Assembly: GCF_010233585.1 (NCBI RefSeq)
Contig: NZ_CP045997.1
Span: 3,001,779 to 3,065,778 of the forward strand
Direction: 5' to 3'
DNA from: Spirosoma endbachense
GTDB lineage: Bacteria; Bacteroidota; Bacteroidia; Cytophagales; Spirosomataceae
DNA length: 64,000 nt
The position numbers and the translations under genes were made by a program. Under the pieces are notes generated by a model. That model was not told where the DNA came from. It searched no databases and was given only the letters and a program-made list of their open reading frames with translations. Shown piece by piece: positions 1-64,000 of the stretch (positions are counted from its first letter, which is position 1; each line of letters opens with the position of its first letter).

Positions 1-41
1 CAACGCATCGATGGCGTTGGCTATTTTCTAGCCGTCCAATT

Positions 42-138
42 AAACGCCCAAATTTATGAGCAGATACATACGTCTTCGTCTCAGGCAGGAGCTTATTCAT
101 GAACGTTTTCTCGTCTCACTGGGGAGCCTTTTTTGAGA
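42..138 (+). repeat. Dispersed hairpin repeat, copy A (doubled hairpin)
   Basis: Starts with AAACGCCC at 42-49. It then has CGTCTCA at 77-83 followed by a GGAG loop and a degenerate closing arm (TGAAC), and a second CGTCTCA at 112-118 closed by TGAGA at 134-138. This is the only copy with two hairpins in tandem. The box at 22-38 (TATTTTCTAGCCGTCC) resembles the tail of copy H, so an earlier copy may end here. It lies upstream of the RibD-like gene. Confidence 0.7.
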
Positions 139-343
139 AAGCCGTTGAGAAGGGTACCCAGTAAAGCAACTGGCTTTACCTCATGGAAGAGAGGTTTATG
201 CGAAATCAAACCTCATCTAATTCTAACGGCAAACAGTTGGCTCACTTACCAGTAAAATGGCATAATAGCCCCCTTAATTTGTCGCATTCCGCTAGGGCTC
301 CTTTACTAAAGCAGTCCTAGCTTTGTGACCCTCAATCAGCAAG

Positions 344-910
344 ATGAGAAAGCTAGTTTTATTCGCCCACATCTCCCTAGATGGCTTTGCCGCTGACATC
401 CACGGCGGCCTGGGTTTCTTATCCTACAATCAGGAGCTCCAACAATTCGCTGATGAACTGGTAAAAACCGTAGGCGTGCCGGTTTACGGCAAGCATACCT
501 ATCAGTTAATGGCAGGCTACTGGCCTACCGTTTTAGCCGACCCAACGGCCAGCCAACACGAACTTGACCATGCACGATGGGTGGAGCAGATTCCCAAAAT
601 CGTTTTTTCCACTACCCTGCCCAGTGCGGACTGGCTTAACACCAGGTTGATCAAAGACAACGTGGTCGATGAGATCACCCAACTCAAACAGCAACCCGGC
701 AAAGACCTGGTGATTTTCGGCAGCCCTGGCCTAGCCAAAAGTTTCATGCATCTGGGCCTGATTGATGAATATAAATTAATGCTGCATCCGGTCCTACTCG
801 GGGAAGGGATCCGTCTATTTGCCAGCTCATCACCCATGAATAAGTTGAGGTTATTAGAGTCAAAAACGCTCGGTTCGGGGGTAGTGACACTGCATTACGC
901 GGCTCAATAA
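344..910 (+). CDS. Dihydrofolate reductase family protein (RibD C-terminal domain)
   Basis: A 188-residue protein of the RibD C-terminal/DHFR-like fold, close in pattern to the small stand-alone YwjB/YyaP group. Visible landmarks are SLDGFAAD near residues 11-18, the VYGKHTY segment near 47 that corresponds to the 'GR.TY' nucleotide-contact loop, and the C-terminal block IFGSPGLAKSF...HPVLLGEG typical of the family. Such proteins bind NADPH, but the substrate of the stand-alone forms is usually unknown, so a role in folate or riboflavin synthesis should not be assumed. The gene stands alone, with a repeat copy about 200 bases upstream and an NTF2-like gene 79 bases downstream. The ATG start gives the complete fold. 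Confidence 0.85.
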   Translation: MRKLVLFAHISLDGFAADIHGGLGFLSYNQELQQFADELVKTVGVPVYGKHTYQLMAGYWPTVLADPTASQHELDHARWVEQIPKIVFSTTLPSADWLNTRLIKDNVVDEITQLKQQPGKDLVIFGSPGLAKSFMHLGLIDEYKLMLHPVLLGEGIRLFASSSPMNKLRLLESKTLGSGVVTLHYAAQ

Positions 911-989
911 CCAGCTAGAAAAGGCCCCTTAAGCTGTACCCATTGTCTGTTCATCACTCATCGCATTTTACTCCATTCATTGATCCCTT

Positions 990-1388
990 ATGAGCGCAGT
1001 TGAGAATAAACACCTGATGGAAACGATTTTCTCTGAATTAGCAACGGGCAATGATCAGCCCTTTCTGGAGGCGATGGCCGACGATATGCAATGGAGGTGG
1101 ATGGGAAGTGGTCAATGGGCAAAGACCTTTCAGGGAAAACAGGCCGTAGTGAATGAGCTATGGGGGTCGGTGAAGACGACTTTACGTCCCCCTTATAAGG
1201 CGACTGCTAGGCGTATTATAGCGGAAGGGGAGTACGTGGTGGTCGAAGCAATTGGTGATAACATGACGCCTGATGGCAAGCTGTATAACAATCGCTACTG
1301 CTGGGTGTGCCGTATGGGAGAGGGTAAACTACGAGCGATCAATGAGTATATGGATACGGAACTGGTGACCATGACTTTTCAATCGTAG
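990..1388 (+). CDS. SnoaL/NTF2-like family protein
   Basis: A 132-residue protein with the cone-shaped NTF2-like (SnoaL) pattern: an N-terminal helix with a TIFSELATGN segment, then DDMQWRWMGSGQWAKTFQG, then strands ending in NRYCWVCRMGEGKLRAINEYMDTELV. The last segment is the usual 'F.I.dGKI...EY.D' strand of the ketosteroid isomerase-like group. No secretion signal is present, so it should be cytoplasmic. These folds serve as isomerases, hydrolases or binding proteins, and the sequence does not settle which. It probably continues from the reductase gene 79 bases upstream in the same direction; no terminator is visible between them. Confidence 0.8.
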   Translation: MSAVENKHLMETIFSELATGNDQPFLEAMADDMQWRWMGSGQWAKTFQGKQAVVNELWGSVKTTLRPPYKATARRIIAEGEYVVVEAIGDNMTPDGKLYNNRYCWVCRMGEGKLRAINEYMDTELVTMTFQS

Positions 1389-1544
1389 CCGTTGACTGAA
1401 CCTCACATGAACTGAGTCAAAAATCAAGAAATGGAGCGTTTTTGGATAATTTGCAAAACAGATTTACCAAACCAAAAATATCCATTCCTGTCTCGTATTC
1501 CTGTTCAACTATAATAATAGGTCTACTGATTTATTGGATCTTTA

Positions 1545-1946
1545 TTAGAGATGGTGACGGAGAAATCCCAATAGGGCTACAAAGAGGACAGAGCCAATCC
1601 AAATCAACCAGAAAACGATTCTTTTTCGTTTGGTTACCTCAAAACAGTATAATGGAGTTAAGCCGGTTTGTCTATCGACTTTTAAGTAATTGAAAAGCAG
1701 ATAGTATAAAGTCCCAAAGATAGTTCCCGTTAAAAAGTTGACGTGGTACTTCTGTATTCCACCCGTAGTGAGCTTCGACTGAATAAGCCAGAGGATTGCC
1801 CAGTAGCCTCCTACTAGCATACAAAAGAATCCCAAACTCAATTGCAGGAGTGTACTAAACCAGGGCAGGTTATTATTTCTGCCAATTTTTTGGTCCCGCT
1901 GGTGGAGTTGGAAAAAGGTATAGAAATACTGGTATAGAAATTCCAT
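1545..1946 (-). CDS. Small membrane protein of unknown function
   Basis: A 133-residue protein I do not recognise. It has three hydrophobic segments, near residues 30-55 (LLQLSLGFFCMLVGGYWAILWLI), 70-88 (FLTGTIFGTLYYLLF) and 110-130 (IVFWLIWIGSVLFVALLGFL), separated by short basic loops, which suggests an inner-membrane protein. The minus-strand ATG has hydrophobic periodicity downstream, whereas the overlapping plus-strand frame at 1442-1693 looks like a shadow. Neighbours run in the opposite direction, so it is probably a single-gene unit. It could be an orphan accessory gene. Confidence 0.55.
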   Translation of the reverse strand: MEFLYQYFYTFFQLHQRDQKIGRNNNLPWFSTLLQLSLGFFCMLVGGYWAILWLIQSKLTTGGIQKYHVNFLTGTIFGTLYYLLFNYLKVDRQTGLTPLYCFEVTKRKRIVFWLIWIGSVLFVALLGFLRHHL

Positions 1947-2122
1947 CGGTTGACATTGCCCAGTTAGATAAATGCACCGAACTTAGATTTATCATATAAA
2001 ATGATGGAAGGTGAAAGCAAGTCAGTATGCCTCAAATTTTAAGGATGAGGATTCAATACTAGCCAACCTTAAAGCCTAAGGCATGGATAACCTTGAAACA
2101 TCATTGTTACAGAATCATATAA

Positions 2123-2141
2123 TGAGGAGGGTATTTTGAGA
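2123..2141 (+). repeat. Dispersed hairpin repeat, partial copy B
   Basis: TGAGGAGGGTATTTTGAGA matches positions 15540-15558 of copy G at 18 of 19 bases, but the CGTCTCA arm is missing here. The 500-base gap between 1946 and 2450 otherwise shows no gene; it should contain the promoters of the divergent neighbours. Confidence 0.5.
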
Positions 2142-2449
2142 TTCAGCAGGTAGTCATTCTGTCGTCTTCTCTATAATCGGAGTTCTCGTTCCAAGGGGCA
2201 GCCGTATTGAAGCCGCCAATCAGCTTTTTGTATAATTTAACTTATTGCCGCTTAATGCTGACGACTTATAGCCTCTAAAATGCGCCGAGTTTTGCCTGGT
2301 GGAAAAAGCGAATTAGGTGTAAATGGCTAGGGCACTAATGATATTGGAGGAAATTAAGCGATTTATCTTGTCGGTAAACAGCAATTCAGCTGGCGGCAAG
2401 ATTTCCGCTTTGTTGTAAATTGCAGCACTTACCCGCTTAATTCGCGCTC

Positions 2450-3394
2450 ATGACCACTACCGGGCTCCACGCTCTTTATCAGGAGCTCTCGCTTTGCACC
2501 GGCCTCGACCTGCATCAACTGCTACCTCAGGATATTCAGCACGAGGTCGGCCAAGTCAATGCGTTCCACTTGGCGGACCTCTGGCGGTCGACCCAACTAC
2601 AGCCCGATACGCCCTACCCCATCCCCTCTTTTTACAAAATCAGTTTAGTGAGCACCCCCAGCCGGGCCGAGTGCGCCGACAAAACCATCGAGGTTGCCCC
2701 CGATGCGTTGGTGTTTTTAACGCCCAAGGTGTCATTTCAGTGGCGACCCACCCAGGCACAGCAAGGCCAATTCTGCATCTTCACGGCCGAGTTTCTCCTA
2801 CCCATCCTTGGGGGACTCACGCCTGGCGAAATGCCCTTGTTCAAGGAGGACGGGTATCTAGTATTTCAACTAACACCGACCCAAAAGGCGCGGGCTGCGG
2901 CTATTTTCGTCCAGATCCATGAAGAACTGGCCTCCGATTATGCCCACAAATACGACCTGCTACGAGCCTATGTGGTAGAACTACTGCACATGGGTCAGAA
3001 GCAGCAGGCCAACACGCTGCGTCAACCCGCCCACTCAGCCAAGGCCCGGCTCACCGCGCGCTTCGTGGAATTGCTAGAGCGGCAGTTTCCGCTCACTACC
3101 CCCCAGCAGCGCGTGCCGCTGCGTACGGCGAAAGATTTTGCCGCTCGCTTAGCCGTGCATGTTAATCACTTGAATAAGGTGCTTAAGGAACGCACCGGCC
3201 AAACGACTTCTGAGCTGATCGGCGGGCGACTCGTGCAGGAAGCCAAAGTGCTGCTACGCCAGTCCGACTGGACGCTTTGGGAAATTGCGGACAGTCTGGG
3301 TTTTGTGGACGTGGCTCATTTTTCGCACTTTTTCCGCCGCTACGTCAGTGTCAGTCCGGGTACATTCCGGACAGGGGAAGCCGTCGTGATTTGA
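2450..3394 (+). CDS. AraC family transcriptional regulator
   Basis: A 314-residue regulator. The N-terminal 200 residues form an AraC-type sensing domain without a recognisable metal site. The C-terminal part, from about residue 220, carries the double helix-turn-helix: FAARLAVHVNHLNKVLKERT as the first HTH and WTLWEIADSLGFVDVAHFSHFF followed by RRYVSVSPGTFR as the second, which is the AraC/XylS signature. The ATG at 2450 gives the expected length. The SDR gene begins only about 90 bases after its stop, in the same direction, so the regulator probably controls or is co-transcribed with that oxidoreductase. It resembles the regulator at 35525-36436, where NHLNK and EAKVLL are shared. Confidence 0.9.
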   Translation: MTTTGLHALYQELSLCTGLDLHQLLPQDIQHEVGQVNAFHLADLWRSTQLQPDTPYPIPSFYKISLVSTPSRAECADKTIEVAPDALVFLTPKVSFQWRPTQAQQGQFCIFTAEFLLPILGGLTPGEMPLFKEDGYLVFQLTPTQKARAAAIFVQIHEELASDYAHKYDLLRAYVVELLHMGQKQQANTLRQPAHSAKARLTARFVELLERQFPLTTPQQRVPLRTAKDFAARLAVHVNHLNKVLKERTGQTTSELIGGRLVQEAKVLLRQSDWTLWEIADSLGFVDVAHFSHFFRRYVSVSPGTFRTGEAVVI

Positions 3395-3486
3395 TTCCTA
3401 CAAAAAGTTGATTGGCGGCTACAATACGGCTGCCCCCTACGCAGGGGACCTTTGTGGTGTTGACTACAACCCCAATCGTTTCACCT

Positions 3487-4239
3487 ATGAGTACATCTAA
3501 AATCGCGTTAATTACCGGCGGCAGCCGGGGCTTGGGTAGGGATATGGCCTTGAAGTTAGCTCAGCAGGGCATCGATATCATCTTGACTTACCGCCGACAG
3601 CAGACCGAAGCCGCGGCCGTAGTGGCCGACATCGAAGCGTTAGGATGTCGCGCTGTGGCCTTGGCCCTAAACGTGGCCGACTTGAGCACGTTTGCGTTGT
3701 TTTTTACCCAACTCACGAGGGTACTGACCGATACGTTCGGGACCGATCGGTTCGACTTTCTGCTTAACAACGCGGGTACCAGTCTGAATGCGTCGATTAC
3801 GGAGACGACCGAGGCCCAATTTGATGAGATGCTCAACGTGCACCTCAAAGGTGTGTTTTTCTTCACGCAGCGAGCTCTACCCCTGCTGCGCAACGGTGGC
3901 CGCATCATCAACATTTCTTCGTCGACTACCCGGAGCTCCTTTGCGGGCGTTTCGGCCTACGCGGCGATGAAAGGAGCGGTGGAAGTTTTTACGCGCTATT
4001 TAGCCCTTGAATTGGGCAGTCGGGGTATTGCGGCTAATTCGATTGCCCCGGGTGCGATCTTTAATTGCGGGGATATAACGGATACGCCCGAGGTACGGGC
4101 CTGGGTGGCTCAGTCCACTGCTTTGGGCCGCGTTGCTGAGCCGGATGACATCGGCGGTATCGCTTCTTTTCTGTGTACCGATGCGGCCCGGTGGCTGAAT
4201 GGCCAACGCATAGAGGCCACGGGCGGTATAGCCTTATAG
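3487..4239 (+). CDS. SDR family NAD(P)-dependent oxidoreductase
   Basis: A classical short-chain dehydrogenase of about 250 residues. It shows the cofactor loop TGGSRGLG at residues 10-17, NNAG in the central strand, the catalytic serine region NISSS and the YAAMK motif (Tyr-x-x-x-Lys), followed by the PG...N segment. I chose ATG 3487 because it places the Rossmann glycine motif where the family has it; the frame is open back to 3412 but that extension has no family counterpart. It follows the AraC gene in the same direction. The substrate cannot be read from the sequence. A strong inverted repeat lies just after the stop. Confidence 0.9.
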   Translation: MSTSKIALITGGSRGLGRDMALKLAQQGIDIILTYRRQQTEAAAVVADIEALGCRAVALALNVADLSTFALFFTQLTRVLTDTFGTDRFDFLLNNAGTSLNASITETTEAQFDEMLNVHLKGVFFFTQRALPLLRNGGRIINISSSTTRSSFAGVSAYAAMKGAVEVFTRYLALELGSRGIAANSIAPGAIFNCGDITDTPEVRAWVAQSTALGRVAEPDDIGGIASFLCTDAARWLNGQRIEATGGIAL

Positions 4240-4265
4240 AAGTACTAAGCGGACTAATTTCGAAC

Positions 4266-4338
4266 CATCAATGGGGTTTCAAAAGCACGCAGTCGCTGGA
4301 CCAACTAGTAACTGCGTACTTTTGAAACCCCATTGATG
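4266..4338. terminator. Long inverted repeat after the SDR gene, probable terminator
   Basis: Arms 4266-4293 and 4311-4338 are complementary over 28 bases with one mismatch (C at 4286 against the expected T), around a 17-base spacer. The structure starts 26 bases after the SDR stop. There is no clear T tract, so it may stabilise the 3' end rather than terminate directly. The rest of the 384-base gap to the next gene shows no gene. Confidence 0.65.
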
Positions 4339-4622
4339 TATCACAAATGAGCGATTTGTGAGAATGTTCACGTTTAAACTAGCTGCTGAAATTTTTGTAG
4401 ACTGGCTACCCTAGTATCGATTCTTATCCCAAATGAGAAGCAGAAATAGATCAACTGCTATCAATGACCAGCAGAGAGTCAGCGCATTTATCCATTCGAG
4501 GAACAATCTAAAAAAACGCTTTCAAAAGTAGATGTGGTTTGATCGGATGAATGTCGTTTTTTTACTTGTCGTATTCCCCTGAGGACCAGTATGTTTGTGG
4601 CGGACCTTAACTCGTCTTAAGC

Positions 4623-5378
4623 ATGAAAACAGCTACGCTCTTGCTACTGTCCACACTGATTACGTTTAACACATTTTCGCAAAATACCTCCAAACATGCC
4701 ACACGCCTGTATTTGTTTGTTCACGGAGCCTGGGGCGGGGGCTGGGAGTATAAACAAGTCGATTCCATCCTCACCGCTCAAGGGGCTAAGGTCTATCATC
4801 CTACTCTGACGGGGCTGGGTGAACGGGTACATCTGGCCAGCCCCCAGATCAGCTTACGCACTCATATCACCGACATTGTCAATGTCATCCGTTTTGAGAA
4901 TCTGCACAATATTATCCTGGTTGGACATAGTTATGGAGGAATGGTTATTTCGGGGGTCGCCGATCAAGTTCCGGACAGGATCAAGCAGCTGATTTATGTA
5001 GATGCATTTGTGCCCAACAACGGCGAAAGTTTATTCAGGGCAATCGGGCATACTGGCGAAGCATCAACAAAACCTCACACCAAAGATGGCTTTGTGAAGT
5101 ACTTCTTTGGCCCAACTAAACCGTTCCCCCCAACCGACGTACCACAACCGTTGAAGACCTTTACGGAGCCACTGACCCTGAGCAATCCTGCCGTCCTGAA
5201 AATCCCGACCTGGTATATTTTGATGACCAAAAACGGGGACAGGCAGAAAGCGGGGTTTGCCTCCTCAGCCCAACGAGCCCAACAACGTGGGTGGCCAATT
5301 TTGACCTTAGAGGGGGGGCATTATGCCATGCGAGACCAACCCGCCAACCTAGTACGAGTGCTGGAAAAATGTAAGTAA
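4623..5378 (+). CDS. Secreted alpha/beta hydrolase (esterase-like)
   Basis: A 251-residue alpha/beta hydrolase with an N-terminal signal peptide (about 19 residues ending FNTFSQ). The strand-loop FVHGAWGGGWEY supplies the oxyanion region, VGHSYGGMV holds the nucleophile serine, and EGGHYAMRDQP near the C-terminus holds the catalytic histidine. The arrangement GLGERVHL...LRTHITDI is typical of the salicylate esterase/hydroxynitrile lyase-like group. It should act in the periplasm on a small ester. An AraC regulator starts 33 bases downstream on the same strand, so the two probably form a regulated pair. Confidence 0.85.
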   Translation: MKTATLLLLSTLITFNTFSQNTSKHATRLYLFVHGAWGGGWEYKQVDSILTAQGAKVYHPTLTGLGERVHLASPQISLRTHITDIVNVIRFENLHNIILVGHSYGGMVISGVADQVPDRIKQLIYVDAFVPNNGESLFRAIGHTGEASTKPHTKDGFVKYFFGPTKPFPPTDVPQPLKTFTEPLTLSNPAVLKIPTWYILMTKNGDRQKAGFASSAQRAQQRGWPILTLEGGHYAMRDQPANLVRVLEKCK

Positions 5379-5411
5379 CTTTATCCACCACCATCGCACC
5401 TCCATAAAGCC

Positions 5412-6230
5412 ATGATTTTCCGTAAAGTACCACCCTGTCCAGCCTTGCAGTCCTTTGTAAGATACTATCTACTGGTTAACCTGTACGGCGATTTTAATCA
5501 CCTAACGCCCTATCCGGCCCGAGCCGAGCAGGCGCTTGTCTTTTTTGCCCGTGGCTATATCCAAGCCTACGATCCCTTGACGCAAACAGCCTCAAAAATT
5601 GCCGCTACTGCCTTATTTGGTCAACAGGTATCCCGGCTTGATTTTCAGGTATTTGCCCAGACTGAGTACCTCATGCTGATGATCGTATTTCAACCTGGGG
5701 CCATGTATCGGTTCCTGGGGTTCTCCAGTCAGGAGTTGACACGCGAATTTTGTGACGCCGAATCGGTGATTAGCTCAGAGTTACAATCCGTCAATGATCA
5801 GATTGCCAATGCCCGCGATTATGCCCAAATGATTCATCGGGCCGAAACCTATTTGCTGGGCAAGCTGAGCAGGCTAAAAATTGATTTACATCCAATCGAC
5901 CGAATTGGGCAATTGTTGCTGCACAATCCCAGCCCTTTTTCGTTGGATTGGCTGGCGGGCCAAGCGAATTTGAGCCCCCGCCAATTTGAACGGAAATTCA
6001 CGGATCGGATCGGCATCGGCCCCAAACTGTACAGCCGCATTAGCCGCTTTTTTCTGACCTTAGACTACAAAGAAAGGCATCCCAATGTTGACTGGCTTAC
6101 CATCGCTCTCCACTTTGGCTATACGGATTACTATCATTTAGTCAAAGATTTCAAGCAGTTTGCCCATGTTAGGCCAAACCTGATGCTGCACGAATATAGT
6201 CAACGGCCCGAAATCATTGTCAACTTATAG
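5412..6230 (+). CDS. AraC family transcriptional regulator
   Basis: A 272-residue regulator with an N-terminal sensing domain of the DUF6597 type (CPALQSFVRYYLLVN, FQPGAMYRFLGFS) and a C-terminal AraC helix-turn-helix (LDWLAGQANLSPRQFERKF and HFGYTDYYHLVKDFKQF). The same architecture and many of the same residues recur in the regulator at 42446-43294, so the two are paralogues. It lies 33 bases after the secreted esterase gene on the same strand and is its likely regulator. The ATG at 5412 gives the full N-terminal domain. Confidence 0.9.
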   Translation: MIFRKVPPCPALQSFVRYYLLVNLYGDFNHLTPYPARAEQALVFFARGYIQAYDPLTQTASKIAATALFGQQVSRLDFQVFAQTEYLMLMIVFQPGAMYRFLGFSSQELTREFCDAESVISSELQSVNDQIANARDYAQMIHRAETYLLGKLSRLKIDLHPIDRIGQLLLHNPSPFSLDWLAGQANLSPRQFERKFTDRIGIGPKLYSRISRFFLTLDYKERHPNVDWLTIALHFGYTDYYHLVKDFKQFAHVRPNLMLHEYSQRPEIIVNL

Positions 6231-6590
6231 CTTGCCCAATTCACTTGGCCTTTAAGTGGAGGCAATCAAGGTTGGGTAAATCTTCTGAATCGCATCAACG
6301 AATGACTACATTTCTTTTTGCTTGGCCAACTAGCTCCTGAGTTGAACCAGGGTGACTAAGCCTGGTCCGAGCCACAAAACGACCGACTCAAAATGGGTTT
6401 CTGAGCTTCCGTTTGCGGGTTGCCCTCGACACGAGGAACGCCCCGCAGCCGGGCCGCTGGAGCGGTCAGGTTTTGGTCGGTGGGGCAGTTTGTGTCTGAT
6501 AGGGCAAACGTCCCGATAAGTGTAGTTGAAGCGATTAGCATACCCGTATTCGTGTAACGAGTCAGATGCCCTTTTATCTTGTCAAGAGCT
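6231..6590. other. Gene-free gap
   Basis: About 360 bases between the AraC gene and the carboxylesterase. A short minus-strand frame (6356-6541) lies here but has no recognisable protein features. No repeat copy or terminator was seen. Confidence 0.4.
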
Positions 6591-8240
6591 ATGTTCTATC
6601 GATTAATTAACCTGCTGCTTATGAGTACACCAAGCACGATGCTTTGGTTAACGTCTAGTTTATTCGTCTGCACACAATTTATTCAGATCAAAAGTAACCT
6701 AAGCGCCCCTCCCCGAGTGACGATTGATGCAGGCCCGTTAGAGGGCTTCGTTGATTCAACAAATGTGTTCATGTTTCAGGGTATCCCATATGCTGCTCCA
6801 CCGGTCGGTCAACGAAGATGGCAGCCCCCCCAACCACCAGCTCCCTGGACAGGGATTCGGATGGCCACCGAATACGGCCCTTCCTGTCCCCAGTCTACCA
6901 GGGAATGGGGGCCCACTAGTGAAGACTGCCTGTATCTGAATGTGTACACAACAGTCTTGGCTAAAGCGAAAAAACAGGCTTCTCGTCCTGTGATGGTGTG
7001 GATTCATGGAGGAGGTTATCTTGGGGGCAGTGCAAGGGGGTATGATGGTCGTACGTTGGCCCGTAAGGGAGTCGTCGTGGTCACATTGAATTACCGATTA
7101 GGCCCACTCGGCTACCTGGCTCACCCTGCATTGGCAGCGGAGTCTGCCCAAGGCAGTACCGGAAACTATGGGCTCCTGGATCAGATTGCCGCTCTTCAAT
7201 GGGTGCAACGAAATATTGTCCAGTTCGGAGGGAATCCCCATAACGTTACCGTCTTTGGCGAATCAGCGGGTGGATTCGCCGTTGGTGCTCTGCTGGCCAC
7301 TCCTTTAGCCAACGGGCTATTTCAACGGGCTATTCTGCAAAGCGGAACTGGTATTCATAATGGTATCCATAGGCTTGAGACTGCCCGCACTCTCGCGCTG
7401 TCAGGGGCTATGACACTGGGTATTGACCGGCAGGATACGTCAGCCGCACGTGCGCTACGGGCTATCGATGCTCAACGGATTATCGATGCTTACCCTTGGC
7501 CTAAACGAGGCCCATTACGAAGTTATCAGGTCTGGTTTGGCCCGGTAATCGACGGTTGGGCATTACCGCTGCCTCTGGATCAAGCTATTAGTCGGGGCCG
7601 ATGGAATCAAGTCCCTATTCTGGTCGGCAGTACGGCTGCCGAAGGTATTCGATTTCAACCTCAGCCAGCCGCTCAATCATTACCGGCCTATTATGACCTA
7701 TTGGGTAAGGGCGACCTTGGGGATACATCGGGTAAGCTGGCTCAGTTGTATGCCGTTGCTGATACGAGTGAACTCTTAGTTCGGTCGCAGGAAATAGTAG
7801 GCGATCTGGGCTTTGGCGCACCGACTCGTGCCTTAGCTCGACTGGTAACAAAGGCCGGAGGGCGTGCTTACGTCTATTATTTCACTCGACAATCCGTTGA
7901 TGATTTGGGCCATCAACTCCCAGCCGTACACACGTCTGAATTGCCGTTCGTATTTGGGGTAGTACCGAATCAATGGACTGCATTTGCGAACAATGGGCAG
8001 ACCGCTTACGATATAATCCTGGCTGATGCGATGAGTGACTATTGGATCGCGTTTGCCAGGGATGGTAATCCCAATGGGACGACTACTAAAGTAAAATGGC
8101 CCCATTGGCCTGTTTATAACTTAATGACCAACGCGTACCAAGACTTGGGTGCCCGGATACACTCAGGGCAGCAATTGCGGACAAACTACTACGATGCCCT
8201 CGACCAGTTGGCTCGCCAGCAAGGAGAAATTCGACCATGA
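6591..8240 (+). CDS. Type B carboxylesterase/lipase
   Basis: A carboxylesterase of about 549 residues. It has the type B signatures EDCLYLNVYT and FGESAGGF (nucleophile serine), the oxyanion loop HGGGY, and the late HTSELPFVFG segment with the catalytic histidine. An N-terminal hydrophobic stretch after the start suggests export. The frame opens with a TTG at 6579; ATG 6591 or ATG 6621 are more plausible starts, and both leave the fold intact. The enzyme should hydrolyse carboxylic esters, with substrate unknown. A repeat copy begins directly after its stop and separates it from the VOC gene. Confidence 0.9.
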   Translation: MFYRLINLLLMSTPSTMLWLTSSLFVCTQFIQIKSNLSAPPRVTIDAGPLEGFVDSTNVFMFQGIPYAAPPVGQRRWQPPQPPAPWTGIRMATEYGPSCPQSTREWGPTSEDCLYLNVYTTVLAKAKKQASRPVMVWIHGGGYLGGSARGYDGRTLARKGVVVVTLNYRLGPLGYLAHPALAAESAQGSTGNYGLLDQIAALQWVQRNIVQFGGNPHNVTVFGESAGGFAVGALLATPLANGLFQRAILQSGTGIHNGIHRLETARTLALSGAMTLGIDRQDTSAARALRAIDAQRIIDAYPWPKRGPLRSYQVWFGPVIDGWALPLPLDQAISRGRWNQVPILVGSTAAEGIRFQPQPAAQSLPAYYDLLGKGDLGDTSGKLAQLYAVADTSELLVRSQEIVGDLGFGAPTRALARLVTKAGGRAYVYYFTRQSVDDLGHQLPAVHTSELPFVFGVVPNQWTAFANNGQTAYDIILADAMSDYWIAFARDGNPNGTTTKVKWPHWPVYNLMTNAYQDLGARIHSGQQLRTNYYDALDQLARQQGEIRP

Positions 8241-8248
8241 TTAAGGCT

Positions 8249-8330
8249 TAAAAGGAGCGTATTTTGAGATTGAGCCAAAGATCGTTTACCTGTCAATCAA
8301 CAATCTATTTTTCGTACTTTACTTACCAAA
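8249..8330 (+). repeat. Dispersed hairpin repeat, copy C (5' part missing)
   Basis: AAAGGAGCGTATTTTGAGAT at 8251-8270 matches the loop and closing arm of the repeat, but the CGTCTCA arm is absent; the carboxylesterase stop lies 10 bases upstream. The downstream box TCGTACTTTACTTACCAAAG at about 8312-8331 is shared with copies E and F. Confidence 0.6.
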
Positions 8331-8366
8331 GTACAAAACAGTGTAATTTGTAGCCCCTACCCTACA

Positions 8367-9047
8367 ATGGAGTTAGATCATATTTTTATATTTACTCATC
8401 AGGCGGAACAGGTCGCTAGCACATTACAATCCTTTGGCTTGAGTGAAGGCACAGCCAATGTCCACCCCGGCCAAGGAACTGCATGTCGGCGCTTCTTTTT
8501 TCAGAATGCGTACTTAGAATTAGCCTGGGTGAATAATAAAGATGAAATTAAAAACCCAGTGATCGAACGAACCAAACTGTGGGAAAGATCACAATATAGC
8601 CTCACCCAGTTTTGTCCATTTGGCCTTTGTTTCCGAACCAAACAGAAATCTGAACAGTCTATTGACCTATTTTTTGAGGATGGCTGGCGATATTATTCCA
8701 TTTATTTACCCGAAGGTCAATTTGCCAACATTGCCTCAAATGAGGATTTCCCAACGGAACCTATGCTCTTTGAGATGCCATTTTTTGGCTTGTCTCCGAA
8801 AGACTACCCGTTTGAAAAGCAGCAACCATTGACTCATGCAAAGGGATTCCATCAACTGACGAAAGTAGCCTTAACGCTTCCTTCTCCAATCAAGGACTTT
8901 TCCCTGGCTCTCAGAAAGGTTCTTCATGAAAGTATGATTCAAGTATCATTTGGTGAGACCTATTTAGCAGCCTTAGAATTTGACGATGGCAAACAAGGTA
9001 AACTGAAAGATTTCGATCCTTTGATTCCATTACGTATTACCTGGTAG
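8367..9047 (+). CDS. VOC superfamily (glyoxalase-like) protein
   Basis: A 226-residue protein with the opening LDHIFIFT and the AYLELAWVN strand of the glyoxalase-like (Glyoxalase_3 type) domain, in which a His near the N-terminus and a Glu on a later strand can bind a metal. The second half is a divergent repeat of the same fold, as usual for this family. No secretion signal is present. Family members include dioxygenases, lactoylglutathione lyases and resistance proteins, and nothing here picks one. It is a single gene between a repeat copy and a 245-base gap. Confidence 0.75.
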   Translation: MELDHIFIFTHQAEQVASTLQSFGLSEGTANVHPGQGTACRRFFFQNAYLELAWVNNKDEIKNPVIERTKLWERSQYSLTQFCPFGLCFRTKQKSEQSIDLFFEDGWRYYSIYLPEGQFANIASNEDFPTEPMLFEMPFFGLSPKDYPFEKQQPLTHAKGFHQLTKVALTLPSPIKDFSLALRKVLHESMIQVSFGETYLAALEFDDGKQGKLKDFDPLIPLRITW

Positions 9048-9292
9048 CAAAGACTTGAGTTCTCTAATGAACAACGGTTCACTATTTTAAAGTACCCGCT
9101 TAATTGGCCGCTGCTCCGCGCCGACGGACCGGTACGAATCGGTAAATGCACCCACGAGTCTGTTCAACAACTTGGCTATTTTTAAATGCACAGGTCAGGA
9201 CCCCCTGTTTATCAACCGGTAACTAAAGAAGGATAGCTAACGGATATTCCGTTTGGTAGCTTACAAGTTGTTTTTATATAAAGCTAACAATC

Positions 9293-9802
9293 ATGAAAAT
9301 ACGTTCAGCTATCAAGAGTGCCTTGGTTTTTACCCTGATCCTTACCTCTGCAAGCCTTCGTGCCCAAAACGTGAAGGACTCAGTGTCTATTCAAGGTATC
9401 CTCCAGCAGGAAGACCAAGCTTGGAATAAGGGGGATGCCCCGGCTTACTCTCAGCCATTTTCTACAGATGGTACCTTTACCAATATTGCAGGTATGTTCT
9501 TCAAAGGGCATAAAGCATTTTTAGACCAGCACGAGGTGATTTTCAAAAGCTTTTTTAAGAATACGGTCCTAAAACAAAAAATTGTATCCCTCAAATTTGT
9601 CCGCTCCGATGTAGCTCTTTTGGAAACCTTATGCCAAGTATCGGGCTTTGCCAAAGAAGGTCTACCTCCCAGACTTCAGTTAGACGCCAAAGGGCAACTT
9701 AATACCCGTTTATTGCAGGTATTGGCTAAAGAGGCAGGCGGTTGGAAAGTTGTTTCCTATCACAACGTAGATATAAAACCGGGTACCCCTATTCCTGAAT
9801 AA
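9293..9802 (+). CDS. Secreted SgcJ/EcaC-type NTF2-like protein
   Basis: A 169-residue protein with a signal peptide (residues 1-24, ending SASLRAQ) and an NTF2-like domain of the SgcJ/EcaC or DUF4440 group: QQEDQAWNKGDAPAYSQPFSTDGTFTNIAGMFFKGHKAF, then a long antiparallel sheet ending GGWKVVSYHNVDI. The signal peptide puts it in the periplasm. The family covers small ligand-binding or isomerase-like proteins with mostly unknown substrates. It stands alone, with gaps of about 250 bases on both sides. Confidence 0.8.
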   Translation: MKIRSAIKSALVFTLILTSASLRAQNVKDSVSIQGILQQEDQAWNKGDAPAYSQPFSTDGTFTNIAGMFFKGHKAFLDQHEVIFKSFFKNTVLKQKIVSLKFVRSDVALLETLCQVSGFAKEGLPPRLQLDAKGQLNTRLLQVLAKEAGGWKVVSYHNVDIKPGTPIPE

Positions 9803-10060
9803 GTGGCATAACCACTCCCTGCCTGCTGGTTGTGCTTGTAGGGATTGGTGGCCGTACCAACCGCAAGTATAACTACGCCGAAAGAGTTTATTTAAAAGGT
9901 GTCGGCTTACCATGATATTTACTAATACTACTCTTTTCCGTATCATTACATGATTAAATATCAAACCTTTATAGTATTCTGTACTACCTGGTTCCGCAAT
10001 GACTCGCCCTTTAAACTGAATTATCAGGCTTAAGTTATTTTCACCTAAAAAATATATAAA

Positions 10061-10702
10061 ATGCAAATAACAATCCTGGGTTCAACTGGTCAGGTTGGCA
10101 AAGTAGTAATGGCTCAAGCTCTAAAATCCGGATATCAGATTAAGGTACTTGTCAGAGATCCTGAAAAATTGGGTTATTTGAAGGAGAAAGTACACGTAGT
10201 TGCTGGAAATTTATTGGACGAAGCATCGGTAGAAAAATCGTTAACAGGAAGCGTTGCGGTAATTAACGTTTCGGGGGCAGTAAAAGAGCCTGATCAACTT
10301 AAAAAGTTTAAAAAAATTGGAGACGTCCTGGTAAGTAAAATGAAGCAACAGGGCATAAAAAGGCTTATTAACATTTCTTTGGCAGTAATACAACTGCCTC
10401 AAGAAAAATTAGATTTTAAAAGAAAAGCAATAAGAGTTCTTGTCAATCTCTTCTTTAAAGAGAAAAAATTAGTGAATGAGGCAATAATGGCCGCGGTGCT
10501 AGAGGAAAAAGACCTTGAATGGACGTTTGTCCGACCAGCCTTTTTTTCGACAAAACCTGGCTCTGGGGTGGTACTAGCTGATGACACAAAAATGCAAGGA
10601 ACAACAATTATGCTTGAAGACTTAGCAATGTTTTTGGTTCAGCAAATAACGTCTACTGAGTGGATGAAAAAAGCTCCTTTAGTTTCTTCAGGAACAAAGT
10701 AA
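10061..10702 (+). CDS. NAD(P)-binding protein, NmrA-like SDR
   Basis: A 213-residue atypical short-chain dehydrogenase. The N-terminus ITILGSTGQVGKVVMAQAL holds the GxxGxxG dinucleotide loop, and the rest follows the NmrA/NAD(P)H-binding pattern (VLVRDPEKL, VAGNLLDEASVEKSL, WTFVRPAFF). The usual SDR Tyr-x-x-x-Lys pair is not visible, so it may be a redox sensor or a flavin/quinone-type reductase. The gene is visibly richer in A and T and in AAA/ATA codons than the SDR at 3487, which fits recent transfer. It is followed by a gene fragment. Confidence 0.8.
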   Translation: MQITILGSTGQVGKVVMAQALKSGYQIKVLVRDPEKLGYLKEKVHVVAGNLLDEASVEKSLTGSVAVINVSGAVKEPDQLKKFKKIGDVLVSKMKQQGIKRLINISLAVIQLPQEKLDFKRKAIRVLVNLFFKEKKLVNEAIMAAVLEEKDLEWTFVRPAFFSTKPGSGVVLADDTKMQGTTIMLEDLAMFLVQQITSTEWMKKAPLVSSGTK

Positions 10703-10721
10703 TTATATAGGCCACACGTAA

Positions 10722-10964
10722 GTGCTGCCGCCCCAATTTGACTGCGGCACGAACCTGCTGACGCTGACGACGGCGGGCGACAACGGCAATCTGGTCGAGT
10801 TTCAGGTACTAACCTACACCGTACCCGGCAACTGGGCCTCTACTAAGGTGATTACCATTCCGGCCAACAAACGGGCCCAGATGGTGCTTATCCCGGCGCG
10901 TCAGCAGAAGACCGACAGCAAAGCCTATGATCAATTAGAGTCGGATTACCAGGTTCCTACCTGA
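10722..10964 (+). pseudogene. Fragment of a larger secreted protein gene
   Basis: An 80-residue open frame beginning with GTG right after an in-frame stop. It reads as the end of a beta-rich domain (LTLTTAGDNGNLVEFQVLTY, TVPGNWASTKVITIPANKRA). It has no plausible start region, is much richer in G and C than the gene before it, and ends with a short charged tail. I do not recognise a family. It is best read as the 3' remnant of a deleted gene. Confidence 0.4.
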
Positions 10965-11071
10965 AATGCGCGGACCTCCATTACCATATGAGGTTATTTC
11001 TGCCAAGCTTAGATTGATGAGACTTCTCTTACATCAAATCGTATTAAAGACATTTTCGACCAATCTCAGTT

Positions 11072-11136
11072 AACGCCCATTTCTTGAAGCAGAGATATGA
11101 AGCTTCTATCGTCTCAGTTGGGGGTGTTTTTATAGA
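11072..11136 (+). repeat. Dispersed hairpin repeat, copy D
   Basis: Starts AACGCCC at 11072, continues with TTCTTGAAGC and a GAAGCTTC arm, then CGTCTCA at 11110-11116 and a GGGGGTGTTTTTAT loop. The closing TGAGA has drifted to TAGAT. The first 20 bases match copy L closely. Confidence 0.75.
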
Positions 11137-11277
11137 TACCCTGGTTATTTTAATCACGAGTTAGTCGATTGGCTGTTTCTGCTTTCAATGCCAGTTTATA
11201 AGTCACTTGACAGGTTATATTTACCGTCGAGTGATAGAGTATCCGACAAAGTTTGAACCACTTCACTACGTACACTG

Positions 11278-11784
11278 ATGAGACCGCCATCGTTACTAGC
11301 TCATCTGCTGGCTATTCTACTGTTACCAGTCACGGTAACCATTGTTATACCCTGGTTGATTTATGTGCCTCATCAGTGGGTTACCCTGAACACGTGGGTA
11401 GTCAAGCTAATGGGAGGCCTAGTAGGGCTAGCGGGATTTACGCTGCTGTTGAGAACGATATGGCTGTTTAATGGGATAGGGAAAGGAACCTTGGCCCCTT
11501 GGGAGCCGCCACAACGACTCGTTGTGGTTGGGCCTTACCGTTATTGCCGTAACCCGATGATAAGCGGGGTATTGGCTATGCTACTTGGGGAAGCCTTGCT
11601 GTTGCAGTCAGGGAACCTATTACTTTGGGCCGGGCTAGTCTTTGGCATCAATACGGTTTACTTCATTGGGCTTGAGGAACCGGATTTGCTGAATCGGTTT
11701 GGCACCGACTACCAACACTATAAGCAGCATGTACCCCGTTGGATTCCCTACTTTCGGCCTTACCAGCCTCCTTTACAAAGCTAA
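11278..11784 (+). CDS. Isoprenylcysteine carboxyl methyltransferase-like membrane protein
   Basis: A 168-residue integral membrane protein with four or five hydrophobic segments. The C-terminal signature VGPYRYCRNPMISGVLAMLLGEALLL followed by EEPDLLNRFGTDYQHYKQHVPRWIP is that of the ICMT/phospholipid methyltransferase family, in which the RNPM and E-x-x-L-x-x-x-FG-x-x-Y-x-x-Y residues bind S-adenosylmethionine. The acceptor in bacteria is usually unknown; lipids or small molecules are more likely than prenylated proteins. It starts about 140 bases after repeat copy D and stands alone. Confidence 0.85.
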   Translation: MRPPSLLAHLLAILLLPVTVTIVIPWLIYVPHQWVTLNTWVVKLMGGLVGLAGFTLLLRTIWLFNGIGKGTLAPWEPPQRLVVVGPYRYCRNPMISGVLAMLLGEALLLQSGNLLLWAGLVFGINTVYFIGLEEPDLLNRFGTDYQHYKQHVPRWIPYFRPYQPPLQS

Positions 11785-11979
11785 CTTAAACTGGCAACTA
11801 GCAGTAGTTATCAAATTGGGCAACCAAGAACGGGCAAGTAAGGGAGCCTGCCAGACGTTTACTTTTTTGTCTCGATCGGGAGCGTTTTTAGGAGATACGG
11901 TGCTATTTGATAGCTTTTGATTCCAGTGGGTAAGCTTGGCTAAATACAACCCAGAACGCAGTTGGCGGGTCCTTAAAAT

Positions 11980-12318
11980 ATGAAAACTTCTTTAGTAGTA
12001 CTTACCCTTACTCTCAGTGCACTGGCTTGTCGCCAACCCTCCGCTCCAGCCGATTGCGACTGCCAGTCAACAAGCTATTCGTTATTGATTGAAAAAACGG
12101 GCGTTTACAACAAAGGGGGTGTAAGTACCATTAATGCCAAAACCGGCCAAGTTGATGGTTTCTATACATTGAGTTGCAATCCTGACTTTATCACCGGGAA
12201 AGCGGCCGACCGCGACACCATTCTTTTGACTGGTCGAGCCCGCTCGAATTGCTACAAAGGGGAATCACTAATTGCCCTACCAAGTCTACTAGAGTTAATC
12301 ACTGTACGTAAAAAGTGA
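11980..12318 (+). CDS. Small lipoprotein of unknown function
   Basis: A 112-residue protein with a lipoprotein signal: a charged N-terminus, a hydrophobic stretch and the lipobox LSALAC, so Cys17 would be lipidated. The mature part is rich in Ser and Thr, with six further cysteines (DCDCQS, LSCNP, RSNCYKG) that may form disulphides in the periplasm. I do not recognise a domain. It stands alone and converges with the Gfo/Idh gene on the other strand, with 37 bases between them. Confidence 0.65.
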   Translation: MKTSLVVLTLTLSALACRQPSAPADCDCQSTSYSLLIEKTGVYNKGGVSTINAKTGQVDGFYTLSCNPDFITGKAADRDTILLTGRARSNCYKGESLIALPSLLELITVRKK

Positions 12319-12355
12319 GCATTTTTTGAGAATGTAATTTTAACATCTGTCAAAC

Positions 12356-13459
12356 TCAACCAGTAACATACGGCCCGTTAAAAAGAGCGGAAATTTCAAT
12401 CCTATTCAATAATTCATGCAGAAACGCAGCATCCTCAAATGAAGGAGCAGTCCTGGTGTTATTTCTAATATCTGCTGCCAGTCGTTTGTAAATCTGGGCT
12501 ACATTGCCGATAACCGGATTTCCAGTTAAACCTTGGTACATTTCAGCAGGCACAGTTAAAGGTTTTAATTCAGTTTCGTCACCCCTCGCCCCATGAATGG
12601 TTAACTGAGCCTGCTGGCCATGCCCTAGTGGAGCGGTTACCTGGATATCCCCTTTGCTTCCATTAATCTCCCATAAAAAGTTGGTGGCCCTGGAAATCCC
12701 ACCTCTATAATGAACGGTGACGGCAGCACCGCTTTGCAAGGTTCCTATCACCATAATCTGGTCTTCGCTAGTTTTGGGTTTTATTGCCCCTGTGTCTTTT
12801 ATGTTAACATTTTTAAAATTGCTGCTCATGCGTGCAGTAAGCTGATTGAATCCGCCTAAAACTTTGGTTAGACCCGCCAGGGTGTGCCCCAGTGGAATCG
12901 TTAGCATAGTAGCGCCATTTTCTTTTTCATACAGATAATAATTAGCAATGACGGTTTCGTCGCCCCAACTGCCGCCGGAGCCGATGAGCGTAGTAGACAA
13001 AACTTTTCCTACATAGCCCTCATTTATAAGCTGTGCTAAATAAAGTAGCTCTGGTGCAACGACCATCTGAGTACCTACTACCGCAATTACATTTTTACTT
13101 TTGGCCAAAGCGGCTAACGTTTTGGTTTCTTCTAACCCGTTTCCAAGCGGATGTTCGCAGTAAACGTGTTTTCCAGCTTCGAGCGCAGCTTTTACCAATT
13201 CAAAATGATAAGCAACTTTCACCGTGATCACCACCAGGTCAATGTCATTGGATTCTACCAGCATCTGCGCATTTTCAAAGGCGTTGGGAATTTGGAATGC
13301 TGCGGCAGCTTTCTTTGCGCTTTCATGAGTGGAATTGGCTACGCCAATAATGTCAAATTTATTCGAGAGCAGTTTTAAAGCCGGGATATGTGATACGGAT
13401 GCCCACTGACTATCTGGATTAAGGCCTATTAAGCCTACTTTTATTTTATCAGATTCCAT
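12356..13459 (-). CDS. Gfo/Idh/MocA family oxidoreductase, Gal80-like
   Basis: A protein of about 367 residues. The N-terminal Rossmann domain begins KVGLIGLNPDSQWASVSHIPAL. The C-terminal half has GHTLAGLTKVLGGFNQL and LQSGAAVTVHYRGG, as in the Gal80-like branch. The usual EKP motif reads EHP (YCEHPLG), so the lysine important for catalysis in the dehydrogenases is replaced; Gal80-type proteins also lack it. It may therefore bind NAD(P) as a sensor, or act with altered chemistry. I set the start at ATG 13459, where homology begins; the open frame continues upstream to 13588 but overlaps the promoter region of the divergent HxlR gene. Confidence 0.85.
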   Translation of the reverse strand: MESDKIKVGLIGLNPDSQWASVSHIPALKLLSNKFDIIGVANSTHESAKKAAAAFQIPNAFENAQMLVESNDIDLVVITVKVAYHFELVKAALEAGKHVYCEHPLGNGLEETKTLAALAKSKNVIAVVGTQMVVAPELLYLAQLINEGYVGKVLSTTLIGSGGSWGDETVIANYYLYEKENGATMLTIPLGHTLAGLTKVLGGFNQLTARMSSNFKNVNIKDTGAIKPKTSEDQIMVIGTLQSGAAVTVHYRGGISRATNFLWEINGSKGDIQVTAPLGHGQQAQLTIHGARGDETELKPLTVPAEMYQGLTGNPVIGNVAQIYKRLAADIRNNTRTAPSFEDAAFLHELLNRIEISALFNGPYVTG

Positions 13460-13528
13460 GTATGTGTTTTTCAAATGCGTTGCAATACTATACAGGCCAC
13501 AATATTTTTGCGTAGTAGGTATCCCAAT

Positions 13529-13541
13529 GTATGATACATAC
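13529..13541. promoter_or_regulatory. Candidate operator between Gfo/Idh and HxlR genes
   Basis: GTATGATACATAC is a perfect palindrome (GTATG, ATA spacer, CATAC) in the 94-base divergent intergenic region, 13 bases before the HxlR start. Position and symmetry suit binding by the adjacent HxlR-type regulator. This is inference from layout only. Confidence 0.4.
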
Positions 13542-13553
13542 AATTTTGTAAGT

Positions 13554-13931
13554 ATGACAAAGCTTAAGGCAAGCTCGACCAATAGCATTAACCGTAATTT
13601 TCTCTCAGATTGTAATTTGACCTATGCTGTTCAACTGATCGGCGGTAGATGGAAATTACTTATACTAATGCGCTTGGGAAACGAGAAAAGGCGATTTGGA
13701 GAGCTGAAAAAAGTTATTCCAAACATTACAGAACGAATGCTGACGCTTCAGCTTCGTGAACTTGAACGGGACGGGGTAATCACAAGGACTGTTTACCCGG
13801 AAGTGCCACCGCGAGTTGAATATGAATTGACAGAGATTGGTAAGGAACTAATACCGGCTTGCCTGCTACTTGATGGATGGGGAGAAAAGCACAAGCATAT
13901 ACAGTTTGGAAAGCAGTCCACTTTACTGTAA
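13554..13931 (+). CDS. HxlR family transcriptional regulator
   Basis: A winged helix-turn-helix regulator of about 125 residues with the HxlR landmarks: CNLTYAVQLIGGRWKLLILMRL with the conserved N-terminal cysteine, RFGELKKVIPNITERMLTLQLRELERDG, and the wing PRVEYELTEIGKEL. HxlR proteins act as dimers that respond to quinones, aldehydes or thiol oxidation, often through that cysteine. I prefer ATG 13554, since the upstream extension to 13458 is unrelated to the family. It is divergent from the Gfo/Idh gene, which it probably controls. A 22-bp perfect inverted repeat begins at its stop codon. Confidence 0.9.
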   Translation: MTKLKASSTNSINRNFLSDCNLTYAVQLIGGRWKLLILMRLGNEKRRFGELKKVIPNITERMLTLQLRELERDGVITRTVYPEVPPRVEYELTEIGKELIPACLLLDGWGEKHKHIQFGKQSTLL

Positions 13932-13975
13932 GTATGCCAATGATAATAGTTGACAACTATTATCATTGGCATACT
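13931..13975. terminator. Perfect inverted repeat at the HxlR stop
   Basis: Arms 13931-13952 and 13954-13975 are perfectly complementary over 22 bases with a one-base centre (a tight loop in practice). The left arm begins at the last base of the stop codon or just after it. It is AT-rich and lacks a T tract. Repeat copy E begins six bases later. Confidence 0.7.
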
Positions 13976-13980
13976 AGTAC

Positions 13981-14104
13981 ACGCCCCATTACTGAAGGCG
14001 AAACACGAACGCTCATTCGTCTCAGGTAGGAGGGTATTTTTTGAATTAAATAAATGTCCCTTGATTTGTAACAAGGTAGTGACGTTCATACTTTACTTGC
14101 CAAA
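13981..14104 (+). repeat. Dispersed hairpin repeat, copy E
   Basis: ACGCCCC at 13981, CTGAAGGC, CGTCTCA at 14018-14024, a GGTAGGAGGGTATTTT loop, then TTGAATT in place of TGAGA. The tail box CATACTTTACTTGCCAAAAC at about 14087-14106 matches copies C and F. It sits between convergent genes. Confidence 0.75.
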
Positions 14105-14133
14105 ACACGAACGTCATTACCCTGTTATAACCG

Positions 14134-14427
14134 TTATTTAACGGCAAGTAATTCAAGCCGTTCGAGCACAGGGGGCATACTCAGTAGCGTGTCAGCATTG
14201 GCCAGCAACCCCTTCGCAATTTCACCGTTCAGGTGGGCTTGCCGATCGTCTTCGGTGGCAAAGGTGTCGAAAATACCAAACGTATTCTCATTGATCTTGA
14301 AGGCATACCACCGAAGGGTGCCCGCTTCCCGTTGAGCCAGTGCCAACGCTTCTTTCAGAAAGTTCTCGACAGTAGCTTCTTGACCAGGTTTTGCTTGAAC
14401 ACGAGCCAGTAATGACAGTTTTTCCAT
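14134..14427 (-). CDS. Antibiotic biosynthesis monooxygenase (ABM) family protein
   Basis: A 97-residue protein with the dimeric alpha/beta-barrel ABM fold: LSLLARVQAKPGQEATVENFLKEALALAQREAGTLRWYAF, then IFDTFATEDDRQAHLNGEIAKGLL. The pattern EAGTLRWY...FGIFDTFATEDDRQAHL is that of the putative quinol monooxygenases (YgiN-like). These are cofactor-free enzymes or quinone-handling proteins. Repeat copies lie on both sides (E and F), so the gene looks like a small cassette. The ATG at 14427 is the family start. Confidence 0.85.
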   Translation of the reverse strand: MEKLSLLARVQAKPGQEATVENFLKEALALAQREAGTLRWYAFKINENTFGIFDTFATEDDRQAHLNGEIAKGLLANADTLLSMPPVLERLELLAVK

Positions 14428-14543
14428 GATATGTGAGTCTAAAGATTTGTAATGCGTATGATCGTTAACAAGGGTACGACGTTAGTTATACGTTTTGTCA
14501 TTCATTCAAGACACGGGATAGAGACAATAGATTGTATCCCTTG

Positions 14544-14668
14544 AAACGCAACAGTAAAGAAGCCAATGCAGGAAGCTTCTAGCGCTCAAGAAGGAGCATT
14601 TTATGGAATTAAGGCAAACGGCCTTTGTCTGTTACAGATACCATCCAATCTTCGTACTTTACTTCCCA
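14544..14668 (+). repeat. Dispersed hairpin repeat, copy F (degenerate)
   Basis: AACGCA at about 14544, an AAGAAGCC...GGAAGCTTC arm that pairs well, GCGCTCAAG in place of CGTCTCA, AAGGAGCATTTTATGGA as loop, and the tail box TCGTACTTTACTTCCCAAAC at about 14651-14670. Confidence 0.6.
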
Positions 14669-15490
14669 AACTCCGAAACGCAATGGAAATGGATTGCTTT
14701 TATAAGTCACTAGCCGGATGAATGCATTCAGTCCAGTAGGCTATGATCAGCAAACGGAATGTCAACGACGCTTAGCGTCAGTTTCATCGTGTTGTTTGGA
14801 AAAAGGAATACGTCATCTGAATTGTGGTAATCAGGGGCTCAAGTCATCACTGACGAACCGTTTTTCCCTTTTCGAGTGCCGCGAGCAGTTGATGGTTTGA
14901 TTGCTCATTGCTGGCTTGCCAGTCGCTTATCTTATGCTGTAGAGAAGGGCAATTCATTGCGAACTGCTGGTGGACTTTAAAGTTTTACTCGATAGCTACG
15001 TGGATCATCAAAGCTGGGATTAAGTAAAAACTTGACCGACAGCTTAGAACGCAAGACAGGGACGGAGAAGACCCTAGGATTAGCTAGGATTAGCTAGGTA
15101 GCAGACCGATAACTAACTTATCAGCAGTTACGTTCGTAACATTCTGAAAATAAATTATTTACTACATACAAGCTACAAAAATCAGTGGCCTACTAGTAGC
15201 ACTCTTGAAGTTGGATCAGAGATAAACCGTTCGTATGTGGAGGACTGCTATTGATTGGCACTTTGGTTATGTATGAGTGGACAATCTTCTCGTACAGAAA
15301 TGATTATGAATTTAAGACTCTATATATTAACTGTTTATGGCCCTTCTGCCGTATCGTACTTTTCTTCTTAAAGCACGAAAATCGGTACTTGATTGGCCTT
15401 TCCCCCCTTGGAACTTACTAGTTGGGCGTTTTGTGATGGATTTATTTTCGTATTTACTAGAATCGTACGAAAGGTAGACTGTGTCACATT

Positions 15491-15605
15491 AAACGCCCCA
15501 ATTAAGAAGCAGGCACATAAATATTGTTTCGTCTCACTTTGAGGAGGGTATTCTGAGACGGATCTACACGAGCAGTTAGCCTGAAGCTCGTACTTTAGCT
15601 AGTAA
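15491..15605 (+). repeat. Dispersed hairpin repeat, copy G
   Basis: AAACGCCCC at 15491-15499, AAGAAGC, then CGTCTCA at 15530-15536 closed by TGAGACG at 15554-15560, a perfect 7-bp stem. The loop holds GAGGAGGG. The tail CTCGTACTTTAGCTAG is at about 15587-15602. Confidence 0.8.
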
Positions 15606-15714
15606 AAAAAATAGTTATATAATACATCCAAGAATAGTGCAATAACTTGTTCGTCGGGAATCTTATCTCGTATTAGACTATTTTTATAAACAGCTCACTA
15701 CGGCATGAAATAAT

Positions 15715-16293
15715 CTACCTCGCCCCTCGAGGGCGGACATCATTAGATCTTGTCAAAATGAGTTGACTTCTACGATCGACTATTTTGTAGTAATAAGTAA
15801 AAGTAGGTTTTAAGGTGTCTTCCGCTGATTCCACAAGAAACAAATGCCGTATTCCCTGAACATCATTATGGTTATCCAATTGGTAAGGATACCACCAAGA
15901 CTCGGTCGATGTATCATGAACAATACCCCCAATCTGATTACGATTCAAGAATTTTATTACTCTTAGCAACCGAGCAACCTTGGCTTTCGGCAGATTAACA
16001 AACCCTGGGTTGAGTAGGGATACCGTATCGATTCTACCTATATTGTAGTGAGAGACAAGCAAAGTAGCTTTATTAACCTTAAAATGAAAAACGCTATCCT
16101 GGCGGACATAGCAACTTATAAATATGTTTGGATTGATCGCTTCACACCATTGACGTAGTACGCGCATTGAGTCCTGAACGGATTGAATCGGATCTTTCAG
16201 CACGATTTGGGATTCATAAACCGCCGGGTTTGGTCTGAAAGCAAAGTAGTAGACAAAGCCAACAATACACATTGGAGCAATAAGAAATTTCAT
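15715..16293 (-). CDS. Membrane-anchored protein of unknown function
   Basis: A protein of about 192 residues from ATG 16293, with one N-terminal hydrophobic segment (FLIAPMCIVGFVYYFAF) that would serve as a signal anchor or uncleaved signal. The rest, about 170 residues, is a mixed alpha/beta domain with no motif I recognise. The frame is open upstream to 16341, but the segment before MKFLIAPMC has no signal character. An IS630 remnant ends 36 bases upstream of 16293, so the promoter region of this gene may have been altered by that insertion. Confidence 0.6.
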   Translation of the reverse strand: MKFLIAPMCIVGFVYYFAFRPNPAVYESQIVLKDPIQSVQDSMRVLRQWCEAINPNIFISCYVRQDSVFHFKVNKATLLVSHYNIGRIDTVSLLNPGFVNLPKAKVARLLRVIKFLNRNQIGGIVHDTSTESWWYPYQLDNHNDVQGIRHLFLVESAEDTLKPTFTYYYKIVDRRSQLILTRSNDVRPRGAR

Positions 16294-16322
16294 GTAGGGT
16301 GCTTTTAAAAAGCTGTTATATA

Positions 16323-17700
16323 AGTGAGGTGGCTGTTGCAAAAGTCGATACTGTTACAAATTAGCAGGTTTATCTGTCAAATTCTAGGCGACTGTTATGG
16401 CCGGAACACCACCCAGTACTCTTCCAATTTAATTCTTAGCATTTTCCGATTCGTTAGCTGGATTGACTTTCTCATACCATCGCTTGAGCTTATCCTCTGC
16501 CTTAGCAACTGTAAAACTCCAATGTACCTTGACTGACCTCGCATTACGCTCCGCTACCCATAACGCAACTTGATGAGTCAGCTCCTCCAGACTACCAATG
16601 CGCTGATTCAAACACTGCCGGGCTAAAGCTGAAAATTCCAATTCTGCCATGTTGATGTTGAGCCAAGAGCCATGTTTAGGCGTAAAATGAAATACTACTT
16701 TTCGGCTCAGAGCTCGTGCCTGAGCCGCTGGCAAGTGTTCGTAAAATGAGCCATACGTATGCGTATTCAGATTGTCCTGAATTAGCTCAATCCGGTCAAG
16801 ATGCGTATAATGAGTTGTTATTACGTCGTTCATAAACTCAGCGTAATCAGCCTTTGTACGTTGCTTTCGCACTTGAGTGTAGCGTTGACCTGTGTCCAAA
16901 TCATAAGCTAGTAAGACCACGCACGTCCCCTTACGGATATACTGCTCGGGCAGCCCCGTCATTGTCTTCTTTTGCTACTTTACCAGGCTTGATCAGTAAG
17001 GGAGCAATTACATTTTCAAGCAGTTGGCAGGGCCGCTCATCAAAGCAGATGCGTGCCCTATTAGGGTGGGTGGCCTGTTCATAAACCGCCAGTACATCCT
17101 CCATTTTGGCCAAATACTCGCCATCTACCTGCCCAATGCACCGCCCGGCGGCCCGGCACTGCTTTTTGAGCCAAGGCTTAAGCTTACTTTTTTTAACACT
17201 AAGCGTACCGACTCGTCATCAATGTGAATATCGAGCTTTACCAGTTTCTCATTAATCAGATTGGCCGTCCAACGCGTACGCCCATCAGGGGCTTGACTAC
17301 AAGCCAGTTGAGTGATCTGAACTTCGACTTGCTGGGTCACTTTACGGGGTTGACCGGGTCGGCTCTTTTCATTAATGGCCCGTTGTAGTCCCTCTTGGTC
17401 ATAACGTTTACGCAAATTATAGACTGTCGCTATACTTATGATCAGTAATTGACTGATCTGCTCGGGCGAGTGGCCCAGATGAGAAAACTGCAAGGCTCTA
17501 ACCCGGTTTAATTTTCGAACAGAATCTTTCCCTTTGCTCAATAACTGGTTCAACGCAGTCAAGTCAGCCTCTGACAAGATGAACGATGTTGCAATGCGAC
17601 CCATGCCACAAAGCTAACCGTTTTTATAATCTTTATTTTGGAAGAGTACTAGTTCATTCGCATTTATATGCTTCCAGACTTTTGTAACAGCCACTGAGAA
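16323..17700 (-). mobile_element. IS630 family insertion sequence (decayed)
   Basis: Terminal inverted repeats GTGGCTGTTGCAAAAGTC (16329-16346) and its near-perfect reverse complement at 17677-17694 (one mismatch in 18) flank a broken IS630-type transposase. TA dinucleotides sit at equal distance outside both ends (16321-16322 and 17701-17702), which fits the TA target of the IS630/Tc1 group, although the exact boundary is uncertain by a few bases. The same terminal sequence occurs in the small element at 46431-46573 and alone at 34399. Confidence 0.8.
16429..17604 (-). pseudogene. IS630 transposase with two frame changes
   Basis: Three consecutive frame pieces read as one transposase. Residues from 17604 to about 17185 give the N-terminal HTH part (LNQLLSKGKDSVRKLNRVRAL, ISIATVYNLRKRYD). 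About 17185 to 16965 gives the first catalytic Asp in RARICFDERPCQLL. About 16962 to 16429 gives IQDNLNTHTYGSFYEHL and ELEFSALARQ with the second Asp and the Glu. The first change lies at a run of seven A residues (minus strand, near 17190). Reading one base back there gives SKLKPWLKKQCRAAG, which joins smoothly to the middle part. The second change, near 16965, restores the original frame. The first could be programmed frameshifting; two changes suggest decay. Confidence 0.75.
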
Positions 17701-17739
17701 TATATTAACCAAAGGCTCAAAGAAGAGAAGTTCTGAATC

Positions 17740-18093
17740 TTATCGATGAACAACATAGTTAATGTAGTACGAAAATACCTCGAAGCCGATCAGTATTGCT
17801 AAACTGACATAGGTCACTTTTAACGCCGGTTGAGAAACGGGGGCTGGCTGTGGGTCATAAGCAATGAACAGCCAGATTAACCGAAGCAGCCAGAAAATAG
17901 CTGCCAGTGCGCCACTAACGGCGGATAGAAACACAATCGGAATCCAATAAGCGTAACAGCCAGGCCAAAAGCGATCAGCGAAGACAGCTAGGGTTAACCC
18001 CAAGGGGACAACTGCGGCTGATAGCAGCACATAGCTTAAGAGGAGTAACTTCGCAGCAGTCAGGTTAGTAAGTTCTGTATCAGTTATAAACAT
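17740..18093 (-). CDS. Small membrane protein of unknown function
   Basis: A 117-residue protein with three hydrophobic segments: residues 15-40 (LLLLSYVLLSAAVVPLGLTLAVF), 47-75 (YWIPIVFLSAVSGALAAIFWLLRLIWLF) and 90-112 (VTYVSLAILIGFEVFSYYI). No family motif is recognised. The ATG at 18093 is followed directly by a short polar head, as in many small inner-membrane proteins. It lies 39 bases from the end of the IS630 element and upstream of repeat copy H, so it is isolated from any operon. Confidence 0.6.
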   Translation of the reverse strand: MFITDTELTNLTAAKLLLLSYVLLSAAVVPLGLTLAVFADRFWPGCYAYWIPIVFLSAVSGALAAIFWLLRLIWLFIAYDPQPAPVSQPALKVTYVSLAILIGFEVFSYYINYVVHR

Positions 18094-18190
18094 TTACCGT
18101 CCGATTTATGAGGAGACTATGCCCCCAATCGACCACTTTATAGTTAGTCTGTTAGAGGTCAATTTAGTTCGTTTCAGGGTCTTGCTTTTT

Positions 18191-18295
18191 CCCCATTTCT
18201 TGAAGCAGATGTATGTAAGTTTTATCGTCTCAGATAGGAGCGTTTATTGAGAAGGTGTCTTTTTAAATACCAGGCTTATAGTTTACTAGCTGTCC
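18191..18295 (+). repeat. Dispersed hairpin repeat, copy H
   Basis: CCCATTTCTTGAAGC at 18192-18206, CGTCTCA at 18226-18232 closed by TGAGA at 18248-18252, loop GATAGGAGCGTTTAT, and tail AGTTTACTAGCTGTCC at about 18280-18295. The tail matches the first bases of the window (22-38). Confidence 0.8.
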
Positions 18296-18344
18296 AACAC
18301 GATCCGTAGCATACGGTCAGCGGATAAACTCCAAAAATTTGCTA

Positions 18345-21300
18345 CTATTTCCCGCTCTTTGTCTGTTTAGTAGTCCTCATAAATGCTATGAGGTCTGTGA
18401 CCTGCTTATCAGATAAAGCCTCCAACAACCCCGAAGGCATTAGCGAGATAGGTGTTGTTTCTTTGGTCTGAATATCCGATTTATTGAGGATAACCGCATC
18501 CTGTCCAACCACCCGCAATGTCACCTGACGTTCTGTTTCCTTGGCTACATTACCGACATAAGTTCTTCCGTCTCTGGTTGTTACGACTACCATTTTGTAA
18601 TCATCCTGAATCTCTCCACTTGGATCAAGGATATTACCCAGTAAATAATCCAAATTGGCCCTGTTAGAACCAGTTAGTTCGGGTCCGATGATGCCTCCTT
18701 CTCCATACATTTTATGGCAGGGACCACAGGTATTTTTAAAAATCAACCGTCCATTCACTGGATTCGAAGAAGCAACCACCCGATCAGTCAAAAGCGCTCT
18801 GTATTTTTTGTAAGCCTTTTCGTCAAATGCAATGTGATCAATCGGCCCCCATACTTCCACAAAACCACTACCAACAACGCGACGCAATTGTCGGGCAACA
18901 TAAGTCGGTATTTCCTTCTTAGCCAATGTTTTTTTAGCGATTGCCTGCGTAAGCAGCCATCCGTATTTGGGCCGGGATGAAAGAGTTTGAATCGTCTCAG
19001 CCTTTTCCTTTTGCGTAAAGGACGGGTATTTTTCCAACAGCAATTTGCCTAGTGGCTCATGGTCGTAAGCGGCTACTGAGCGGATTATATCGAGTCGTAA
19101 TTGAGCTTCATTCAACAAACCGGGTAACTCCTTTACCAATTCAGGGCGCTGCTGCGATGCTAGTGCCTGCAACGCTTTTTTACGCTGTTCAGCGGGCGCA
19201 GTGGAATTCTTTAACGTTGTCATGTAATTTTTCGCGACTTCCGTATCCCCAAAATGCTGAGCAATCTCGGTGGAAAGTTGAGCCACTTTGCCTCTGGTTT
19301 GTTTTAGTTTAGCGTAGACAACGTTCCAGTCAGCCGGTGTTTTACTATCCGTACGCCCCTCCAGACCGTCTCGCATCCCTTCCAGCATCGCTATCTGATT
19401 GGTCGGCAAATTGCCTATCATTGTAATCAGACTTTCCAAAGCATCAGCGTCAACAACGCGACGGGCGATAAAGTTGGTCACCAGAGGGATTTTGCTTTTT
19501 GCAGCTAATCGAAGCGCCCGGGCTGGATCAGCTTTTACCAAAGGCTCGATACCATACCAGATCATCTTAGGCAAATTGTGATCTGCAATGTCCTCCTGAT
19601 GAGATAGTAACAACTCCCCTATTTTCCACCGTTGCTCAGGATTCAGCCGTTGAAGCGCCGAAGCCAGATACAACCTAACTACGGGGGAAGTATCTTCATT
19701 TGCCATTTTTTCAAATTTGGCAATTGCGTTGGCGGACGCCGGGTTTTCCTCACACAAAAACTGAATTGCCCACGAGCGAATGTATTGATCCTTATCTGAA
19801 AGCGCTTCATTCAGTGCCTTGTCATCAAATCCGTTTGAAACCTGCAACGACCACATAGCTCTTAGCCGAAAATCAGGATGGCTGTCGGTGAGGTATATGT
19901 TGACTAATTTGTCGTAGGCCAATTTGGTTATTGTGCCCTTTGAAGCCCGATCCTGCAGAATTATCCGGGCCCTTCTCGCGTGCCATTCGCTTTTACTGAG
20001 TTGAAGTTCAGCCAGCTGGACGTCACTCATTTTGCCAAGATCGGCATACCGGCCATCCCATTTTGATGCCTGGCTTACGTTGGGCATGATTCTAAAAATC
20101 CTTCCCGTTTCTGAGTTCAGGACATCAGATCCGCAGATGTCAGCATCATGCCAGTCAAGCACATACAGGCCTCCCTCCGGGCCTACTTCCATACTAAACC
20201 CGACCCACTGTGCATTATTGGCCATCATAAAATCGTCACCGTGTTTGCCAACAAATCCAGACCCCTTCGGTACGAGTACATCAGACAATACACCGTGTTC
20301 ATGAATGTTAGCCATGAAAATTTTCCCTCTCTCCGATTCGGGAAAGGCATCAGAAAGATAGACCCGAGCTCCTCCATGCGCAGATCTATGACTATGATCG
20401 GCAATAGTTTTTATATCAGTATAGACGTATGGGTTAAAATGCTGCCCGCCCTGTCTGTGGTAAATGCCGCCCGGAATGACATGCCATAGATGTGGAATGA
20501 CACAGGCCGTTATCAGCAATTGTCCCTTCGCATCATAATCGATCCCCCAGGGATTGCTAAACCCATGCGCCACTACTTCAAATTTGTCCTTGGTCGGATG
20601 ATACCGCCAAACACCCCCGTTTATATCCGTCCCTTCGCCCTGAAGAATATCCTCGGGAAACGGATCGTTGTGTTTGTACAACTTGCCTTTGCCTTTGGGT
20701 CTACCTACTTTGGAAGGCGTGGCAAAACCCTGTAATCCATATAACCATCCGTCGGGCCCCCAGTGAAAACTATTCAGCGTTTCATGCCTGTCGCGAATAC
20801 CCCAGCCGGTTAAGCGTACCTCAATATCGTTCATATCGGCCTTATCATCCTTATTTTTATCCGGGACGAAAAGCAGGTTTGGTGGCGCACCTATAAATAC
20901 GCCGTCGAAGCCCACAGCGAGGGCCGATGGAAAAGCGATCCCTTCCATAAATACTTTTTTACTGTCCGCAACGCCGTCGTGATCAGTGTCCTCCAAAATC
21001 AGGATACGGCTGTCGCCCGAATTGGAAAACCCTTTACCTCTCGACTCATAATCTTTGTTTTCAGTAATCCACATCCGCCCCCTATCATCCCAGCAAAAGG
21101 CCATGGGCTGGGTCATCATGGGTTCGGATGCCCATGCATTCACTGTAAACCCTTCTTTTATGGTCATGGCTACAACAGCTTCCTGGGCACTCAAAAATTT
21201 TGCCTCTTTGCCCTCCTTCTGCGCAATCGCCCATAAAGCCGCTGTGTTATAGGTTCCGTTATTGCCAATAAACTCGCCAAATGTTTTATTGAGCTGCACA

Positions 21301-22181
21301 TCGTTGAGAGAGCCCGTATAGATGACAAGCTCATGCTTAATGACCTCGGTATCTCCTTTTTTAATATGCCAGTCTGCTTTTCGCGCCCTTGCCGGGCCAG
21401 CACCCAGCTGACTGTCTACGCGCCACGTCTGAGGATACCCTTTATTGTCAGGATGGTCCAGTATGGCAATATGGGCCAGGTTAGTACGCCCTTCCACCTG
21501 CATACCAATGTCAACCCACATCGCAGCCTGTCCTTCTGCTTTTTCATTCCGTTGTCTGGCCGCGTTTACCACCTCACCTTTAATCCCCTCTTTCCAGGGC
21601 ATTCGTACAAATAAGCCACCATAGTCGTATTTGCCAATCGTGACGTCGGTTTGCGCTTCGCCATTCCATTCGAGATCAAGCAAATAGATACCTCCCTTTT
21701 GGCGCATCGACCAGTTCTGAGTTTCTGTTAAGACGGCTTTCCCGGTCGAATCCAGTAGATCGTAGACGGTTTGCCATTTCACGTTGTCGCCTTTTCCTTC
21801 GAGCACTTTGGCCGAAATCCTCTTCCAATAATTTCCGTCGGGATGGTGAAAATAATCACGGCCATTCACCCGGGTATACCCCCAGTAAATACCCGTCTGG
21901 TGTTTATGGTGCCCGGGACTGTATTCCGTAAGAACACCCTTGCCATCTGGCGCGATGATTGGATGGAGGTAAGGGCGAAAAGTAGCCTTGGCATTCTGGA
22001 CCAGGATTGGTGTTTTTTCATCCCCCCGAAAGATGGAAATGGTTTCAGTGGTTTGGTTTTGAATAACCCTCAGCTGAAGGCCAGCCACAGGTGCAACGGG
22101 TAACGACTGGTTCGATTCCCGAAGGCTGAATCCAAAACTTAACAGCAGAAACAGGGCGAAAGGCGGTAATAATTTCAACAT
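18345..22181 (-). CDS. PmoA-like / PVC dehydrogenase / HEAT / cytochrome c fusion protein
   Basis: A 1278-residue exported protein. After a signal peptide (1-18), residues about 35-320 form a PmoA-like DUF6807 domain (PYLHPIIAPDGKGVLTEYSPGHHKHQTGIYW). About 350-710 form the PVC-type 'membrane-bound dehydrogenase' beta-propeller (GFTVNAWASEP, NPWGIDYDAKGQLL, HGGARVYLSDAFP, GGLYVLDWHDADICG). About 720-1110 are HEAT-like helices. The C-terminus holds one c-type haem site, CGPCH at 1152-1156, with a downstream SLMPSGL methionine as likely axial ligand. It should oxidise a carbohydrate-type substrate in the periplasm and pass electrons to the haem. It ends the SusCD locus, but a terminator separates it from susD. 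Confidence 0.85.
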   Translation of the reverse strand: MLKLLPPFALFLLLSFGFSLRESNQSLPVAPVAGLQLRVIQNQTTETISIFRGDEKTPILVQNAKATFRPYLHPIIAPDGKGVLTEYSPGHHKHQTGIYWGYTRVNGRDYFHHPDGNYWKRISAKVLEGKGDNVKWQTVYDLLDSTGKAVLTETQNWSMRQKGGIYLLDLEWNGEAQTDVTIGKYDYGGLFVRMPWKEGIKGEVVNAARQRNEKAEGQAAMWVDIGMQVEGRTNLAHIAILDHPDNKGYPQTWRVDSQLGAGPARARKADWHIKKGDTEVIKHELVIYTGSLNDVQLNKTFGEFIGNNGTYNTAALWAIAQKEGKEAKFLSAQEAVVAMTIKEGFTVNAWASEPMMTQPMAFCWDDRGRMWITENKDYESRGKGFSNSGDSRILILEDTDHDGVADSKKVFMEGIAFPSALAVGFDGVFIGAPPNLLFVPDKNKDDKADMNDIEVRLTGWGIRDRHETLNSFHWGPDGWLYGLQGFATPSKVGRPKGKGKLYKHNDPFPEDILQGEGTDINGGVWRYHPTKDKFEVVAHGFSNPWGIDYDAKGQLLITACVIPHLWHVIPGGIYHRQGGQHFNPYVYTDIKTIADHSHRSAHGGARVYLSDAFPESERGKIFMANIHEHGVLSDVLVPKGSGFVGKHGDDFMMANNAQWVGFSMEVGPEGGLYVLDWHDADICGSDVLNSETGRIFRIMPNVSQASKWDGRYADLGKMSDVQLAELQLSKSEWHARRARIILQDRASKGTITKLAYDKLVNIYLTDSHPDFRLRAMWSLQVSNGFDDKALNEALSDKDQYIRSWAIQFLCEENPASANAIAKFEKMANEDTSPVVRLYLASALQRLNPEQRWKIGELLLSHQEDIADHNLPKMIWYGIEPLVKADPARALRLAAKSKIPLVTNFIARRVVDADALESLITMIGNLPTNQIAMLEGMRDGLEGRTDSKTPADWNVVYAKLKQTRGKVAQLSTEIAQHFGDTEVAKNYMTTLKNSTAPAEQRKKALQALASQQRPELVKELPGLLNEAQLRLDIIRSVAAYDHEPLGKLLLEKYPSFTQKEKAETIQTLSSRPKYGWLLTQAIAKKTLAKKEIPTYVARQLRRVVGSGFVEVWGPIDHIAFDEKAYKKYRALLTDRVVASSNPVNGRLIFKNTCGPCHKMYGEGGIIGPELTGSNRANLDYLLGNILDPSGEIQDDYKMVVVTTRDGRTYVGNVAKETERQVTLRVVGQDAVILNKSDIQTKETTPISLMPSGLLEALSDKQVTDLIAFMRTTKQTKSGK

Positions 22182-22296
22182 GCTGGACGTAAAAAACGAA
22201 AGAGTCTATTTTATAAACAAAAGGAGATCTGTTAGGAAATATAAGGTATAATTATCCGGAATGTCGTACAGGTGGTTTCTCAGAAGACTACAAAAA

Positions 22297-22336
22297 AACT
22301 ACCATACAACCTATAGTGGCCGGTGATATGGTAGTT
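22297..22336 (-). terminator. Intrinsic terminator after the SusD gene
   Basis: On the minus strand AACTACCATA (22336-22327) pairs with TATGGTAGTT (22306-22297), and a run of seven T residues follows directly. It lies 26 bases after the susD-like stop, so the large cytochrome gene is either read through or has its own promoter. Confidence 0.75.
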
Positions 22337-22361
22337 GTTAAAAGTACTCAAATCGTTTCGG

Positions 22362-23819
22362 TTACTGACCAAGGTTGGGGTTCAGGTTGGCGTCTTTAAG
22401 CGGAATAGGAAACGTGTAATCCGGCTTCGAAATGGCCCCAATTGGCTTAAGGTCGTTGGCATCTTTAGTTGCATTGGCGCTTTCAACCATTTCCAGCCGC
22501 AGCAGGTCAAACCATCTTGAATATTCACCAGCAAATTCCCAGGCCCTTTCATCTACAACAGCCTGAATAAAGGCGTCATTCGACAAGCCTGATAATGCCT
22601 TAAGGCCGGCTCTTGTCCTTACCGCGTTTATTGCCGTGTAGGCATCGGCACTGGCTGAGCCAGCACGTGCCGATGCTTCTGCATAGATGAGTAAAACATG
22701 TGCGTAACGAATCATATGCACGGGCAGCGACGACTGCCAGGTGTTATTTACCGCTAGCCTGAATTTCGCGAAATACGGTTTCTTTTCGGCACTGCTCTCC
22801 CAGGGTACAATGGCTCCATTACTTCGTACAAACTGAGTGCGAAAAGTGATATCCTTTCGTTTGCCTTCGGGGAATTTTTTGAAAAAATGGATCTCCGTAC
22901 AAAAATCTTCCCAGCCTCCTTCTTCAGCAGGTGTACCTGGTTGGCCATAGAAGCCATTTACTGATCCGCCAAAACTAGTTGACGCATGAAATGCCATCAC
23001 TTCTTCGCTCGTACCGATTGCCGCCGTATTTCCGCCCCAAAGCACACTCAAATCCACCAGATCGAAACCATATGTGGCCTTGTTATCGATGACTTCTTTT
23101 GCCTTGGCGGCTGCAAGTGCGTACTTACCTTGAATTTTTAGTGGCCATCCGCCTTCGGTCAGATACACATCTGCCAACAACGCCTTGACGGAACCTTTGT
23201 TGGGCCTGCCCGGATCCCTTTTTTTGTTGGCAACAAGCTCTTCCGCTTTTTTCAGGTCATTTTCGATCAGTTGGTAGATCGGCCCCGCTTCTGTCCTTTT
23301 CACAGTTAATAGTTCATCACTGAAATCGGACGAAGTGATCAAGGGAATGGCACCAAACCCACGAACCAGCCAATAATAGGACAGCGCACGAAGGAAATAC
23401 GCTTCCCCTACTATCTGAGTAACTTTAGTCTGATCGCCTGATACAAACTTATAATTATTAATGATATTATTGGCGCCTTGTATTGTTTTGTAACAGCCGT
23501 CCCAAATAAAGGCGGTATGACTATTGCCCGAGGTTACATCAAACTGGTCGAGTTGACGCGACCACATCTTGGGCGTGTTTCCAGCGACAACAGTAGAAAG
23601 GTCATCCCCGCCCATTGCGAAACTCTGAATAGACGAATTTAAGAAACCCCGCGTCCACGTACGGAGCAACCCTTTGTATGTGCCGGTTAGGGCAGCTTCC
23701 AGGCCCTGCACGTCGCTGATTGCATTAGTACCTACAATTGCCCCTTTAGGGTTCTCTTCCAGGAAACCACTGCATCCCAGGCAATTGATAAATACGAATA
23801 AGATGAATAATTTTTTCAT
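22362..23819 (-). CDS. SusD/RagB family nutrient-binding outer-membrane lipoprotein
   Basis: A 485-residue SusD/RagB protein. The N-terminus MKKLFILFVFINCLGCSGFL is a lipoprotein signal with the lipobox LGC. The family's TPR-like segments follow: GEAYFLRALSYYWLVRGFGAIPL, the helix pair around LKKAEELVANK, and the C-terminal LIYAEASARAGSA...INAVRTRAGL with DERAWEFAGEYSRWFDLLRL. It caps the SusC barrel next to it and binds the glycan or other ligand at the cell surface. The gene starts 21 bases after the SusC stop, which indicates one transcript. Confidence 0.93.
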   Translation of the reverse strand: MKKLFILFVFINCLGCSGFLEENPKGAIVGTNAISDVQGLEAALTGTYKGLLRTWTRGFLNSSIQSFAMGGDDLSTVVAGNTPKMWSRQLDQFDVTSGNSHTAFIWDGCYKTIQGANNIINNYKFVSGDQTKVTQIVGEAYFLRALSYYWLVRGFGAIPLITSSDFSDELLTVKRTEAGPIYQLIENDLKKAEELVANKKRDPGRPNKGSVKALLADVYLTEGGWPLKIQGKYALAAAKAKEVIDNKATYGFDLVDLSVLWGGNTAAIGTSEEVMAFHASTSFGGSVNGFYGQPGTPAEEGGWEDFCTEIHFFKKFPEGKRKDITFRTQFVRSNGAIVPWESSAEKKPYFAKFRLAVNNTWQSSLPVHMIRYAHVLLIYAEASARAGSASADAYTAINAVRTRAGLKALSGLSNDAFIQAVVDERAWEFAGEYSRWFDLLRLEMVESANATKDANDLKPIGAISKPDYTFPIPLKDANLNPNLGQ

Positions 23820-23840
23820 GACTGATAGGACGTTAAGGTT

Positions 23841-26800
23841 TTAGAAAGAAAAATTAATGCCCGCTGTATAGGTTTTTGAGTTCGGGTAAGCCCCGTAATC
23901 TATGCCCTGCTGTACATCGGTTCCAAAATTTTGCCACGTAATACCGCTAACGGCATTGGAATTAGACTCGGGATCGATACCCTTGTATTTTGTAAATGTC
24001 AGCAGGTTGGTGGCGCTGACAAACAGCCGGACAGCGGCAATATTTTTCAGCAAAGTCTTTGGTAAGGTATAGGTAAGGCTGACGTTTTTCAGCCGGACGA
24101 AATCACCCTTTTCAACAAACCGGGAGGTCTGGATCAGTGAATTAGTTGATGCACTGCTGAAGGCGGGTATATCGGACGTTTCATTTACACCTGGGATATA
24201 CCGGTCCCGAATGTCCGCAAAAGTTATTTCCTTGGCGTCCGTACTGCCCATGATGCCATTGGCATACGTATAGTTGAGTTTGTCAAAACCCAGCAGCCCC
24301 TGAAAAAACAGATTCAGTGAAAGATTTTTGTAGGTGAACGTGTTGTTGAAGCCAATGGATACGTTAGGGGTTCCATTGCCGAGCACCTGCTGGTCCTTTT
24401 CGTTCAACACGCCATTTCGATCAAGGTCTTCGTAGCGGGCATCACCTGGTTTAAGCTTGCTTAAGGCAGCCTCATCTGCCTGGTTGGCCTTCCAGGTCCC
24501 GAGGTACTTGTATCCCCAAAACGCATTCATGGGCTGCCCGGGTATTAGCACATTTTCATTGAGCGGAATTGTATCGCGCTCTGTTCTCAGGCGTACGATC
24601 TTGTTTTTCAGGAGCGCAACATTTAATGTGCTCGTCCACTCAAACCCGTTCGATCGGACAGGCGTCGTATTCAGGGCAAACTCCCAGCCTTTGTTCTGTA
24701 GCTCACCAATATTGGACTGAATACTATATCCGCCTATATATCCAGGCAATGGCCTGAGCATCAGCAAGTCCCTTGTATTTTTTACAAAATAATCTGCCGA
24801 CAGCCGCAACTTACCTTTGAGTATCTCTACATCCAGACCCAGATTGAACTGTTCGGTGGTTTCCCATTTCAGATTAACATTCCCTGGGTTTCCTAAAAGA
24901 ATACCAGCCACCAGCGGTCCGCCATTACCGTTGAAAACTACGCCTGCATCATCCACATTAGTCACGTAGCTTGACAATGTACCGTACGAACCGATACCCT
25001 GGTTGCCGGTCAGTCCCCAGCTTGTACGAATTTTAAGATCGTCGATAATCCCCTGATTCTTCAGAAAAGACTCTTCCGACATGTGCCATCCAAGGGAGAC
25101 CGAAGGGAACGTACTAAACTTATTGCTACCCTGAAATTTGGACGAGCCGTCGCGTCGCACCGTTGCCGATACTAAATACCGGTCTTTATACGAATAGTTG
25201 ACCCTACCCAGTGTCGAGAGCAGGCTCCAGCTCGAATAACCGGACCCAACCGTACTGGATGCAGAGAGCGCTAAGTTATCGTATGATTGAGCGGGGTACG
25301 TAAGATTGGCTACGTTGGCATTAAATCCCGTACCGGTGAATTTTTGTGTTTCAAAAACGGCCGTAACATTTAGCTTATGGCTGAGATTAAACACCTTTGA
25401 ATAGTTAAGCGTATTGGTGTTCTGCCAGGTAACATTCTCGCCTGAAGATCGTCCAGCCGTAGCCCAGGTCCTGGTCGATGGATACCCTTGAAAGGCCTTC
25501 CCCTGTGAATTGAGGTAATTTAATCCGCCCTGAATATCAAGCGAAAGTCCTGGAATAAATTCGTAACGTAGTGCGCCAACCATATTGATGCTGCTGTTCT
25601 CGGAACGGTATTCATTTTCATTGATGATGGCAACCGGATTGGAAAAAAGCGAACTGGTCGGGTCAAAAAGGACATAATTGCCTTTGTCGTCTCTCACGGG
25701 CGTAGTGGGTGCCCAGGCAAGTGCCTGTGAGAGTGCACCACTCCGCTGGGATGTGCCGCTGGTGTTATGGTTTTCTCGCCTGGCACCCGTGAAATTAAAT
25801 CGCAGAGAAAACTTTTTACTCAACTGGGAAGTGATGTTACTCCGTATCGAATAGCGTTTGAAATCGGTGTTTTTGATGATTCCATCCTGGTTGAGAAAAT
25901 TACCGGAAATCAGATAACTCGTTTTTTCATTTCCGCCCGACAACGTCAACTGGATCTCCTTACCAGGCGCCGTCCTGAAAATCTCATCTTGCCAGTCTGT
26001 ACCACCGGACTTCCGAAACCCTTCAATCTGGCTATCTGTAAACTTGGGGACGTAAGTGCCACCAACGGGCAGGAGGGCCTTCACACGCTCGTTGGCGACC
26101 TGCGCAAAGTCCGCAGCATTCAGCGTATTATATTTCTTGAGTACCGTTGAGCTATAGTACCGAACGCCGAAATCAACCTTCATCTCCCCCTTTTTCCCTG
26201 TCTTGGTGGTAATGATAATCACCCCATTTGCCCCACGGCTTCCATAGATCGAAGTTGCCGATGCATCTTTCAGCACCTCAATCGAGGCAATGTCTTCCGG
26301 GTTGATGGTGGTAAAATCAGCACCGATGAAACCGTCAACCACATACAGCGGATCATTATCCCCGCTCAGCGAATTGGCGCCACGCACCCTGATCCGCACC
26401 TCCCCCCCCGGCGCCCCGCCCGAATTGGTAACCTGCACCCCCGGTACTCTCCCCTGAAGGACCTGGTCGAGTCGGGTAACCGGCTGACCTTTAAAATCCT
26501 TTTCCGAAACGGATGATACCGCACTGGTAACATCACGGCGTATTTGGGTTCCATACCCTACCACAATCACTTCTTCCAGGGTTTTGGTATCTACTTTCAG
26601 GGTCAGATCCAATACCGACCGATTTCCGATGATCATTTCCTGAGGAACGTATCCAATAAACGAAAAGATAAGCGTTGCTTCTCTATCAGGAATTACCAGT
26701 TCGTACCTTCCATCAGTACCCGTAACAGTACCTTTCTGAGTACCTTTCAACACGACACTTACGCCAGGCAAGCCAACGCCTTTTTCGTCCGAAACTTTAC

Positions 26801-27272
26801 CTGTCACTCTTTCTTCGGAAGTAGAAACGGGCAGAATTTCCGCAGCGAGGTCTCGTTGAGTAGAAAGGTTTGTTTCAGGGGCAGGCAATTCATTGGCTGT
26901 ATTGACAAAACCGGCCTTCGATACTTTACCGGTTTCTTTGCGAACGATTACATAAATTCCTTTACCCGCTTTCCTGTAGGCCAGGCCGTAAGGCTTCAAA
27001 AGCAGTTCAAGCTGACGTTCCAGCTTACCCTCAGTAGCGACGGTAACAGAAATGCCTTGTACCGTTGATTCTTCAAAAACAATACTTACCTGATATTTCC
27101 GGCCTAAATCGACTAATACATCTCTTAACATTGTAACTATGCTCTGCTGATTGTTGACAGACTTGTTAACAAGGGACTGGCTGACATAAGCGATACGTTG
27201 CGACAGGCAAATTTGCTGTAGAAATAAGGACACCAATAATAGTCCTGCAATACGATGTAGTAATTGTTTCAT
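23841..27272 (-). CDS. SusC/RagA TonB-linked receptor with STN signalling domain
   Basis: A 1143-residue outer-membrane receptor. After the signal peptide, residues about 45-110 form an STN (secretin/TonB short N-terminal) domain (LVDLGRKYQVSIVFEESTV, LLLKPYGLAYRKAGKGIYVI), which marks receptors that signal to an anti-sigma factor. A carboxypeptidase-like beta-sandwich follows (about 155-240, GKVSDEKGVGLPGVSVVLKGT), then the plug with VVGYGTQIRRDVTSAVSSV and LKDASATSIYGSRGANGVI, and the long 22-strand barrel ending YTAGINFSF. Start 27272 lies 11 bases after the FecR stop. With the ECF sigma factor and FecR just upstream, it forms a complete cell-surface signalling set. Confidence 0.93.
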   Translation of the reverse strand: MKQLLHRIAGLLLVSLFLQQICLSQRIAYVSQSLVNKSVNNQQSIVTMLRDVLVDLGRKYQVSIVFEESTVQGISVTVATEGKLERQLELLLKPYGLAYRKAGKGIYVIVRKETGKVSKAGFVNTANELPAPETNLSTQRDLAAEILPVSTSEERVTGKVSDEKGVGLPGVSVVLKGTQKGTVTGTDGRYELVIPDREATLIFSFIGYVPQEMIIGNRSVLDLTLKVDTKTLEEVIVVGYGTQIRRDVTSAVSSVSEKDFKGQPVTRLDQVLQGRVPGVQVTNSGGAPGGEVRIRVRGANSLSGDNDPLYVVDGFIGADFTTINPEDIASIEVLKDASATSIYGSRGANGVIIITTKTGKKGEMKVDFGVRYYSSTVLKKYNTLNAADFAQVANERVKALLPVGGTYVPKFTDSQIEGFRKSGGTDWQDEIFRTAPGKEIQLTLSGGNEKTSYLISGNFLNQDGIIKNTDFKRYSIRSNITSQLSKKFSLRFNFTGARRENHNTSGTSQRSGALSQALAWAPTTPVRDDKGNYVLFDPTSSLFSNPVAIINENEYRSENSSINMVGALRYEFIPGLSLDIQGGLNYLNSQGKAFQGYPSTRTWATAGRSSGENVTWQNTNTLNYSKVFNLSHKLNVTAVFETQKFTGTGFNANVANLTYPAQSYDNLALSASSTVGSGYSSWSLLSTLGRVNYSYKDRYLVSATVRRDGSSKFQGSNKFSTFPSVSLGWHMSEESFLKNQGIIDDLKIRTSWGLTGNQGIGSYGTLSSYVTNVDDAGVVFNGNGGPLVAGILLGNPGNVNLKWETTEQFNLGLDVEILKGKLRLSADYFVKNTRDLLMLRPLPGYIGGYSIQSNIGELQNKGWEFALNTTPVRSNGFEWTSTLNVALLKNKIVRLRTERDTIPLNENVLIPGQPMNAFWGYKYLGTWKANQADEAALSKLKPGDARYEDLDRNGVLNEKDQQVLGNGTPNVSIGFNNTFTYKNLSLNLFFQGLLGFDKLNYTYANGIMGSTDAKEITFADIRDRYIPGVNETSDIPAFSSASTNSLIQTSRFVEKGDFVRLKNVSLTYTLPKTLLKNIAAVRLFVSATNLLTFTKYKGIDPESNSNAVSGITWQNFGTDVQQGIDYGAYPNSKTYTAGINFSF

Positions 27273-27283
27273 AATTATTGAAT

Positions 27284-28276
27284 TTATTTATTACGTATTT
27301 CAACATGATCTTGATTTTGAATGACTTCGATTGGTAGAAGCTCCGATAAGATGTGGAAAAGATCATCCGGGTGCTCAGCACGGTATATGCCGCCAATACG
27401 ACGTTCAGCCAGTATGGTATCAGCGATACGCACCTCAACGTTAAATCGCTCTTTCATTTGCCTGGCGACTTCTGAAAGCATCGTATTGTCGAAATAAAAC
27501 AGCTGCTCCTTCCAGGCGGTATACTTCTGTGGCTTGGCAGGAACAGTAATATTAAAGCTGTCGTTTGACCCGGAAGTGAACAGATTACCGGGCTTCATAT
27601 AAATCTGCTTCCCTTGCGGAAGCTGTAGCTTCACCTTTCCATGGGAGAGAAACACCCGCTTTTCTTGGCTGCGGGAATACGCGACAAATTGCGTCCCCAG
27701 CACTTCAATACGGTAATGGTCACCCATATTCACAATAAATCGCTTATTAGACTTGGTATGGGTAACCGTAAAGTCGGCTTCTCCTTCAAGCTCTACTTCC
27801 CGTGAATCGCTTCCGAAACCGAACCTGGGTATCAGCAGTGTTGAATTTGCATTCAACAGCACCGTTGTTCCATCCGAAAGCTGGTAAGTGCTACTATGTG
27901 CGTTAGCTGACTTCAAGGTTTGATACATCAGTTCTTTTCTGAACAGAAAGCAAGCCACAATCAGAACACAGGCTGCGACAAGGCTACTATACCACCTACC
28001 TCGGCTCAGCGATGGCAACCGTTGCAGATTGACAGACGGTTCTGATGCAGCTTTACGGGATACTGTGCCAGTCAACTGCACCTGATACCTTTTCATTGCC
28101 TCATCCAGATCCGGGAAAAACTGTGGATTTTCACTTTCCCAAGCATCCAGATATTGGTAGTATAACTCCTCATTAGGAGGCTCTTTCAACCATTCTTCAA
28201 TTAATTTTCGCTGCATAGCGGTCGTTTTTTCAGAGAAAAAATCGAACAGCAGACGTTTCATCACTGGCTTTTCCAT
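27284..28276 (-). CDS. FecR family anti-sigma factor / sensor
   Basis: A 330-residue FecR-type protein. The N-terminal 90 residues are a cytoplasmic anti-sigma part (MQRKLIEEWLKEPPNEELYYQYLDAWE, FFPDLDEAMKRY). One membrane segment follows near residue 95-112 (SLVAACVLIVACFLF). The periplasmic FecR domain (YQLSDGTTVLLNANSTLLIPRFG, REVELEGEADFTVTH, VLGTQFVAYS) and the C-terminal DUF4974 domain (FDNTMLSEVARQMKERFNVEV) complete it. ATG 28276 or ATG 28261 may be the start. It should hold the ECF sigma factor until the STN domain of the adjacent SusC reports ligand. Confidence 0.92.
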   Translation of the reverse strand: MEKPVMKRLLFDFFSEKTTAMQRKLIEEWLKEPPNEELYYQYLDAWESENPQFFPDLDEAMKRYQVQLTGTVSRKAASEPSVNLQRLPSLSRGRWYSSLVAACVLIVACFLFRKELMYQTLKSANAHSSTYQLSDGTTVLLNANSTLLIPRFGFGSDSREVELEGEADFTVTHTKSNKRFIVNMGDHYRIEVLGTQFVAYSRSQEKRVFLSHGKVKLQLPQGKQIYMKPGNLFTSGSNDSFNITVPAKPQKYTAWKEQLFYFDNTMLSEVARQMKERFNVEVRIADTILAERRIGGIYRAEHPDDLFHILSELLPIEVIQNQDHVEIRNK

Positions 28277-28335
28277 AGGTTCAAATGTCAGATCTGACGA
28301 CTAAAAGGAATTGATCCATGAATGGACTACTAGAA

Positions 28336-28995
28336 TCATATGTAGAAAAAAAGCAGAGCCCCCAAAAACCAATCACCTTTGAGTTCGTTACGCAGCCGCG
28401 CAAGGGCTCTACTGACAAGTGCCTCCACAGCTTTTGAGCTGATCTGCAGTTCATCCGCAATTTCATCATACTTTTTACCCTCGACCCGCTTGAGTAGATA
28501 AGCTCGCCTACACTGCGGTGGCAGCTTCTGAATGATCAATTCAACGCGCTGGTGCAACTCGCTAAACTGAAGCACTTCATCCGGACTAAGGGATTGTGAG
28601 ATCATGGACAGATGTTCCGTTTCCAGGGAGGTTGTCCGGTTAAGCTGCCATTTAAGGTAATTGTAAGAACGGTGTCTTATGCACTTGTACAGATAGGCGC
28701 GGTAGGATGTTGTGATTTGTTCATAGATCTTGTTCTGCCAGAAACTGGTAAAGACTTCAGAAACAATATCTTCCGCAATCTCATTAGAGTGGACAAAGCG
28801 CACTGCGTGGTTGCACAGATTCACATAATATCTCGTGAACAACAGCGCACAACCCTTTTGTGGATCATCCTTAAAAGTACTACGCAGTAACCGTTCATCA
28901 TCTGTGACCAGCGTTTCGATGCTTGACATGCCAGACTTGGGTGAGTCGCGAGGTGAAGGCTGGTTCCCTAAACTATCCAGATAAATGTCTGCCAT
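28336..28995 (-). CDS. ECF RNA polymerase sigma-70 factor
   Basis: A sigma-70 factor of the extracytoplasmic-function class used by Bacteroidota. Region 2 reads FTRYYVNLCNHAVRFVHSNEIAEDIVSEVFTSFWQNK, and region 4 reads LPPQCRRAYLLKRVEGKKYDEIADELQISSKAVEALVSRALARLR with the promoter -35-binding helix. The frame is open to 29100. I chose ATG 28995 (MADIYLDS), but a later ATG at 28929 (MSSIETLV) is also possible. It heads the locus sigma, FecR, SusC, SusD, with a 59-base gap to FecR, and probably drives that locus and itself. Confidence 0.9.
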   Translation of the reverse strand: MADIYLDSLGNQPSPRDSPKSGMSSIETLVTDDERLLRSTFKDDPQKGCALLFTRYYVNLCNHAVRFVHSNEIAEDIVSEVFTSFWQNKIYEQITTSYRAYLYKCIRHRSYNYLKWQLNRTTSLETEHLSMISQSLSPDEVLQFSELHQRVELIIQKLPPQCRRAYLLKRVEGKKYDEIADELQISSKAVEALVSRALARLRNELKGDWFLGALLFFYI

Positions 28996-29450
28996 GTTAC
29001 TATGTTCAGTTGTACGCGAACTTGGGTACTTAACATAGACAAGGTTGCACGATCTTTCCCTATGCTCGAAATAATAAAAATATTTTATGGTATAGTTCAA
29101 TAATAAATTTGCAGCTGCATTGGACAGATTGACACCTAACTCTAAACGACGTTGAGATGATTAAACCTCCGTTTTAGACCTGCCATGTAGTAAGCTTGTA
29201 GTTCTTTATGAAACTTTTCATTCCTAGCCATTGGTAATCTAACAGGCATGTTATCTAGAATGCCACCTTAACAGAAGGTTTTAATCTTGAGGGAAAAACA
29301 GTTAATCTTTTAGTTGGGCCTGTATCTGTCTGATCTAGAAACTCATCATGAATAGGATCGTGCTTATTGGGCTAAATGATCAAGATAGTTTTGAACCACT
29401 AGCTGCACGAGGTATCGATGTACGTCGTCAAATAAAAGTGGACAAAAGGG

Positions 29451-29884
29451 GTGGTAGATATCCGCTTTACCCGTGGCTGGAGTGATCTGCAAAGCGGTGA
29501 ATATTGGTCCTATGCCTTTGTCTGGTGTTTGGATGGATCACCGTTGATCGGCCCCGACAGCATCGCCCGCAACCTGAATCAGTACTATGACGGGCTGGTC
29601 GCCAGAAATAGTGAAAAACGAAACATCCCGGTAGAGATGGTATTTAAAACGAACACTGTTCTGAACCCGTTGGCGGCTGAGGGCACGGATATAAAGACCT
29701 TTCAAGGGACCATCTCGATGCTGGATTACATGGGCAAACGACCCATGACCTTACATTTAATAGTGCACCTTAAAAGTGCGGGCTTAACACCATCCTTTTT
29801 CATCAGCTTTCCCCTCAGCCTTACGGTGATCCAGTTTGGAAAGGACTTCAGGCGCTATGGACAACTTTTCGCTGTATTCAATAG
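29451..29884 (+). pseudogene. Conserved hypothetical gene with a frameshift
   Basis: The frame from GTG 29451 reads as a compact domain (VDIRFTRGWSDLQSGEYWSYAFVWCLDG, NLNQYYDGLVARN, ISMLDYMGKRPMTLHLIVHLK) and then turns into an implausible tail. If one A is dropped from the run at 29772-29775, reading continues as CGLNTILFHQLSPQPYGDPV and on to WTTFRCIQ with stop at 29882-29884, which looks like a proper protein end. The 5' end is also doubtful, since an in-frame stop lies only six codons upstream and no signal peptide is seen. I do not know the function. Confidence 0.55.
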
Positions 29885-30079
29885 ATTGACGGCTATCCGC
29901 TTCCGGGCACTTGCTGAATTCGTCTTAATTTAATTCGATTGCAACTCTCTATCCTAACCAATTTATTAGCCATTGTCAACGATCAGCAAGGATAATAATG
30001 TTATTCAACTAAAAATAAATATATTATATGTTACTATATTTACAAAATATACACCTCTTACTTTATAGTACTTCCTTCA

Positions 30080-33000
30080 ATGCCATCCCGTACCCTTTTC
30101 TTACTGCTCAAAGGGCTTTTGATCCTTCAGGTTGCCAATGCACAACATCAAAATGTTGGGTTTACCCATCTGACCACCACACAGGGCCTCTCCCAAAATA
30201 ATGTAACCTGTATATTACAGGATAGAAAAGGGTTTATGTGGTTTGGTACCCAGGATGGCCTTAACAAATATGATGGCTATACCTATACACTTTACCGGAA
30301 TGATCCTCAAAATTCCTCCAGTCTAAGTCATAGTTACATTCATACCCTGTTTGAGGATAAGAAAGGGCGTTTATGGATCGGTACGGATGACGGTGGCTTA
30401 AGCTTATTTAACCCAAACACCGAACGGTTTACGAATTATACTCATCTTCCCGGGGTTCAAAATAGTCTCAGCCACAATAAAGTAATGGCCATCGCCCAGG
30501 ATGCAAAGGGGCTTTTGTGGGTGGGTACGGCCGGAGGTGGATTGGATCGTTTTAATCCGGAGAACCAGTCATTTACCCATTTTAGTCACAAAACGACCGA
30601 TAGCACCAGTTTAAGCCATAATGACGTTAGTTCGATCTGTATTGATCGAAGCGGTTGGATTTGGGTTGGCACTTCGGGAGGGGGAGTAAATCGACTGGAT
30701 CAGGCTACGAAGACGTTTCATCATTTTACATATAAACCCAATGATAAAAACTCACTCAGTAATGATAAGATAAACACCTGTTTTGAAGATACCCAGGGGC
30801 GGCTTTGGGTCGGCACGGAAGGAGGGGGCCTGAATCGATTCAATGCCTCTTCGCAAACCTTTACCCATTATCAGCCAACGAGGACCAAGCCTCAGCAATT
30901 AACCCACAATGATGTCGTCACCCTGGCAGAAGACAAAAATCGGAACCTCTGGATCGGTACGCGAAATGGAGGCATCAATGTACTGCACCCTGATGGGACA
31001 TTTTCCTATTATTTCTACAATGAGGCTGACAGCCGGGGCCTCAATAATGGATCGATCTATGCCCTATACCGGGATCGTACCGGCACGATGTGGGTCGGCA
31101 CGTACGCGGGAGGGGTCAATAAGCTGGATGCTGCACCCCAGAACTTTACCCTGTATCAACGTACGCCAACCAATAGCAACAAGCTGACCAATAACAACAT
31201 TCTCGCCGTTCGGCAGGATCAGCGGGGAGATTTATGGCTGGGTACGGATGGTGGCGGTATCAATGTATTAAAAAAAGGACAGCATGTTTTCACCTCCTAT
31301 ACCCATTCCCCTCAGGTGGCCACCAGCCTTGGTAGTAATTATGTATTGACTATTTATGAAGATACGGACCAGCAAATCTGGGCCGGCAATTTCAAGGGAG
31401 GCCTCAGTAAGTTTGATCGGTCTACGGGCACGTTTGCTTCCGTTGGCGATTTCAACAAGCTCAGTATTAGTAGTATCCTGCAAGCCCGAAATGGGATCAT
31501 GTGGCTGGGCACCTTTGAAGAAGGGCTGATTCGGTATGATCCATCTACGGGCTCGATAACCCGTTATCGCCCCAACCCCACCCAGGCAGGGCAGCTCAAT
31601 TACCCGACCATTGCAACACTGTGGGAAGACCGGACAGGCAATATCTGGATTGGCACGGAAGGAGGTGGGCTAAATATTTATCACCCAGATAAAAATTGGT
31701 TTACTCAGTACCAACACGAGGGTAAAAACCCTAAAAGCCTGAGTAATAACCTGGTCACCGTATTATTTGAGAGCTCAACGGGTCAATTATGGATTGGTAC
31801 GAACGGGGGGTTAAACCAGTTCGATCCCAACACACAAACGTTTAAGACTTATCGTCAGCAAGATGGCCTGCCTAATGAGGTGATTCAGGGTATTCTGGAA
31901 GATAAGCAGGGAACCCTTTGGCTGAGTACGAATAAAGGACTAACCGCCTTCAACCCGAAGACGCACACAATCCGCAATTTTGATGGGCGTCATGGCTTAC
32001 AAGGCAGTTCATTTAATCGGATGGCCTGTTATAAAAACGCCAGGGGACAATTGTTTTTTGGGGGACTAACGGGATTAAACTGCTTTTACCCGGACAGCCT
32101 ACGTTACAATACGTTTATTCCACCGGTCTATCTTACCGATTTGCAGCTTTTCAATAAATCGGTGCATGTGCAGGAAGAGAACTCTCCCCTGCAAAAAACC
32201 ATTAGCGAAACCCGTGACCTTACGCTATCCTATCAACAATCGGTCATCTCATTTGGGTTTGCGGCCCTTAATTACACAATGTCGGCCAGCAACGAGTATG
32301 CTTATAAGCTAGAGGGCTTCGATAAAGATTGGATTCATGCCGGTACCCAGCGAATGGCGACCTATACTAATCTGGACCCAGGAAACTATGTTTTCCGGGT
32401 AAAAGCGGCCAACAATGATGGCGTCTGGAATCAGACCGGGACTTTTATTAACCTGCATATCATTCCCCCCTATTGGCAAACCTGGTGGTTTAAAGCGCTG
32501 GCAGCTGTTGCGCTACTGAGTGGACTGTATCTGATTTATCGGCTGCGGGTCAACCGCATTAAACAGCAACAATTGTTCTTACAAAGCCAGGTTCAGCAGC
32601 GAACCCGTGAAGTAACCCAGCAGAAACAGGAACTGCTGGATCAGGCCGTTCATCTGCAACTACTCAATGAGCAACTAGCCCAGCAGTCAGCGCAGGAGCA
32701 GCAGGCAAGGCAGGAAGCCGAAATGGCCAATAAAGCCAAAAGTGTCTTTTTGGCCACCATGAGCCATGAGATTCGTACCCCGATGAATGGGGTGATTGGG
32801 ATGACTTCACTTTTAGAAGATACCACGCTTTCCGACGAACAGCGTGAATATACCGATACCATACGTAGCTGCGGGGAAAGCTTACTCGGTGTCATTAACG
32901 ACATTCTTGATTTCTCCAAGATTGAATCGGGCCACCTCGAGCTTGAGCAGCAGGAGATTGACCTACGGGATTGCATCGAGGAGGTATTGGATATGTTTGC

Positions 33001-34288
33001 CGGTAAAGCCGCCCAGGTTGGCCTGGATCTGATCTATCAGATCGACCATCAGGTACCCACCCAAATTAAGAGTGATGGCTTACGGCTGAGGCAGATCCTA
33101 ATCAATCTGGTGGGAAATGCTATCAAATTCACCCCCCAGGGCGAAATTGTTGTCAGTGTGCGGCTGCTCAGCCGCTTTCCTGATCAGACGATCGAATTAG
33201 GGGTTGAGGTGTGCGATACGGGCATTGGCATTCCAGCCAACAAAATCGACCGACTTTTCAAATCCTTCTCTCAAGTCGATTCCTCTCACACCCGTCAATA
33301 CGGGGGGACGGGGCTAGGCCTGGTTATAAGCCAGCGTTTAATCGAGTTGATGGGTGGCCGTATCCAGGTGGAGAGCGAAGAAGGGAAGGGCAGCAGCTTT
33401 CATTTTAGTATACGATGCCAGGTGAGTCAACAAGCTAATCCGCATTATGTCTATGTACATATTGCCGATAACGATGGTAAGTCGGTGCTACTAATTGATG
33501 ATAACCAGACGAATCGGCGCATACTGCAGGCGCAGCTTGAACTCTGGCATCTGCAACCAACCGTTGCCAGCTCAGGCCAGCAGGCACTGGATATACTGGG
33601 TCAGGGAGCCTGGTTTGATTTAGTGATCACCGATCGACAGATGCCGGAAATGGATGGCATCGAGCTGGCCAGTCGCATAAAATCCCTATATCCTGACCTG
33701 CCGATTATGCTCCTGAGTTCGATGGGTGATGAAAGCCGGAAAACCAACGCTGACTTATTTGAAGCGATTATGACCAAGCCCATTCACCAGCACCAATTGC
33801 TCCGGTTGATTCAGCAGGCTCTTAAATCGAAACGCGCCATTTCGCTGCCTGTGGCTCCCCGTCCTGAGTCGGTCTACAGCCTGGATTTTGCTGAGCAATA
33901 TCCCTTACGCATCCTGATTGCTGAGGATGCACCGATCAACATAAAATTGATGACGCGGGTACTGACAAAATTAGGCTACTCCCCTGCGGTAGCCCAAAAC
34001 GGTCATGAAGTACTGGCAATTCTGCCCCAGGGGTTTGATTTAATTTTAATGGATGTGCAGATGCCCGAAATGGACGGGTTACAAGCAACCCGATTAATTC
34101 GTCAACAGTCTATCCCCCAGCCGTGGATTATTGCCTTGACCGCTAACGCCATGCAGGAAGACCGAGGCATTTGTCTGGAAGCGGGTATGAATGACTATAT
34201 CACCAAACCCCCAATTCTGGCCTTGTTAAAGAAATCACTCCAGGAGGTAAGTGTGATGAAACGGCGCGGACAACTGGTGTCAGAATAA
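30080..34288 (+). CDS. Hybrid two-component sensor histidine kinase
   Basis: A 1402-residue exported and membrane-bound hybrid kinase. After a signal peptide (1-21), more than a dozen propeller repeats of the type 'LWIGT.GGGL..F' form a two-propeller periplasmic sensor (about 25-700). Then come the Y_Y_Y immunoglobulin-like domain (about 715-795), one membrane helix (802-824) and a coiled coil. The HisKA domain has the phospho-acceptor His896 in [15 protein letters not shown], and the HATPase shows [15 protein letters not shown] and GGTGLGL. Two receiver domains have phospho-acceptors Asp1185 ([11 protein letters not shown]) and Asp1325 ([11 protein letters not shown]). Unlike the common Bacteroidota hybrids there is no AraC DNA-binding tail, so output must go through another protein. 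Confidence 0.93.
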
Positions 34289-34389
34289 CTGCAATACCTG
34301 TCGAAACAAATGTTATTAAAAAGTAAACGAATTAATTTGACGTATAGCCTATGGGTAGCATGTCGATTTGGGAATAACATCCGTTCAAG

Positions 34390-34416
34390 TAAACGTCCGT
34401 GGCTGTTGCACAACCC
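34390..34416 (+). repeat. Solo IS630-type terminal repeat
   Basis: TAAACGTCCGTGGCTGTTGC at 34390-34409 matches the left end of the MITE at 46429-46448 almost throughout and the left end of the IS630 element over GTGGCTGTTGCA. A matching right end was not found nearby, so it is probably a remnant. Confidence 0.5.
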
Positions 34417-34503
34417 CCAGAACGCTTGTACAGCTAACCTAAAACAACAACTATATAGGTAGTTTTAAATCGTAGGCTTCTTCTTATCTCAAAGAAAGCA
34501 ACT

Positions 34504-35124
34504 ATGAATACCATCTATTATTGCGTATTCTTCCTTCTGATCGGTGCTGGATGCGCTAGGCAGCCTAGACTCTCCGCCAACAGCCCATTCAATGTGACCA
34601 GTAAGCTCAACGATTCTACCTGGTACGGTACCGGTCAACTCTTACGTGTCAAGGAATCGACACAACGGCCCGACGATGGCAGACAGTTGAACCTGCTGGT
34701 CTATACCGATATTGATTATCCAGGCATGGGGAGTGAGCCAAATCCTAACACGACTACGGGGTGCGTTAACGGTGACTGTACCCGGACCCAGATCTTGATG
34801 ATTTATAATATTCCCTTCAAAAAAGGTCGCACTACCCTTGCCAAGCTAAACAAACGTAGCCCTATAAAAAATGAACAAGCAAACCTTTCGTATGTGGGCA
34901 ATTCCGGCGGCTTAGCGAAACGCTATATCGACAAGGGAGCAGAGCCTAATTGGATCAGGGTTACGAAGATCAATCAGGCAACTGGTGTGGTAGAAGGGCG
35001 CTTTGCTCTTTCCTTTAAAGAAGATATGACCGTCTATAACCGGCTAGAGAACGGTATGCCAGCGACGGCTCAGTTCACGGGTGGCCTATTCCGGATTAAA
35101 GTCAAAGATGTAATCTTGAAATAG
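34504..35124 (+). CDS. Lipoprotein of unknown function
   Basis: A 206-residue protein with a lipoprotein signal: the hydrophobic stretch IYYCVFFLLIGAGC, with cysteine 18 as the probable lipidation site. The mature part is rich in beta strands (STWYGTGQLLRVKES, QLNLLVYTDIDYPG, VEGRFALSF) and resembles the 'non-specific' lipocalin-like periplasmic domains of Bacteroidota. No family is recognised with certainty. The segment GCVNGDCTRTQ carries a possible disulphide pair. It is a single gene, followed by 400 bases that hold repeat copy I. Confidence 0.65.
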   Translation: MNTIYYCVFFLLIGAGCARQPRLSANSPFNVTSKLNDSTWYGTGQLLRVKESTQRPDDGRQLNLLVYTDIDYPGMGSEPNPNTTTGCVNGDCTRTQILMIYNIPFKKGRTTLAKLNKRSPIKNEQANLSYVGNSGGLAKRYIDKGAEPNWIRVTKINQATGVVEGRFALSFKEDMTVYNRLENGMPATAQFTGGLFRIKVKDVILK

Positions 35125-35230
35125 CGAAGCTAATCCTGCCTTTCCAGGAATAATCTGAATCTGTTTGCAAACGCAATATATTATCGACAATCCCCGGACC
35201 TATGCCATCGCTTATAATCTTTCTAGCTGA

Positions 35231-35284
35231 GCACCCTATTTAAACAGAATCTGCTTCGTCTCAGGCGGGAGCGTTATTATGAGA
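35231..35284 (+). repeat. Dispersed hairpin repeat, copy I
   Basis: CACCCTATTTAAACAGA (like CGCCCTATTTAGGGAACAGA in copy M), then CGTCTCA at 35257-35263 closed by TGAGA at 35280-35284 around the loop GGCGGGAGCGTTATTA. The rest of the 35125-35524 gap shows no gene. Confidence 0.75.
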
Positions 35285-35524
35285 ATTTTTAACTCACAGT
35301 TATAAGAGCAAGTTGAGTCATTAATCTGTCAACAGATTTGGATAGCACAGTCGGTTCGCTTCCAATGGGCGCTCCAACTGCTGGCGCCTTACCCTACGAC
35401 GGGTAGGTGGCTTTCCACTGGGCTGGCACACAAGGCCTACATCGCTTTTTGAATGGGTGACCAAGATCTTTTTCTTCGATCGTTTGCAAGAGATTAGTAA
35501 TTTAGAGGCAAAGAGTAGCTCAAC

Positions 35525-36436
35525 TTGAAAAGCCAGACAACTATTGATTCGTTCAATACTGAGACGTTCAAACAGCGTTTTGCCGCGCCAGATGCGCCAT
35601 GGTTTGGTTACGACGAACCCTTTAAAATTGTTAAAATCGAGGCCGTTTTGCCCTTCCTTAAATTTCCATTCCCGATTCACCGAACGGCTTTGTTTGATAT
35701 TCTATTTGTGACCCAGGGAGCAGGTGCTGCCAAACATTGTGGACTTACCAAGTATTCCATCGACCCACCCCAGCTTTTCTTTAAAGGGGGCGGCCAAATC
35801 ACCTCTGGCGACGTATATGGGACCGACACGAAGGGCTATTTTTGTTTGATTCAAGCCGATTTCTTAACGACTACGCTCGGCCTGCCATCACTTTCTACTT
35901 TTCCTTTTTTCCACTTGGGTAATTCCCCGCTTATCAACCTATCCACGACGGAGGTCGAGCGGTTTTCATTCCTGTTTACCAGGCTACACCAGTATTATCA
36001 ATCGCCCGTTAAGGAAAAAGAGAAACTAATGGCCTCCTACCTTCATGTGGTAGTGCAGGAGGCAGCCCTCATGTATCAGGTTCAGCACGCCCGTGAACCC
36101 TTAAACGTTTTGTCCAGCGCAGAAGCGCTGACGGCTCGATTCTGCGAATTAGTCAACCAGTTCTACTTGACCAAACAGCGTATTAGCCAGTATGCCGATT
36201 TGCTTTCGGTAACACCCAACCATCTCAATAAAGCCGTTAAGCAAACGAGTGGAAAAACGGCCTCTAGCTTCATTGTCGAGATGATTATGATGGAGGCCAA
36301 GGTACTGCTCAAACAAAGTCTGATGAGCGTCGCTGATATTGCTTTTTATCTGCACTTTGATGATGTTTCTTATTTCATCCGCTTTTTTAGAAACCATTGC
36401 GGCCTGACACCTCTTGACTATCGAAAGATGGCATAA
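35525..36436 (+). CDS. AraC family transcriptional regulator
   Basis: A 303-residue regulator. The N-terminal half is a cupin-like sensing domain (HRTALFDILFVTQGAGAAKHCGLTKY, LFFKGGGQ). The C-terminal AraC domain has YADLLSVTPNHLNKAVKQTSG as the first helix-turn-helix and SVADIAFYLHFDDVSYFIRFFRNHCGLTPLDYRK as the second. The apparent start is TTG 35525, as no ATG lies near the beginning of the domain. The DUF2141 gene and an FAD monooxygenase gene follow on the same strand within 600 bases, so all three may be one unit. Confidence 0.88.
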   Translation: MKSQTTIDSFNTETFKQRFAAPDAPWFGYDEPFKIVKIEAVLPFLKFPFPIHRTALFDILFVTQGAGAAKHCGLTKYSIDPPQLFFKGGGQITSGDVYGTDTKGYFCLIQADFLTTTLGLPSLSTFPFFHLGNSPLINLSTTEVERFSFLFTRLHQYYQSPVKEKEKLMASYLHVVVQEAALMYQVQHAREPLNVLSSAEALTARFCELVNQFYLTKQRISQYADLLSVTPNHLNKAVKQTSGKTASSFIVEMIMMEAKVLLKQSLMSVADIAFYLHFDDVSYFIRFFRNHCGLTPLDYRKMA

Positions 36437-36513
36437 TTAGGCCTATTTATGGCAGGATTTGTCCCATTCGTTACCCGTGGATAGCGATACCTTTGCTGGA
36501 AATCAACGGCAAA

Positions 36514-36951
36514 ATGATCGCACTTTTTTGGGTTTTGTGGCTGAGTGTATGGGGTGATGGGACTCGTTTATCCGCCACGAAGCATACCTTATCCATTCAG
36601 ATTTCTGGCTTACAAGTCGCGCAGGGTACCTTACTAGTCAGCGTGTTTGCTTCGCCAGCCGGATTTCCAACGGATCAATCCTACGCCCTTTGCGTTCAGA
36701 AGATCCCCCTTATTGACTTACTCGATCAACCACCGAGAGTCCAGTTCAACTTACCGGAAGGCCACTATGCGGTGGCCGTTCTACACGACAAAAATAAGAA
36801 CGGACGAATGGATACCAACTGGGTAGGCATGCCCAAGGAAGGCTACTGCGTGTCCAATAATGTGAAAGGTCATGTAGGGCCACCACGGTTTGAACAAGCC
36901 CAGTTCTGGCTAAGTCGTGACGCTCGACAACAACTCCAGCTGATTTATTGA
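36514..36951 (+). CDS. DUF2141 domain protein, secreted
   Basis: A 145-residue protein from ATG 36514 with a hydrophobic signal (MIALFWVLWLSVWG). The mature part is a DUF2141 domain: LSIQISGLQVAQGTLLVSVFASPAGFP, PEGHYAVAVLHDKNKNGRMDTNWVGMPKEGY and FEQAQFWL, which is the whole family signature including the 'HD.N.NG..D' loop that resembles a calcium-binding turn. The function of the family is unknown. It is exported to the periplasm or outer surface. The open frame starts earlier, at TTG 36493, but the signal peptide begins at the ATG. It lies between the AraC and FAD monooxygenase genes. Confidence 0.9.
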   Translation: MIALFWVLWLSVWGDGTRLSATKHTLSIQISGLQVAQGTLLVSVFASPAGFPTDQSYALCVQKIPLIDLLDQPPRVQFNLPEGHYAVAVLHDKNKNGRMDTNWVGMPKEGYCVSNNVKGHVGPPRFEQAQFWLSRDARQQLQLIY

Positions 36952-37005
36952 TACTTCGTATCAATACCGGTCAATCGTCTTTGAACTCGTAAATCTCAAT
37001 TTCCT

Positions 37006-38319
37006 ATGCACATCTTGATTATTGGCGCAGGCATTGGTGGCCTGTGCCTGGGCCAGGCCTTAAAAAAGGCAGGCATCTCCTTTGCCATCTACGAACGAAA
37101 CGTTGACTCAGCAAGCTGGTTGGAAGGATACCGTATCCACGTGAATCCAGTAGGCAGTCAGTCCTTGCATGGCTGCCTGCCCGAAACCTTATGGCAAGCC
37201 TTTCTGGCCGGTACCGCTGACGTCAAAGAGGGTTTTGGCTTTCTGACCGAACAATTGGAGGAATTGGTTCATATTGACGAATCACTGATGGTTGGCGCTC
37301 ATCCGCTGGCTCAACATGGCCAATATGCTATGAGCCGAATTTTGTTGAGAAAGATTCTTTTAGTCGGCCTGGAGGATCATCTTTATTTTAATAAACGATT
37401 TGAACGCTATGCCTTCGTGGAGCAGACAGGTGTTCACGCTTTTTTTGCCGATGGCACCCAAGCCTGGGGCGATGTGCTGGTCGGCGCTGATGGGGCCAAT
37501 TCAGTCGTTCGCAAGCAGCTTTTGCCCCAGGCTCAACGGGTAGAAACGGATGCGATTGCCTTAGCCGGTCGAACCCGGCTTACCGCGTCGAGTCGGCAAT
37601 GGATTCCCCCGGTGCTACAAGCGCATATGAATGTCGTGATGGCTAAACGAAAGTTTTTCTTTTTCAGCGCTCCGTTTGATCATCAACAGAAGCTACGTCA
37701 TGCCAACCCGCAACTGCGCCAGGCAATGGACAAGGCAGGACTCTCTTGGACTGATTATATCAAGGCCAATGAAGACTATGTACTCTGGTCCTTTATCACC
37801 CATCGCAACGAATTGGCCACAGTGAGCCAAACCGAAGATTTGAGGCCCATTGTTGTCGACAAGATGGCTGGGTGGCATCCTCAGTTAAAACAGCTGGTCA
37901 ATCAGGCCGACGAAAGTAGTCTAACTCGACTAGCCATTAAAACGATGCTGCCCATCCAGCCCTGGGTAACCAGCCGAGTAACGATGCTGGGTGACGCGGT
38001 TCATAATATGCCCCCCTTATATGGGATGGGCGCGAATATGGCCATGCATGATGCGTTGATTCTGCAACAAAAATTGATTGAGTCCAGTAAAGGTAGCCCC
38101 CTTTTAGGGGCTCTTTCCGAGTACGAGCAGATTATGCTTACCACTGGATTTAAGGCCGTAGGCTTGGCTGTGGGCTACACGCATCAGGCCATTTCTAACA
38201 ATAGCCTGATGCGCTCTATTAATCGGACGTGGTTTAGGCTTTGTACCAAATTTTCCCTCCTAAAACAACTCACGTTCGGTAACACATGGAAAGGCAAACT
38301 CGGGGATAGAACCACCTAA
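37006..38319 (+). CDS. FAD-dependent monooxygenase
   Basis: A 437-residue flavoprotein of the p-hydroxybenzoate hydroxylase-like class A monooxygenases. The FAD fingerprint ILIIGAGIGGLCLGQALKKAGISFAIYER opens the protein, the DG-type segment VLVGADGANSVVRKQLL follows in the middle, and GDAVHNMPPLYGMGANMAMHDALIL near residue 325 is the FAD ribityl-binding GD motif. Members hydroxylate or epoxidise aromatic or polyketide substrates, including tetracycline-type drugs, with NAD(P)H and oxygen. The substrate here is unknown. It is downstream of an AraC gene and a DUF2141 gene, and converges with a secreted hydrolase. Confidence 0.9.
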   Translation: MHILIIGAGIGGLCLGQALKKAGISFAIYERNVDSASWLEGYRIHVNPVGSQSLHGCLPETLWQAFLAGTADVKEGFGFLTEQLEELVHIDESLMVGAHPLAQHGQYAMSRILLRKILLVGLEDHLYFNKRFERYAFVEQTGVHAFFADGTQAWGDVLVGADGANSVVRKQLLPQAQRVETDAIALAGRTRLTASSRQWIPPVLQAHMNVVMAKRKFFFFSAPFDHQQKLRHANPQLRQAMDKAGLSWTDYIKANEDYVLWSFITHRNELATVSQTEDLRPIVVDKMAGWHPQLKQLVNQADESSLTRLAIKTMLPIQPWVTSRVTMLGDAVHNMPPLYGMGANMAMHDALILQQKLIESSKGSPLLGALSEYEQIMLTTGFKAVGLAVGYTHQAISNNSLMRSINRTWFRLCTKFSLLKQLTFGNTWKGKLGDRTT

Positions 38320-38511
38320 ACAAGTGCTTACACTCTAACTTATTTCCATTTAGCTTAGGCCCTGTGTTAGATGCACCTACTATATCCATGGTTGCCTCCG
38401 GCGTACGGCTATTTTGCAGGGAAGCAGCGGCTGAATGTCTGAGTCGTCGTATTTGGCTGATACTTTTTCTCGCAACTAGCTGACTTCATCGATTTATTTT
38501 ACCGTCTCCTG

Positions 38512-38567
38512 AAATGCCCTTTTTTTGAAGTAGTCCTTTCGTCTCACTTAGAAGGATTTTGCGAGAC
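38512..38567 (+). repeat. Dispersed hairpin repeat, copy J
   Basis: AAATGCCCTTTTTTTGAAG at 38513-38530, CGTCTCA at 38540-38546 closed by CGAGAC at 38562-38567, around CTTAGAAGGATTTTG. It lies between two convergent genes. A second CGTCTC at about 38503 may be part of a doubled copy. Confidence 0.65.
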
Positions 38568-38619
38568 CAAGTCAGGAGAGCAAAACACGCCGTAGTAACG
38601 ACTAGCTATACTTCAATAC

Positions 38620-39660
38620 CTATTTTTGTTGGACCCAGGCCAGAATTTTATCAATATAGCTGGGGCCAACTGTCTTACTGCTTTCTGGACTAACTAGATA
38701 ATGATTACAGCCTACGCAGGTATCATATACTAAATTGGTCTTTCCTAAACGCAGAAACTCAAGTCGCACATAATCCAGCCCGTAAATGGGAGAACTCCCA
38801 TCCTGGCTGGCAGCAATCATGTAGATAGGAATCGATAGCTTGCGTAACTGCTCAAAGGGAACGACCGTACCGAAACTGGCCCAACGCAGGTAAGAATGGC
38901 CGCCTATTTCTTTATCCGTCGCAGTCGGATTTTTATAAATTTCAGCAATCCCTCTGAAGGAAGCCTCCACACTATCCTGTGCCTGCTGCGGAGTTAGTTC
39001 ACCTTTGGCTGCTTTGATGCGCCAATTCATGATTCCATCATACAGTTGATTCAGTCCACTTCCCACAATGGGAGCAATATGAGTAACTCGCTTGTCTTCA
39101 ACCGCTAAGGAAGGAACCACCTGGCCACCTTCGGAGTAGCCCAAAGCCACGATTTTTGATTGATCCCAAAAGCCATGTTTAAGTAAATAACTGATAACCG
39201 TTTGGGTGGCCTGCACGCGCCAATTCAGACTAAGTCGTTTCGTGTATTCGTCGGAGGGCTTAAAGGCAAATAAAACCTGCGACGGATTCTTTTGGTACGC
39301 TGATACACTTAGATCGAGATTCAATGTGTCACAAAAAGAGGTGCCCGGTTTGCCCAGGATGATATAGTGGTACCGATCTTTTGTCTTGCTGAATAATTCT
39401 TCATTGAATGTGATCGGTGTTGTTACAAATCTGTTTCCCTGAATATAAAGGCATAAGGGAAGCCCGCCGCTTCCGTTGACTTCAATCAATAAAGGTGCTT
39501 TTCGGCGGATATTTACAGTATCGACATAAAATCGGATCAGGCCTAATTTCTGGTCATGGATTGAAAATTCCTTTAACCCGTACCCATCAGGAGTAACCGA
39601 CTGAGCAAGTAGGGTATTGTTTAGCAACAGGAGAGTGACGACCAAGAGCAAATTTCTCAT
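38620..39660 (-). CDS. Secreted alpha/beta hydrolase
   Basis: A 346-residue protein with a signal peptide (about 20 residues, ending NNTLLAQ). The nucleophile motif GYSEGGQ in VALGYSEGGQVVPSLA is typical of acyl-CoA thioester hydrolase/BAAT-like and dienelactone-type alpha/beta hydrolases, and a late CVGCNHYL segment provides the probable catalytic histidine. Strands before the nucleophile (YHYIILGKPGTSFCDTL, WRVQATQTVISYLLKHG) fit the fold. It should act on a periplasmic ester or peptide; no stronger call is possible. It converges with the FAD monooxygenase, with repeat copy J between. Confidence 0.8.
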   Translation of the reverse strand: MRNLLLVVTLLLLNNTLLAQSVTPDGYGLKEFSIHDQKLGLIRFYVDTVNIRRKAPLLIEVNGSGGLPLCLYIQGNRFVTTPITFNEELFSKTKDRYHYIILGKPGTSFCDTLNLDLSVSAYQKNPSQVLFAFKPSDEYTKRLSLNWRVQATQTVISYLLKHGFWDQSKIVALGYSEGGQVVPSLAVEDKRVTHIAPIVGSGLNQLYDGIMNWRIKAAKGELTPQQAQDSVEASFRGIAEIYKNPTATDKEIGGHSYLRWASFGTVVPFEQLRKLSIPIYMIAASQDGSSPIYGLDYVRLEFLRLGKTNLVYDTCVGCNHYLVSPESSKTVGPSYIDKILAWVQQK

Positions 39661-39785
39661 TATAGGTTGGTAAACCGGATAAGGTCAGGGAAAGTCGCAA
39701 TATAAGAGTCAAGAGTTGCACTTAAACGTAAACTCTCCGTGTTGTCCGTTTTCCAATATGCCCGAATAATAGGACGAAATACCTA

Positions 39786-39845
39786 TAAATGAAGCACAAA
39801 TCATGCTTCATAATTCCAAAAAGGAGCGTTTTCGTGGGATTGAGA
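39786..39845 (+). repeat. Dispersed hairpin repeat, copy K (degenerate)
   Basis: ATGAAGCACAAATCATGCTTCAT forms an 8-bp hairpin that corresponds to the GAAGC/GCTTC arm of the family. Then comes AAAAAGGAGCGTTTTCGTGG and a displaced TGAGAC. The CGTCTCA arm is lost. Confidence 0.55.
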
Positions 39846-39937
39846 CTCTTTGTTCAAGTAGATGCAGACAATCTCCCCGATATAAACTATGGACTATTCA
39901 GTGATGACTTGGAAGAAAAAGTCAAATCGAGCCATTA

Positions 39938-41335
39938 TCAGTGATTGGTAAAGCTCAGTAAGATGTACTTAGCCAAGAGTTCGTCAGCAGGCGACTGTTG
40001 ATTAAAATTGCCCCCCGTGATCACCGTCACCATGTTTTGCTCAGGCCAGATGTAGATCCGTTGGCCACCATTGCCTTGGGCGGCAAACCCATCGAAACGA
40101 CGCCCGCCCGCATTTAAATACTTTAACCACCACAGATACCCATAATTTACATTTTGTACCACGGAGTGTTTGGTTAACGAGGTGGTAATCCAGTCCTGTG
40201 AAATGAGTTGCTTGCCTTGCCACTGGCCCTTATTTAAATATAAAAGGCCAAACTTAGCCATATCCCGGGGACGCAACGAAAGCTGACAGTAGGTTTCAGC
40301 ACTCGACGAATCAGGCTGAAAGTGCCAATCAAACTGGGTGATGCCCAAGGGAGCGAATAACGTTTGTTGGGCAAACTCAGGCAGGGATAACTTGGCCTGC
40401 TTTTCAACGATACGGCCTACCGTAATCGGATTACCTGAGCAATACATCCCTTTGCCTCCAGGCACATCACTCATGGGCAAATCCAGCGTATATTTTACCC
40501 AGTCCGCTGAATAATCCATCTGGGTTTCAGTACCTACTGCGTGCGCATTGGTAATGTCACAGTCTAAACCACTTTGGTTAGCCAATAAGTGGGCAATGGT
40601 AATGGTTCGTTTGATATCCGAGTTGTTGCTAACCTGGTATTCGGGGAAGAAGGGTAAGACCGGTTCATGCACACTTTTGATGAGCCCTTTATCAATGGCG
40701 ATACCGGTTAAAGCGGAAATAAAGCTTTTGGTGGCTGAGCGAAGTTGATGGAGACGATGTTGGCTGTATTCATAAAAATACTCTTCAACCACCAACCGAC
40801 CATCTTTAATAATCAAAACAGAATGAATATTGGGATAAGTGCCCTTAACAATTTGTTGAATCATTGTCGTTAGCAGGGTAGAATCTAAGCCCGATTGTTG
40901 AAGACCGCCCACTCTCAACCCGTCTTGGTCAGCAATAGGTGGGTGATAGCTGTAGGATTGGTCTGATTGCCCTATCCGGGGATACCACATTTGGATGGGG
41001 AACCGCAGCGTATCACTGAGTTGGCGGAATTGTTGTTGGTTGACCCAATAGGCGATAACTTTCCCTTGTGGGTCTCGCTGAAATCGGATGGTATCTTTAC
41101 GTTGATTTCGAAATAGGTCATCGCCAATGGGATACAGGGGGTAGCGACTCTCGGCAATAATCGCATAGAGGAGCGAATCTCGGGGCGAAGCCGCAAGCTT
41201 GAGCGTGGTTCGATTTTGGGATTGGTAAAGTCCCTGGAACTCCTTAAGTTTTTGGTAGGATCGGAAGGAGGGTCGCTGGGCTTGGCAGGTCAGGGCAAGT
41301 ACGAGAAGCAGAGTAAGGAGTAAGCACTTATTCAT
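39938..41335 (-). CDS. Serine hydrolase, beta-lactamase family
   Basis: A 465-residue exported serine hydrolase of the class C beta-lactamase/EstB group (signal peptide of about 19 residues ending LTCQA). The nucleophile motif S-x-x-K is SATKSFISALTGIAID near the middle, the Y-x-(S/N) element is MYCSGNPITVGRIVE, and the late G-G-Q region reads FAAQGNGGQRIYIWP. The N-terminal 130 residues are an extra beta domain with no clear relatives. Such proteins often act as esterases or D-Ala-D-Ala carboxypeptidases rather than as drug resistance enzymes. It stands alone, with repeat copies K and L on its two sides. Confidence 0.88.
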   Translation of the reverse strand: MNKCLLLTLLLVLALTCQAQRPSFRSYQKLKEFQGLYQSQNRTTLKLAASPRDSLLYAIIAESRYPLYPIGDDLFRNQRKDTIRFQRDPQGKVIAYWVNQQQFRQLSDTLRFPIQMWYPRIGQSDQSYSYHPPIADQDGLRVGGLQQSGLDSTLLTTMIQQIVKGTYPNIHSVLIIKDGRLVVEEYFYEYSQHRLHQLRSATKSFISALTGIAIDKGLIKSVHEPVLPFFPEYQVSNNSDIKRTITIAHLLANQSGLDCDITNAHAVGTETQMDYSADWVKYTLDLPMSDVPGGKGMYCSGNPITVGRIVEKQAKLSLPEFAQQTLFAPLGITQFDWHFQPDSSSAETYCQLSLRPRDMAKFGLLYLNKGQWQGKQLISQDWITTSLTKHSVVQNVNYGYLWWLKYLNAGGRRFDGFAAQGNGGQRIYIWPEQNMVTVITGGNFNQQSPADELLAKYILLSFTNH

Positions 41336-41675
41336 AAGGGAGGTACTGAATGATAACTAGCGTTTACCTTGGTTATGGCAAGGACTGTACCAAGGCAGAA
41401 AAATGCCTTTAGCTGCCGCTAAAGCTTTAATTCAAATAGGCCGATGTCCACTGCCGGACAGTACTGTCCGTTTTTAACTGATCAGGCTAGGGTCACCCAA
41501 CCAAGTTGAAGGAGCTGCCAAGTGTGATGCGATTGGCCTAGTAGCTAGTCAGGCAGTTTGCTTTTTCGCTTCGTAGGCGAAGGATCATATAACTATTAAG
41601 AGGGCTTGAGAAGTAGTTAGTCATGAATTCCGTATCCTTGATGCCTCGTCCATCTCTCTATTTGCTGCATTTCAC

Positions 41676-41735
41676 AAAACGCCCATTTCTTGAAGCATAT
41701 GCATGTAGATTCTATCGTCTCAAGTAGGAGCGTTT
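41676..41735 (+). repeat. Dispersed hairpin repeat, copy L
   Basis: AAAACGCCCATTTCTTGAAG at 41676-41695, CGTCTCA at 41716-41722, loop AGTAGGAGCGTTTTTAGG, and a drifted closing arm. The tail CCTACTTTCTAGTTGC is at about 41747-41762. The flanking 41336-41926 gap shows no gene. Confidence 0.75.
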
Positions 41736-41926
41736 TTAGGGGACCTCCCTACTTTCTAGTTGCTAGGCTTCCATACGCGGAAATGACAGCTCAATCTACC
41801 AAAGGACTGCCCGATGGCTGGTGGGCAATAGGCTGCAACACTGCGTTTTTTTACCACTAAGTTCTGCTTCATGTACCGCAGTTTTGTGCCGGTAATCACC
41901 CGATTGTTTCCCCAAACTGCACAACC

Positions 41927-42325
41927 ATGAAAATAGTAGTACTTCTCCTTAGCCTCTGCACGATGAGTGCTGCAACAACGGCTTTTCTAACAACGTATCC
42001 AGGAGGGGTAGCCTCCCCACCGAAAAGCCTGGTTGGCCGCTGGGAGCATACCTTCCCGAAAGGTGTCTGGGTCTGGACAATCCGACCCAACGGTACGTTC
42101 ACACTAACTTCCAAAGGGAAAACGTTTGCCAATGGACAATACCGGGTACAAAACGGCATCTACCAGATGAATGACGCCAACTGCAACGTCAACTATCAGG
42201 GGCGTTATCGATTCGCTTTTTTTGCGAAGGACTCCTTGCGCTTCTCAGTCGTTGAGGATACTTGTCAGGCACGTCGGGCAGGTACTGACGGCACGGGCTG
42301 GAAACACTTGGCTGATGCCAAATAG
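41927..42325 (+). CDS. Secreted lipocalin-like small protein
   Basis: A 132-residue protein with a cleavable signal peptide (MKIVVLLLSLCTMSAATTA). The mature part has the pattern LVGRWEHTFPKGVWVWTIRPNGTFTLTSKGKTFANGQYRVQNGIYQM followed by DANCNVNYQGRYRFAFF and LRFSVVEDTCQAR, a beta-barrel fold like that of small lipocalin-like Bacteroidota proteins, with a likely disulphide between the two cysteines. Function unknown. It stands 121 bases upstream of an AraC gene on the same strand and may be its partner. Confidence 0.7.
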   Translation: MKIVVLLLSLCTMSAATTAFLTTYPGGVASPPKSLVGRWEHTFPKGVWVWTIRPNGTFTLTSKGKTFANGQYRVQNGIYQMNDANCNVNYQGRYRFAFFAKDSLRFSVVEDTCQARRAGTDGTGWKHLADAK

Positions 42326-42445
42326 ACAGATAATCAGTATCTTTAGTGGCCAAGGTTTTAACGGTCACTGTCTTTTCGAACTCGCTGAAGAAGCCCTTGA
42401 AAAGGCCCGGCATAGCTTTGCTTTCTCTGAACTAACCGCTGAGCG

Positions 42446-43294
42446 ATGATTTGCAAACGGATTAAACCCGCTTCTTTTGTCGGCAACTACGTCAAAGAGT
42501 ATTTGCTGCTCCACATGGCCTTTGACCCAACCGTGGCAGCTCCTGTAAAAGCGTACCCGACCAATCCCGAAGAAGGAATCACGTTTCAGATTCTGGGTAA
42601 CCTGTTTGCGGAAAGTCCGGAATTGAAGAGCGGTAACAAACCGGCCAAGACCTACGTATTTGGTCAACCCGATTCCCGGCAGAATTTTCATTTGCCGCAC
42701 GAGTTTAAGATGGTGCATGTGCGATTCCAGCCGGGTGGCTTGTTTCACCTGGCCCGCATCCCCATGAATGAGCTGGTCCATCAGCAAATTGACGCCGAGG
42801 TCATTTTTGGTTCGGCCATAAAGGAAGTCAACGACCGGCTGGCCAATGCACCCGACTACGAATCCATTCCACCCATTCTGGACACTTTTTTTGCCCGAAA
42901 AATCGCTCAGATAAAACACACTAGTCGCCCCATTGATCAAATTGGACGGTTGATTCTGGCCAATCCACAACGGTTCAACCTGGCCTGGGTAGCCGACCAG
43001 GCCTGCTTAAGCGTTCGCCAGTTTGAAAATCTGTTTGTGCGGCAAATTGGTATCACCCCAAAATACTATGCCCGGATCTGCCGGTTTTATCAGGCCTACG
43101 AATTGAAAGAATTCTATCCTGACCTCGACTGGCTCAGCGTAGCCATCCAGACGGGCTATACCGATTATCAACACTTGGTGAAAGACTTTAAACAGTTTGC
43201 CGGAACAGCTCCGAACGCGCTGATTCGGGAGAGTAACCAAAATCCGGAACGGCGGTTAAAGATTGCCGATACGTTTCATTTCAGGGGGGTATAG
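42446..43294 (+). CDS. AraC family transcriptional regulator
   Basis: A 282-residue regulator of the same type as the one at 5412. It has an N-terminal DUF6597-like domain (KPASFVGNYVKEYLLLH, VRFQPGGLFHLARIP) and a C-terminal AraC domain (LAWVADQACLSVRQFENLFVRQIG, SVAIQTGYTDYQHLVKDFKQF). Both share YTDY..LVKDFKQF. It is flanked by a lipocalin-like gene upstream and a cupin gene 84 bases downstream, all on one strand, and probably regulates one of them. The ATG start at 42446 is consistent with the family. Confidence 0.9.
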   Translation: MICKRIKPASFVGNYVKEYLLLHMAFDPTVAAPVKAYPTNPEEGITFQILGNLFAESPELKSGNKPAKTYVFGQPDSRQNFHLPHEFKMVHVRFQPGGLFHLARIPMNELVHQQIDAEVIFGSAIKEVNDRLANAPDYESIPPILDTFFARKIAQIKHTSRPIDQIGRLILANPQRFNLAWVADQACLSVRQFENLFVRQIGITPKYYARICRFYQAYELKEFYPDLDWLSVAIQTGYTDYQHLVKDFKQFAGTAPNALIRESNQNPERRLKIADTFHFRGV

Positions 43295-43378
43295 AACTGC
43301 GTTTTTTTACCACTGTTATCAGCCACGTGATATGACCTTTGTAGGGATAAATATCAGATCCATCAAACCGTCATCATT

Positions 43379-43843
43379 ATGCAGGATTCATTTGTACTTT
43401 CATCGTTCGAGAGCCGCACTAGCCAACCTTACAATGTCTTAGGCATGGCCGTTTACCTGAAAGTTGCAGGGGCCGATACGGCTGGTCAGCTAAGCGTGTT
43501 CGAGGCTGAATACCAAAAACACGAAGGGCCCCCATTACACGCTCACCAGGTAGATGAAACCTTCTTTATTACCTCAGGCGAATTTTTATTTCAAACCGGC
43601 GACAAACGCTGTATCGTGAAGGCAGGAGATACCCTATTTATCCCCCGGAATATGCCTCACGCGTTTCTGACTATTAGCGAGCGGGGGGCCATGCTCTTCA
43701 TGGTGAATCCAACCGACAAGGTAGAAATACTTTTTGAGCGATTGAGTGCTTATCCCACTCCACCCTCGGTGGATGAAGTAGTAGCCCTACACGAAGAACT
43801 GGGGCTGAAAATTCTGGGGGGGCCTTTGAGCGCTGCGCAGTAA
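43379..43843 (+). CDS. Cupin domain-containing protein
   Basis: A 154-residue single-domain cupin. Motif 1 is GPPLHAHQVDETFFITSGEFLF, with the His-x-His and Glu that usually bind the metal. Motif 2 is AGDTLFIPRNMPHAFLTI, with the third histidine. The metal site is therefore complete, and a dioxygenase or small-molecule-binding role is possible. The C-terminal tail is alpha-helical. The last codons and the stop are inside a 19-bp inverted repeat. It follows the AraC gene on the same strand. Confidence 0.88.
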   Translation: MQDSFVLSSFESRTSQPYNVLGMAVYLKVAGADTAGQLSVFEAEYQKHEGPPLHAHQVDETFFITSGEFLFQTGDKRCIVKAGDTLFIPRNMPHAFLTISERGAMLFMVNPTDKVEILFERLSAYPTPPSVDEVVALHEELGLKILGGPLSAAQ

Positions 43844-43880
43844 AAGCAGGTCTGCTGATCAGCTTTTACTGCGCAGCGCT
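43829..43880 (+). terminator. Inverted repeat that includes the cupin stop
   Basis: Arms 43829-43847 and 43862-43880 (AGCGCTGCGCAGTAAAAGC and its exact complement) are perfect over 19 bases around a 14-base spacer. The stop codon TAA at 43841-43843 lies in the left arm. No T tract follows. Confidence 0.65.
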
Positions 43881-43976
43881 TCTGCTCATTTAATCCGATC
43901 AATCAGAGAGTTTATGGGCCCTTCTTCAGCCCAAAACAACGACTTTAAATTGAATTTACTTCTTGTCTATCAAATA

Positions 43977-44040
43977 ACGCCCTATTTAGGGAACAGACTT
44001 ATGAAAGCCCCTTCGTCTCTTGAAGGAGCATTAAATGAGA
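43977..44040 (+). repeat. Dispersed hairpin repeat, copy M
   Basis: AACGCCCTATTTAGGGAACA at 43977-43996, CGTCTC at 44014-44019 closed by TGAGA at 44036-44040, with loop TTGAAGGAGCATTAAA. It lies just upstream of the transposase fragment. Confidence 0.75.
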
Positions 44041-44110
44041 TTTTGTAACTCGTAGTTGTATTGCGTGATTAGATTGTTATCTGGCTTAAATTTTGCTCGG
44101 TATGGTTTTG

Positions 44111-44350
44111 ATGAAACTTCATACGAATGCCGCCTTGACCCAAAAGCAGCGGCAAGAAATCAAACGACTCTATCAAACCGGAAACTACACCTATCCTGCA
44201 CTGGCCAAACAGTTTGCTACCACTCGCCGGACAATTGCGAAATGGGTCAAACGAGACACGACCACCGATAGGAGTAGCGTGGTCAAGAAGTTGGAAAAAT
44301 GTTGTAGGTTTAGCCAAGCAGGGAGCGACAGTCATGGTTTTGTAGTCTAG
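44111..44350 (+). pseudogene. Truncated transposase, N-terminal helix-turn-helix only
   Basis: A fragment of about 79 residues from ATG 44111: MKLHTNAALTQKQRQEIKRL, then ALAKQFATTRRTIAKWVKR. This is the N-terminal HTH of IS481-type or related transposases (opening MKLH.NA.LT, then a homeodomain-like HTH). The catalytic domain is missing; after DRSS the sequence becomes unrelated and stops. No terminal repeats were found. It is a dead remnant lying next to repeat copy M. Confidence 0.55.
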
Positions 44351-44564
44351 AGAACCACAAAGGTATGGCTAACTGCTCCTTGCCGTTTTTATAAGAAAGC
44401 CCTGTACGTTTAGGTTAGCCGCTCTTTCTGAATGAATACCACAGCGCCTACATAAAACGATAAGCTTTATAGTATATATTTTTAAAAAGGATTTGACTGC
44501 TTAACAGCTAAGAAAACGGCTAATTCTTATTATACCTGTTACGGCTGGATGTGAAACCTTTGAA

Positions 44565-45230
44565 TTATTTACGCCCTGGTAAATAGCCGTATGTCGATAA
44601 ATCGTCCTTTGCTTTAATTAAGGATAATGACCCATCAACCAGTACGTAGTTCCTGGTCGTTACATCCCATACAGTATCATAGTAATGGTCGGTCACAAGT
44701 ATACCTTTGCTGGCTCTTAGCGAGAGAATAACTTTTTTTATTATCTCGTGATAAAGTGGATCGATCATTGAAAAAGGTTCGTCCAGCATTAAGAAGGGGT
44801 GGTCCAGGTAAGCTAACAAAAGAAACTCAAGGTATTTTAGGATGCCAAGAGAAAGTGATCCAATACGTTGATTGTCAAATGAGGCTACGCCGGGGGAATA
44901 AAATACCTGATTTTGTCTTTCCCCATCTGAAATGATCAGAGGAATGAGGTCCCTGACTTTGAGGCCACGTGGTAAAAAGCTATGTTGGGGAAGATAGGCA
45001 ATTAGTTTACCCGCAATATTGGTGCTCGGGTTGAATGGTATAGAATCAATATAGAGTGAGCTGGCATTCGCTCTCATCGTTCCGAATAGGATCTTCATTA
45101 AGGTGGATTTTCCAGCACCATTGCGCCCAAAAATGCCGACTGTTTCACCCGTTCTTAACTCGAGACTTCCCTGTTTAAGGATGGCTCGCGTACCGAAATT
45201 TTTCTCGATCTTCTTTACCTCCAAGAGCAT
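44565..45230 (-). CDS. ABC transporter ATP-binding protein
   Basis: A 221-residue ABC ATPase with Walker A GRNGAGKST, a signature region SLSLGILKYLEFLLL that deviates from the usual LSGGQ (LSLGI here), Walker B FLMLDEPFS and the switch histidine in VTDHYYD. It starts one base after the stop of a small membrane protein on the same strand, so the two form an export-type pair. The divergent signature suggests a family outside the well-studied ones. The DNA is visibly AT-richer than the genes at 48-58 kb. Confidence 0.85.
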   Translation of the reverse strand: MLLEVKKIEKNFGTRAILKQGSLELRTGETVGIFGRNGAGKSTLMKILFGTMRANASSLYIDSIPFNPSTNIAGKLIAYLPQHSFLPRGLKVRDLIPLIISDGERQNQVFYSPGVASFDNQRIGSLSLGILKYLEFLLLAYLDHPFLMLDEPFSMIDPLYHEIIKKVILSLRASKGILVTDHYYDTVWDVTTRNYVLVDGSLSLIKAKDDLSTYGYLPGRK

Positions 45231-45231
45231 A

Positions 45232-45504
45232 TCAGCTTAATAAAAAGGCTCCTACTACAGCTGAAAGGCCTAGATTAAAGAACCATGCTGTTAGCATTAG
45301 ACGCGCTCTGGTAAGCCCTACATTGTAATAGAGGTAGTATTCATTCCTATGAAAATATTCATAGGCAATGAGACTGAGCAGCATACCCCCGGTTAGAAAC
45401 AACAGAATGCCCTCTGCTGGACTAGTGACGAACGTGACTAATAAGGACAAACCCAAATTAAACTTGGTTAAGTCAATATAATACTTCCAAAACGCTCTGG
45501 TCAT
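45232..45504 (-). CDS. Small membrane protein paired with the ABC ATPase
   Basis: About 90 residues from ATG 45504, with two or three hydrophobic segments (LGLSLLVTFVTSPAEGILLFLTGGMLLSLIAYEYF, MLTAWFFNLGLSAVVGAFLL). The frame runs upstream to 45552, but that part is polar and lacks family character. The gene lies one base before the ABC ATPase. A membrane partner of only 90 residues is too short to be a full permease on its own, so it may form an oligomer or be part of a larger complex. I do not recognise the family. Confidence 0.6.
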   Translation of the reverse strand: MTRAFWKYYIDLTKFNLGLSLLVTFVTSPAEGILLFLTGGMLLSLIAYEYFHRNEYYLYYNVGLTRARLMLTAWFFNLGLSAVVGAFLLS

Positions 45505-45849
45505 AGTCGATTGATTGTGCTTTGTTATGGATGACAATCTACAACCAATCATTTTAGTAAAGTCCTGTTTACAAGCTATTTAAGATAATTTATGTTTTTT
45601 CGAGGTTTTAGCCATGATTTAAACAACCACCAAAAGCCTTCTATGAGCATTCACAATTTATAGGTATAAATCCATTTTGAACTGATTAAGATGTCTGATG
45701 AAATCATATCTATCATACTGCCTCAGATAAGCGCTCCTTTCATGCCATTGAGCGAGCATCTTACAATTGGCTGTATGCAAACAGAATTATAGAACTAAGT
45801 CTAGACAATTTGTCCGCCGTTACGTTCCCTTTTCTAGCTACACCCTTAT

Positions 45850-46257
45850 TTACTTTACCACCTCACTTACCAAAATGACAGGCGTTACATTGGTGTAATT
45901 TGGAAAATCTGCACGAATGGCGTCTCTGTTTGGTCCTATAGCCGCTTGATAGTCACTTAGGCTTTTTACATAAAATGTGCCAATAGCCATAAAAGGCAGT
46001 GGTTGATTAGGAATACCGCTGGCAACCCCTTTTTCAATGGTGTATTTAACCAAATTTGATCCTAAAAACCCGGCTACCATGGGCATGTGCTTGGTTTCAT
46101 AGTACTCTACATTAAAGGTTTTACCTTCGGCATAAGGGTACATGACAGATACTTTAATTAAGCCTTTTTCAACAACAGCCGTGTTGTGCTTTTCCTGACT
46201 AAACACAGCAAAACAAGTGGTTAAAAGTAAAAACGTTAAGATTACTTTAACTTTCAT
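45850..46257 (-). CDS. EthD family protein, secreted
   Basis: A 135-residue protein with a signal peptide (MKVKVILTFLLLTTCFAVFSQ). The mature part is an EthD-type alpha/beta barrel: IKVSVMYPYAEGKTFNVEYYETKHMPMVAGFLG, where 'YY..KHMPM' is the family signature, then PFMAIGTFYVKSLSDYQAAIGPNRDAIRADFPNYTNVTPVILVSEV. EthD proteins assist degradation of ethers such as ethyl tert-butyl ether, but many homologues are of unknown role. Export is unusual for the family. It is a single gene. Confidence 0.85.
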   Translation of the reverse strand: MKVKVILTFLLLTTCFAVFSQEKHNTAVVEKGLIKVSVMYPYAEGKTFNVEYYETKHMPMVAGFLGSNLVKYTIEKGVASGIPNQPLPFMAIGTFYVKSLSDYQAAIGPNRDAIRADFPNYTNVTPVILVSEVVK

Positions 46258-46430
46258 AATCGATTTAGTTAAATGATAAAATATTCATCTTAAAACAGTG
46301 TTCCGTAACTTCCTGAACAGTGTCAGAAAGTTATATAAAATATACTTTCTCTATTTCTACTCCACGGTACAATTCTGTAAGCAAATGAATAGATAATCAA
46401 GAGCAATGAGTTTAGGGCTTTCGCTCAGTA

Positions 46431-46573
46431 AACGCTCGTGGCTGTTGCAAAACTCTGAAAGGCGATTGGTAGGCTCGACTATTGCCCATCATGCTCTTAA
46501 ATTTTACCCAGAAAACAGAGAATTGAACCCAAAAGCTGAAATCAGTCACAACTTTTGCTACAGCCACCAGACT
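46431..46573 (+). mobile_element. MITE with IS630-type terminal repeats
   Basis: About 140 bases bounded by GTGGCTGTTGCAAAAC (46438-46453) and its near reverse complement CTTTTGCTACAGCCAC (46552-46567), the same ends as the IS630 element at 16323-17700. TA dinucleotides lie outside both ends (46429-46430 and 46574-46575). The element encodes nothing. The right TA overlaps the stop codon of the SRPBCC gene, so insertion probably helped to form that codon. Confidence 0.65.
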
Positions 46574-47034
46574 TATATTATGAGATTACTCTCATTTGAT
46601 TCGGCTACATTTTTAAGTATCCTATTACGCTCAATGAGGAATTTTTCCATATAAGTCCTCAAAATCAGCTTGTCAAAAATTGCCCCCAAAATGCCGAAGG
46701 GGGTTTGATAAGTAAATTCATCCCGCATCAATGTCTTGCCCTGCTCGAATTCAAAAAAATGGCTATGGTTCATCTCTTTGAATGCCCCCTTGACCATTTT
46801 ATCATTAAAGTAGTAGGGGTAATTCATCTCAACGATAGATACCGTAAGTCGTTGCTTTATCCCAAAATGAATAGCTTCCCAAGTTACAAAATTTCCTTTT
46901 TCAATTAACCCACTCGTCTTACCAGCAACAGCTCGTTCCTTGGTTTTTTCGGTTGACTGCTGATGCAAATCAATATTTCTAGCTAAATCGAAACATTTCT
47001 CGATAGGAGCATTAATTACAGTCTTCAGCTTTAT
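46573..47034 (-). CDS. SRPBCC family protein with an unclear start codon
   Basis: A protein of the START/Bet v1-like SRPBCC superfamily. The frame reads KLKTVINAPIEKCFDLARNID, then LHQQSTEKTKERAVAGKTSG, with later KGNFVTWEAIHFGIKQRLTV and HFFEFEQGKTLMRDEF, ending YMEKFLIERNRILKNVAESN. The domain clearly begins near 47034, but no ATG, GTG or TTG is in frame between the upstream stop (47070-47068) and that point; a TTG occurs only at 46968, inside the domain. Either a non-standard start such as ATT or ATA is used or the gene has lost its start. The stop TAA (46575-46573) coincides with a MITE target. It could be decaying. Confidence 0.65.
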   Translation of the reverse strand: MKLKTVINAPIEKCFDLARNIDLHQQSTEKTKERAVAGKTSGLIEKGNFVTWEAIHFGIKQRLTVSIVEMNYPYYFNDKMVKGAFKEMNHSHFFEFEQGKTLMRDEFTYQTPFGILGAIFDKLILRTYMEKFLIERNRILKNVAESNESNLII

Positions 47035-47107
47035 GATTGTGATTAAGCAAATATGGATTGCAGCCTTCTATTATTGTATATGTGAACTTTATGTAAATTC
47101 AAGAGCT

Positions 47108-47527
47108 TTAAATTCTCGTATCGGTATTACTTCCAATTATGCCTGTGTTATGATACATCGGGTAGATACAAGCCGTCGATGAGATTAGTTTTGTATATAG
47201 CTTGAAGGGATTAAATGGTTCACCACAGACCATTTGAAAAGCATCAATGTCTAAAACCTGCTTAACTTCAGTAGAGCGATTCACTAGTTTTTTGCTTAAA
47301 TTAACAATTAGTCTGGCTTGGTCCCGGCCAGTTTTACAAATAAACAGATCGATACCATTCTCCAAAGGATAATATAAACCTATCATTTCACCACTCGAGA
47401 GTGAGCAGGCTAGTTGCCGCGTTTGATCTTTAGCCTCAAGCAAGACCAAACTAATCAGAGCAACAAGTCCCCCTAAAAACAGCATATGTGTCATTAGGTC
47501 CGCGTCCAAAATGCGTTGTAATTCCAT
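47108..47527 (-). CDS. Membrane-anchored protein of unknown function
   Basis: A 139-residue protein with one hydrophobic segment near residues 13-29 (HMLFLGGLVALISLVLL), and a hydrophilic domain that does not match any family I know. The second half (LFICKTGRDQARLIVNLSKKL, DAFQMVCGEPFNPFKLYTKL) is mixed alpha/beta. The ATG at 47527 is a plausible start. It is isolated between the SRPBCC gene and the VapC toxin. AT-rich DNA suggests an acquired gene. Confidence 0.5.
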   Translation of the reverse strand: MELQRILDADLMTHMLFLGGLVALISLVLLEAKDQTRQLACSLSSGEMIGLYYPLENGIDLFICKTGRDQARLIVNLSKKLVNRSTEVKQVLDIDAFQMVCGEPFNPFKLYTKLISSTACIYPMYHNTGIIGSNTDTRI

Positions 47528-47697
47528 AGTAGTAGAGCCGTTGGGCTGTTTGTGTGAAGCCGGAAATCTGTTGTATAATTAACTGCTGTAATGATAAAGC
47601 ATTACGTGAATACTAACAAAAAGGTCTAGTAGTCAATGTGCCAATAGCAGCAAGCCCGTCCATTTCTGAACAGGCTTGCAGGAATGAGCGGTACTAA

Positions 47698-48108
47698 TTA
47701 AGCCGCTAACAATTTTAAACCGTGTTGTCGGTAGTACGGGAACTTACCATCATGACTGATCATGATTAACCGCTCCTCTATGGCTTGACAGATTAACAGA
47801 TGGTCGAACGGGTCATTATGCTCCGGATTTAATTCTTCGAGCCGTTGGATATGGGCTAGTGTCAGACCGAGTGACTTAATCCTTAATGTGCTTACCAACA
47901 GCGAAGCAATAACAGAAATGGTAAAGCCTTGCGGCAATATAAAGGCTCCCTTGTTCAGCTTCGTTTTAATCACCATTTCCCGCAAACTTTCCAGGCTAAC
48001 ATAAAACTCGTTTTGCTCCTCGTACAAAATGGTTTCAATGGCTGGCTTGAGCTGTTTATCATCCGTAATGAGCCATACCAGGATGTGGGTATCTAACAGG
48101 TACCTCAT
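47698..48108 (-). CDS. vapC: VapC family toxin, PIN-domain ribonuclease
   Basis: A 136-residue PIN-domain protein. The first acidic residue is in YLLDTHILVWLI, the glutamate in SLESLREMVIKTKL, and the later aspartates in NDPFDHLLICQAI and ISHDGKF, so the metal site looks complete and a nuclease is likely. VapC toxins cut tRNA or rRNA when free. The start ATG at 48108 overlaps the stop of the preceding short antitoxin by one base (TAATG), which is the standard coupled layout. The nuclease fold is of the Sll0205-like group often seen in Bacteroidota. Confidence 0.9.
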   Translation of the reverse strand: MRYLLDTHILVWLITDDKQLKPAIETILYEEQNEFYVSLESLREMVIKTKLNKGAFILPQGFTISVIASLLVSTLRIKSLGLTLAHIQRLEELNPEHNDPFDHLLICQAIEERLIMISHDGKFPYYRQHGLKLLAA

Positions 48109-48260
48109 TACTTGGCCGGATATAAGTCCTCTTTCCAGACAGACGGCTTATTAACCATCTTTCCTTTAAAAATCCCCTTGCCCGCTTTCAGATTCGATTT
48201 GGCCTCCGGTTTTGGCGTGTTGTCGGGTGGGAGTACGGCTGTCTTTGTTTTATGTGTCAT
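48108..48260 (-). CDS. Short VapB-like antitoxin
   Basis: A 50-residue reading frame from ATG 48260, with a stop two codons upstream that fixes the start. It reads MTHKTKTAVLPPDN, then KAGKGIFKGKMVNKPSVWKEDLYPAK. The part KAGKGIFKGKM is the C-terminal toxin-binding segment of DUF2281-type antitoxins. The usual N-terminal DNA-binding part is absent, so it may neutralise VapC without repressing the promoter. Its stop TAA overlaps the VapC ATG. Being so short it would be missed by many annotation pipelines. Confidence 0.75.
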   Translation of the reverse strand: MTHKTKTAVLPPDNTPKPEAKSNLKAGKGIFKGKMVNKPSVWKEDLYPAK

Positions 48261-48327
48261 AGTCTAGTAACAAGTCTGGTGGTAAGTCATGAGTAAAGTC
48301 TGACGAAAATACAGTCTTTTTCAGTCT

Positions 48328-48416
48328 CCGAAACCAACGCCAGATTTATCGTCTCAACCGGTTTCCGCCGTATCCGTCAACACCGGTTGAGACGATAAAT
48401 CTGGCGTTGGTTTCGG
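48328..48416. repeat. Perfect 35-bp inverted repeat
   Basis: Arms 48328-48362 and 48382-48416 are exact reverse complements over 35 bases around a 19-base spacer. The left arm contains TTTATCGTCTCA, a 12-base match to repeat copy H (18221-18232). It lies between the VapBC genes and a possible gene remnant and could act as a bidirectional terminator. Confidence 0.8.
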
Positions 48417-48435
48417 CGTTGAAGCGGGTATATTT

Positions 48436-48606
48436 TCAGCGACTCCTGAACTCAATAATTCGATGCTGCACACCGTACCCAAAGTTAATTTGGGTGTTGC
48501 CGTCCCGGTCTTTGTACTCGCTCACTTTGGGCTGACCCTCCCAAAATACTGTAGTGTAACCAAAGCGGTTTTGGCGAACCAACCGACTTTTAGTAACGGC
48601 AGACAA
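48436..48606 (-). pseudogene. Possible gene remnant of unknown family
   Basis: On the minus strand a frame runs from about 48681 to the stop at 48436-48438, with TTG 48606 as the only plausible start. It reads ...KSRLVRQNRFGYTTVFWE, then GQPKVSEYKDRDGNTQINFG and YGVQHRIIEFRSR. The charged and polar composition looks like real protein, unlike the overlapping plus-strand frame. I do not recognise it. The rest of the 48261-48832 gap has no gene. Confidence 0.3.
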
Positions 48607-48832
48607 CAGAAGTTGAAACAGGGGAAATCTCCGAAAGATGTTTATAAATTTAACGAGTGAATGGCTGGCAGGAACTGCTGCTTAATTTTTTTTAGCGTTT
48701 TGCTTACTGTTTCACTTGCTAGGGGTCAAAAATGACCTTACCAGCTTATAGAGAAGTGTTTAGTAAAAACTGTATTTTTACTGACTGGCCGTATGCAAGC
48801 ATACCAAAATTTGTACCCAGACTATTCCTGAC

Positions 48833-50644
48833 ATGGCAACAACGTATTTCAGCAAACGCAATCTCCAGTTTCTGCTCCACGACGTATTTAAAGCTGAAGA
48901 ACTTACTCAATACGATTATTTCAGCGCTCACGACCGCGAAACATTCAATCTGGTGCTCGATTCGGCGACCTACATTGCCGACACGCTGATGCACCCCTAT
49001 CTGAAGGAAATCGACAGAAACCAGCCCGAGCTCAAAAATGGACGGGTAACCGTTCATCCCAAAATTAAAGAGTTCCTGAAAGCAATGGGCGATGCGGGTC
49101 TGATTGGGGCCGGTTTCTCGTTCGACCACGGCGGTCAGCAGCTTCCCGAAATGGTTAACTCACTGGTTGGTTTCATTCTGATGGCGGCCAATAACGGGAT
49201 GATGTACGCTGGCCTTTCCTCGGGCGCGGCTCACCTGATTACCTCCTTTGGAAACCCCGAACTGAATGCGTTTTACGTACCGAACATGCTGGGCGGCACC
49301 TGGCAGGGAACGATGGCCCTGACTGAACCACAGGCAGGTTCATCGCTATCGGATGTAACAACTTCGGCCACTCCCCTACCCGACGGCACCTATAAGATTA
49401 AGGGCCAGAAAGTATTCATATCGGCTGGCGACCACGACGCTGCCGACAACATTGTTCACCTTATGCTGGCCCGTATTGACGGCGCACCCAAAGGCACGAA
49501 AGGGATTTCGTTATTTGTCGTACCAAAGTATAGGCCTGCCAGCGATTCGCCCAGTGGTTTTGTAGATAATGATGTCGTATCGACGGGTGTTTACCATAAA
49601 ATGGGCCAGAAGGGCGTTCCGGCAATGCACCTGACGATGGGGTCGAACGATAACACGATAGGCTATCTTGTCGGTGAACCACATCACGGATTGCCCTATA
49701 TGTTCCAGATGATGAACGAGGCCCGGATTGGGGTTGGCATGACAGCCGCAGCTATTGCGACGGCAGCCTATTACGAGGCTTTGCAATATGCCAAAGAACG
49801 CCCGCAAAGTCGTCGACTGAACGAGAAAAACCTATTAGACGCTCCCCAGACGCCAATTATAAATCATCCGGACGTTCGCCGGATGCTACTATTTCAGAAG
49901 GCCGTTACCGAGGGGGCACTCGCTTTACTGGTCCAGGTGGCTAAACTATATGACCTGAGTCACGTACTTGAGGGCGAAGAGAAAGAAAATGCCTTTCTGT
50001 TACTCGATCTACTGATGCCGGTAGCTAAAAGTTATCCGTCTGAAATGGGCGTTCAGTCAGTAAGCCAGAGTTTACAGACGTTTGGTGGTTACGGCTTCAC
50101 GGAAGATTTCCCGGTCGAGCAGCTCTACCGCGATATCCGGATTACGCCGATTTACGAAGGAACAACCGGCATTCAGGCGCAGGATCTGCTGGGTCGTAAA
50201 ATGACAACAAAAGGTGGCAAGGCTCCGCAATTGCTCTTTGCCGAAATGAGCAGGACCATTGCCGAAGCCAGCGCCTACGACGATCTCAAGCCCTACGCCG
50301 ATCAGCTCAGCGCTGAACTTAAGCGTACGCAGGACGTAGTCATGAGCCTGATGCCTTACGCCATAAAGGGCGATACTGAACGGTATCTGTCCGATGCAAC
50401 GCTTTTCCTTGAATTATTTGGTATCATTGTTGTGGCCTGGCAATGGCTAAAACAAGCGATCGTAGCCAGGCGGGCCTTATTAACTCAGAATCCACAGGGA
50501 GATGATCTGGCCTTTTTTGAAGGGAAGATTCACACCATGAAATTCTTCTTTCATTACGAGGTTCCGAAGACCCTCGGATTAGCGACAAGGCTTAAAGATC
50601 CTGAAGTTCTGACGATTGTGACCGAGAAAGAACTAGCTCTATAA
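48833..50644 (+). CDS. Acyl-CoA dehydrogenase family protein
   Basis: A 603-residue acyl-CoA dehydrogenase with the larger architecture of the FadE/DmdC type. The N-terminal domain reads GLIGAGFSFDHGGQQLPEM, the middle domain MALTEPQAGSSLSDVTTSATPL with YKIKGQKVFISAGDHD, and the C-terminal helical part SQSLQTFGGYGFTEDFPVEQLYRDIRITPIYEGTTGIQAQDLLGRK, which carries the FAD-contact and adenine-binding signature. An extra C-terminal domain of about 120 residues follows. The enzyme oxidises an acyl-CoA with FAD and passes electrons to ETF. It is a single gene with a strong terminator downstream. Confidence 0.95.
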   Translation: MATTYFSKRNLQFLLHDVFKAEELTQYDYFSAHDRETFNLVLDSATYIADTLMHPYLKEIDRNQPELKNGRVTVHPKIKEFLKAMGDAGLIGAGFSFDHGGQQLPEMVNSLVGFILMAANNGMMYAGLSSGAAHLITSFGNPELNAFYVPNMLGGTWQGTMALTEPQAGSSLSDVTTSATPLPDGTYKIKGQKVFISAGDHDAADNIVHLMLARIDGAPKGTKGISLFVVPKYRPASDSPSGFVDNDVVSTGVYHKMGQKGVPAMHLTMGSNDNTIGYLVGEPHHGLPYMFQMMNEARIGVGMTAAAIATAAYYEALQYAKERPQSRRLNEKNLLDAPQTPIINHPDVRRMLLFQKAVTEGALALLVQVAKLYDLSHVLEGEEKENAFLLLDLLMPVAKSYPSEMGVQSVSQSLQTFGGYGFTEDFPVEQLYRDIRITPIYEGTTGIQAQDLLGRKMTTKGGKAPQLLFAEMSRTIAEASAYDDLKPYADQLSAELKRTQDVVMSLMPYAIKGDTERYLSDATLFLELFGIIVVAWQWLKQAIVARRALLTQNPQGDDLAFFEGKIHTMKFFFHYEVPKTLGLATRLKDPEVLTIVTEKELAL

Positions 50645-50654
50645 ATTGTATAGT

Positions 50655-50687
50655 TAAAAATGGCCACTCAGTGAGTGGCCATTTTTA
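50655..50687 (+). terminator. Terminator of the acyl-CoA dehydrogenase gene
   Basis: TAAAAATGGCCACTCA (50655-50670) and its exact complement (50672-50687) form a 16-bp stem with a short loop, flanked by A and T tracts, 10 bases after the stop. This is a bidirectional intrinsic terminator. Confidence 0.85.
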
Positions 50688-50896
50688 GTTTCCGTCAATC
50701 CTTTTCGTTACCTGCTTATTAATTTGGCACGGAGTTCGCGGCTATTTTACTGATTCATAGACAAGTATACGTTTATTGTCGCGTAAACACCGTTTACGAA
50801 ATAACTCAGCAGAAAGCTGGGCCAATAGCTCTTTTTATGTTCTTTCATTAATTCGGATCTTCACCCCAGGTTTCTATAAAATGGCAGGGGTTCATT

Positions 50897-53029
50897 ATGA
50901 AAAAACCGCTACGAATTTTAATCGGGTTACTTCTTGCCATTCGGATGATCGGTTACGGCCAGGCTCCTCCTCCGGGTTGCTTCAATGACCTCGGTATGCT
51001 CGTACAGAAAAGTCATAAGCCATCCGTTACTGGTGCAATTCGATACGCGTTTACACCAGCGGTAGTAAAGCAGAACAGCACCCAAAATGTGCTGTTTGAA
51101 GTAGTAGTTACAGGCATAGCTTCAGCGGTAAACCTTTATATGGACGCAACGCAGGCTACTCAACCCCTCAACGACAAAGGTACTAATGGCGACAAACTAG
51201 CGAATGACGGTATTTACTCGGCCGTTGTTGCACCCCCTAAAGGCAGTTGGACCGATCCGTTTGTCGGCTATACGCGGGTACTGGAAAGCGGCAAACAGGT
51301 TGTTCAGGTCACTACATCAATCAACCTCCTGACAACAGCGATGCCGCTAATACAACCGAAAAAGATTGATAATACGACGCAATACACCGACTACATCTTC
51401 AATGTCGTTGTTCCTTCTACCATCCAGGCACCAACCGACAACCAGAAATTAAGCGCCAATCAGACATTTTATAAATACCACCCCGACGAGTTCGACTTTA
51501 TAAACTATGTTCTGGTTCCGGGTTACGCAGGTAATCGCTTTCACAACAACATAACCAATACTGTTCAGGGCATTGGCCTGACTCTTTTCAATAATACCTC
51601 ACAGTTTGGCAGTAAAGGTCGCTTGCTGGGCTATAATGTCTTTCCGGTACCCAGTCTGTTTGATGGAGCCAGCAATGGTTACATCCATGAAATGGGCCAT
51701 CAGTGGATCAACTATCTATCGACTACATTCCTGAAAGAGGGCGTTCCACACTGGCCAGTATCCAATCTGGCATCCGGTGTCATGGGTCTCAGTGTCCCCG
51801 GATCGAGTGAAGGTAGCCTGTTTCCGTATACGTTTACCGAAGTACCTACTGGCTATCGGATCGACCGAAATCCTACGGCTGGTGGCCTGGACTTCAATCA
51901 GTGGGAGTTGTACCTGATGGGTTTGATACCCGCCACCGACGTGAAAACACCAGCCCTGATTTTCAAAGATCAGACCGTTAACACGACGATTACCAGTGGT
52001 ACGATCTTCCCCAAATCGGCCTTCAACAGCTACCAGATCTCCGATTTACTGGCCATAACAGGTGTCCGTACACCTACCGCGGCCCAGAGCCAGAAACAGT
52101 TTAAATCGGCCACAATTCTGATGTCAGAACAGATCCTGACAGCTGAAGAAATTTCCTATTTCGACTACATGGCAAGGCGGGCAGAAGGCCAAACGGCGGT
52201 GAGTGTCCGGGAGGGACAGGCGACCTATATGGGCAAGCCTTTTGCCCTGGCAACCAGCAGCCGGGCTACTGTTCTGGCCCAGCTTAAGACGAATGTTAAC
52301 TGCACCACACTGCCTCCAAAACCGACGATTACGGCCAGCGGTAGCCTGACCATCTGCCCAGGTTCGTCGCTTACGCTGACGGCCCCGGCTGGCAACAGCC
52401 TCTACTTCTGGTATCAGAATGGTATTCCTCTGGCGCAGTCAACGGCCAGTATCAGTACGACTATGGCGGGCCAATACACCGTATCGGTGCGAAATGCCAG
52501 CGGCTGCAACAGTGTCTTATCCACTGAAGTTACTGTCGCTACCGGTAGCACTCCCCCCAAGCCGACAATTACACTCGGCCCCAATGGTCTTACATCCAGC
52601 AGTGCAACCGGCAACCAATGGCTGTTGAAAGGGGTACCTATTCCGAATGCTACGACCCAAAGCATAAAACCTGGGGCTGGTAGCTATTCAGTACGTGTTA
52701 CGATCGGTGGTTGTTCGAATGTGTCGGACCCGTTTGTGATTACGGCTACGGAAGATCTGACCCCGGCGATTCCGTTCGACCTCAGTCATGCTCCTAATCC
52801 GGTTACTCAGGCCGCACAGATTACGTTCAGTTTGCCCAAATCAGCAGCAGCAACTCTTCGCTTATTTAATCTAAGCGGCCAATCGATCAAAATGCTGGCA
52901 GAAGGCACTTTTCAGGCCGGTCAACATACCATTACGGCTTCGATGCAGGATATTCCTCCCGGATTTTACGTATACCGCCTTGAAACCGATTACGGTATGC
53001 TCGCCCGAAAAATGATAGTTTCAAAATAA
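50897..53029 (+). CDS. T9SS-exported putative zinc metalloprotease
   Basis: A 710-residue secreted protein. A signal peptide (1-21) is followed by a beta domain with a 'D..ANDGIYSAVV' segment typical of Ig-like modules. At residues 264-268 the HEMGH motif (in GYIHEMGHQW) is a zincin HExxH site. A middle region carries the line LDFNQWELYLMGLIPA. An Ig-like domain (about 475-555) and the C-terminal type A sorting domain follow: HAPNPVTQAAQITFSLP, then FNLSGQSIKMLAEGTFQAGQ and PPGFYVYRLET. The sorting domain directs export by the type IX secretion system and attachment at the cell surface. The substrate is unknown; a peptidase role is inferred from the HExxH only. Confidence 0.8.
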   Translation: MKKPLRILIGLLLAIRMIGYGQAPPPGCFNDLGMLVQKSHKPSVTGAIRYAFTPAVVKQNSTQNVLFEVVVTGIASAVNLYMDATQATQPLNDKGTNGDKLANDGIYSAVVAPPKGSWTDPFVGYTRVLESGKQVVQVTTSINLLTTAMPLIQPKKIDNTTQYTDYIFNVVVPSTIQAPTDNQKLSANQTFYKYHPDEFDFINYVLVPGYAGNRFHNNITNTVQGIGLTLFNNTSQFGSKGRLLGYNVFPVPSLFDGASNGYIHEMGHQWINYLSTTFLKEGVPHWPVSNLASGVMGLSVPGSSEGSLFPYTFTEVPTGYRIDRNPTAGGLDFNQWELYLMGLIPATDVKTPALIFKDQTVNTTITSGTIFPKSAFNSYQISDLLAITGVRTPTAAQSQKQFKSATILMSEQILTAEEISYFDYMARRAEGQTAVSVREGQATYMGKPFALATSSRATVLAQLKTNVNCTTLPPKPTITASGSLTICPGSSLTLTAPAGNSLYFWYQNGIPLAQSTASISTTMAGQYTVSVRNASGCNSVLSTEVTVATGSTPPKPTITLGPNGLTSSSATGNQWLLKGVPIPNATTQSIKPGAGSYSVRVTIGGCSNVSDPFVITATEDLTPAIPFDLSHAPNPVTQAAQITFSLPKSAAATLRLFNLSGQSIKMLAEGTFQAGQHTITASMQDIPPGFYVYRLETDYGMLARKMIVSK

Positions 53030-53055
53030 AAGGCATTACGCGTCATCGTTTTCCT

Positions 53056-53063
53056 TACCTTTG
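53056..53063 (+). promoter_or_regulatory. Bacteroidota -7 promoter box before the YheT-type gene
   Basis: TACCTTTG matches the TAnnTTTG box exactly, 26 bases before ATG 53089. A clear TTTG box at -33 is not visible, so the assignment is moderate. Confidence 0.5.
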
Positions 53064-53088
53064 CGGCTTCAATCACCCGCGTGTTGTA

Positions 53089-54138
53089 ATGCCGCTGATT
53101 GCGCCGTCGAGTTACCAGCCACCTGCCCGTTTATGGAACGGACACCTGCAAACCATCATTCCCTCGCTCTTTCGCAAGGTTACGGTTTCTTACGACCGCG
53201 AACGGATCGAAACGCCGGATGATGATTTTCTGGATATGGACTGGGCCTTTTCAGTCAACAGCCAGCAGTCAGCCGCCAGCAGAGAGTCTACCCAGTCAGC
53301 TACTGGAGTCTCCTCACGGCAACCGGCAAACTGTCTGGTTATTCTGTCCCATGGCCTGGAAGGTAACTCAACGAGTCAGTATTTAGCCGGAATGGTGCGC
53401 CATCTGACTCAGCATGGCTTCGATTGTCTGGCCTGGCATTACCGCTCGTGCAGTGGCGAATTGAACCGCCAACAGCGTTTTTACCACATCGGAGAAACGG
53501 GAGATCTTCACTTCATCATTCAATACGCCCTCTCGAAAGGCTATCAGACAATTTGTTTGATGGGCTTCAGCGCAGGGGGAAATGTTACCTTAAAATATCT
53601 CGGTGAGCAAGGCGCAACGATACATCCGGCCATTCGGAAAGCTGTTGTGTTTTCGGTCCCTGTCGATCTGATGGGTTCGGCCCGCAGGCTCGAACAATGG
53701 GATAGCCTGGTTTATAATTATCGATTTAACCGAACGCTTAAACGAAAAGTGCTACAAAAAGCTGCGGTCATGCCGGGCGTTTTTTCAACGGACGTTATCA
53801 GCAAAGTCCGAACGATTCGGGAGTTCGATAACCTGTTTACGGCTCCACAGAATGGTTTTCGGGACGTAACCGATTATTATACCCGTAGCAGTTCGCTCCA
53901 GTTTATACCTACCATTGCGATTCCAACGCTGATTGTCAATGCAAAAAATGACCCCTTTTTATCACCCGAATGTTTTCCGGAAGAGCTGGCGCGGGAACTC
54001 CCCGCCGTATGGATGGAGTTTCCTGAACAGGGCGGTCATTGTGGATTTCCGTCGCTCGCGAATGGCATCAACGGCACCTACTGGTCGGAAGAACGGGCGG
54101 TAAAATTTTTAACAGAAACACATACGATACAACCATAA
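53089..54138 (+). CDS. YheT-family alpha/beta hydrolase
   Basis: A 349-residue member of the YheT/ABHD1-3 group. Typical elements are LWNGHLQTIIPSLFR at the N-terminus, LSHGLEGNSTSQYLAGMVRHL, LAWHYRSCSGELNR, GFSAGGN with the nucleophile, NAKNDPFLSPE with the aspartate and GGHCGFPS with the histidine. Between the first strand and LSHG lies a Ser/Gln-rich insert of about 24 residues (SQQSAASRESTQSATG) without family counterpart. The family hydrolyses lipids or acyl esters. It stands 39 bases upstream of the serine biosynthesis gene and may be co-transcribed with it. Confidence 0.88.
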   Translation: MPLIAPSSYQPPARLWNGHLQTIIPSLFRKVTVSYDRERIETPDDDFLDMDWAFSVNSQQSAASRESTQSATGVSSRQPANCLVILSHGLEGNSTSQYLAGMVRHLTQHGFDCLAWHYRSCSGELNRQQRFYHIGETGDLHFIIQYALSKGYQTICLMGFSAGGNVTLKYLGEQGATIHPAIRKAVVFSVPVDLMGSARRLEQWDSLVYNYRFNRTLKRKVLQKAAVMPGVFSTDVISKVRTIREFDNLFTAPQNGFRDVTDYYTRSSSLQFIPTIAIPTLIVNAKNDPFLSPECFPEELARELPAVWMEFPEQGGHCGFPSLANGINGTYWSEERAVKFLTETHTIQP

Positions 54139-54177
54139 GCAGATCAACGAGTCGCTGCGATAGCGACTTTCTCACCC

Positions 54178-56082
54178 ATGCTCACTAAACCAATCGAACA
54201 GACGTATTATATTATTGATTTCGACAGCACCTTTACGAAAGTAGAAGCCCTGGACGTGCTGGGCGAGATTTCACTCATTGGTCGTCCCGACCGCGACGAT
54301 GTGCTTGACCAGATCAAAGCCATTACCGACCGGGGTATGTCGGGTGAAATTTCATTCACCGAATCGCTCGAACTCCGGCTGAACCTGCTGAAAGCACACC
54401 GCGATCATCTTCCTGCCCTGATTGAAACGCTGATGGGCAAAATTTCCGATTCGTTTCAGCGCAACAAACAGTTTCTGAGCGAAAACGCCGAGACTATTTA
54501 TGTTGTGTCAAATGGGTTCAGGGAGTTTATCGTTCCCATTGTTACGTCATTGGGCGTACTGCCAGACAACGTGTTTGCCAATACATTCGTGTTCGATGAA
54601 ACGGGCAGTATCATTGGCTTTGATCGCACTAATCCGCTATCGGCCAATGGGGGAAAATCGCAGGTAATCCGGAATCTAAACCTCGACGGTGAAGTTTACG
54701 TCATTGGCGATGGATATACTGATTATGAAATCCGGGCAGCTGGTCTGGCCAATCGGTTCTACGCCTTCACGGAAAATGTATTGCGGCCGAGCGTGGTCGC
54801 GAAAGCCGATCATATTGCGCCTTCTCTCGATGAATTTCTCTACCATAATCACTTGAGTCGTAGCCAGTCATACCCAAAGAGTCGGATTAAGGTTCTGTTG
54901 CTTGAAAACGTGCATCCCGTGGCGGTGAAGTTGTTCGAACAGGAAGGCTTTAATGTAGAAATTCGAAAAGGTGCTCTGGATGAAGATGAGCTGATCGAAG
55001 CTATCCGCGATGTATCGATTCTGGGTATTCGCTCCAAAACGATGGTGACGCAGCGAGTGCTGGAAAATGCGAATAAACTCATGACGATTGGTGCGTTCTG
55101 TATCGGCACCAACCAGATTGACCTGACCGCCTGCACCGACCGGGGTATCGCCGTTTTCAATGCTCCATACAGCAACACCCGCTCCGTCGTTGAACTGGCT
55201 ATCGGTGAGATCATTATGCTCATCCGAAACATCGTACCCAAGAGCAATTCGATGCATAAGGGGGTATGGGACAAATCGGCCAAGAACAGCTTTGAAGTAC
55301 GGGGTAAAAAACTAGGACTTGTTGGTTACGGCAACATCGGCACGCAGCTTTCTGTAGTGGCCGAAGCGCTGGGCATGGAAGTGTACTTCTACGATGTTGT
55401 CGACAAACTTGCCCTTGGTAATGCCCGCAAGTGCAAATCAATGGATGAATTGCTGGCTATTGCCGATATTATTACGCTCCATACCGACGGCCGGAAAGAG
55501 AATAAAAATATCATTAGCTATCGCGAATTCGGGTTAATGAAAAACGGTGTAATCTTCCTGAATCTATCGCGTGGGCATATCGTCGATATTCCGGCGCTGG
55601 TCGATGCCATCGAACGGGGAAAAGTTGCCGGTGCTGGTGTCGATGTGTTCCCGCATGAGCCGAAAACCAATAACGAAGAATTCATCAATGCGCTGCGCAA
55701 CCAGCCAAATGTCATTCTGACTCCGCACATTGGCGGCAGTACTGAAGAAGCGCAGGAGAATATTGGCAACTTTGTTCCGGGTAAATTGCTCGAATACATC
55801 AATAATGGCAGCACCTACGGCAGCGTTAACTTCCCAGAGCTTCAACTGCCTTTGCTGAAGGGTTCGCACCGGCTCCTGCACATTCATGCCAACGTACCCG
55901 GCATTCTGGCCAAAATGAACAACATTTTTGCCAAATACCACATCAATATTCATGGTCAATACCTCAAAACGAATGAGCTGATTGGCTATGTAATTACCGA
56001 TGTTGCCAAAGAATACGCTGACGAAGTGGTAGAAGAATTGAAGCAGATCGACCAGACCATTAAATTCCGGCTGCTCTATTAA
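54178..56082 (+). CDS. serA: SerB-SerA fusion: phosphoserine phosphatase and 3-phosphoglycerate dehydrogenase
   Basis: A 634-residue two-enzyme protein. Residues 1-220 are a HAD phosphatase of the SerB type with all four motifs: DFDST (14-18), VSNGF, the lysine in NGGKSQV, and GDGYTD with Asp178 and Asp182. Residues about 235-560 are the D-2-hydroxyacid dehydrogenase SerA: GYGNIGTQL for NAD, NLSRGHIVDI, GVDVFPHEP with the glutamate and LTPHIGGST with the histidine. Residues 565-634 are an ACT domain (LLHIHANVPGILAKMNNIF) that can bind serine for feedback inhibition. The first and last steps of phosphorylated serine synthesis are thus on one chain. A class V aminotransferase gene follows and could give the middle step. 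Confidence 0.92.
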   Translation: MLTKPIEQTYYIIDFDSTFTKVEALDVLGEISLIGRPDRDDVLDQIKAITDRGMSGEISFTESLELRLNLLKAHRDHLPALIETLMGKISDSFQRNKQFLSENAETIYVVSNGFREFIVPIVTSLGVLPDNVFANTFVFDETGSIIGFDRTNPLSANGGKSQVIRNLNLDGEVYVIGDGYTDYEIRAAGLANRFYAFTENVLRPSVVAKADHIAPSLDEFLYHNHLSRSQSYPKSRIKVLLLENVHPVAVKLFEQEGFNVEIRKGALDEDELIEAIRDVSILGIRSKTMVTQRVLENANKLMTIGAFCIGTNQIDLTACTDRGIAVFNAPYSNTRSVVELAIGEIIMLIRNIVPKSNSMHKGVWDKSAKNSFEVRGKKLGLVGYGNIGTQLSVVAEALGMEVYFYDVVDKLALGNARKCKSMDELLAIADIITLHTDGRKENKNIISYREFGLMKNGVIFLNLSRGHIVDIPALVDAIERGKVAGAGVDVFPHEPKTNNEEFINALRNQPNVILTPHIGGSTEEAQENIGNFVPGKLLEYINNGSTYGSVNFPELQLPLLKGSHRLLHIHANVPGILAKMNNIFAKYHINIHGQYLKTNELIGYVITDVAKEYADEVVEELKQIDQTIKFRLLY

Positions 56083-56170
56083 AGAGCGAATGAGTGAATG
56101 AGTGAATGAGCGAGCTAACGTCGGTTGCCCATTTATTCACTCGTTCACTCGTTTGCTCATTCACTCTTTT
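56081..56170 (+). repeat. GAATGAGT tandem repeat and imperfect hairpin
   Basis: From 56081 the unit GAATGAGT is repeated about three times, and the complementary units CATTCACT/CGTTCACT occur at 56133-56170, forming a long imperfect stem. It lies between the SerB-SerA stop and the aminotransferase start at 56175 and may regulate translation of the latter. Confidence 0.6.
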
Positions 56171-56174
56171 GAGA

Positions 56175-57251
56175 ATGAAACAAACGTACTTTACCCCCGG
56201 TCCGGCCGAGTTATACCCAACGCTTTATCAGCATTTGCAAACCGCAATGGATGAGCAGATTGGATCAATTTCGCACCGAAGCCAAAAATTTCGGGACATC
56301 TATAAGTTCACCGACCAACAGTTGCGCACGCTGTTGACCATTCCCGACACGCACGGTATTTTCTTTACCGGATCGGCCTCCGAAGTTTGGGAGCGCGTTT
56401 TGTTTAACTGCGTTGAACACGAGAGCTTCCACCTCGTGAATGGTTCGTTTTCCCGGAAATTTTACGATTACGCTAATTCGCTGCATAAGTTCGCCCACCT
56501 GCACGAAAAGCCCTTTGGCGAAGGATTTGATTATGCCGATGTTGAGGTGCCTGAATACGCCGAATTGATTTGTCTGACGCATAACGAAACATCGTCGGGT
56601 GTACAGATGCGCACCGCTGATATTCATAAACTGAAGCGCAAGTATTCGAAGAAATTGGTGGTTGTCGATATGGTTTCGTCAGCACCGTATCCTGATTTAG
56701 ACTTCAGTCTGATCGACTCGGCCTTTTTCTCGGTACAAAAAGCGTTCGGTATGCCTGCTGGTCTGGGTGTCTGGATCGCGAATCAGGCCTGTCTGGAAAA
56801 AGCGGAACGGCTACAGAAATACGAGAACCTCACGGTTGGTGCGCATAATACGCTGCCAACACTCTGGAGCCATTATAAAACATTTGAAACGCCCGCAACA
56901 CCGAATGTACTGTTCATTTATCTGTTGGGGAAAATAGCCGAAGATTTCAATAAAATCGGCATCGATACCATCCGTAAACAAACTGAAGAAAAGGCCCGAA
57001 TGCTCTATAAATTCCTGGATGCTTCGGAGGCCTATTCACCGTTTGTTAAACAGGACCGACATCGATCGCAGACGGTTGTTGTAGCCACCACCCAAAAGCC
57101 ATCTGCGGATGTTATTTCTGGTGTAAAACAGGCTGGTATGGTTGTCGGAACGGGATATGGGAAATTTAAAGAGTCCCAGATTCGGATTGCCAATTTCCCG
57201 GCGGTGTCGATTGAGCAGGTCGATACGCTCATTAATCAGTTGCAGAAATAA
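56175..57251 (+). CDS. Class V aminotransferase (phosphoserine aminotransferase-like)
   Basis: A 358-residue pyridoxal-phosphate enzyme of aminotransferase class V. The opening YFTPGPAELYPTLYQHLQTAM and ISHRSQKFRDIY are as in serine-pyruvate/alanine-glyoxylate aminotransferases. The PLP lysine is in FSVQKAFGMPAGLGVW, and FFTGSASEVWE and DMVSSAPYPDLDF belong to the cofactor pocket. Its place after SerB-SerA implies that it works as the phosphoserine aminotransferase, although the canonical SerC opening (NFGAGPA-type) is absent. I set the start at ATG 56175; the open frame reaches back to 56106 through the hairpin, which is not coding. Confidence 0.85.
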   Translation: MKQTYFTPGPAELYPTLYQHLQTAMDEQIGSISHRSQKFRDIYKFTDQQLRTLLTIPDTHGIFFTGSASEVWERVLFNCVEHESFHLVNGSFSRKFYDYANSLHKFAHLHEKPFGEGFDYADVEVPEYAELICLTHNETSSGVQMRTADIHKLKRKYSKKLVVVDMVSSAPYPDLDFSLIDSAFFSVQKAFGMPAGLGVWIANQACLEKAERLQKYENLTVGAHNTLPTLWSHYKTFETPATPNVLFIYLLGKIAEDFNKIGIDTIRKQTEEKARMLYKFLDASEAYSPFVKQDRHRSQTVVVATTQKPSADVISGVKQAGMVVGTGYGKFKESQIRIANFPAVSIEQVDTLINQLQK

Positions 57252-57276
57252 GTTTCTGTTTTTGTCTCTTTCCCAG

Positions 57277-57313
57277 AAAAAGCTCCCTTGTTTACGCATG
57301 GGAGCTTTTTTTA
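57277..57313 (+). terminator. Terminator after the aminotransferase gene
   Basis: AAAAAGCTCCC (57277-57287) pairs with GGGAGCTTTTT (57300-57310) and is followed by more T residues, a classic intrinsic terminator 26 bases after the stop. Confidence 0.85.
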
Positions 57314-57331
57314 TTGTATATACCCAAGAAA

Positions 57332-57405
57332 GACTTTTGCTTCGAGCCGTGCCACGGTTTGTTTGCGCATGATTAGTAACCGTGGCACGGCTCGAAGCAA
57401 AAGTC
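57332..57405. repeat. Perfect 28-bp inverted repeat
   Basis: Arms 57332-57359 and 57378-57405 are exact complements over 28 bases with an 18-base spacer. It follows the intrinsic terminator and precedes the outer-membrane protein gene by about 100 bases. No T tract is attached. Confidence 0.8.
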
Positions 57406-57501
57406 CTACCAGGAAAGTGCCTTAAATCAAACAAACCTTATTTCCTGTTTACAGTTTACTAAGTCAACGTTCTACTAACAACGTGTATTAACTCAACGAC
57501 G

Positions 57502-58197
57502 ATGAAAAATTTACTAACAACCGCAGCATTGCTAACGTGTCTGTCGTTAGCTGTCTATGCTCAGAATAATTCCGATTCGACAGGCCGGTCGAAGCCGATA
57601 ATTGATGAAAAGACCCGGCAGGATGCCCGGCAAAAAGCGAATCAGGTAGAAGATAAGCTAGACGAAGAAATTGAAAAATCCCGCAATTACATGCAAAACA
57701 ACCAGCTCAGCTGGTTCCAGCCGGGAAACGTTTTTGTAGGCGGTGGGGTCGGCTTTGGTGCTACCAGCGGTAAGGTCTACACCGATATCAATGCCCGTTT
57801 AGGGTACTTCTTTCAGCCAGGCTTTGTGGGTGGTTTGCGCTATGACTATGACCGGCTCGTAGGCAATAAATACCATGCTCGTCAGGCAGGTCTGTTTGTC
57901 CGATACTATCCCTTCCGAACCCGGATAAGCAGTTTCATTGGAGCCAGTCTGAATGGCGGACGCGAGTTTTCAGAAAATATCCCGGCTGGAACGAAAGCTA
58001 CCTACACCAGCGTCGGCCTTGAGTTAGGCGTTATGTTCTGGATTCTGCACCGTTTAGGGGCCGAGGTTAGTTATGAAGGAAACTATTATAACAAGTTCGA
58101 CCCTACCGTTGGGCGTGGTAAGGGCGGCCGGCTAAAATTTGGTGTCAATTATTATTTTGGTCAGGTCGGTAATCGTGGGCTCCGGCTGGCCAGATAA
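57502..58197 (+). CDS. Outer-membrane beta-barrel protein
   Basis: A 231-residue protein with a signal peptide (1-20, MKNLLTTAALLTCLSLAVYA). A charged helical stretch follows (residues about 33-65, DEKTRQDARQKANQVEDKLDEEIEKS). Then comes a barrel of alternating aromatic strands: FVGGGVGFGATSGKVYTDINARLGYFFQPGFVGGLRYDYD, HARQAGLFVRYYPF, VGLELGVMFWILHRLGAEVSYEG and LKFGVNYYFG. Such small barrels belong to the outer-membrane protein beta-barrel group and have no clear enzymatic role. A C-terminal aromatic strand end is present. It is preceded by a terminator and stands alone. Confidence 0.85.
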   Translation: MKNLLTTAALLTCLSLAVYAQNNSDSTGRSKPIIDEKTRQDARQKANQVEDKLDEEIEKSRNYMQNNQLSWFQPGNVFVGGGVGFGATSGKVYTDINARLGYFFQPGFVGGLRYDYDRLVGNKYHARQAGLFVRYYPFRTRISSFIGASLNGGREFSENIPAGTKATYTSVGLELGVMFWILHRLGAEVSYEGNYYNKFDPTVGRGKGGRLKFGVNYYFGQVGNRGLRLAR

Positions 58198-58282
58198 AAG
58201 GGCATTGAGCAATGAACTAACTGGGTAACTAAAAACCCGGCTCCACGTAGTTGCCCCCTGTATGCTTACCGGCATCCAGGCT

Positions 58283-58807
58283 TTACAGCTTCGGCAGTAA
58301 GCGTAGATGGTGTTGCGTATGGGTGCTGGTGAAGTACAGCATCTCCCGAACAGTCAGATAACCAAGTAAGGGGTGCGGTATTAGCAACAAATCGAGATCA
58401 TCGTCGGACCAGCCATTGGTAGCTTCGGTCAATGCCTGATAAATGCCAGAAAATCGATCAATGATTACAGGTTTCTCAACCTGCATATCTTCGGGCCGGG
58501 GAGACATGGATGGGGGGGCCTGCCGTCGTAGCGTGAGTGCTTTCTGATAGATAGCTGCAATTGTTTCGTACGATCTGGACGGCATTTCGGCCTGCCCCCA
58601 TTGGCTGAATACTTCCCGTGGCCCGGCCATTAATCGAGCTACTGGCCGGGCTGATAAATACAAATGCTGCATTACCTCTGCCACCGACCATTTGCCATCG
58701 ACCTGCCGCTTAAACTGATCTTCTGAAAGCTTATCCGTGACCGCAACGAATTCCTGACAATCGGCCAGGAGTTGGCTTTTTATGTCGATTTGTGTGCTTT
58801 CCATCAT
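58283..58807 (-). CDS. DinB family protein
   Basis: A 174-residue four-helix bundle protein of the DinB/YfiT group. Landmarks are FVAVTDKLSEDQFKRQVDGKWSVAEVMQHLYLSARPVARLM with the first histidine, and LTVREMLYFTSTHTQHHLRLLPKL with two more histidines near the C-terminus. The three histidines form the usual metal site (zinc or nickel). The family includes thiol-transferases and damage-induced proteins, with role unknown in most cases. It stands alone on the minus strand after the OMP gene. The start MM at 58807 allows either of two adjacent ATGs. Confidence 0.88.
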   Translation of the reverse strand: MMESTQIDIKSQLLADCQEFVAVTDKLSEDQFKRQVDGKWSVAEVMQHLYLSARPVARLMAGPREVFSQWGQAEMPSRSYETIAAIYQKALTLRRQAPPSMSPRPEDMQVEKPVIIDRFSGIYQALTEATNGWSDDDLDLLLIPHPLLGYLTVREMLYFTSTHTQHHLRLLPKL

Positions 58808-59013
58808 CGTATTTTTTACAAGATTACAAAATTATTTGGCTTCGTGCTACCATTTCCAGTCCGTAGAGAAGAACCAGAATATCGCACAAATTATTGATTA
58901 TCAGCTACAATTCTACTAGCCTAAATAAAATACACGTGTTTTTCAGGAATACCCAACACGGTTTTCGGATGCACACATACAGTATTGGGCGTATTGCGCT
59001 TCAACAATAAGCG

Positions 59014-59047
59014 GTGAGCCAACGTGCTTATCTGTACGTTGGCTCAC
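59014..59047 (-). terminator. Terminator of the hexosaminidase gene
   Basis: GTGAGCCAACGT (59014-59025) pairs exactly with ACGTTGGCTCAC (59036-59047) around ten bases. It begins 11 bases beyond the stop of the minus-strand hexosaminidase gene. No clear T tract follows. Confidence 0.7.
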
Positions 59048-59058
59048 GATGCATCGGT

Positions 59059-60939
59059 TTATCGTCCAGCTCGCTTCTGCAAGGCATCCCGCGAAAGGAT
59101 AATCAAATGTCCAATTGGTTTTCCTGCCCGATAGGTGATCACCCGAAGCGTAATAGGGCCATCGGGTAGCTCGACGGGCTGGCTATATTTCGTTGAAAAC
59201 GCATCCGGCATGGTATCGTCGATGCTGTAAAAAATATCGAGTCCAGGCACTTCACTATCCAGTTCCAGCACCAGTTTGCCGTTCTTCAGGCTTGTTTTAG
59301 TAATGGGGTCATAAACGGCACGCGAATAATTGATCTGCGCTACATCGGCCCGATCAAAATGCGTTTCCATACGGGGCACAAATGTCTCCCAGTTTTTTGT
59401 CTCTTTGGGCGACCAGTATACATCGGCCAGCGCCCAGCTACGCGGGTAGCTCATATACTCGGCATAGCGAAGGTTGGGAACCTGCTCAGTCCATAGGTTT
59501 GCCTGACCACCCAGAATGTGTTTGGCATCCACACCATCCGGAACCGGCTCGAAACTATAGCTTTTCTTTGTCCGCAGGCTGGCGTAGATCGGTGGATCGA
59601 TATCACTCTGCTGGTAGTCGATATACGCAAACGTGGTAGGTGTCATCACAACATCGTGGCCCATGTGCGCGGCTTCGATGCCCCCTTTAACACCCCGCCA
59701 GCTCATGACCGTTGCTTCCGGCGAAATACCACCCTCCAGGATTTCGTCCCAACCAAGCAATTTTTTACCCTTTGCCTTTAGAATTTTCTCGACACGGTTC
59801 ATAAAATAGCCCTGTAAATCCTCAACATGCCGAATGTTCAACTGCTTCATTAAAGCCTGACAGCCTGGGTCCTGCGCCCAGTATCCTTTGTAGCACTCAT
59901 CGCCACCAACGTGAATGTATGGATTCGGGAAAAGCGCGGCAACTTCGGTAAAAACCTTATCGAGAAATTCATAGACTTTCTCATCCGATGGGTTTAGAGT
60001 GTTCTCGACCAGCATCTTGAATGTGCCGTTGCCGTACCACTCCGAAAAGGGCGTTCCGGGGTTTACGCTGACAGCTGCTTTGGTACAACTCAATTCCGGA
60101 TAAGCGGCCAGAGCTGCCATGCTGTGGCCCGGAACATCAATTTCGGGGACTATCGTAACGTTACGGTCCTGTGCAAATTTGATAATTTCTTTAATATCCT
60201 CCTGTGTGTAAAATCCGCCATAAGAAGCCGTTTCACCAGATTTGGGATCGAGTCGATTCCCAAAATGGCCCGCCCGTTGTACCCGCCAGGCACCCACTTC
60301 CGTGAGTTTGGGCAACGATTTTATCTCGATTCGCCAGCCATTATCATCGGTCAGGTGCCAGTGAAACGTGTTGTATTTCAGCCTGGCCAATTGATCGATG
60401 TATTTTTTGACGTCTTCCTTTGAAAAGAAGTGACGGCTCACATCCAGCATAATTCCCCGCCAGGCAAATCGTGGATAATCGGTGATACGAACAGCTGGTA
60501 TAGCCCAGGTTGCGGTGGCTGCGATCTTGCTTTCAATCTCTTTGGGCAATAACTGGAAAAGTGACTGCATACCATAAAACAGCCCGGCTGGCTCATTGGC
60601 CGTTATGATAACTCCTTTCGGTGATGCATCCAGTATATATCCTTCTTTACCGAGCTTCGAATCTGGGGTGTCATTCAAATCGAACCGAATGGCCCCTTTT
60701 TTGCCGGATTGTGCTCTTATCCCAAACCCTGTCGGCATGTTCAGTTTTTGTGCCGTCATGTCAGCAACGGCCTGAGCCTGAGGTTTATTATAACTTATAG
60801 TGGCTGATTTTGTAATGGCAAAAGTGCCCCGTTGTACCTGTATATCAACAGGTTGTGGAATAAGATAAATGGGTTGCTGGGCATTCGCGAACGTAATTGA
60901 TAAGAAAAAAAACAGAAGACCAGCTGTACGTATTTTCAT
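59059..60939 (-). CDS. Beta-N-acetylhexosaminidase, GH20
   Basis: A 626-residue glycoside hydrolase family 20 enzyme from ATG 60939 with a signal peptide (MKIRTAGLLFFFLSITFANA). An N-terminal chitobiase-like domain (YLIPQPVDIQVQRGTFAIT) precedes the catalytic barrel with RGIMLDVSRHFFSKEDVKKYIDQLA, FHWHLTDDNGWRIEI, VPEIDVPGHSMAALAAYPEL and IHVGGDECYKGYW, where Asp-Glu of the GGDE motif is the catalytic pair. A C-terminal sandwich domain finishes it. It removes terminal GlcNAc or GalNAc from chitin, peptidoglycan or glycan pieces outside the cytoplasm. The frame opens earlier at 60963 but the signal starts at 60939. Confidence 0.94.
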   Translation of the reverse strand: MKIRTAGLLFFFLSITFANAQQPIYLIPQPVDIQVQRGTFAITKSATISYNKPQAQAVADMTAQKLNMPTGFGIRAQSGKKGAIRFDLNDTPDSKLGKEGYILDASPKGVIITANEPAGLFYGMQSLFQLLPKEIESKIAATATWAIPAVRITDYPRFAWRGIMLDVSRHFFSKEDVKKYIDQLARLKYNTFHWHLTDDNGWRIEIKSLPKLTEVGAWRVQRAGHFGNRLDPKSGETASYGGFYTQEDIKEIIKFAQDRNVTIVPEIDVPGHSMAALAAYPELSCTKAAVSVNPGTPFSEWYGNGTFKMLVENTLNPSDEKVYEFLDKVFTEVAALFPNPYIHVGGDECYKGYWAQDPGCQALMKQLNIRHVEDLQGYFMNRVEKILKAKGKKLLGWDEILEGGISPEATVMSWRGVKGGIEAAHMGHDVVMTPTTFAYIDYQQSDIDPPIYASLRTKKSYSFEPVPDGVDAKHILGGQANLWTEQVPNLRYAEYMSYPRSWALADVYWSPKETKNWETFVPRMETHFDRADVAQINYSRAVYDPITKTSLKNGKLVLELDSEVPGLDIFYSIDDTMPDAFSTKYSQPVELPDGPITLRVITYRAGKPIGHLIILSRDALQKRAGR

Positions 60940-60963
60940 GCTATTGATGGTTAATGAATACAA

Positions 60964-61612
60964 TCCAAAGCAAGTTACTGCACTATTTTAATATAGGGCT
61001 CTTGCCTGTTCGTGTAGTGAGTGAGGGCAGGTTCTTAAACCTGCCCTCTGCGAGGTTTCTTAAAACCGAGTGAATAGTCTGGATGAGGTTTGGAGAATCG
61101 CACGGCGAACCGTCGCATCGGCGAACCGTCGCATCGGCGAACCGTGCCTGCTGTGTCGGTTTTAAGAAACTGACACCACATTACCATTTCGACTCCTTTT
61201 CAAACGAATTCACGGATCTATACTATTCTCCTGAATTCTGTAAGGGCGATCGGTCAAATTAAATCAGAGGGTTTTCCTGCAAAAAATACCTATAAACTCA
61301 TTCTTCTATTGATCTGAAGCGGGGCCGGTAAAATTCGGAGACTTTATCTCTGAATGGTAGTATTATCAGGAAAATCAACTTAGCATTCTATTTTAAAAGT
61401 CAATAAACACTCGCATTTGGAAGAAATCTTATCAGGAAAATTACCTACTTCCTACTTAGCGTAGCATACCCAATACAACAAAAGGAATACTTACTAGGTA
61501 TAATAGTCATTACAAAAGCATTATTAAAATAAAATTAAAATATAATTTATTTTCTATATTCTTGCATACGTAGAATAATATTTTTAATTCACATTAAAAT
61601 AAGGAACAATAT
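60964..61612. other. Long divergent intergenic region
   Basis: About 700 bases between the hexosaminidase and the second SusC gene. It holds the nested repeat at 61026-61170 and, toward the SusC gene, a very AT-rich stretch. No gene is supported. Confidence 0.5.
61026..61170. repeat. Nested inverted repeat with 16-bp tandem units
   Basis: GGCAGGTT...AACCTGCC (61026-61045) is one small hairpin. GTTTCTTAAAACCGA (61055-61069) and its exact complement (61156-61170) enclose two and a half copies of a 16-base unit beginning GGCGAACCGT (61104-61145). It lies in the long gap between two divergent genes. Confidence 0.65.
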
Positions 61613-61642
61613 TTTGACATAAGCGAATAAAATCTACTTTTG
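61613..61642 (+). promoter_or_regulatory. Bacteroidota promoter before the second SusC gene
   Basis: TTTG at 61613-61616 and TACTTTTG at 61635-61642 match the -33 TTTG and -7 TAnnTTTG boxes with an 18-base gap, and the ATG follows 37 bases later. Confidence 0.65.
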
Positions 61643-61679
61643 CACAGTAAACATTGCGTTTTCTTAACCAAAGAACTTC

Positions 61680-64000
61680 ATGAAAAAACTACTACTGCTG
61701 AGCTTGCTCATGGCATGCTCTAGTTGTGCTTATGTATGGGCACAGGGCCGAAAAATAAGCGGCACTGTTGTTGTCGATGAAGGGAGCATTCCGTTTGCGG
61801 GCGCCACCATTGTCGTCAAAGGAACAACAATCGGTACAGTCACGGATGCTAAAGGTGAATACAGCATAAATGTTCCAGCTTCGGGCAATGCGTTAATCTT
61901 CTCGGCAGTGGGTATGGAAACTGTCGAGGAACCCATCGGCACACGAACGGCTATTGATGTTAAACTCAAAAGCGACACCAAGCAATTAGGCGAGGTAATC
62001 GTAACGGCGCTCGGAATTAAAGAAGAACGCGACAAATTTGCCTCATCCGTATCGACCGTCGATGGCAAGAACATTTCTAAATCCGGCGAAACCAGCTTAC
62101 TGACAGGACTTAGCGGCAAAGCATCCGGCGTTGTGATCACGCGGAATGGCGGTGATCCGGGAGCGGGGGCTTACATTCAGATTCGCGGTCAAAACACGAT
62201 CAACGGTAATGCCCAGCCACTGTTTATTGTCGATGGCATTCCGGTCAGTAACTCCAGCGATAACAACGGTACTGCCGCCGGAAACGGCATTGTTCAGCAA
62301 TCCCGGATCAACGATATTAATCCCGAAGATATTGAGAGTATGGAAGTTCTGAAGGGAGCTTCTGCTGCGGCTTTGTGGGGAACACGGGCCGCCAATGGGG
62401 TTATCGTGATTACAACTAAAAAAGGAAAGGATACGAAGGGCAAGGTGAATATCACCTTCAAGTCAACCGTTTCTTTCGATGAGGTCAACAAAAATCATAA
62501 GCTACAAACAACTTACGGTCAGGGTTCAGATGGCATTTTTCAGCAAGGAAGCCGAAACACATTCGGCGACCTGATTGCCGATCGGAAAGGCGGTGACGAT
62601 GCGTTTATAACGGATCCAAATGCGGCTGGCTACCAGGGCTTTGTAACGTTTCCGGATGGCACAAAGCGGTACGCCATTGCCGCAGGAACAGCCGCCAATC
62701 CGCACGGTGGCAAAAACTCCAGACAAACCTACGATCACACGAAAGACGTTTTTCAGACGGGTCATTTCACCGACAACAGCATCAATTTTAGCGGGGGCAA
62801 CGCCCGGTCTAATTTCCTGCTGAGCTACTCCAATCTGAATCAGGATGGTGTTGTACAGAAGTTCAGCTCCTACCAGCGAAACACGGCCCGCATCAATGTA
62901 GCCAGTCAGTTTACCGAATGGCTACGGGCATCGGCCAATGTTGGCTATACGAAAAGCTATTCAACGCGGGTTCAGCAGGGCGATAACCTCGATGGTATCA
63001 TCCTGGGTGGTTTCCGGACTCCCGGCGATTTTGACAACAGTTATTTCACCGGCATTTACACCAACAAGGCCGGGCAGACATTCAATAATGCACACGTTTC
63101 ATACCGCAACCCGTTGGGTGTCGATCAAAACACCATTTATGCCAACCCCGTCTGGAACATCAACAACAACCGGAATACGACCGATGTCGATCGTATTACC
63201 GGGACGGCTGAACTTGGCATTACGCCAACATCCTGGCTGAGCATTACCGGGCGCACAGGTATCGATAACTTTATTGATAAACGGCTGGAGCGATTTGCCC
63301 GGAACTCAGGCTCATACGGTACGGGCCTGTTATCGAAAAACTGGATTACAGAAAAGCAGTTCAACACCGATGTATTTGCCAATGCGACCAAAACATTCAA
63401 TGAAAATTTTGGTGGTTCGTTGCTGGTTGGCGTCAACTACAACAGTCGTCTGAAAGAATACGTAAGCGATCAGATCACTAACTTTATTGTTCCAAACGCA
63501 CCCGATATTTTGACCAATGCGCTCAACTCGAATAGCGCCATCAGCAATTATACGTCCTTGATCCGGACGTATGCCTACTACGCTCAGGCCGAAGTTCAGG
63601 CGTATAACATGCTCTTTCTGACCCTGACCGGCCGCAACGAAAGTGCCTCGACGTTTGGCTCCAAAACCAACAGCACGTTCTTCTTCCCATCGGCAGCGCT
63701 GGCCTGGCAATTCACGAAGTTAAAAGCGCTGGAAACCAGCTCGCTGCTTAGTTTTGGTAAACTGCGCGTAACCTGGGGTCAGGTGGGTATTCAGCCCCAG
63801 CCCTACCAGAATTTCACAACGTTCTCGCCCGCAGCCTATACCGATGCGTTTGCGGGTGGCCTGAAATCGGCGAGTGCGCTGTATGGTGGCGGCTATGTTC
63901 GGAGTACCACCGCTGGTAATGATTTTCTGCGTCCAGAGCGCAAAACAGAAACAGAAATTGGGGTTGATCTCCGATTCCTCAACAATCGCATCAACTTCTC
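61680..64000 (+). CDS. SusC/RagA TonB-linked outer-membrane receptor, cut by the window end
   Basis: An open frame of 773 codons that runs off the window. It starts with a signal peptide (MKKLLLLSLLMACSSCAYVWAQ). A carboxypeptidase-like beta-sandwich follows (ISGTVVVDEGSIPFAGATIVVKGT, TDAKGEYSI), then the plug with QLGEVIVTALGIKEERDKFASSVS, the LFIVDGIPVSN motif and the typical MEVLKGASAAALWGTRAANGVIVITT. Barrel strands continue to the end. No STN domain is present, unlike the SusC at 23841, so this receptor should not signal through a FecR protein. A SusD gene would be expected next. The family imports oligosaccharides or peptides. Confidence 0.92.
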   Translation, partial: MKKLLLLSLLMACSSCAYVWAQGRKISGTVVVDEGSIPFAGATIVVKGTTIGTVTDAKGEYSINVPASGNALIFSAVGMETVEEPIGTRTAIDVKLKSDTKQLGEVIVTALGIKEERDKFASSVSTVDGKNISKSGETSLLTGLSGKASGVVITRNGGDPGAGAYIQIRGQNTINGNAQPLFIVDGIPVSNSSDNNGTAAGNGIVQQSRINDINPEDIESMEVLKGASAAALWGTRAANGVIVITTKKGKDTKGKVNITFKSTVSFDEVNKNHKLQTTYGQGSDGIFQQGSRNTFGDLIADRKGGDDAFITDPNAAGYQGFVTFPDGTKRYAIAAGTAANPHGGKNSRQTYDHTKDVFQTGHFTDNSINFSGGNARSNFLLSYSNLNQDGVVQKFSSYQRNTARINVASQFTEWLRASANVGYTKSYSTRVQQGDNLDGIILGGFRTPGDFDNSYFTGIYTNKAGQTFNNAHVSYRNPLGVDQNTIYANPVWNINNNRNTTDVDRITGTAELGITPTSWLSITGRTGIDNFIDKRLERFARNSGSYGTGLLSKNWITEKQFNTDVFANATKTFNENFGGSLLVGVNYNSRLKEYVSDQITNFIVPNAPDILTNALNSNSAISNYTSLIRTYAYYAQAEVQAYNMLFLTLTGRNESASTFGSKTNSTFFFPSAALAWQFTKLKALETSSLLSFGKLRVTWGQVGIQPQPYQNFTTFSPAAYTDAFAGGLKSASALYGGGYVRSTTAGNDFLRPERKTETEIGVDLRFLNNRINF

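Follow-up and report, generated by a model that had tools for sequence, protein, structure and literature searches.

Dispersed repeats of Spirosoma as probable recombination sites of an integron-like cassette system with a non-IntI recombinase

Integrons, which are defined by the integrase IntI, are the known bacterial platform for capturing gene cassettes; their attC sites are recombined as a folded single (bottom) strand, and their orphan arrays are known as CALIN. Gene modules bounded by tyrosine-recombinase sites also occur on Acinetobacter plasmids, as pdif/Xer modules. One study confines integron recombination to L'-R' (PMC2727003), and another describes integrons as rare in Bacteroidetes, where integrases without cassettes were reported first and a single complete integron, that of Salinibacter ruber, later (IntegronFinder 2.0, PMC9024848). 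REPs tagged with GTAG/CGTC are short intergenic palindromes of 20-40 bp (PMC3733652). REP/RAYT systems pair such hairpins with a RAYT transposase, and MITEs insert as bare elements with terminal repeats and a target duplication. Among the titles and abstract openings covered, a system of the kind proposed below is not described in Spirosoma.

We propose that a dispersed repeat in a 64,000-nucleotide window of the Spirosoma endbachense genome (the window is the whole stretch of DNA analysed, and its source genome is G000) is probably the attC-like recombination site of an integron-like gene-cassette system, with an attI-like platform and a clade of Cre-like recombinases, clade A, as the probable integrase. 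The repeat family itself is confirmed. The window contains two instances of the motif AACGCCC-N{0,20}-TTGAAGC, whereas 100 shuffles average 0.01. A covariance model, R1, trained on 22 copies of which five come from the window, identifies nine strong plus-strand matches there (E ≤ 4e-5) and two weak ones (Table 1). The copies listed for the window by the first-pass annotation exist, and its count of at least thirteen holds if half-copies are included, not otherwise. Genome-wide there are 95 R1 matches; four complete Spirosoma genomes carry 15 to 95 elements each, and the element is found in 29 of 35 other Spirosoma genomes versus 1 of 23 genomes outside the genus. Copies beyond the window, whose absence the annotation had named as a refuting result, are thus present throughout genome and genus.

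The element is 76 nt long and mostly intergenic, with 4 of 136 copies overlapping an ORF of at least 100 aa (gene-context counts use 136 of one set of 147 R1 matches); its earlier description as a dispersed, intergenic, imperfect inverted repeat is borne out. It consists of two inverted core sites, TCTCAnnAAA^CGCCCATTTCT-TGAAGC and, inverted, TCTCAnAAAACG^CTCCTACT-TGAGAC (a caret marks the division of a core). A competing pairing of AACGC with GCGTT, suggested in the annotation, points to this real symmetry of two inverted half-sites. Half-copies keep the GGAGnnTTT..GAGA end alone (near 111, 1433, 2126, 8254, 11869 and 12316). The REP-type tetranucleotides GTAG and CGTC are present in the element, and by eye some copies show AGGAG followed by ATG.

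Table 1. Features of the window; E values are those of R1 matches.
Feature	Position	Strand	Remarks
attC-like element	34..105	+	E 1e-8; identical 133 bp at G000 10.248 Mb
Half element (TCGTCTCA..GGAGCC TTTTTTGAGA)	111..139	+	Immediately 3' of element 34..105
Half-site GGAGCGTTTTT	1433..1443	+	By eye; possible cassette end without element body
Half-site GGAGGGTATTTTGAGAT	2126..2142	+	By eye
Half-site GGAGCGTATTTTGAGAT	8254..8270	+	By eye; 14 nt past ORF end
attC-like element	11063..11138	+	E 8e-23
Half-site GTCTCGATCGGGAGCGTTTTTAGGAGA	11869..11895	+	
Weak element match	12262..12333	+	E 0.52
Whole cassette: oxidoreductase gene and most of element 13971	12317..14039	-	99.1% identical in G009
Oxidoreductase gene	12356..13588	-	Sole gene of cassette 12317..14039
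attC-like element	13971..14046	+	E 2e-18
attC-like element, weaker	14536..14610	+	E 4e-5
attC-like element	15483..15560	+	E 2e-13; 7-bp arms CGTCTCA/TGAGACG
attC-like element	18179..18254	+	E 5e-20; 5' core degenerate
attC-like element, weak or truncated	35221..35285	+	E 0.27; GGAG half good
attC-like element	38504..38568	+	E 9e-10; middle shortened
PF00144 (beta-lactamase/esterase family) gene	39938..41335	-	
Segment carrying PF00144 gene	40169..41694	-	94% copy at G000 3.83 Mb
attC-like element	41669..41744	+	E 3e-25; best copy in window
attC-like element	43967..44042	+	E 4e-19

Modules shared between loci start and stop at two points within the element. Of 283 R1 matches collected, 258 were used for the boundary, shared-segment and insertion analyses, once duplicate contigs and weak or overlapping matches had been removed by hand. 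Ninety-eight shared segments (at least 88% identity over at least 120 bp, in 12 genomes plus G000) gave 188 usable ends, 35 of which (19%) lie on elements, versus 3% at random. Classed by eye, and with events that are not independent, these 35 ends fall at GGAG^CG (22) and AAA^CGCCC (11), and two are IS insertions; one of the 22 GGAG boundaries (L036/L045) rests on a perfect 127-bp match that may be an assembly overlap, and other perfect duplicates of 125-128 bp beside gaps, which look like such overlaps, were excluded as evidence. Where shared segments stop at cores, the adjoining element bodies differ. One example is the oxidoreductase cassette of the window (1,723 bp), whose counterpart in G009 (L214:7957-9679) is 99.1% identical, with both ends at the GGAG core, against 80% identity between the xerD genes of the two genomes. 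The copy of the PF00144 segment elsewhere in G000 ends at GGCG^TTT of an attI-like site. An insertion scan gave 128 candidate pairs, most of which are tandem repeats or the conserved element itself, and yielded neither a clean empty site nor one of a bare element; its best pair (L047/L200) sets 8,670 bp against one element, but has an assembly gap on one side.

This attI-like site is about 130 nt long, has several TGAGA boxes and a single core, GGGCG^TTT, at its end, and is present in 32 of 36 Spirosoma genomes. Elements lie downstream at 23 of 31 such sites and upstream at 3, and the nearest downstream element is in opposite orientation at 21 of the 23, versus a mean of 1.2 and a maximum of 5 in 300 random placements; two of the 23 sites are thus exceptions to a fixed polarity of array to platform. 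These counts use complete element lists from four genomes (to E 1 in G000, to E 0.01 in the others), whereas an earlier tally of 24 downstream and 2 upstream drew on lists that, for genomes other than G000, were not complete and had in part been selected around attI-like sites. In the same four genomes, 140 of 147 neighbouring elements less than 10 kb apart are co-oriented. Twenty-two of 33 crossovers fall on the core whose polarity is opposite to that of the platform. In 87 of 127 cases the gene at the GGAG side is directed toward the element, but the genes of 100 aa or more that lie between co-oriented elements show, taken together, a small strand bias (157 vs 133). We regard the array in the window as an orphan array because an attI-like site of matching polarity is absent nearby.

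All seven full-length tyrosine recombinases of clade A have an attI-like site 103-2197 nt downstream on the same strand, the neighbours in G030 and G019 being weak matches of 45 and 36 bits. Such a site lies 263-342 nt upstream, in divergent orientation, of three of 13 clade C genes and within 5 kb of none of the four clade B genes. G000 has two copies of enzyme plus site, with 95% identity along 1.6 kb, that diverge at GGGG(C/G)G^TTT; in G005, enzyme, attI-like site and five elements share a single 11-kb stretch; G019 has enzyme and attI-like site, with no R1 element match. In the strain S. profusum BT702, enzyme, attI-like site and array occur together. Clade A is nearest to Cre in sequence (E 6e-17, vs 0.18 for the solved IntI4) and in fold (VIA-align structure comparison), and its residues R-K-H-R-H-Y, which we take to be those of the active site, are conserved. 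It has no match to TIGR02249 at E ≤ 1e-3. Homologues occur in Hymenobacter and in a single Flavobacterium; a search of 42 loci with the attI-like profile yielded one match (E 0.16), and R1 gave none at locus L230 of Flavobacterium or locus L257 of a Spirosomataceae MAG.

What can be read directly from the genomes compared, namely both sites, the array polarity, the crossover points, the nearly unchanged cassette in two species and the adjacency of clade A to the platform, makes a platform of integron type, served by a recombinase other than IntI, the best reading. The genes between elements would be cassettes, and site-specific recombination at the element cores would exchange them both inside a genome and from one genome to another. 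The attI-like site would be the docking platform from which arrays grow outward with fixed polarity, and the clade A enzyme encoded beside it would be the probable catalyst. Cassettes may move as circles, and the element could act either as a folded single strand or as double-stranded cores. Several observations weigh against this reading. Fifteen of 18 attI-like loci have no recombinase within 1.5 kb, some element-rich genomes lack clades A-C, and element copy number depends weakly on whether an enzyme is present (p 0.03 with any clade counted, 0.08 with clade A). To these add the lack of element matches in G019, the weak attI-like matches in G030 and G019, the majority of crossovers on the core opposed to the platform, the lack of a clean empty site and the small strand bias.

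It is also conceivable, though rather unlikely, that the exchange is real and another enzyme performs it, either chromosomal XerC/XerD or some further recombinase or transposase, with clade A just travelling with one end. G000 has XerC/XerD-type genes, crossovers occur on both cores, and the element-rich genomes G009, G026, G011, G032 and G001 (45, 43, 32, 29 and 24 R1 matches) show no match to any of clades A-C at E ≤ 1e-10. Against this stand the adjacency of all seven full-length clade A genes to an attI-like site, a link seen for no Xer gene, and the TGAGA boxes and GGGCG^TTT core that the attI-like site shares with the element.

We give little credence to decayed ordinary integrons of the IntI lineage, with integrase lost and attC sites drifted. 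The plan of platform, array and two-core sites is the same, and many relatives encode an enzyme that resembles IntI, accompanied by a small partner gene, and scores below the IntI cut-off; but eight such loci have no element within 1.5 kb, and none of the 36 Spirosoma genomes reaches that cut-off (TIGR02249), the best TIGR02249 matches in G000 being XerC/XerD. Among 140 dereplicated ungapped copies, the canonical attC boxes GTTRRRY and RYYYAAC appear in one and none, respectively. The recent cassette transfer indicated by 99.1% identity, with xerD at 80%, also argues against decay.

A MITE- or REP-like repeat spread by transposition, with neighbouring genes rearranged afterwards as copies recombined homologously, is less probable still. 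Dispersal, intergenic position, palindromy and the REP-type tetranucleotides would suit it, but homologous exchange through a repeat does not predict segments that stop at cores between differing element bodies, nor would a MITE be expected to form polar arrays at a fixed position to a second site. The first-pass annotation, whose interpretation is partly supported, had offered a MITE, a REP-like family or a structured RNA. These readings are unsupported, given exchange points inside the element and gene modules that are exchanged, and are further disfavoured by head-to-tail arrays at a second conserved site and a hairpin without covariation.

That TCTCA/TGAGA hairpin, whose pairing had been thought conserved, does not exceed shuffles: its paired fraction is reached by 108 of 500 shuffles for 22 copies (covariation score, 118 of 500) and by 102 of 500 for 140 copies. 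A lack of covarying pairs, one of the annotation's own refuting results, has therefore largely come about. With 22 copies, the two-core fold has a covariation score that 16 of 500 shuffles match or exceed; with 140 copies the full model pairs 72.4% of cells vs 71.3% in shuffles (6 of 500 reach it), but when all 2,628 pairs are ranked by corrected mutual information, 2 of its 18 are among the first 100. Base-pair covariation of the element is weak at best; the consensus folds at z of about -2, one copy at -4.7. A structured RNA, terminator or leader element is scarcely credible: the inverted repeat, the intergenic position and the AGGAG-ATG arrangement of some copies would fit, but the inner hairpin lacks covariation, the window yields no Rfam match at gathering score, so that this refuting result named by the annotation does not occur, and the cassette boundaries would be left unexplained.

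Whether these loci amount to a second type of integron with an independent evolutionary origin, in which a Cre-like recombinase with attI-like and attC-like sites of its own recombines either core and so builds and reshuffles large cassette arrays in Spirosoma, is in our judgement evenly balanced. If the Cre-like enzyme is responsible, cassette capture originated with a recombinase that does not belong to IntI and is not unique to IntI, and one enzyme with two short sites would make the requirements of integrons directly testable. In that case, software that relies on IntI and canonical attC would probably overlook the system.

To our knowledge, Cre-loxP builds no cassette arrays, and the Spirosoma sites are longer, asymmetric and multicopy. 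The pdif/Xer modules likewise place gene modules between tyrosine-recombinase sites, but in Spirosoma the site, with its double core of 76 nt, is linked to a different enzyme. With REPs the element shares an intergenic palindrome and the GTAG/CGTC tetranucleotides, and differs in its greater length (76 nt vs 20-40 bp) and in the exchange of genes between copies as modules. The likeness to integrons extends to a cassette array split by palindromic two-core sites, a distinct platform site, fixed polarity, an enzyme gene at the platform (here in some genomes) and orphan arrays. Unlike in integrons, the recombinase is Cre-like rather than IntI, crossovers fall on both cores (22 at one and 11 at the other, by eye), and the clade A gene lies on the same strand as its site, the three clade C cases being divergent.

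The first-pass annotation had described a dispersed repeat family in the window, and a covariance model of the element (R1, built from alignment A2 of 22 copies) recovers these repeats where they were reported, as nine strong copies that all lie on the + strand, plus a further two weak copies. The element consensus is gTCTCAnnAAACGCCCATTTnTTGAAGCAGATnnATGAAnnTTCnATCGTCTCAAGTAGGAGCGTTTTTTGAGA, and no match in the window reaches the gathering score of an Rfam family. The whole genome holding the window (G000, 10.3 Mb) contains 95 R1 matches at E <= 1. By R1 the element also occurs in 29 of 35 other Spirosoma genomes, with a maximum of 77 copies, and outside the genus in one of 23, as a weak match (E 1e-3).

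Inspection by eye of the consensus and alignment resolves the element into one core present twice in inverted orientation, TCTCA-nn-AAACGCCCATTTCT-TGAAGC and, in reverse, TCTCA-n-AAAACGCTCCTACT-TGAGAC. A consensus-like sequence folds with a z of about -2, and one copy (L010) has a perfect outer palindrome of 14 nt (folding z -4.7). The inner hairpin proposed at first reading shows no covariation signal among either the 22 copies or 140 dereplicated ones. For the two-core fold, paired cells in the 140 copies lie slightly above shuffles (6 of 500 shuffles reach the value). Because covariation is weak among the 22 copies and pairs of the two-core fold are absent from the leading mutual-information pairs of the 140, we read the inverted repeat as putative protein-binding core sites; the element may alternatively act as a folded single strand.

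Neighbouring elements less than 10 kb apart are co-oriented in 140 of 147 pairs from four complete genomes (G000, G023, G014 and G032). Among 136 elements, 4 overlap an ORF of at least 100 aa. On the GGAG side, 87 of 127 nearest genes are directed at the element (p 4e-5), and on the other side 60 of 127; all genes between co-oriented elements show a small strand bias (157 versus 133). Pfam matches were obtained for 18 of the 20 window ORFs tested, mainly metabolic and regulatory, and include AraC-type and HxlR regulators, SDR, carboxylesterase, oxidoreductase, PF00144 hydrolase and cupin families, a TonB receptor and a piece of a DDE transposase.

Coordinates of features (window positions unless another locus is named)
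Feature	Position	Details
Shared cassette	12317-14039	1,723 bp; one oxidoreductase gene and element; also in stretch L214 of genome G009
Segment copied elsewhere	40169-41694	94% copy adjoins a degenerate attI-like site at 3.83 Mb of G000
Inverted repeat, 59 nt	2195-2253 / 3378-3436	80% complementary; around AraC-family regulator ORF 2450-3394
Coding repeats	30374-31675	Eight, within 1402-aa ORF 30080-34288; seven spaced 141-144 bp
End of IS-like repeat (CAGGGCTTTCTTATAAAAACGG...)	44280-44404	125 bp identical at several places in G000, which adjoin assembly gaps
Perfect inverted repeat, 35 nt	48328-48416	19-nt loop with TCGTCTCA; outside the array
Nearest attI-like site found	contig 2,988,367	13 kb upstream of the window; then two elements of expected polarity
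attI-like site of G023	4.973 Mb	Then 21 elements, single orientation, to 5.071 Mb
Tandem array	L055 ~4700-7250	Period ~204 bp; adjoins elements at 10.245-10.248 Mb of G000

A second conserved site, the attI-like site, is ~130 nt long and lies downstream of a tyrosine recombinase that is present twice in G000 (loci L100 and L101). These two loci share 95% identity across 1.6 kb and diverge at GGGG(C/G)G|TTT. Across the genus the site consists of GTCTCACAAACTCAGCTAAAATGTGAGATTTTGAnTTTGATTnGTGAGATnnCAATTTGAGACT, ~50 variable bases and GGGCG|TTT; past this core no obvious similarity remains among the aligned loci. R2, a model of the site based on sequence only, matches in 32 of 36 Spirosoma genomes, with six matches in G000. 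In the four complete genomes an element lies <= 20 kb downstream at 23 of 31 sites and upstream at 3, and the nearest downstream element is opposite in orientation to the site in 21 of the 23; in 300 random placements such cases averaged 1.2 and never exceeded 5. The full set of enzyme, site and five elements occurs within ~11 kb at one locus (G005:C13). By eye, some sites follow plasmid relaxase- or replication initiator-like genes (L138, L143, L150), and the platform may therefore also be carried on plasmids. The window array is an orphan, because its elements run opposite to the polarity expected from the nearest attI-like site found.

Some findings count against an integron-like reading. 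No recombinase lies within 1.5 kb at 15 of 18 attI-like loci, five element-rich genomes have no match to a recombinase of clades A-C, genomes with and without the enzyme differ weakly in element copy number, and genome G019 carries enzyme and attI-like site with no element match. Upstream of genes of the Cre-like clade A (L100, L101, L107-L112), an inverted repeat, TTACTCGTGATAA..TTATCACGAGTAA, possibly an operator, precedes a promoter-like box, CCTATCTTTG; clade C and Hymenobacter homologues have different palindromes at the same position. A clade A homologue outside the family, 76% identical, in Flavobacterium sp. SUN052 (L230) suggests transfer of the enzyme gene; the 21 kb fetched there hold neither attI-like site nor R1 element. 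An IntI-like tyrosine recombinase of ~390 aa is also widespread in Spirosoma (L086-L093), preceded in L087, L088 and L092 by an ORF of ~189 aa with a putatively GIY-YIG-like product.

Exchange was compared over 81 stretches of G000 and 12 further Spirosoma genomes, which total 1.52 Mb and contain 258 elements. In these, 98 shared segments (>= 88% identity, >= 120 bp) gave 188 usable ends. Of these ends, 35 (19%) fall on an element, versus 3% for random positions. By eye, 22 of the 35 break at GGAG|CG and 11 at AAA|CGCCC, which is GGGCG|TTT read on the opposite strand, and two are IS insertions; a few break points are shifted by some bases, and cases with a common cassette are not independent. 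Two pairs of different loci have in common whole modules bounded at both ends by the GGAG core, and in each pair one copy is without the element body at one end. In one, two places within G035 (L188 and L177) are 99.8% identical over 1,928 bp. The other is the window cassette, and since it is 99.1% identical to its G009 counterpart whereas xerD of the two genomes is only 80% identical, its sharing between species is recent. Many pairs combine cassettes of 88-99% identity with adjoining element bodies that differ, a pattern that homologous exchange through the repeat would not produce. An insertion scan of the compared stretches found no clean empty site.

Both IntI and attC boxes were tested for, with negative results, and we therefore do not claim membership of the integrons. 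Whereas integron recombination is described in PMC2727003 as confined to L'-R', two thirds of the crossovers here fall on the core whose polarity is opposite to that of the platform. Judged from these sequence comparisons, the system nonetheless appears to work like an integron with orphan arrays.
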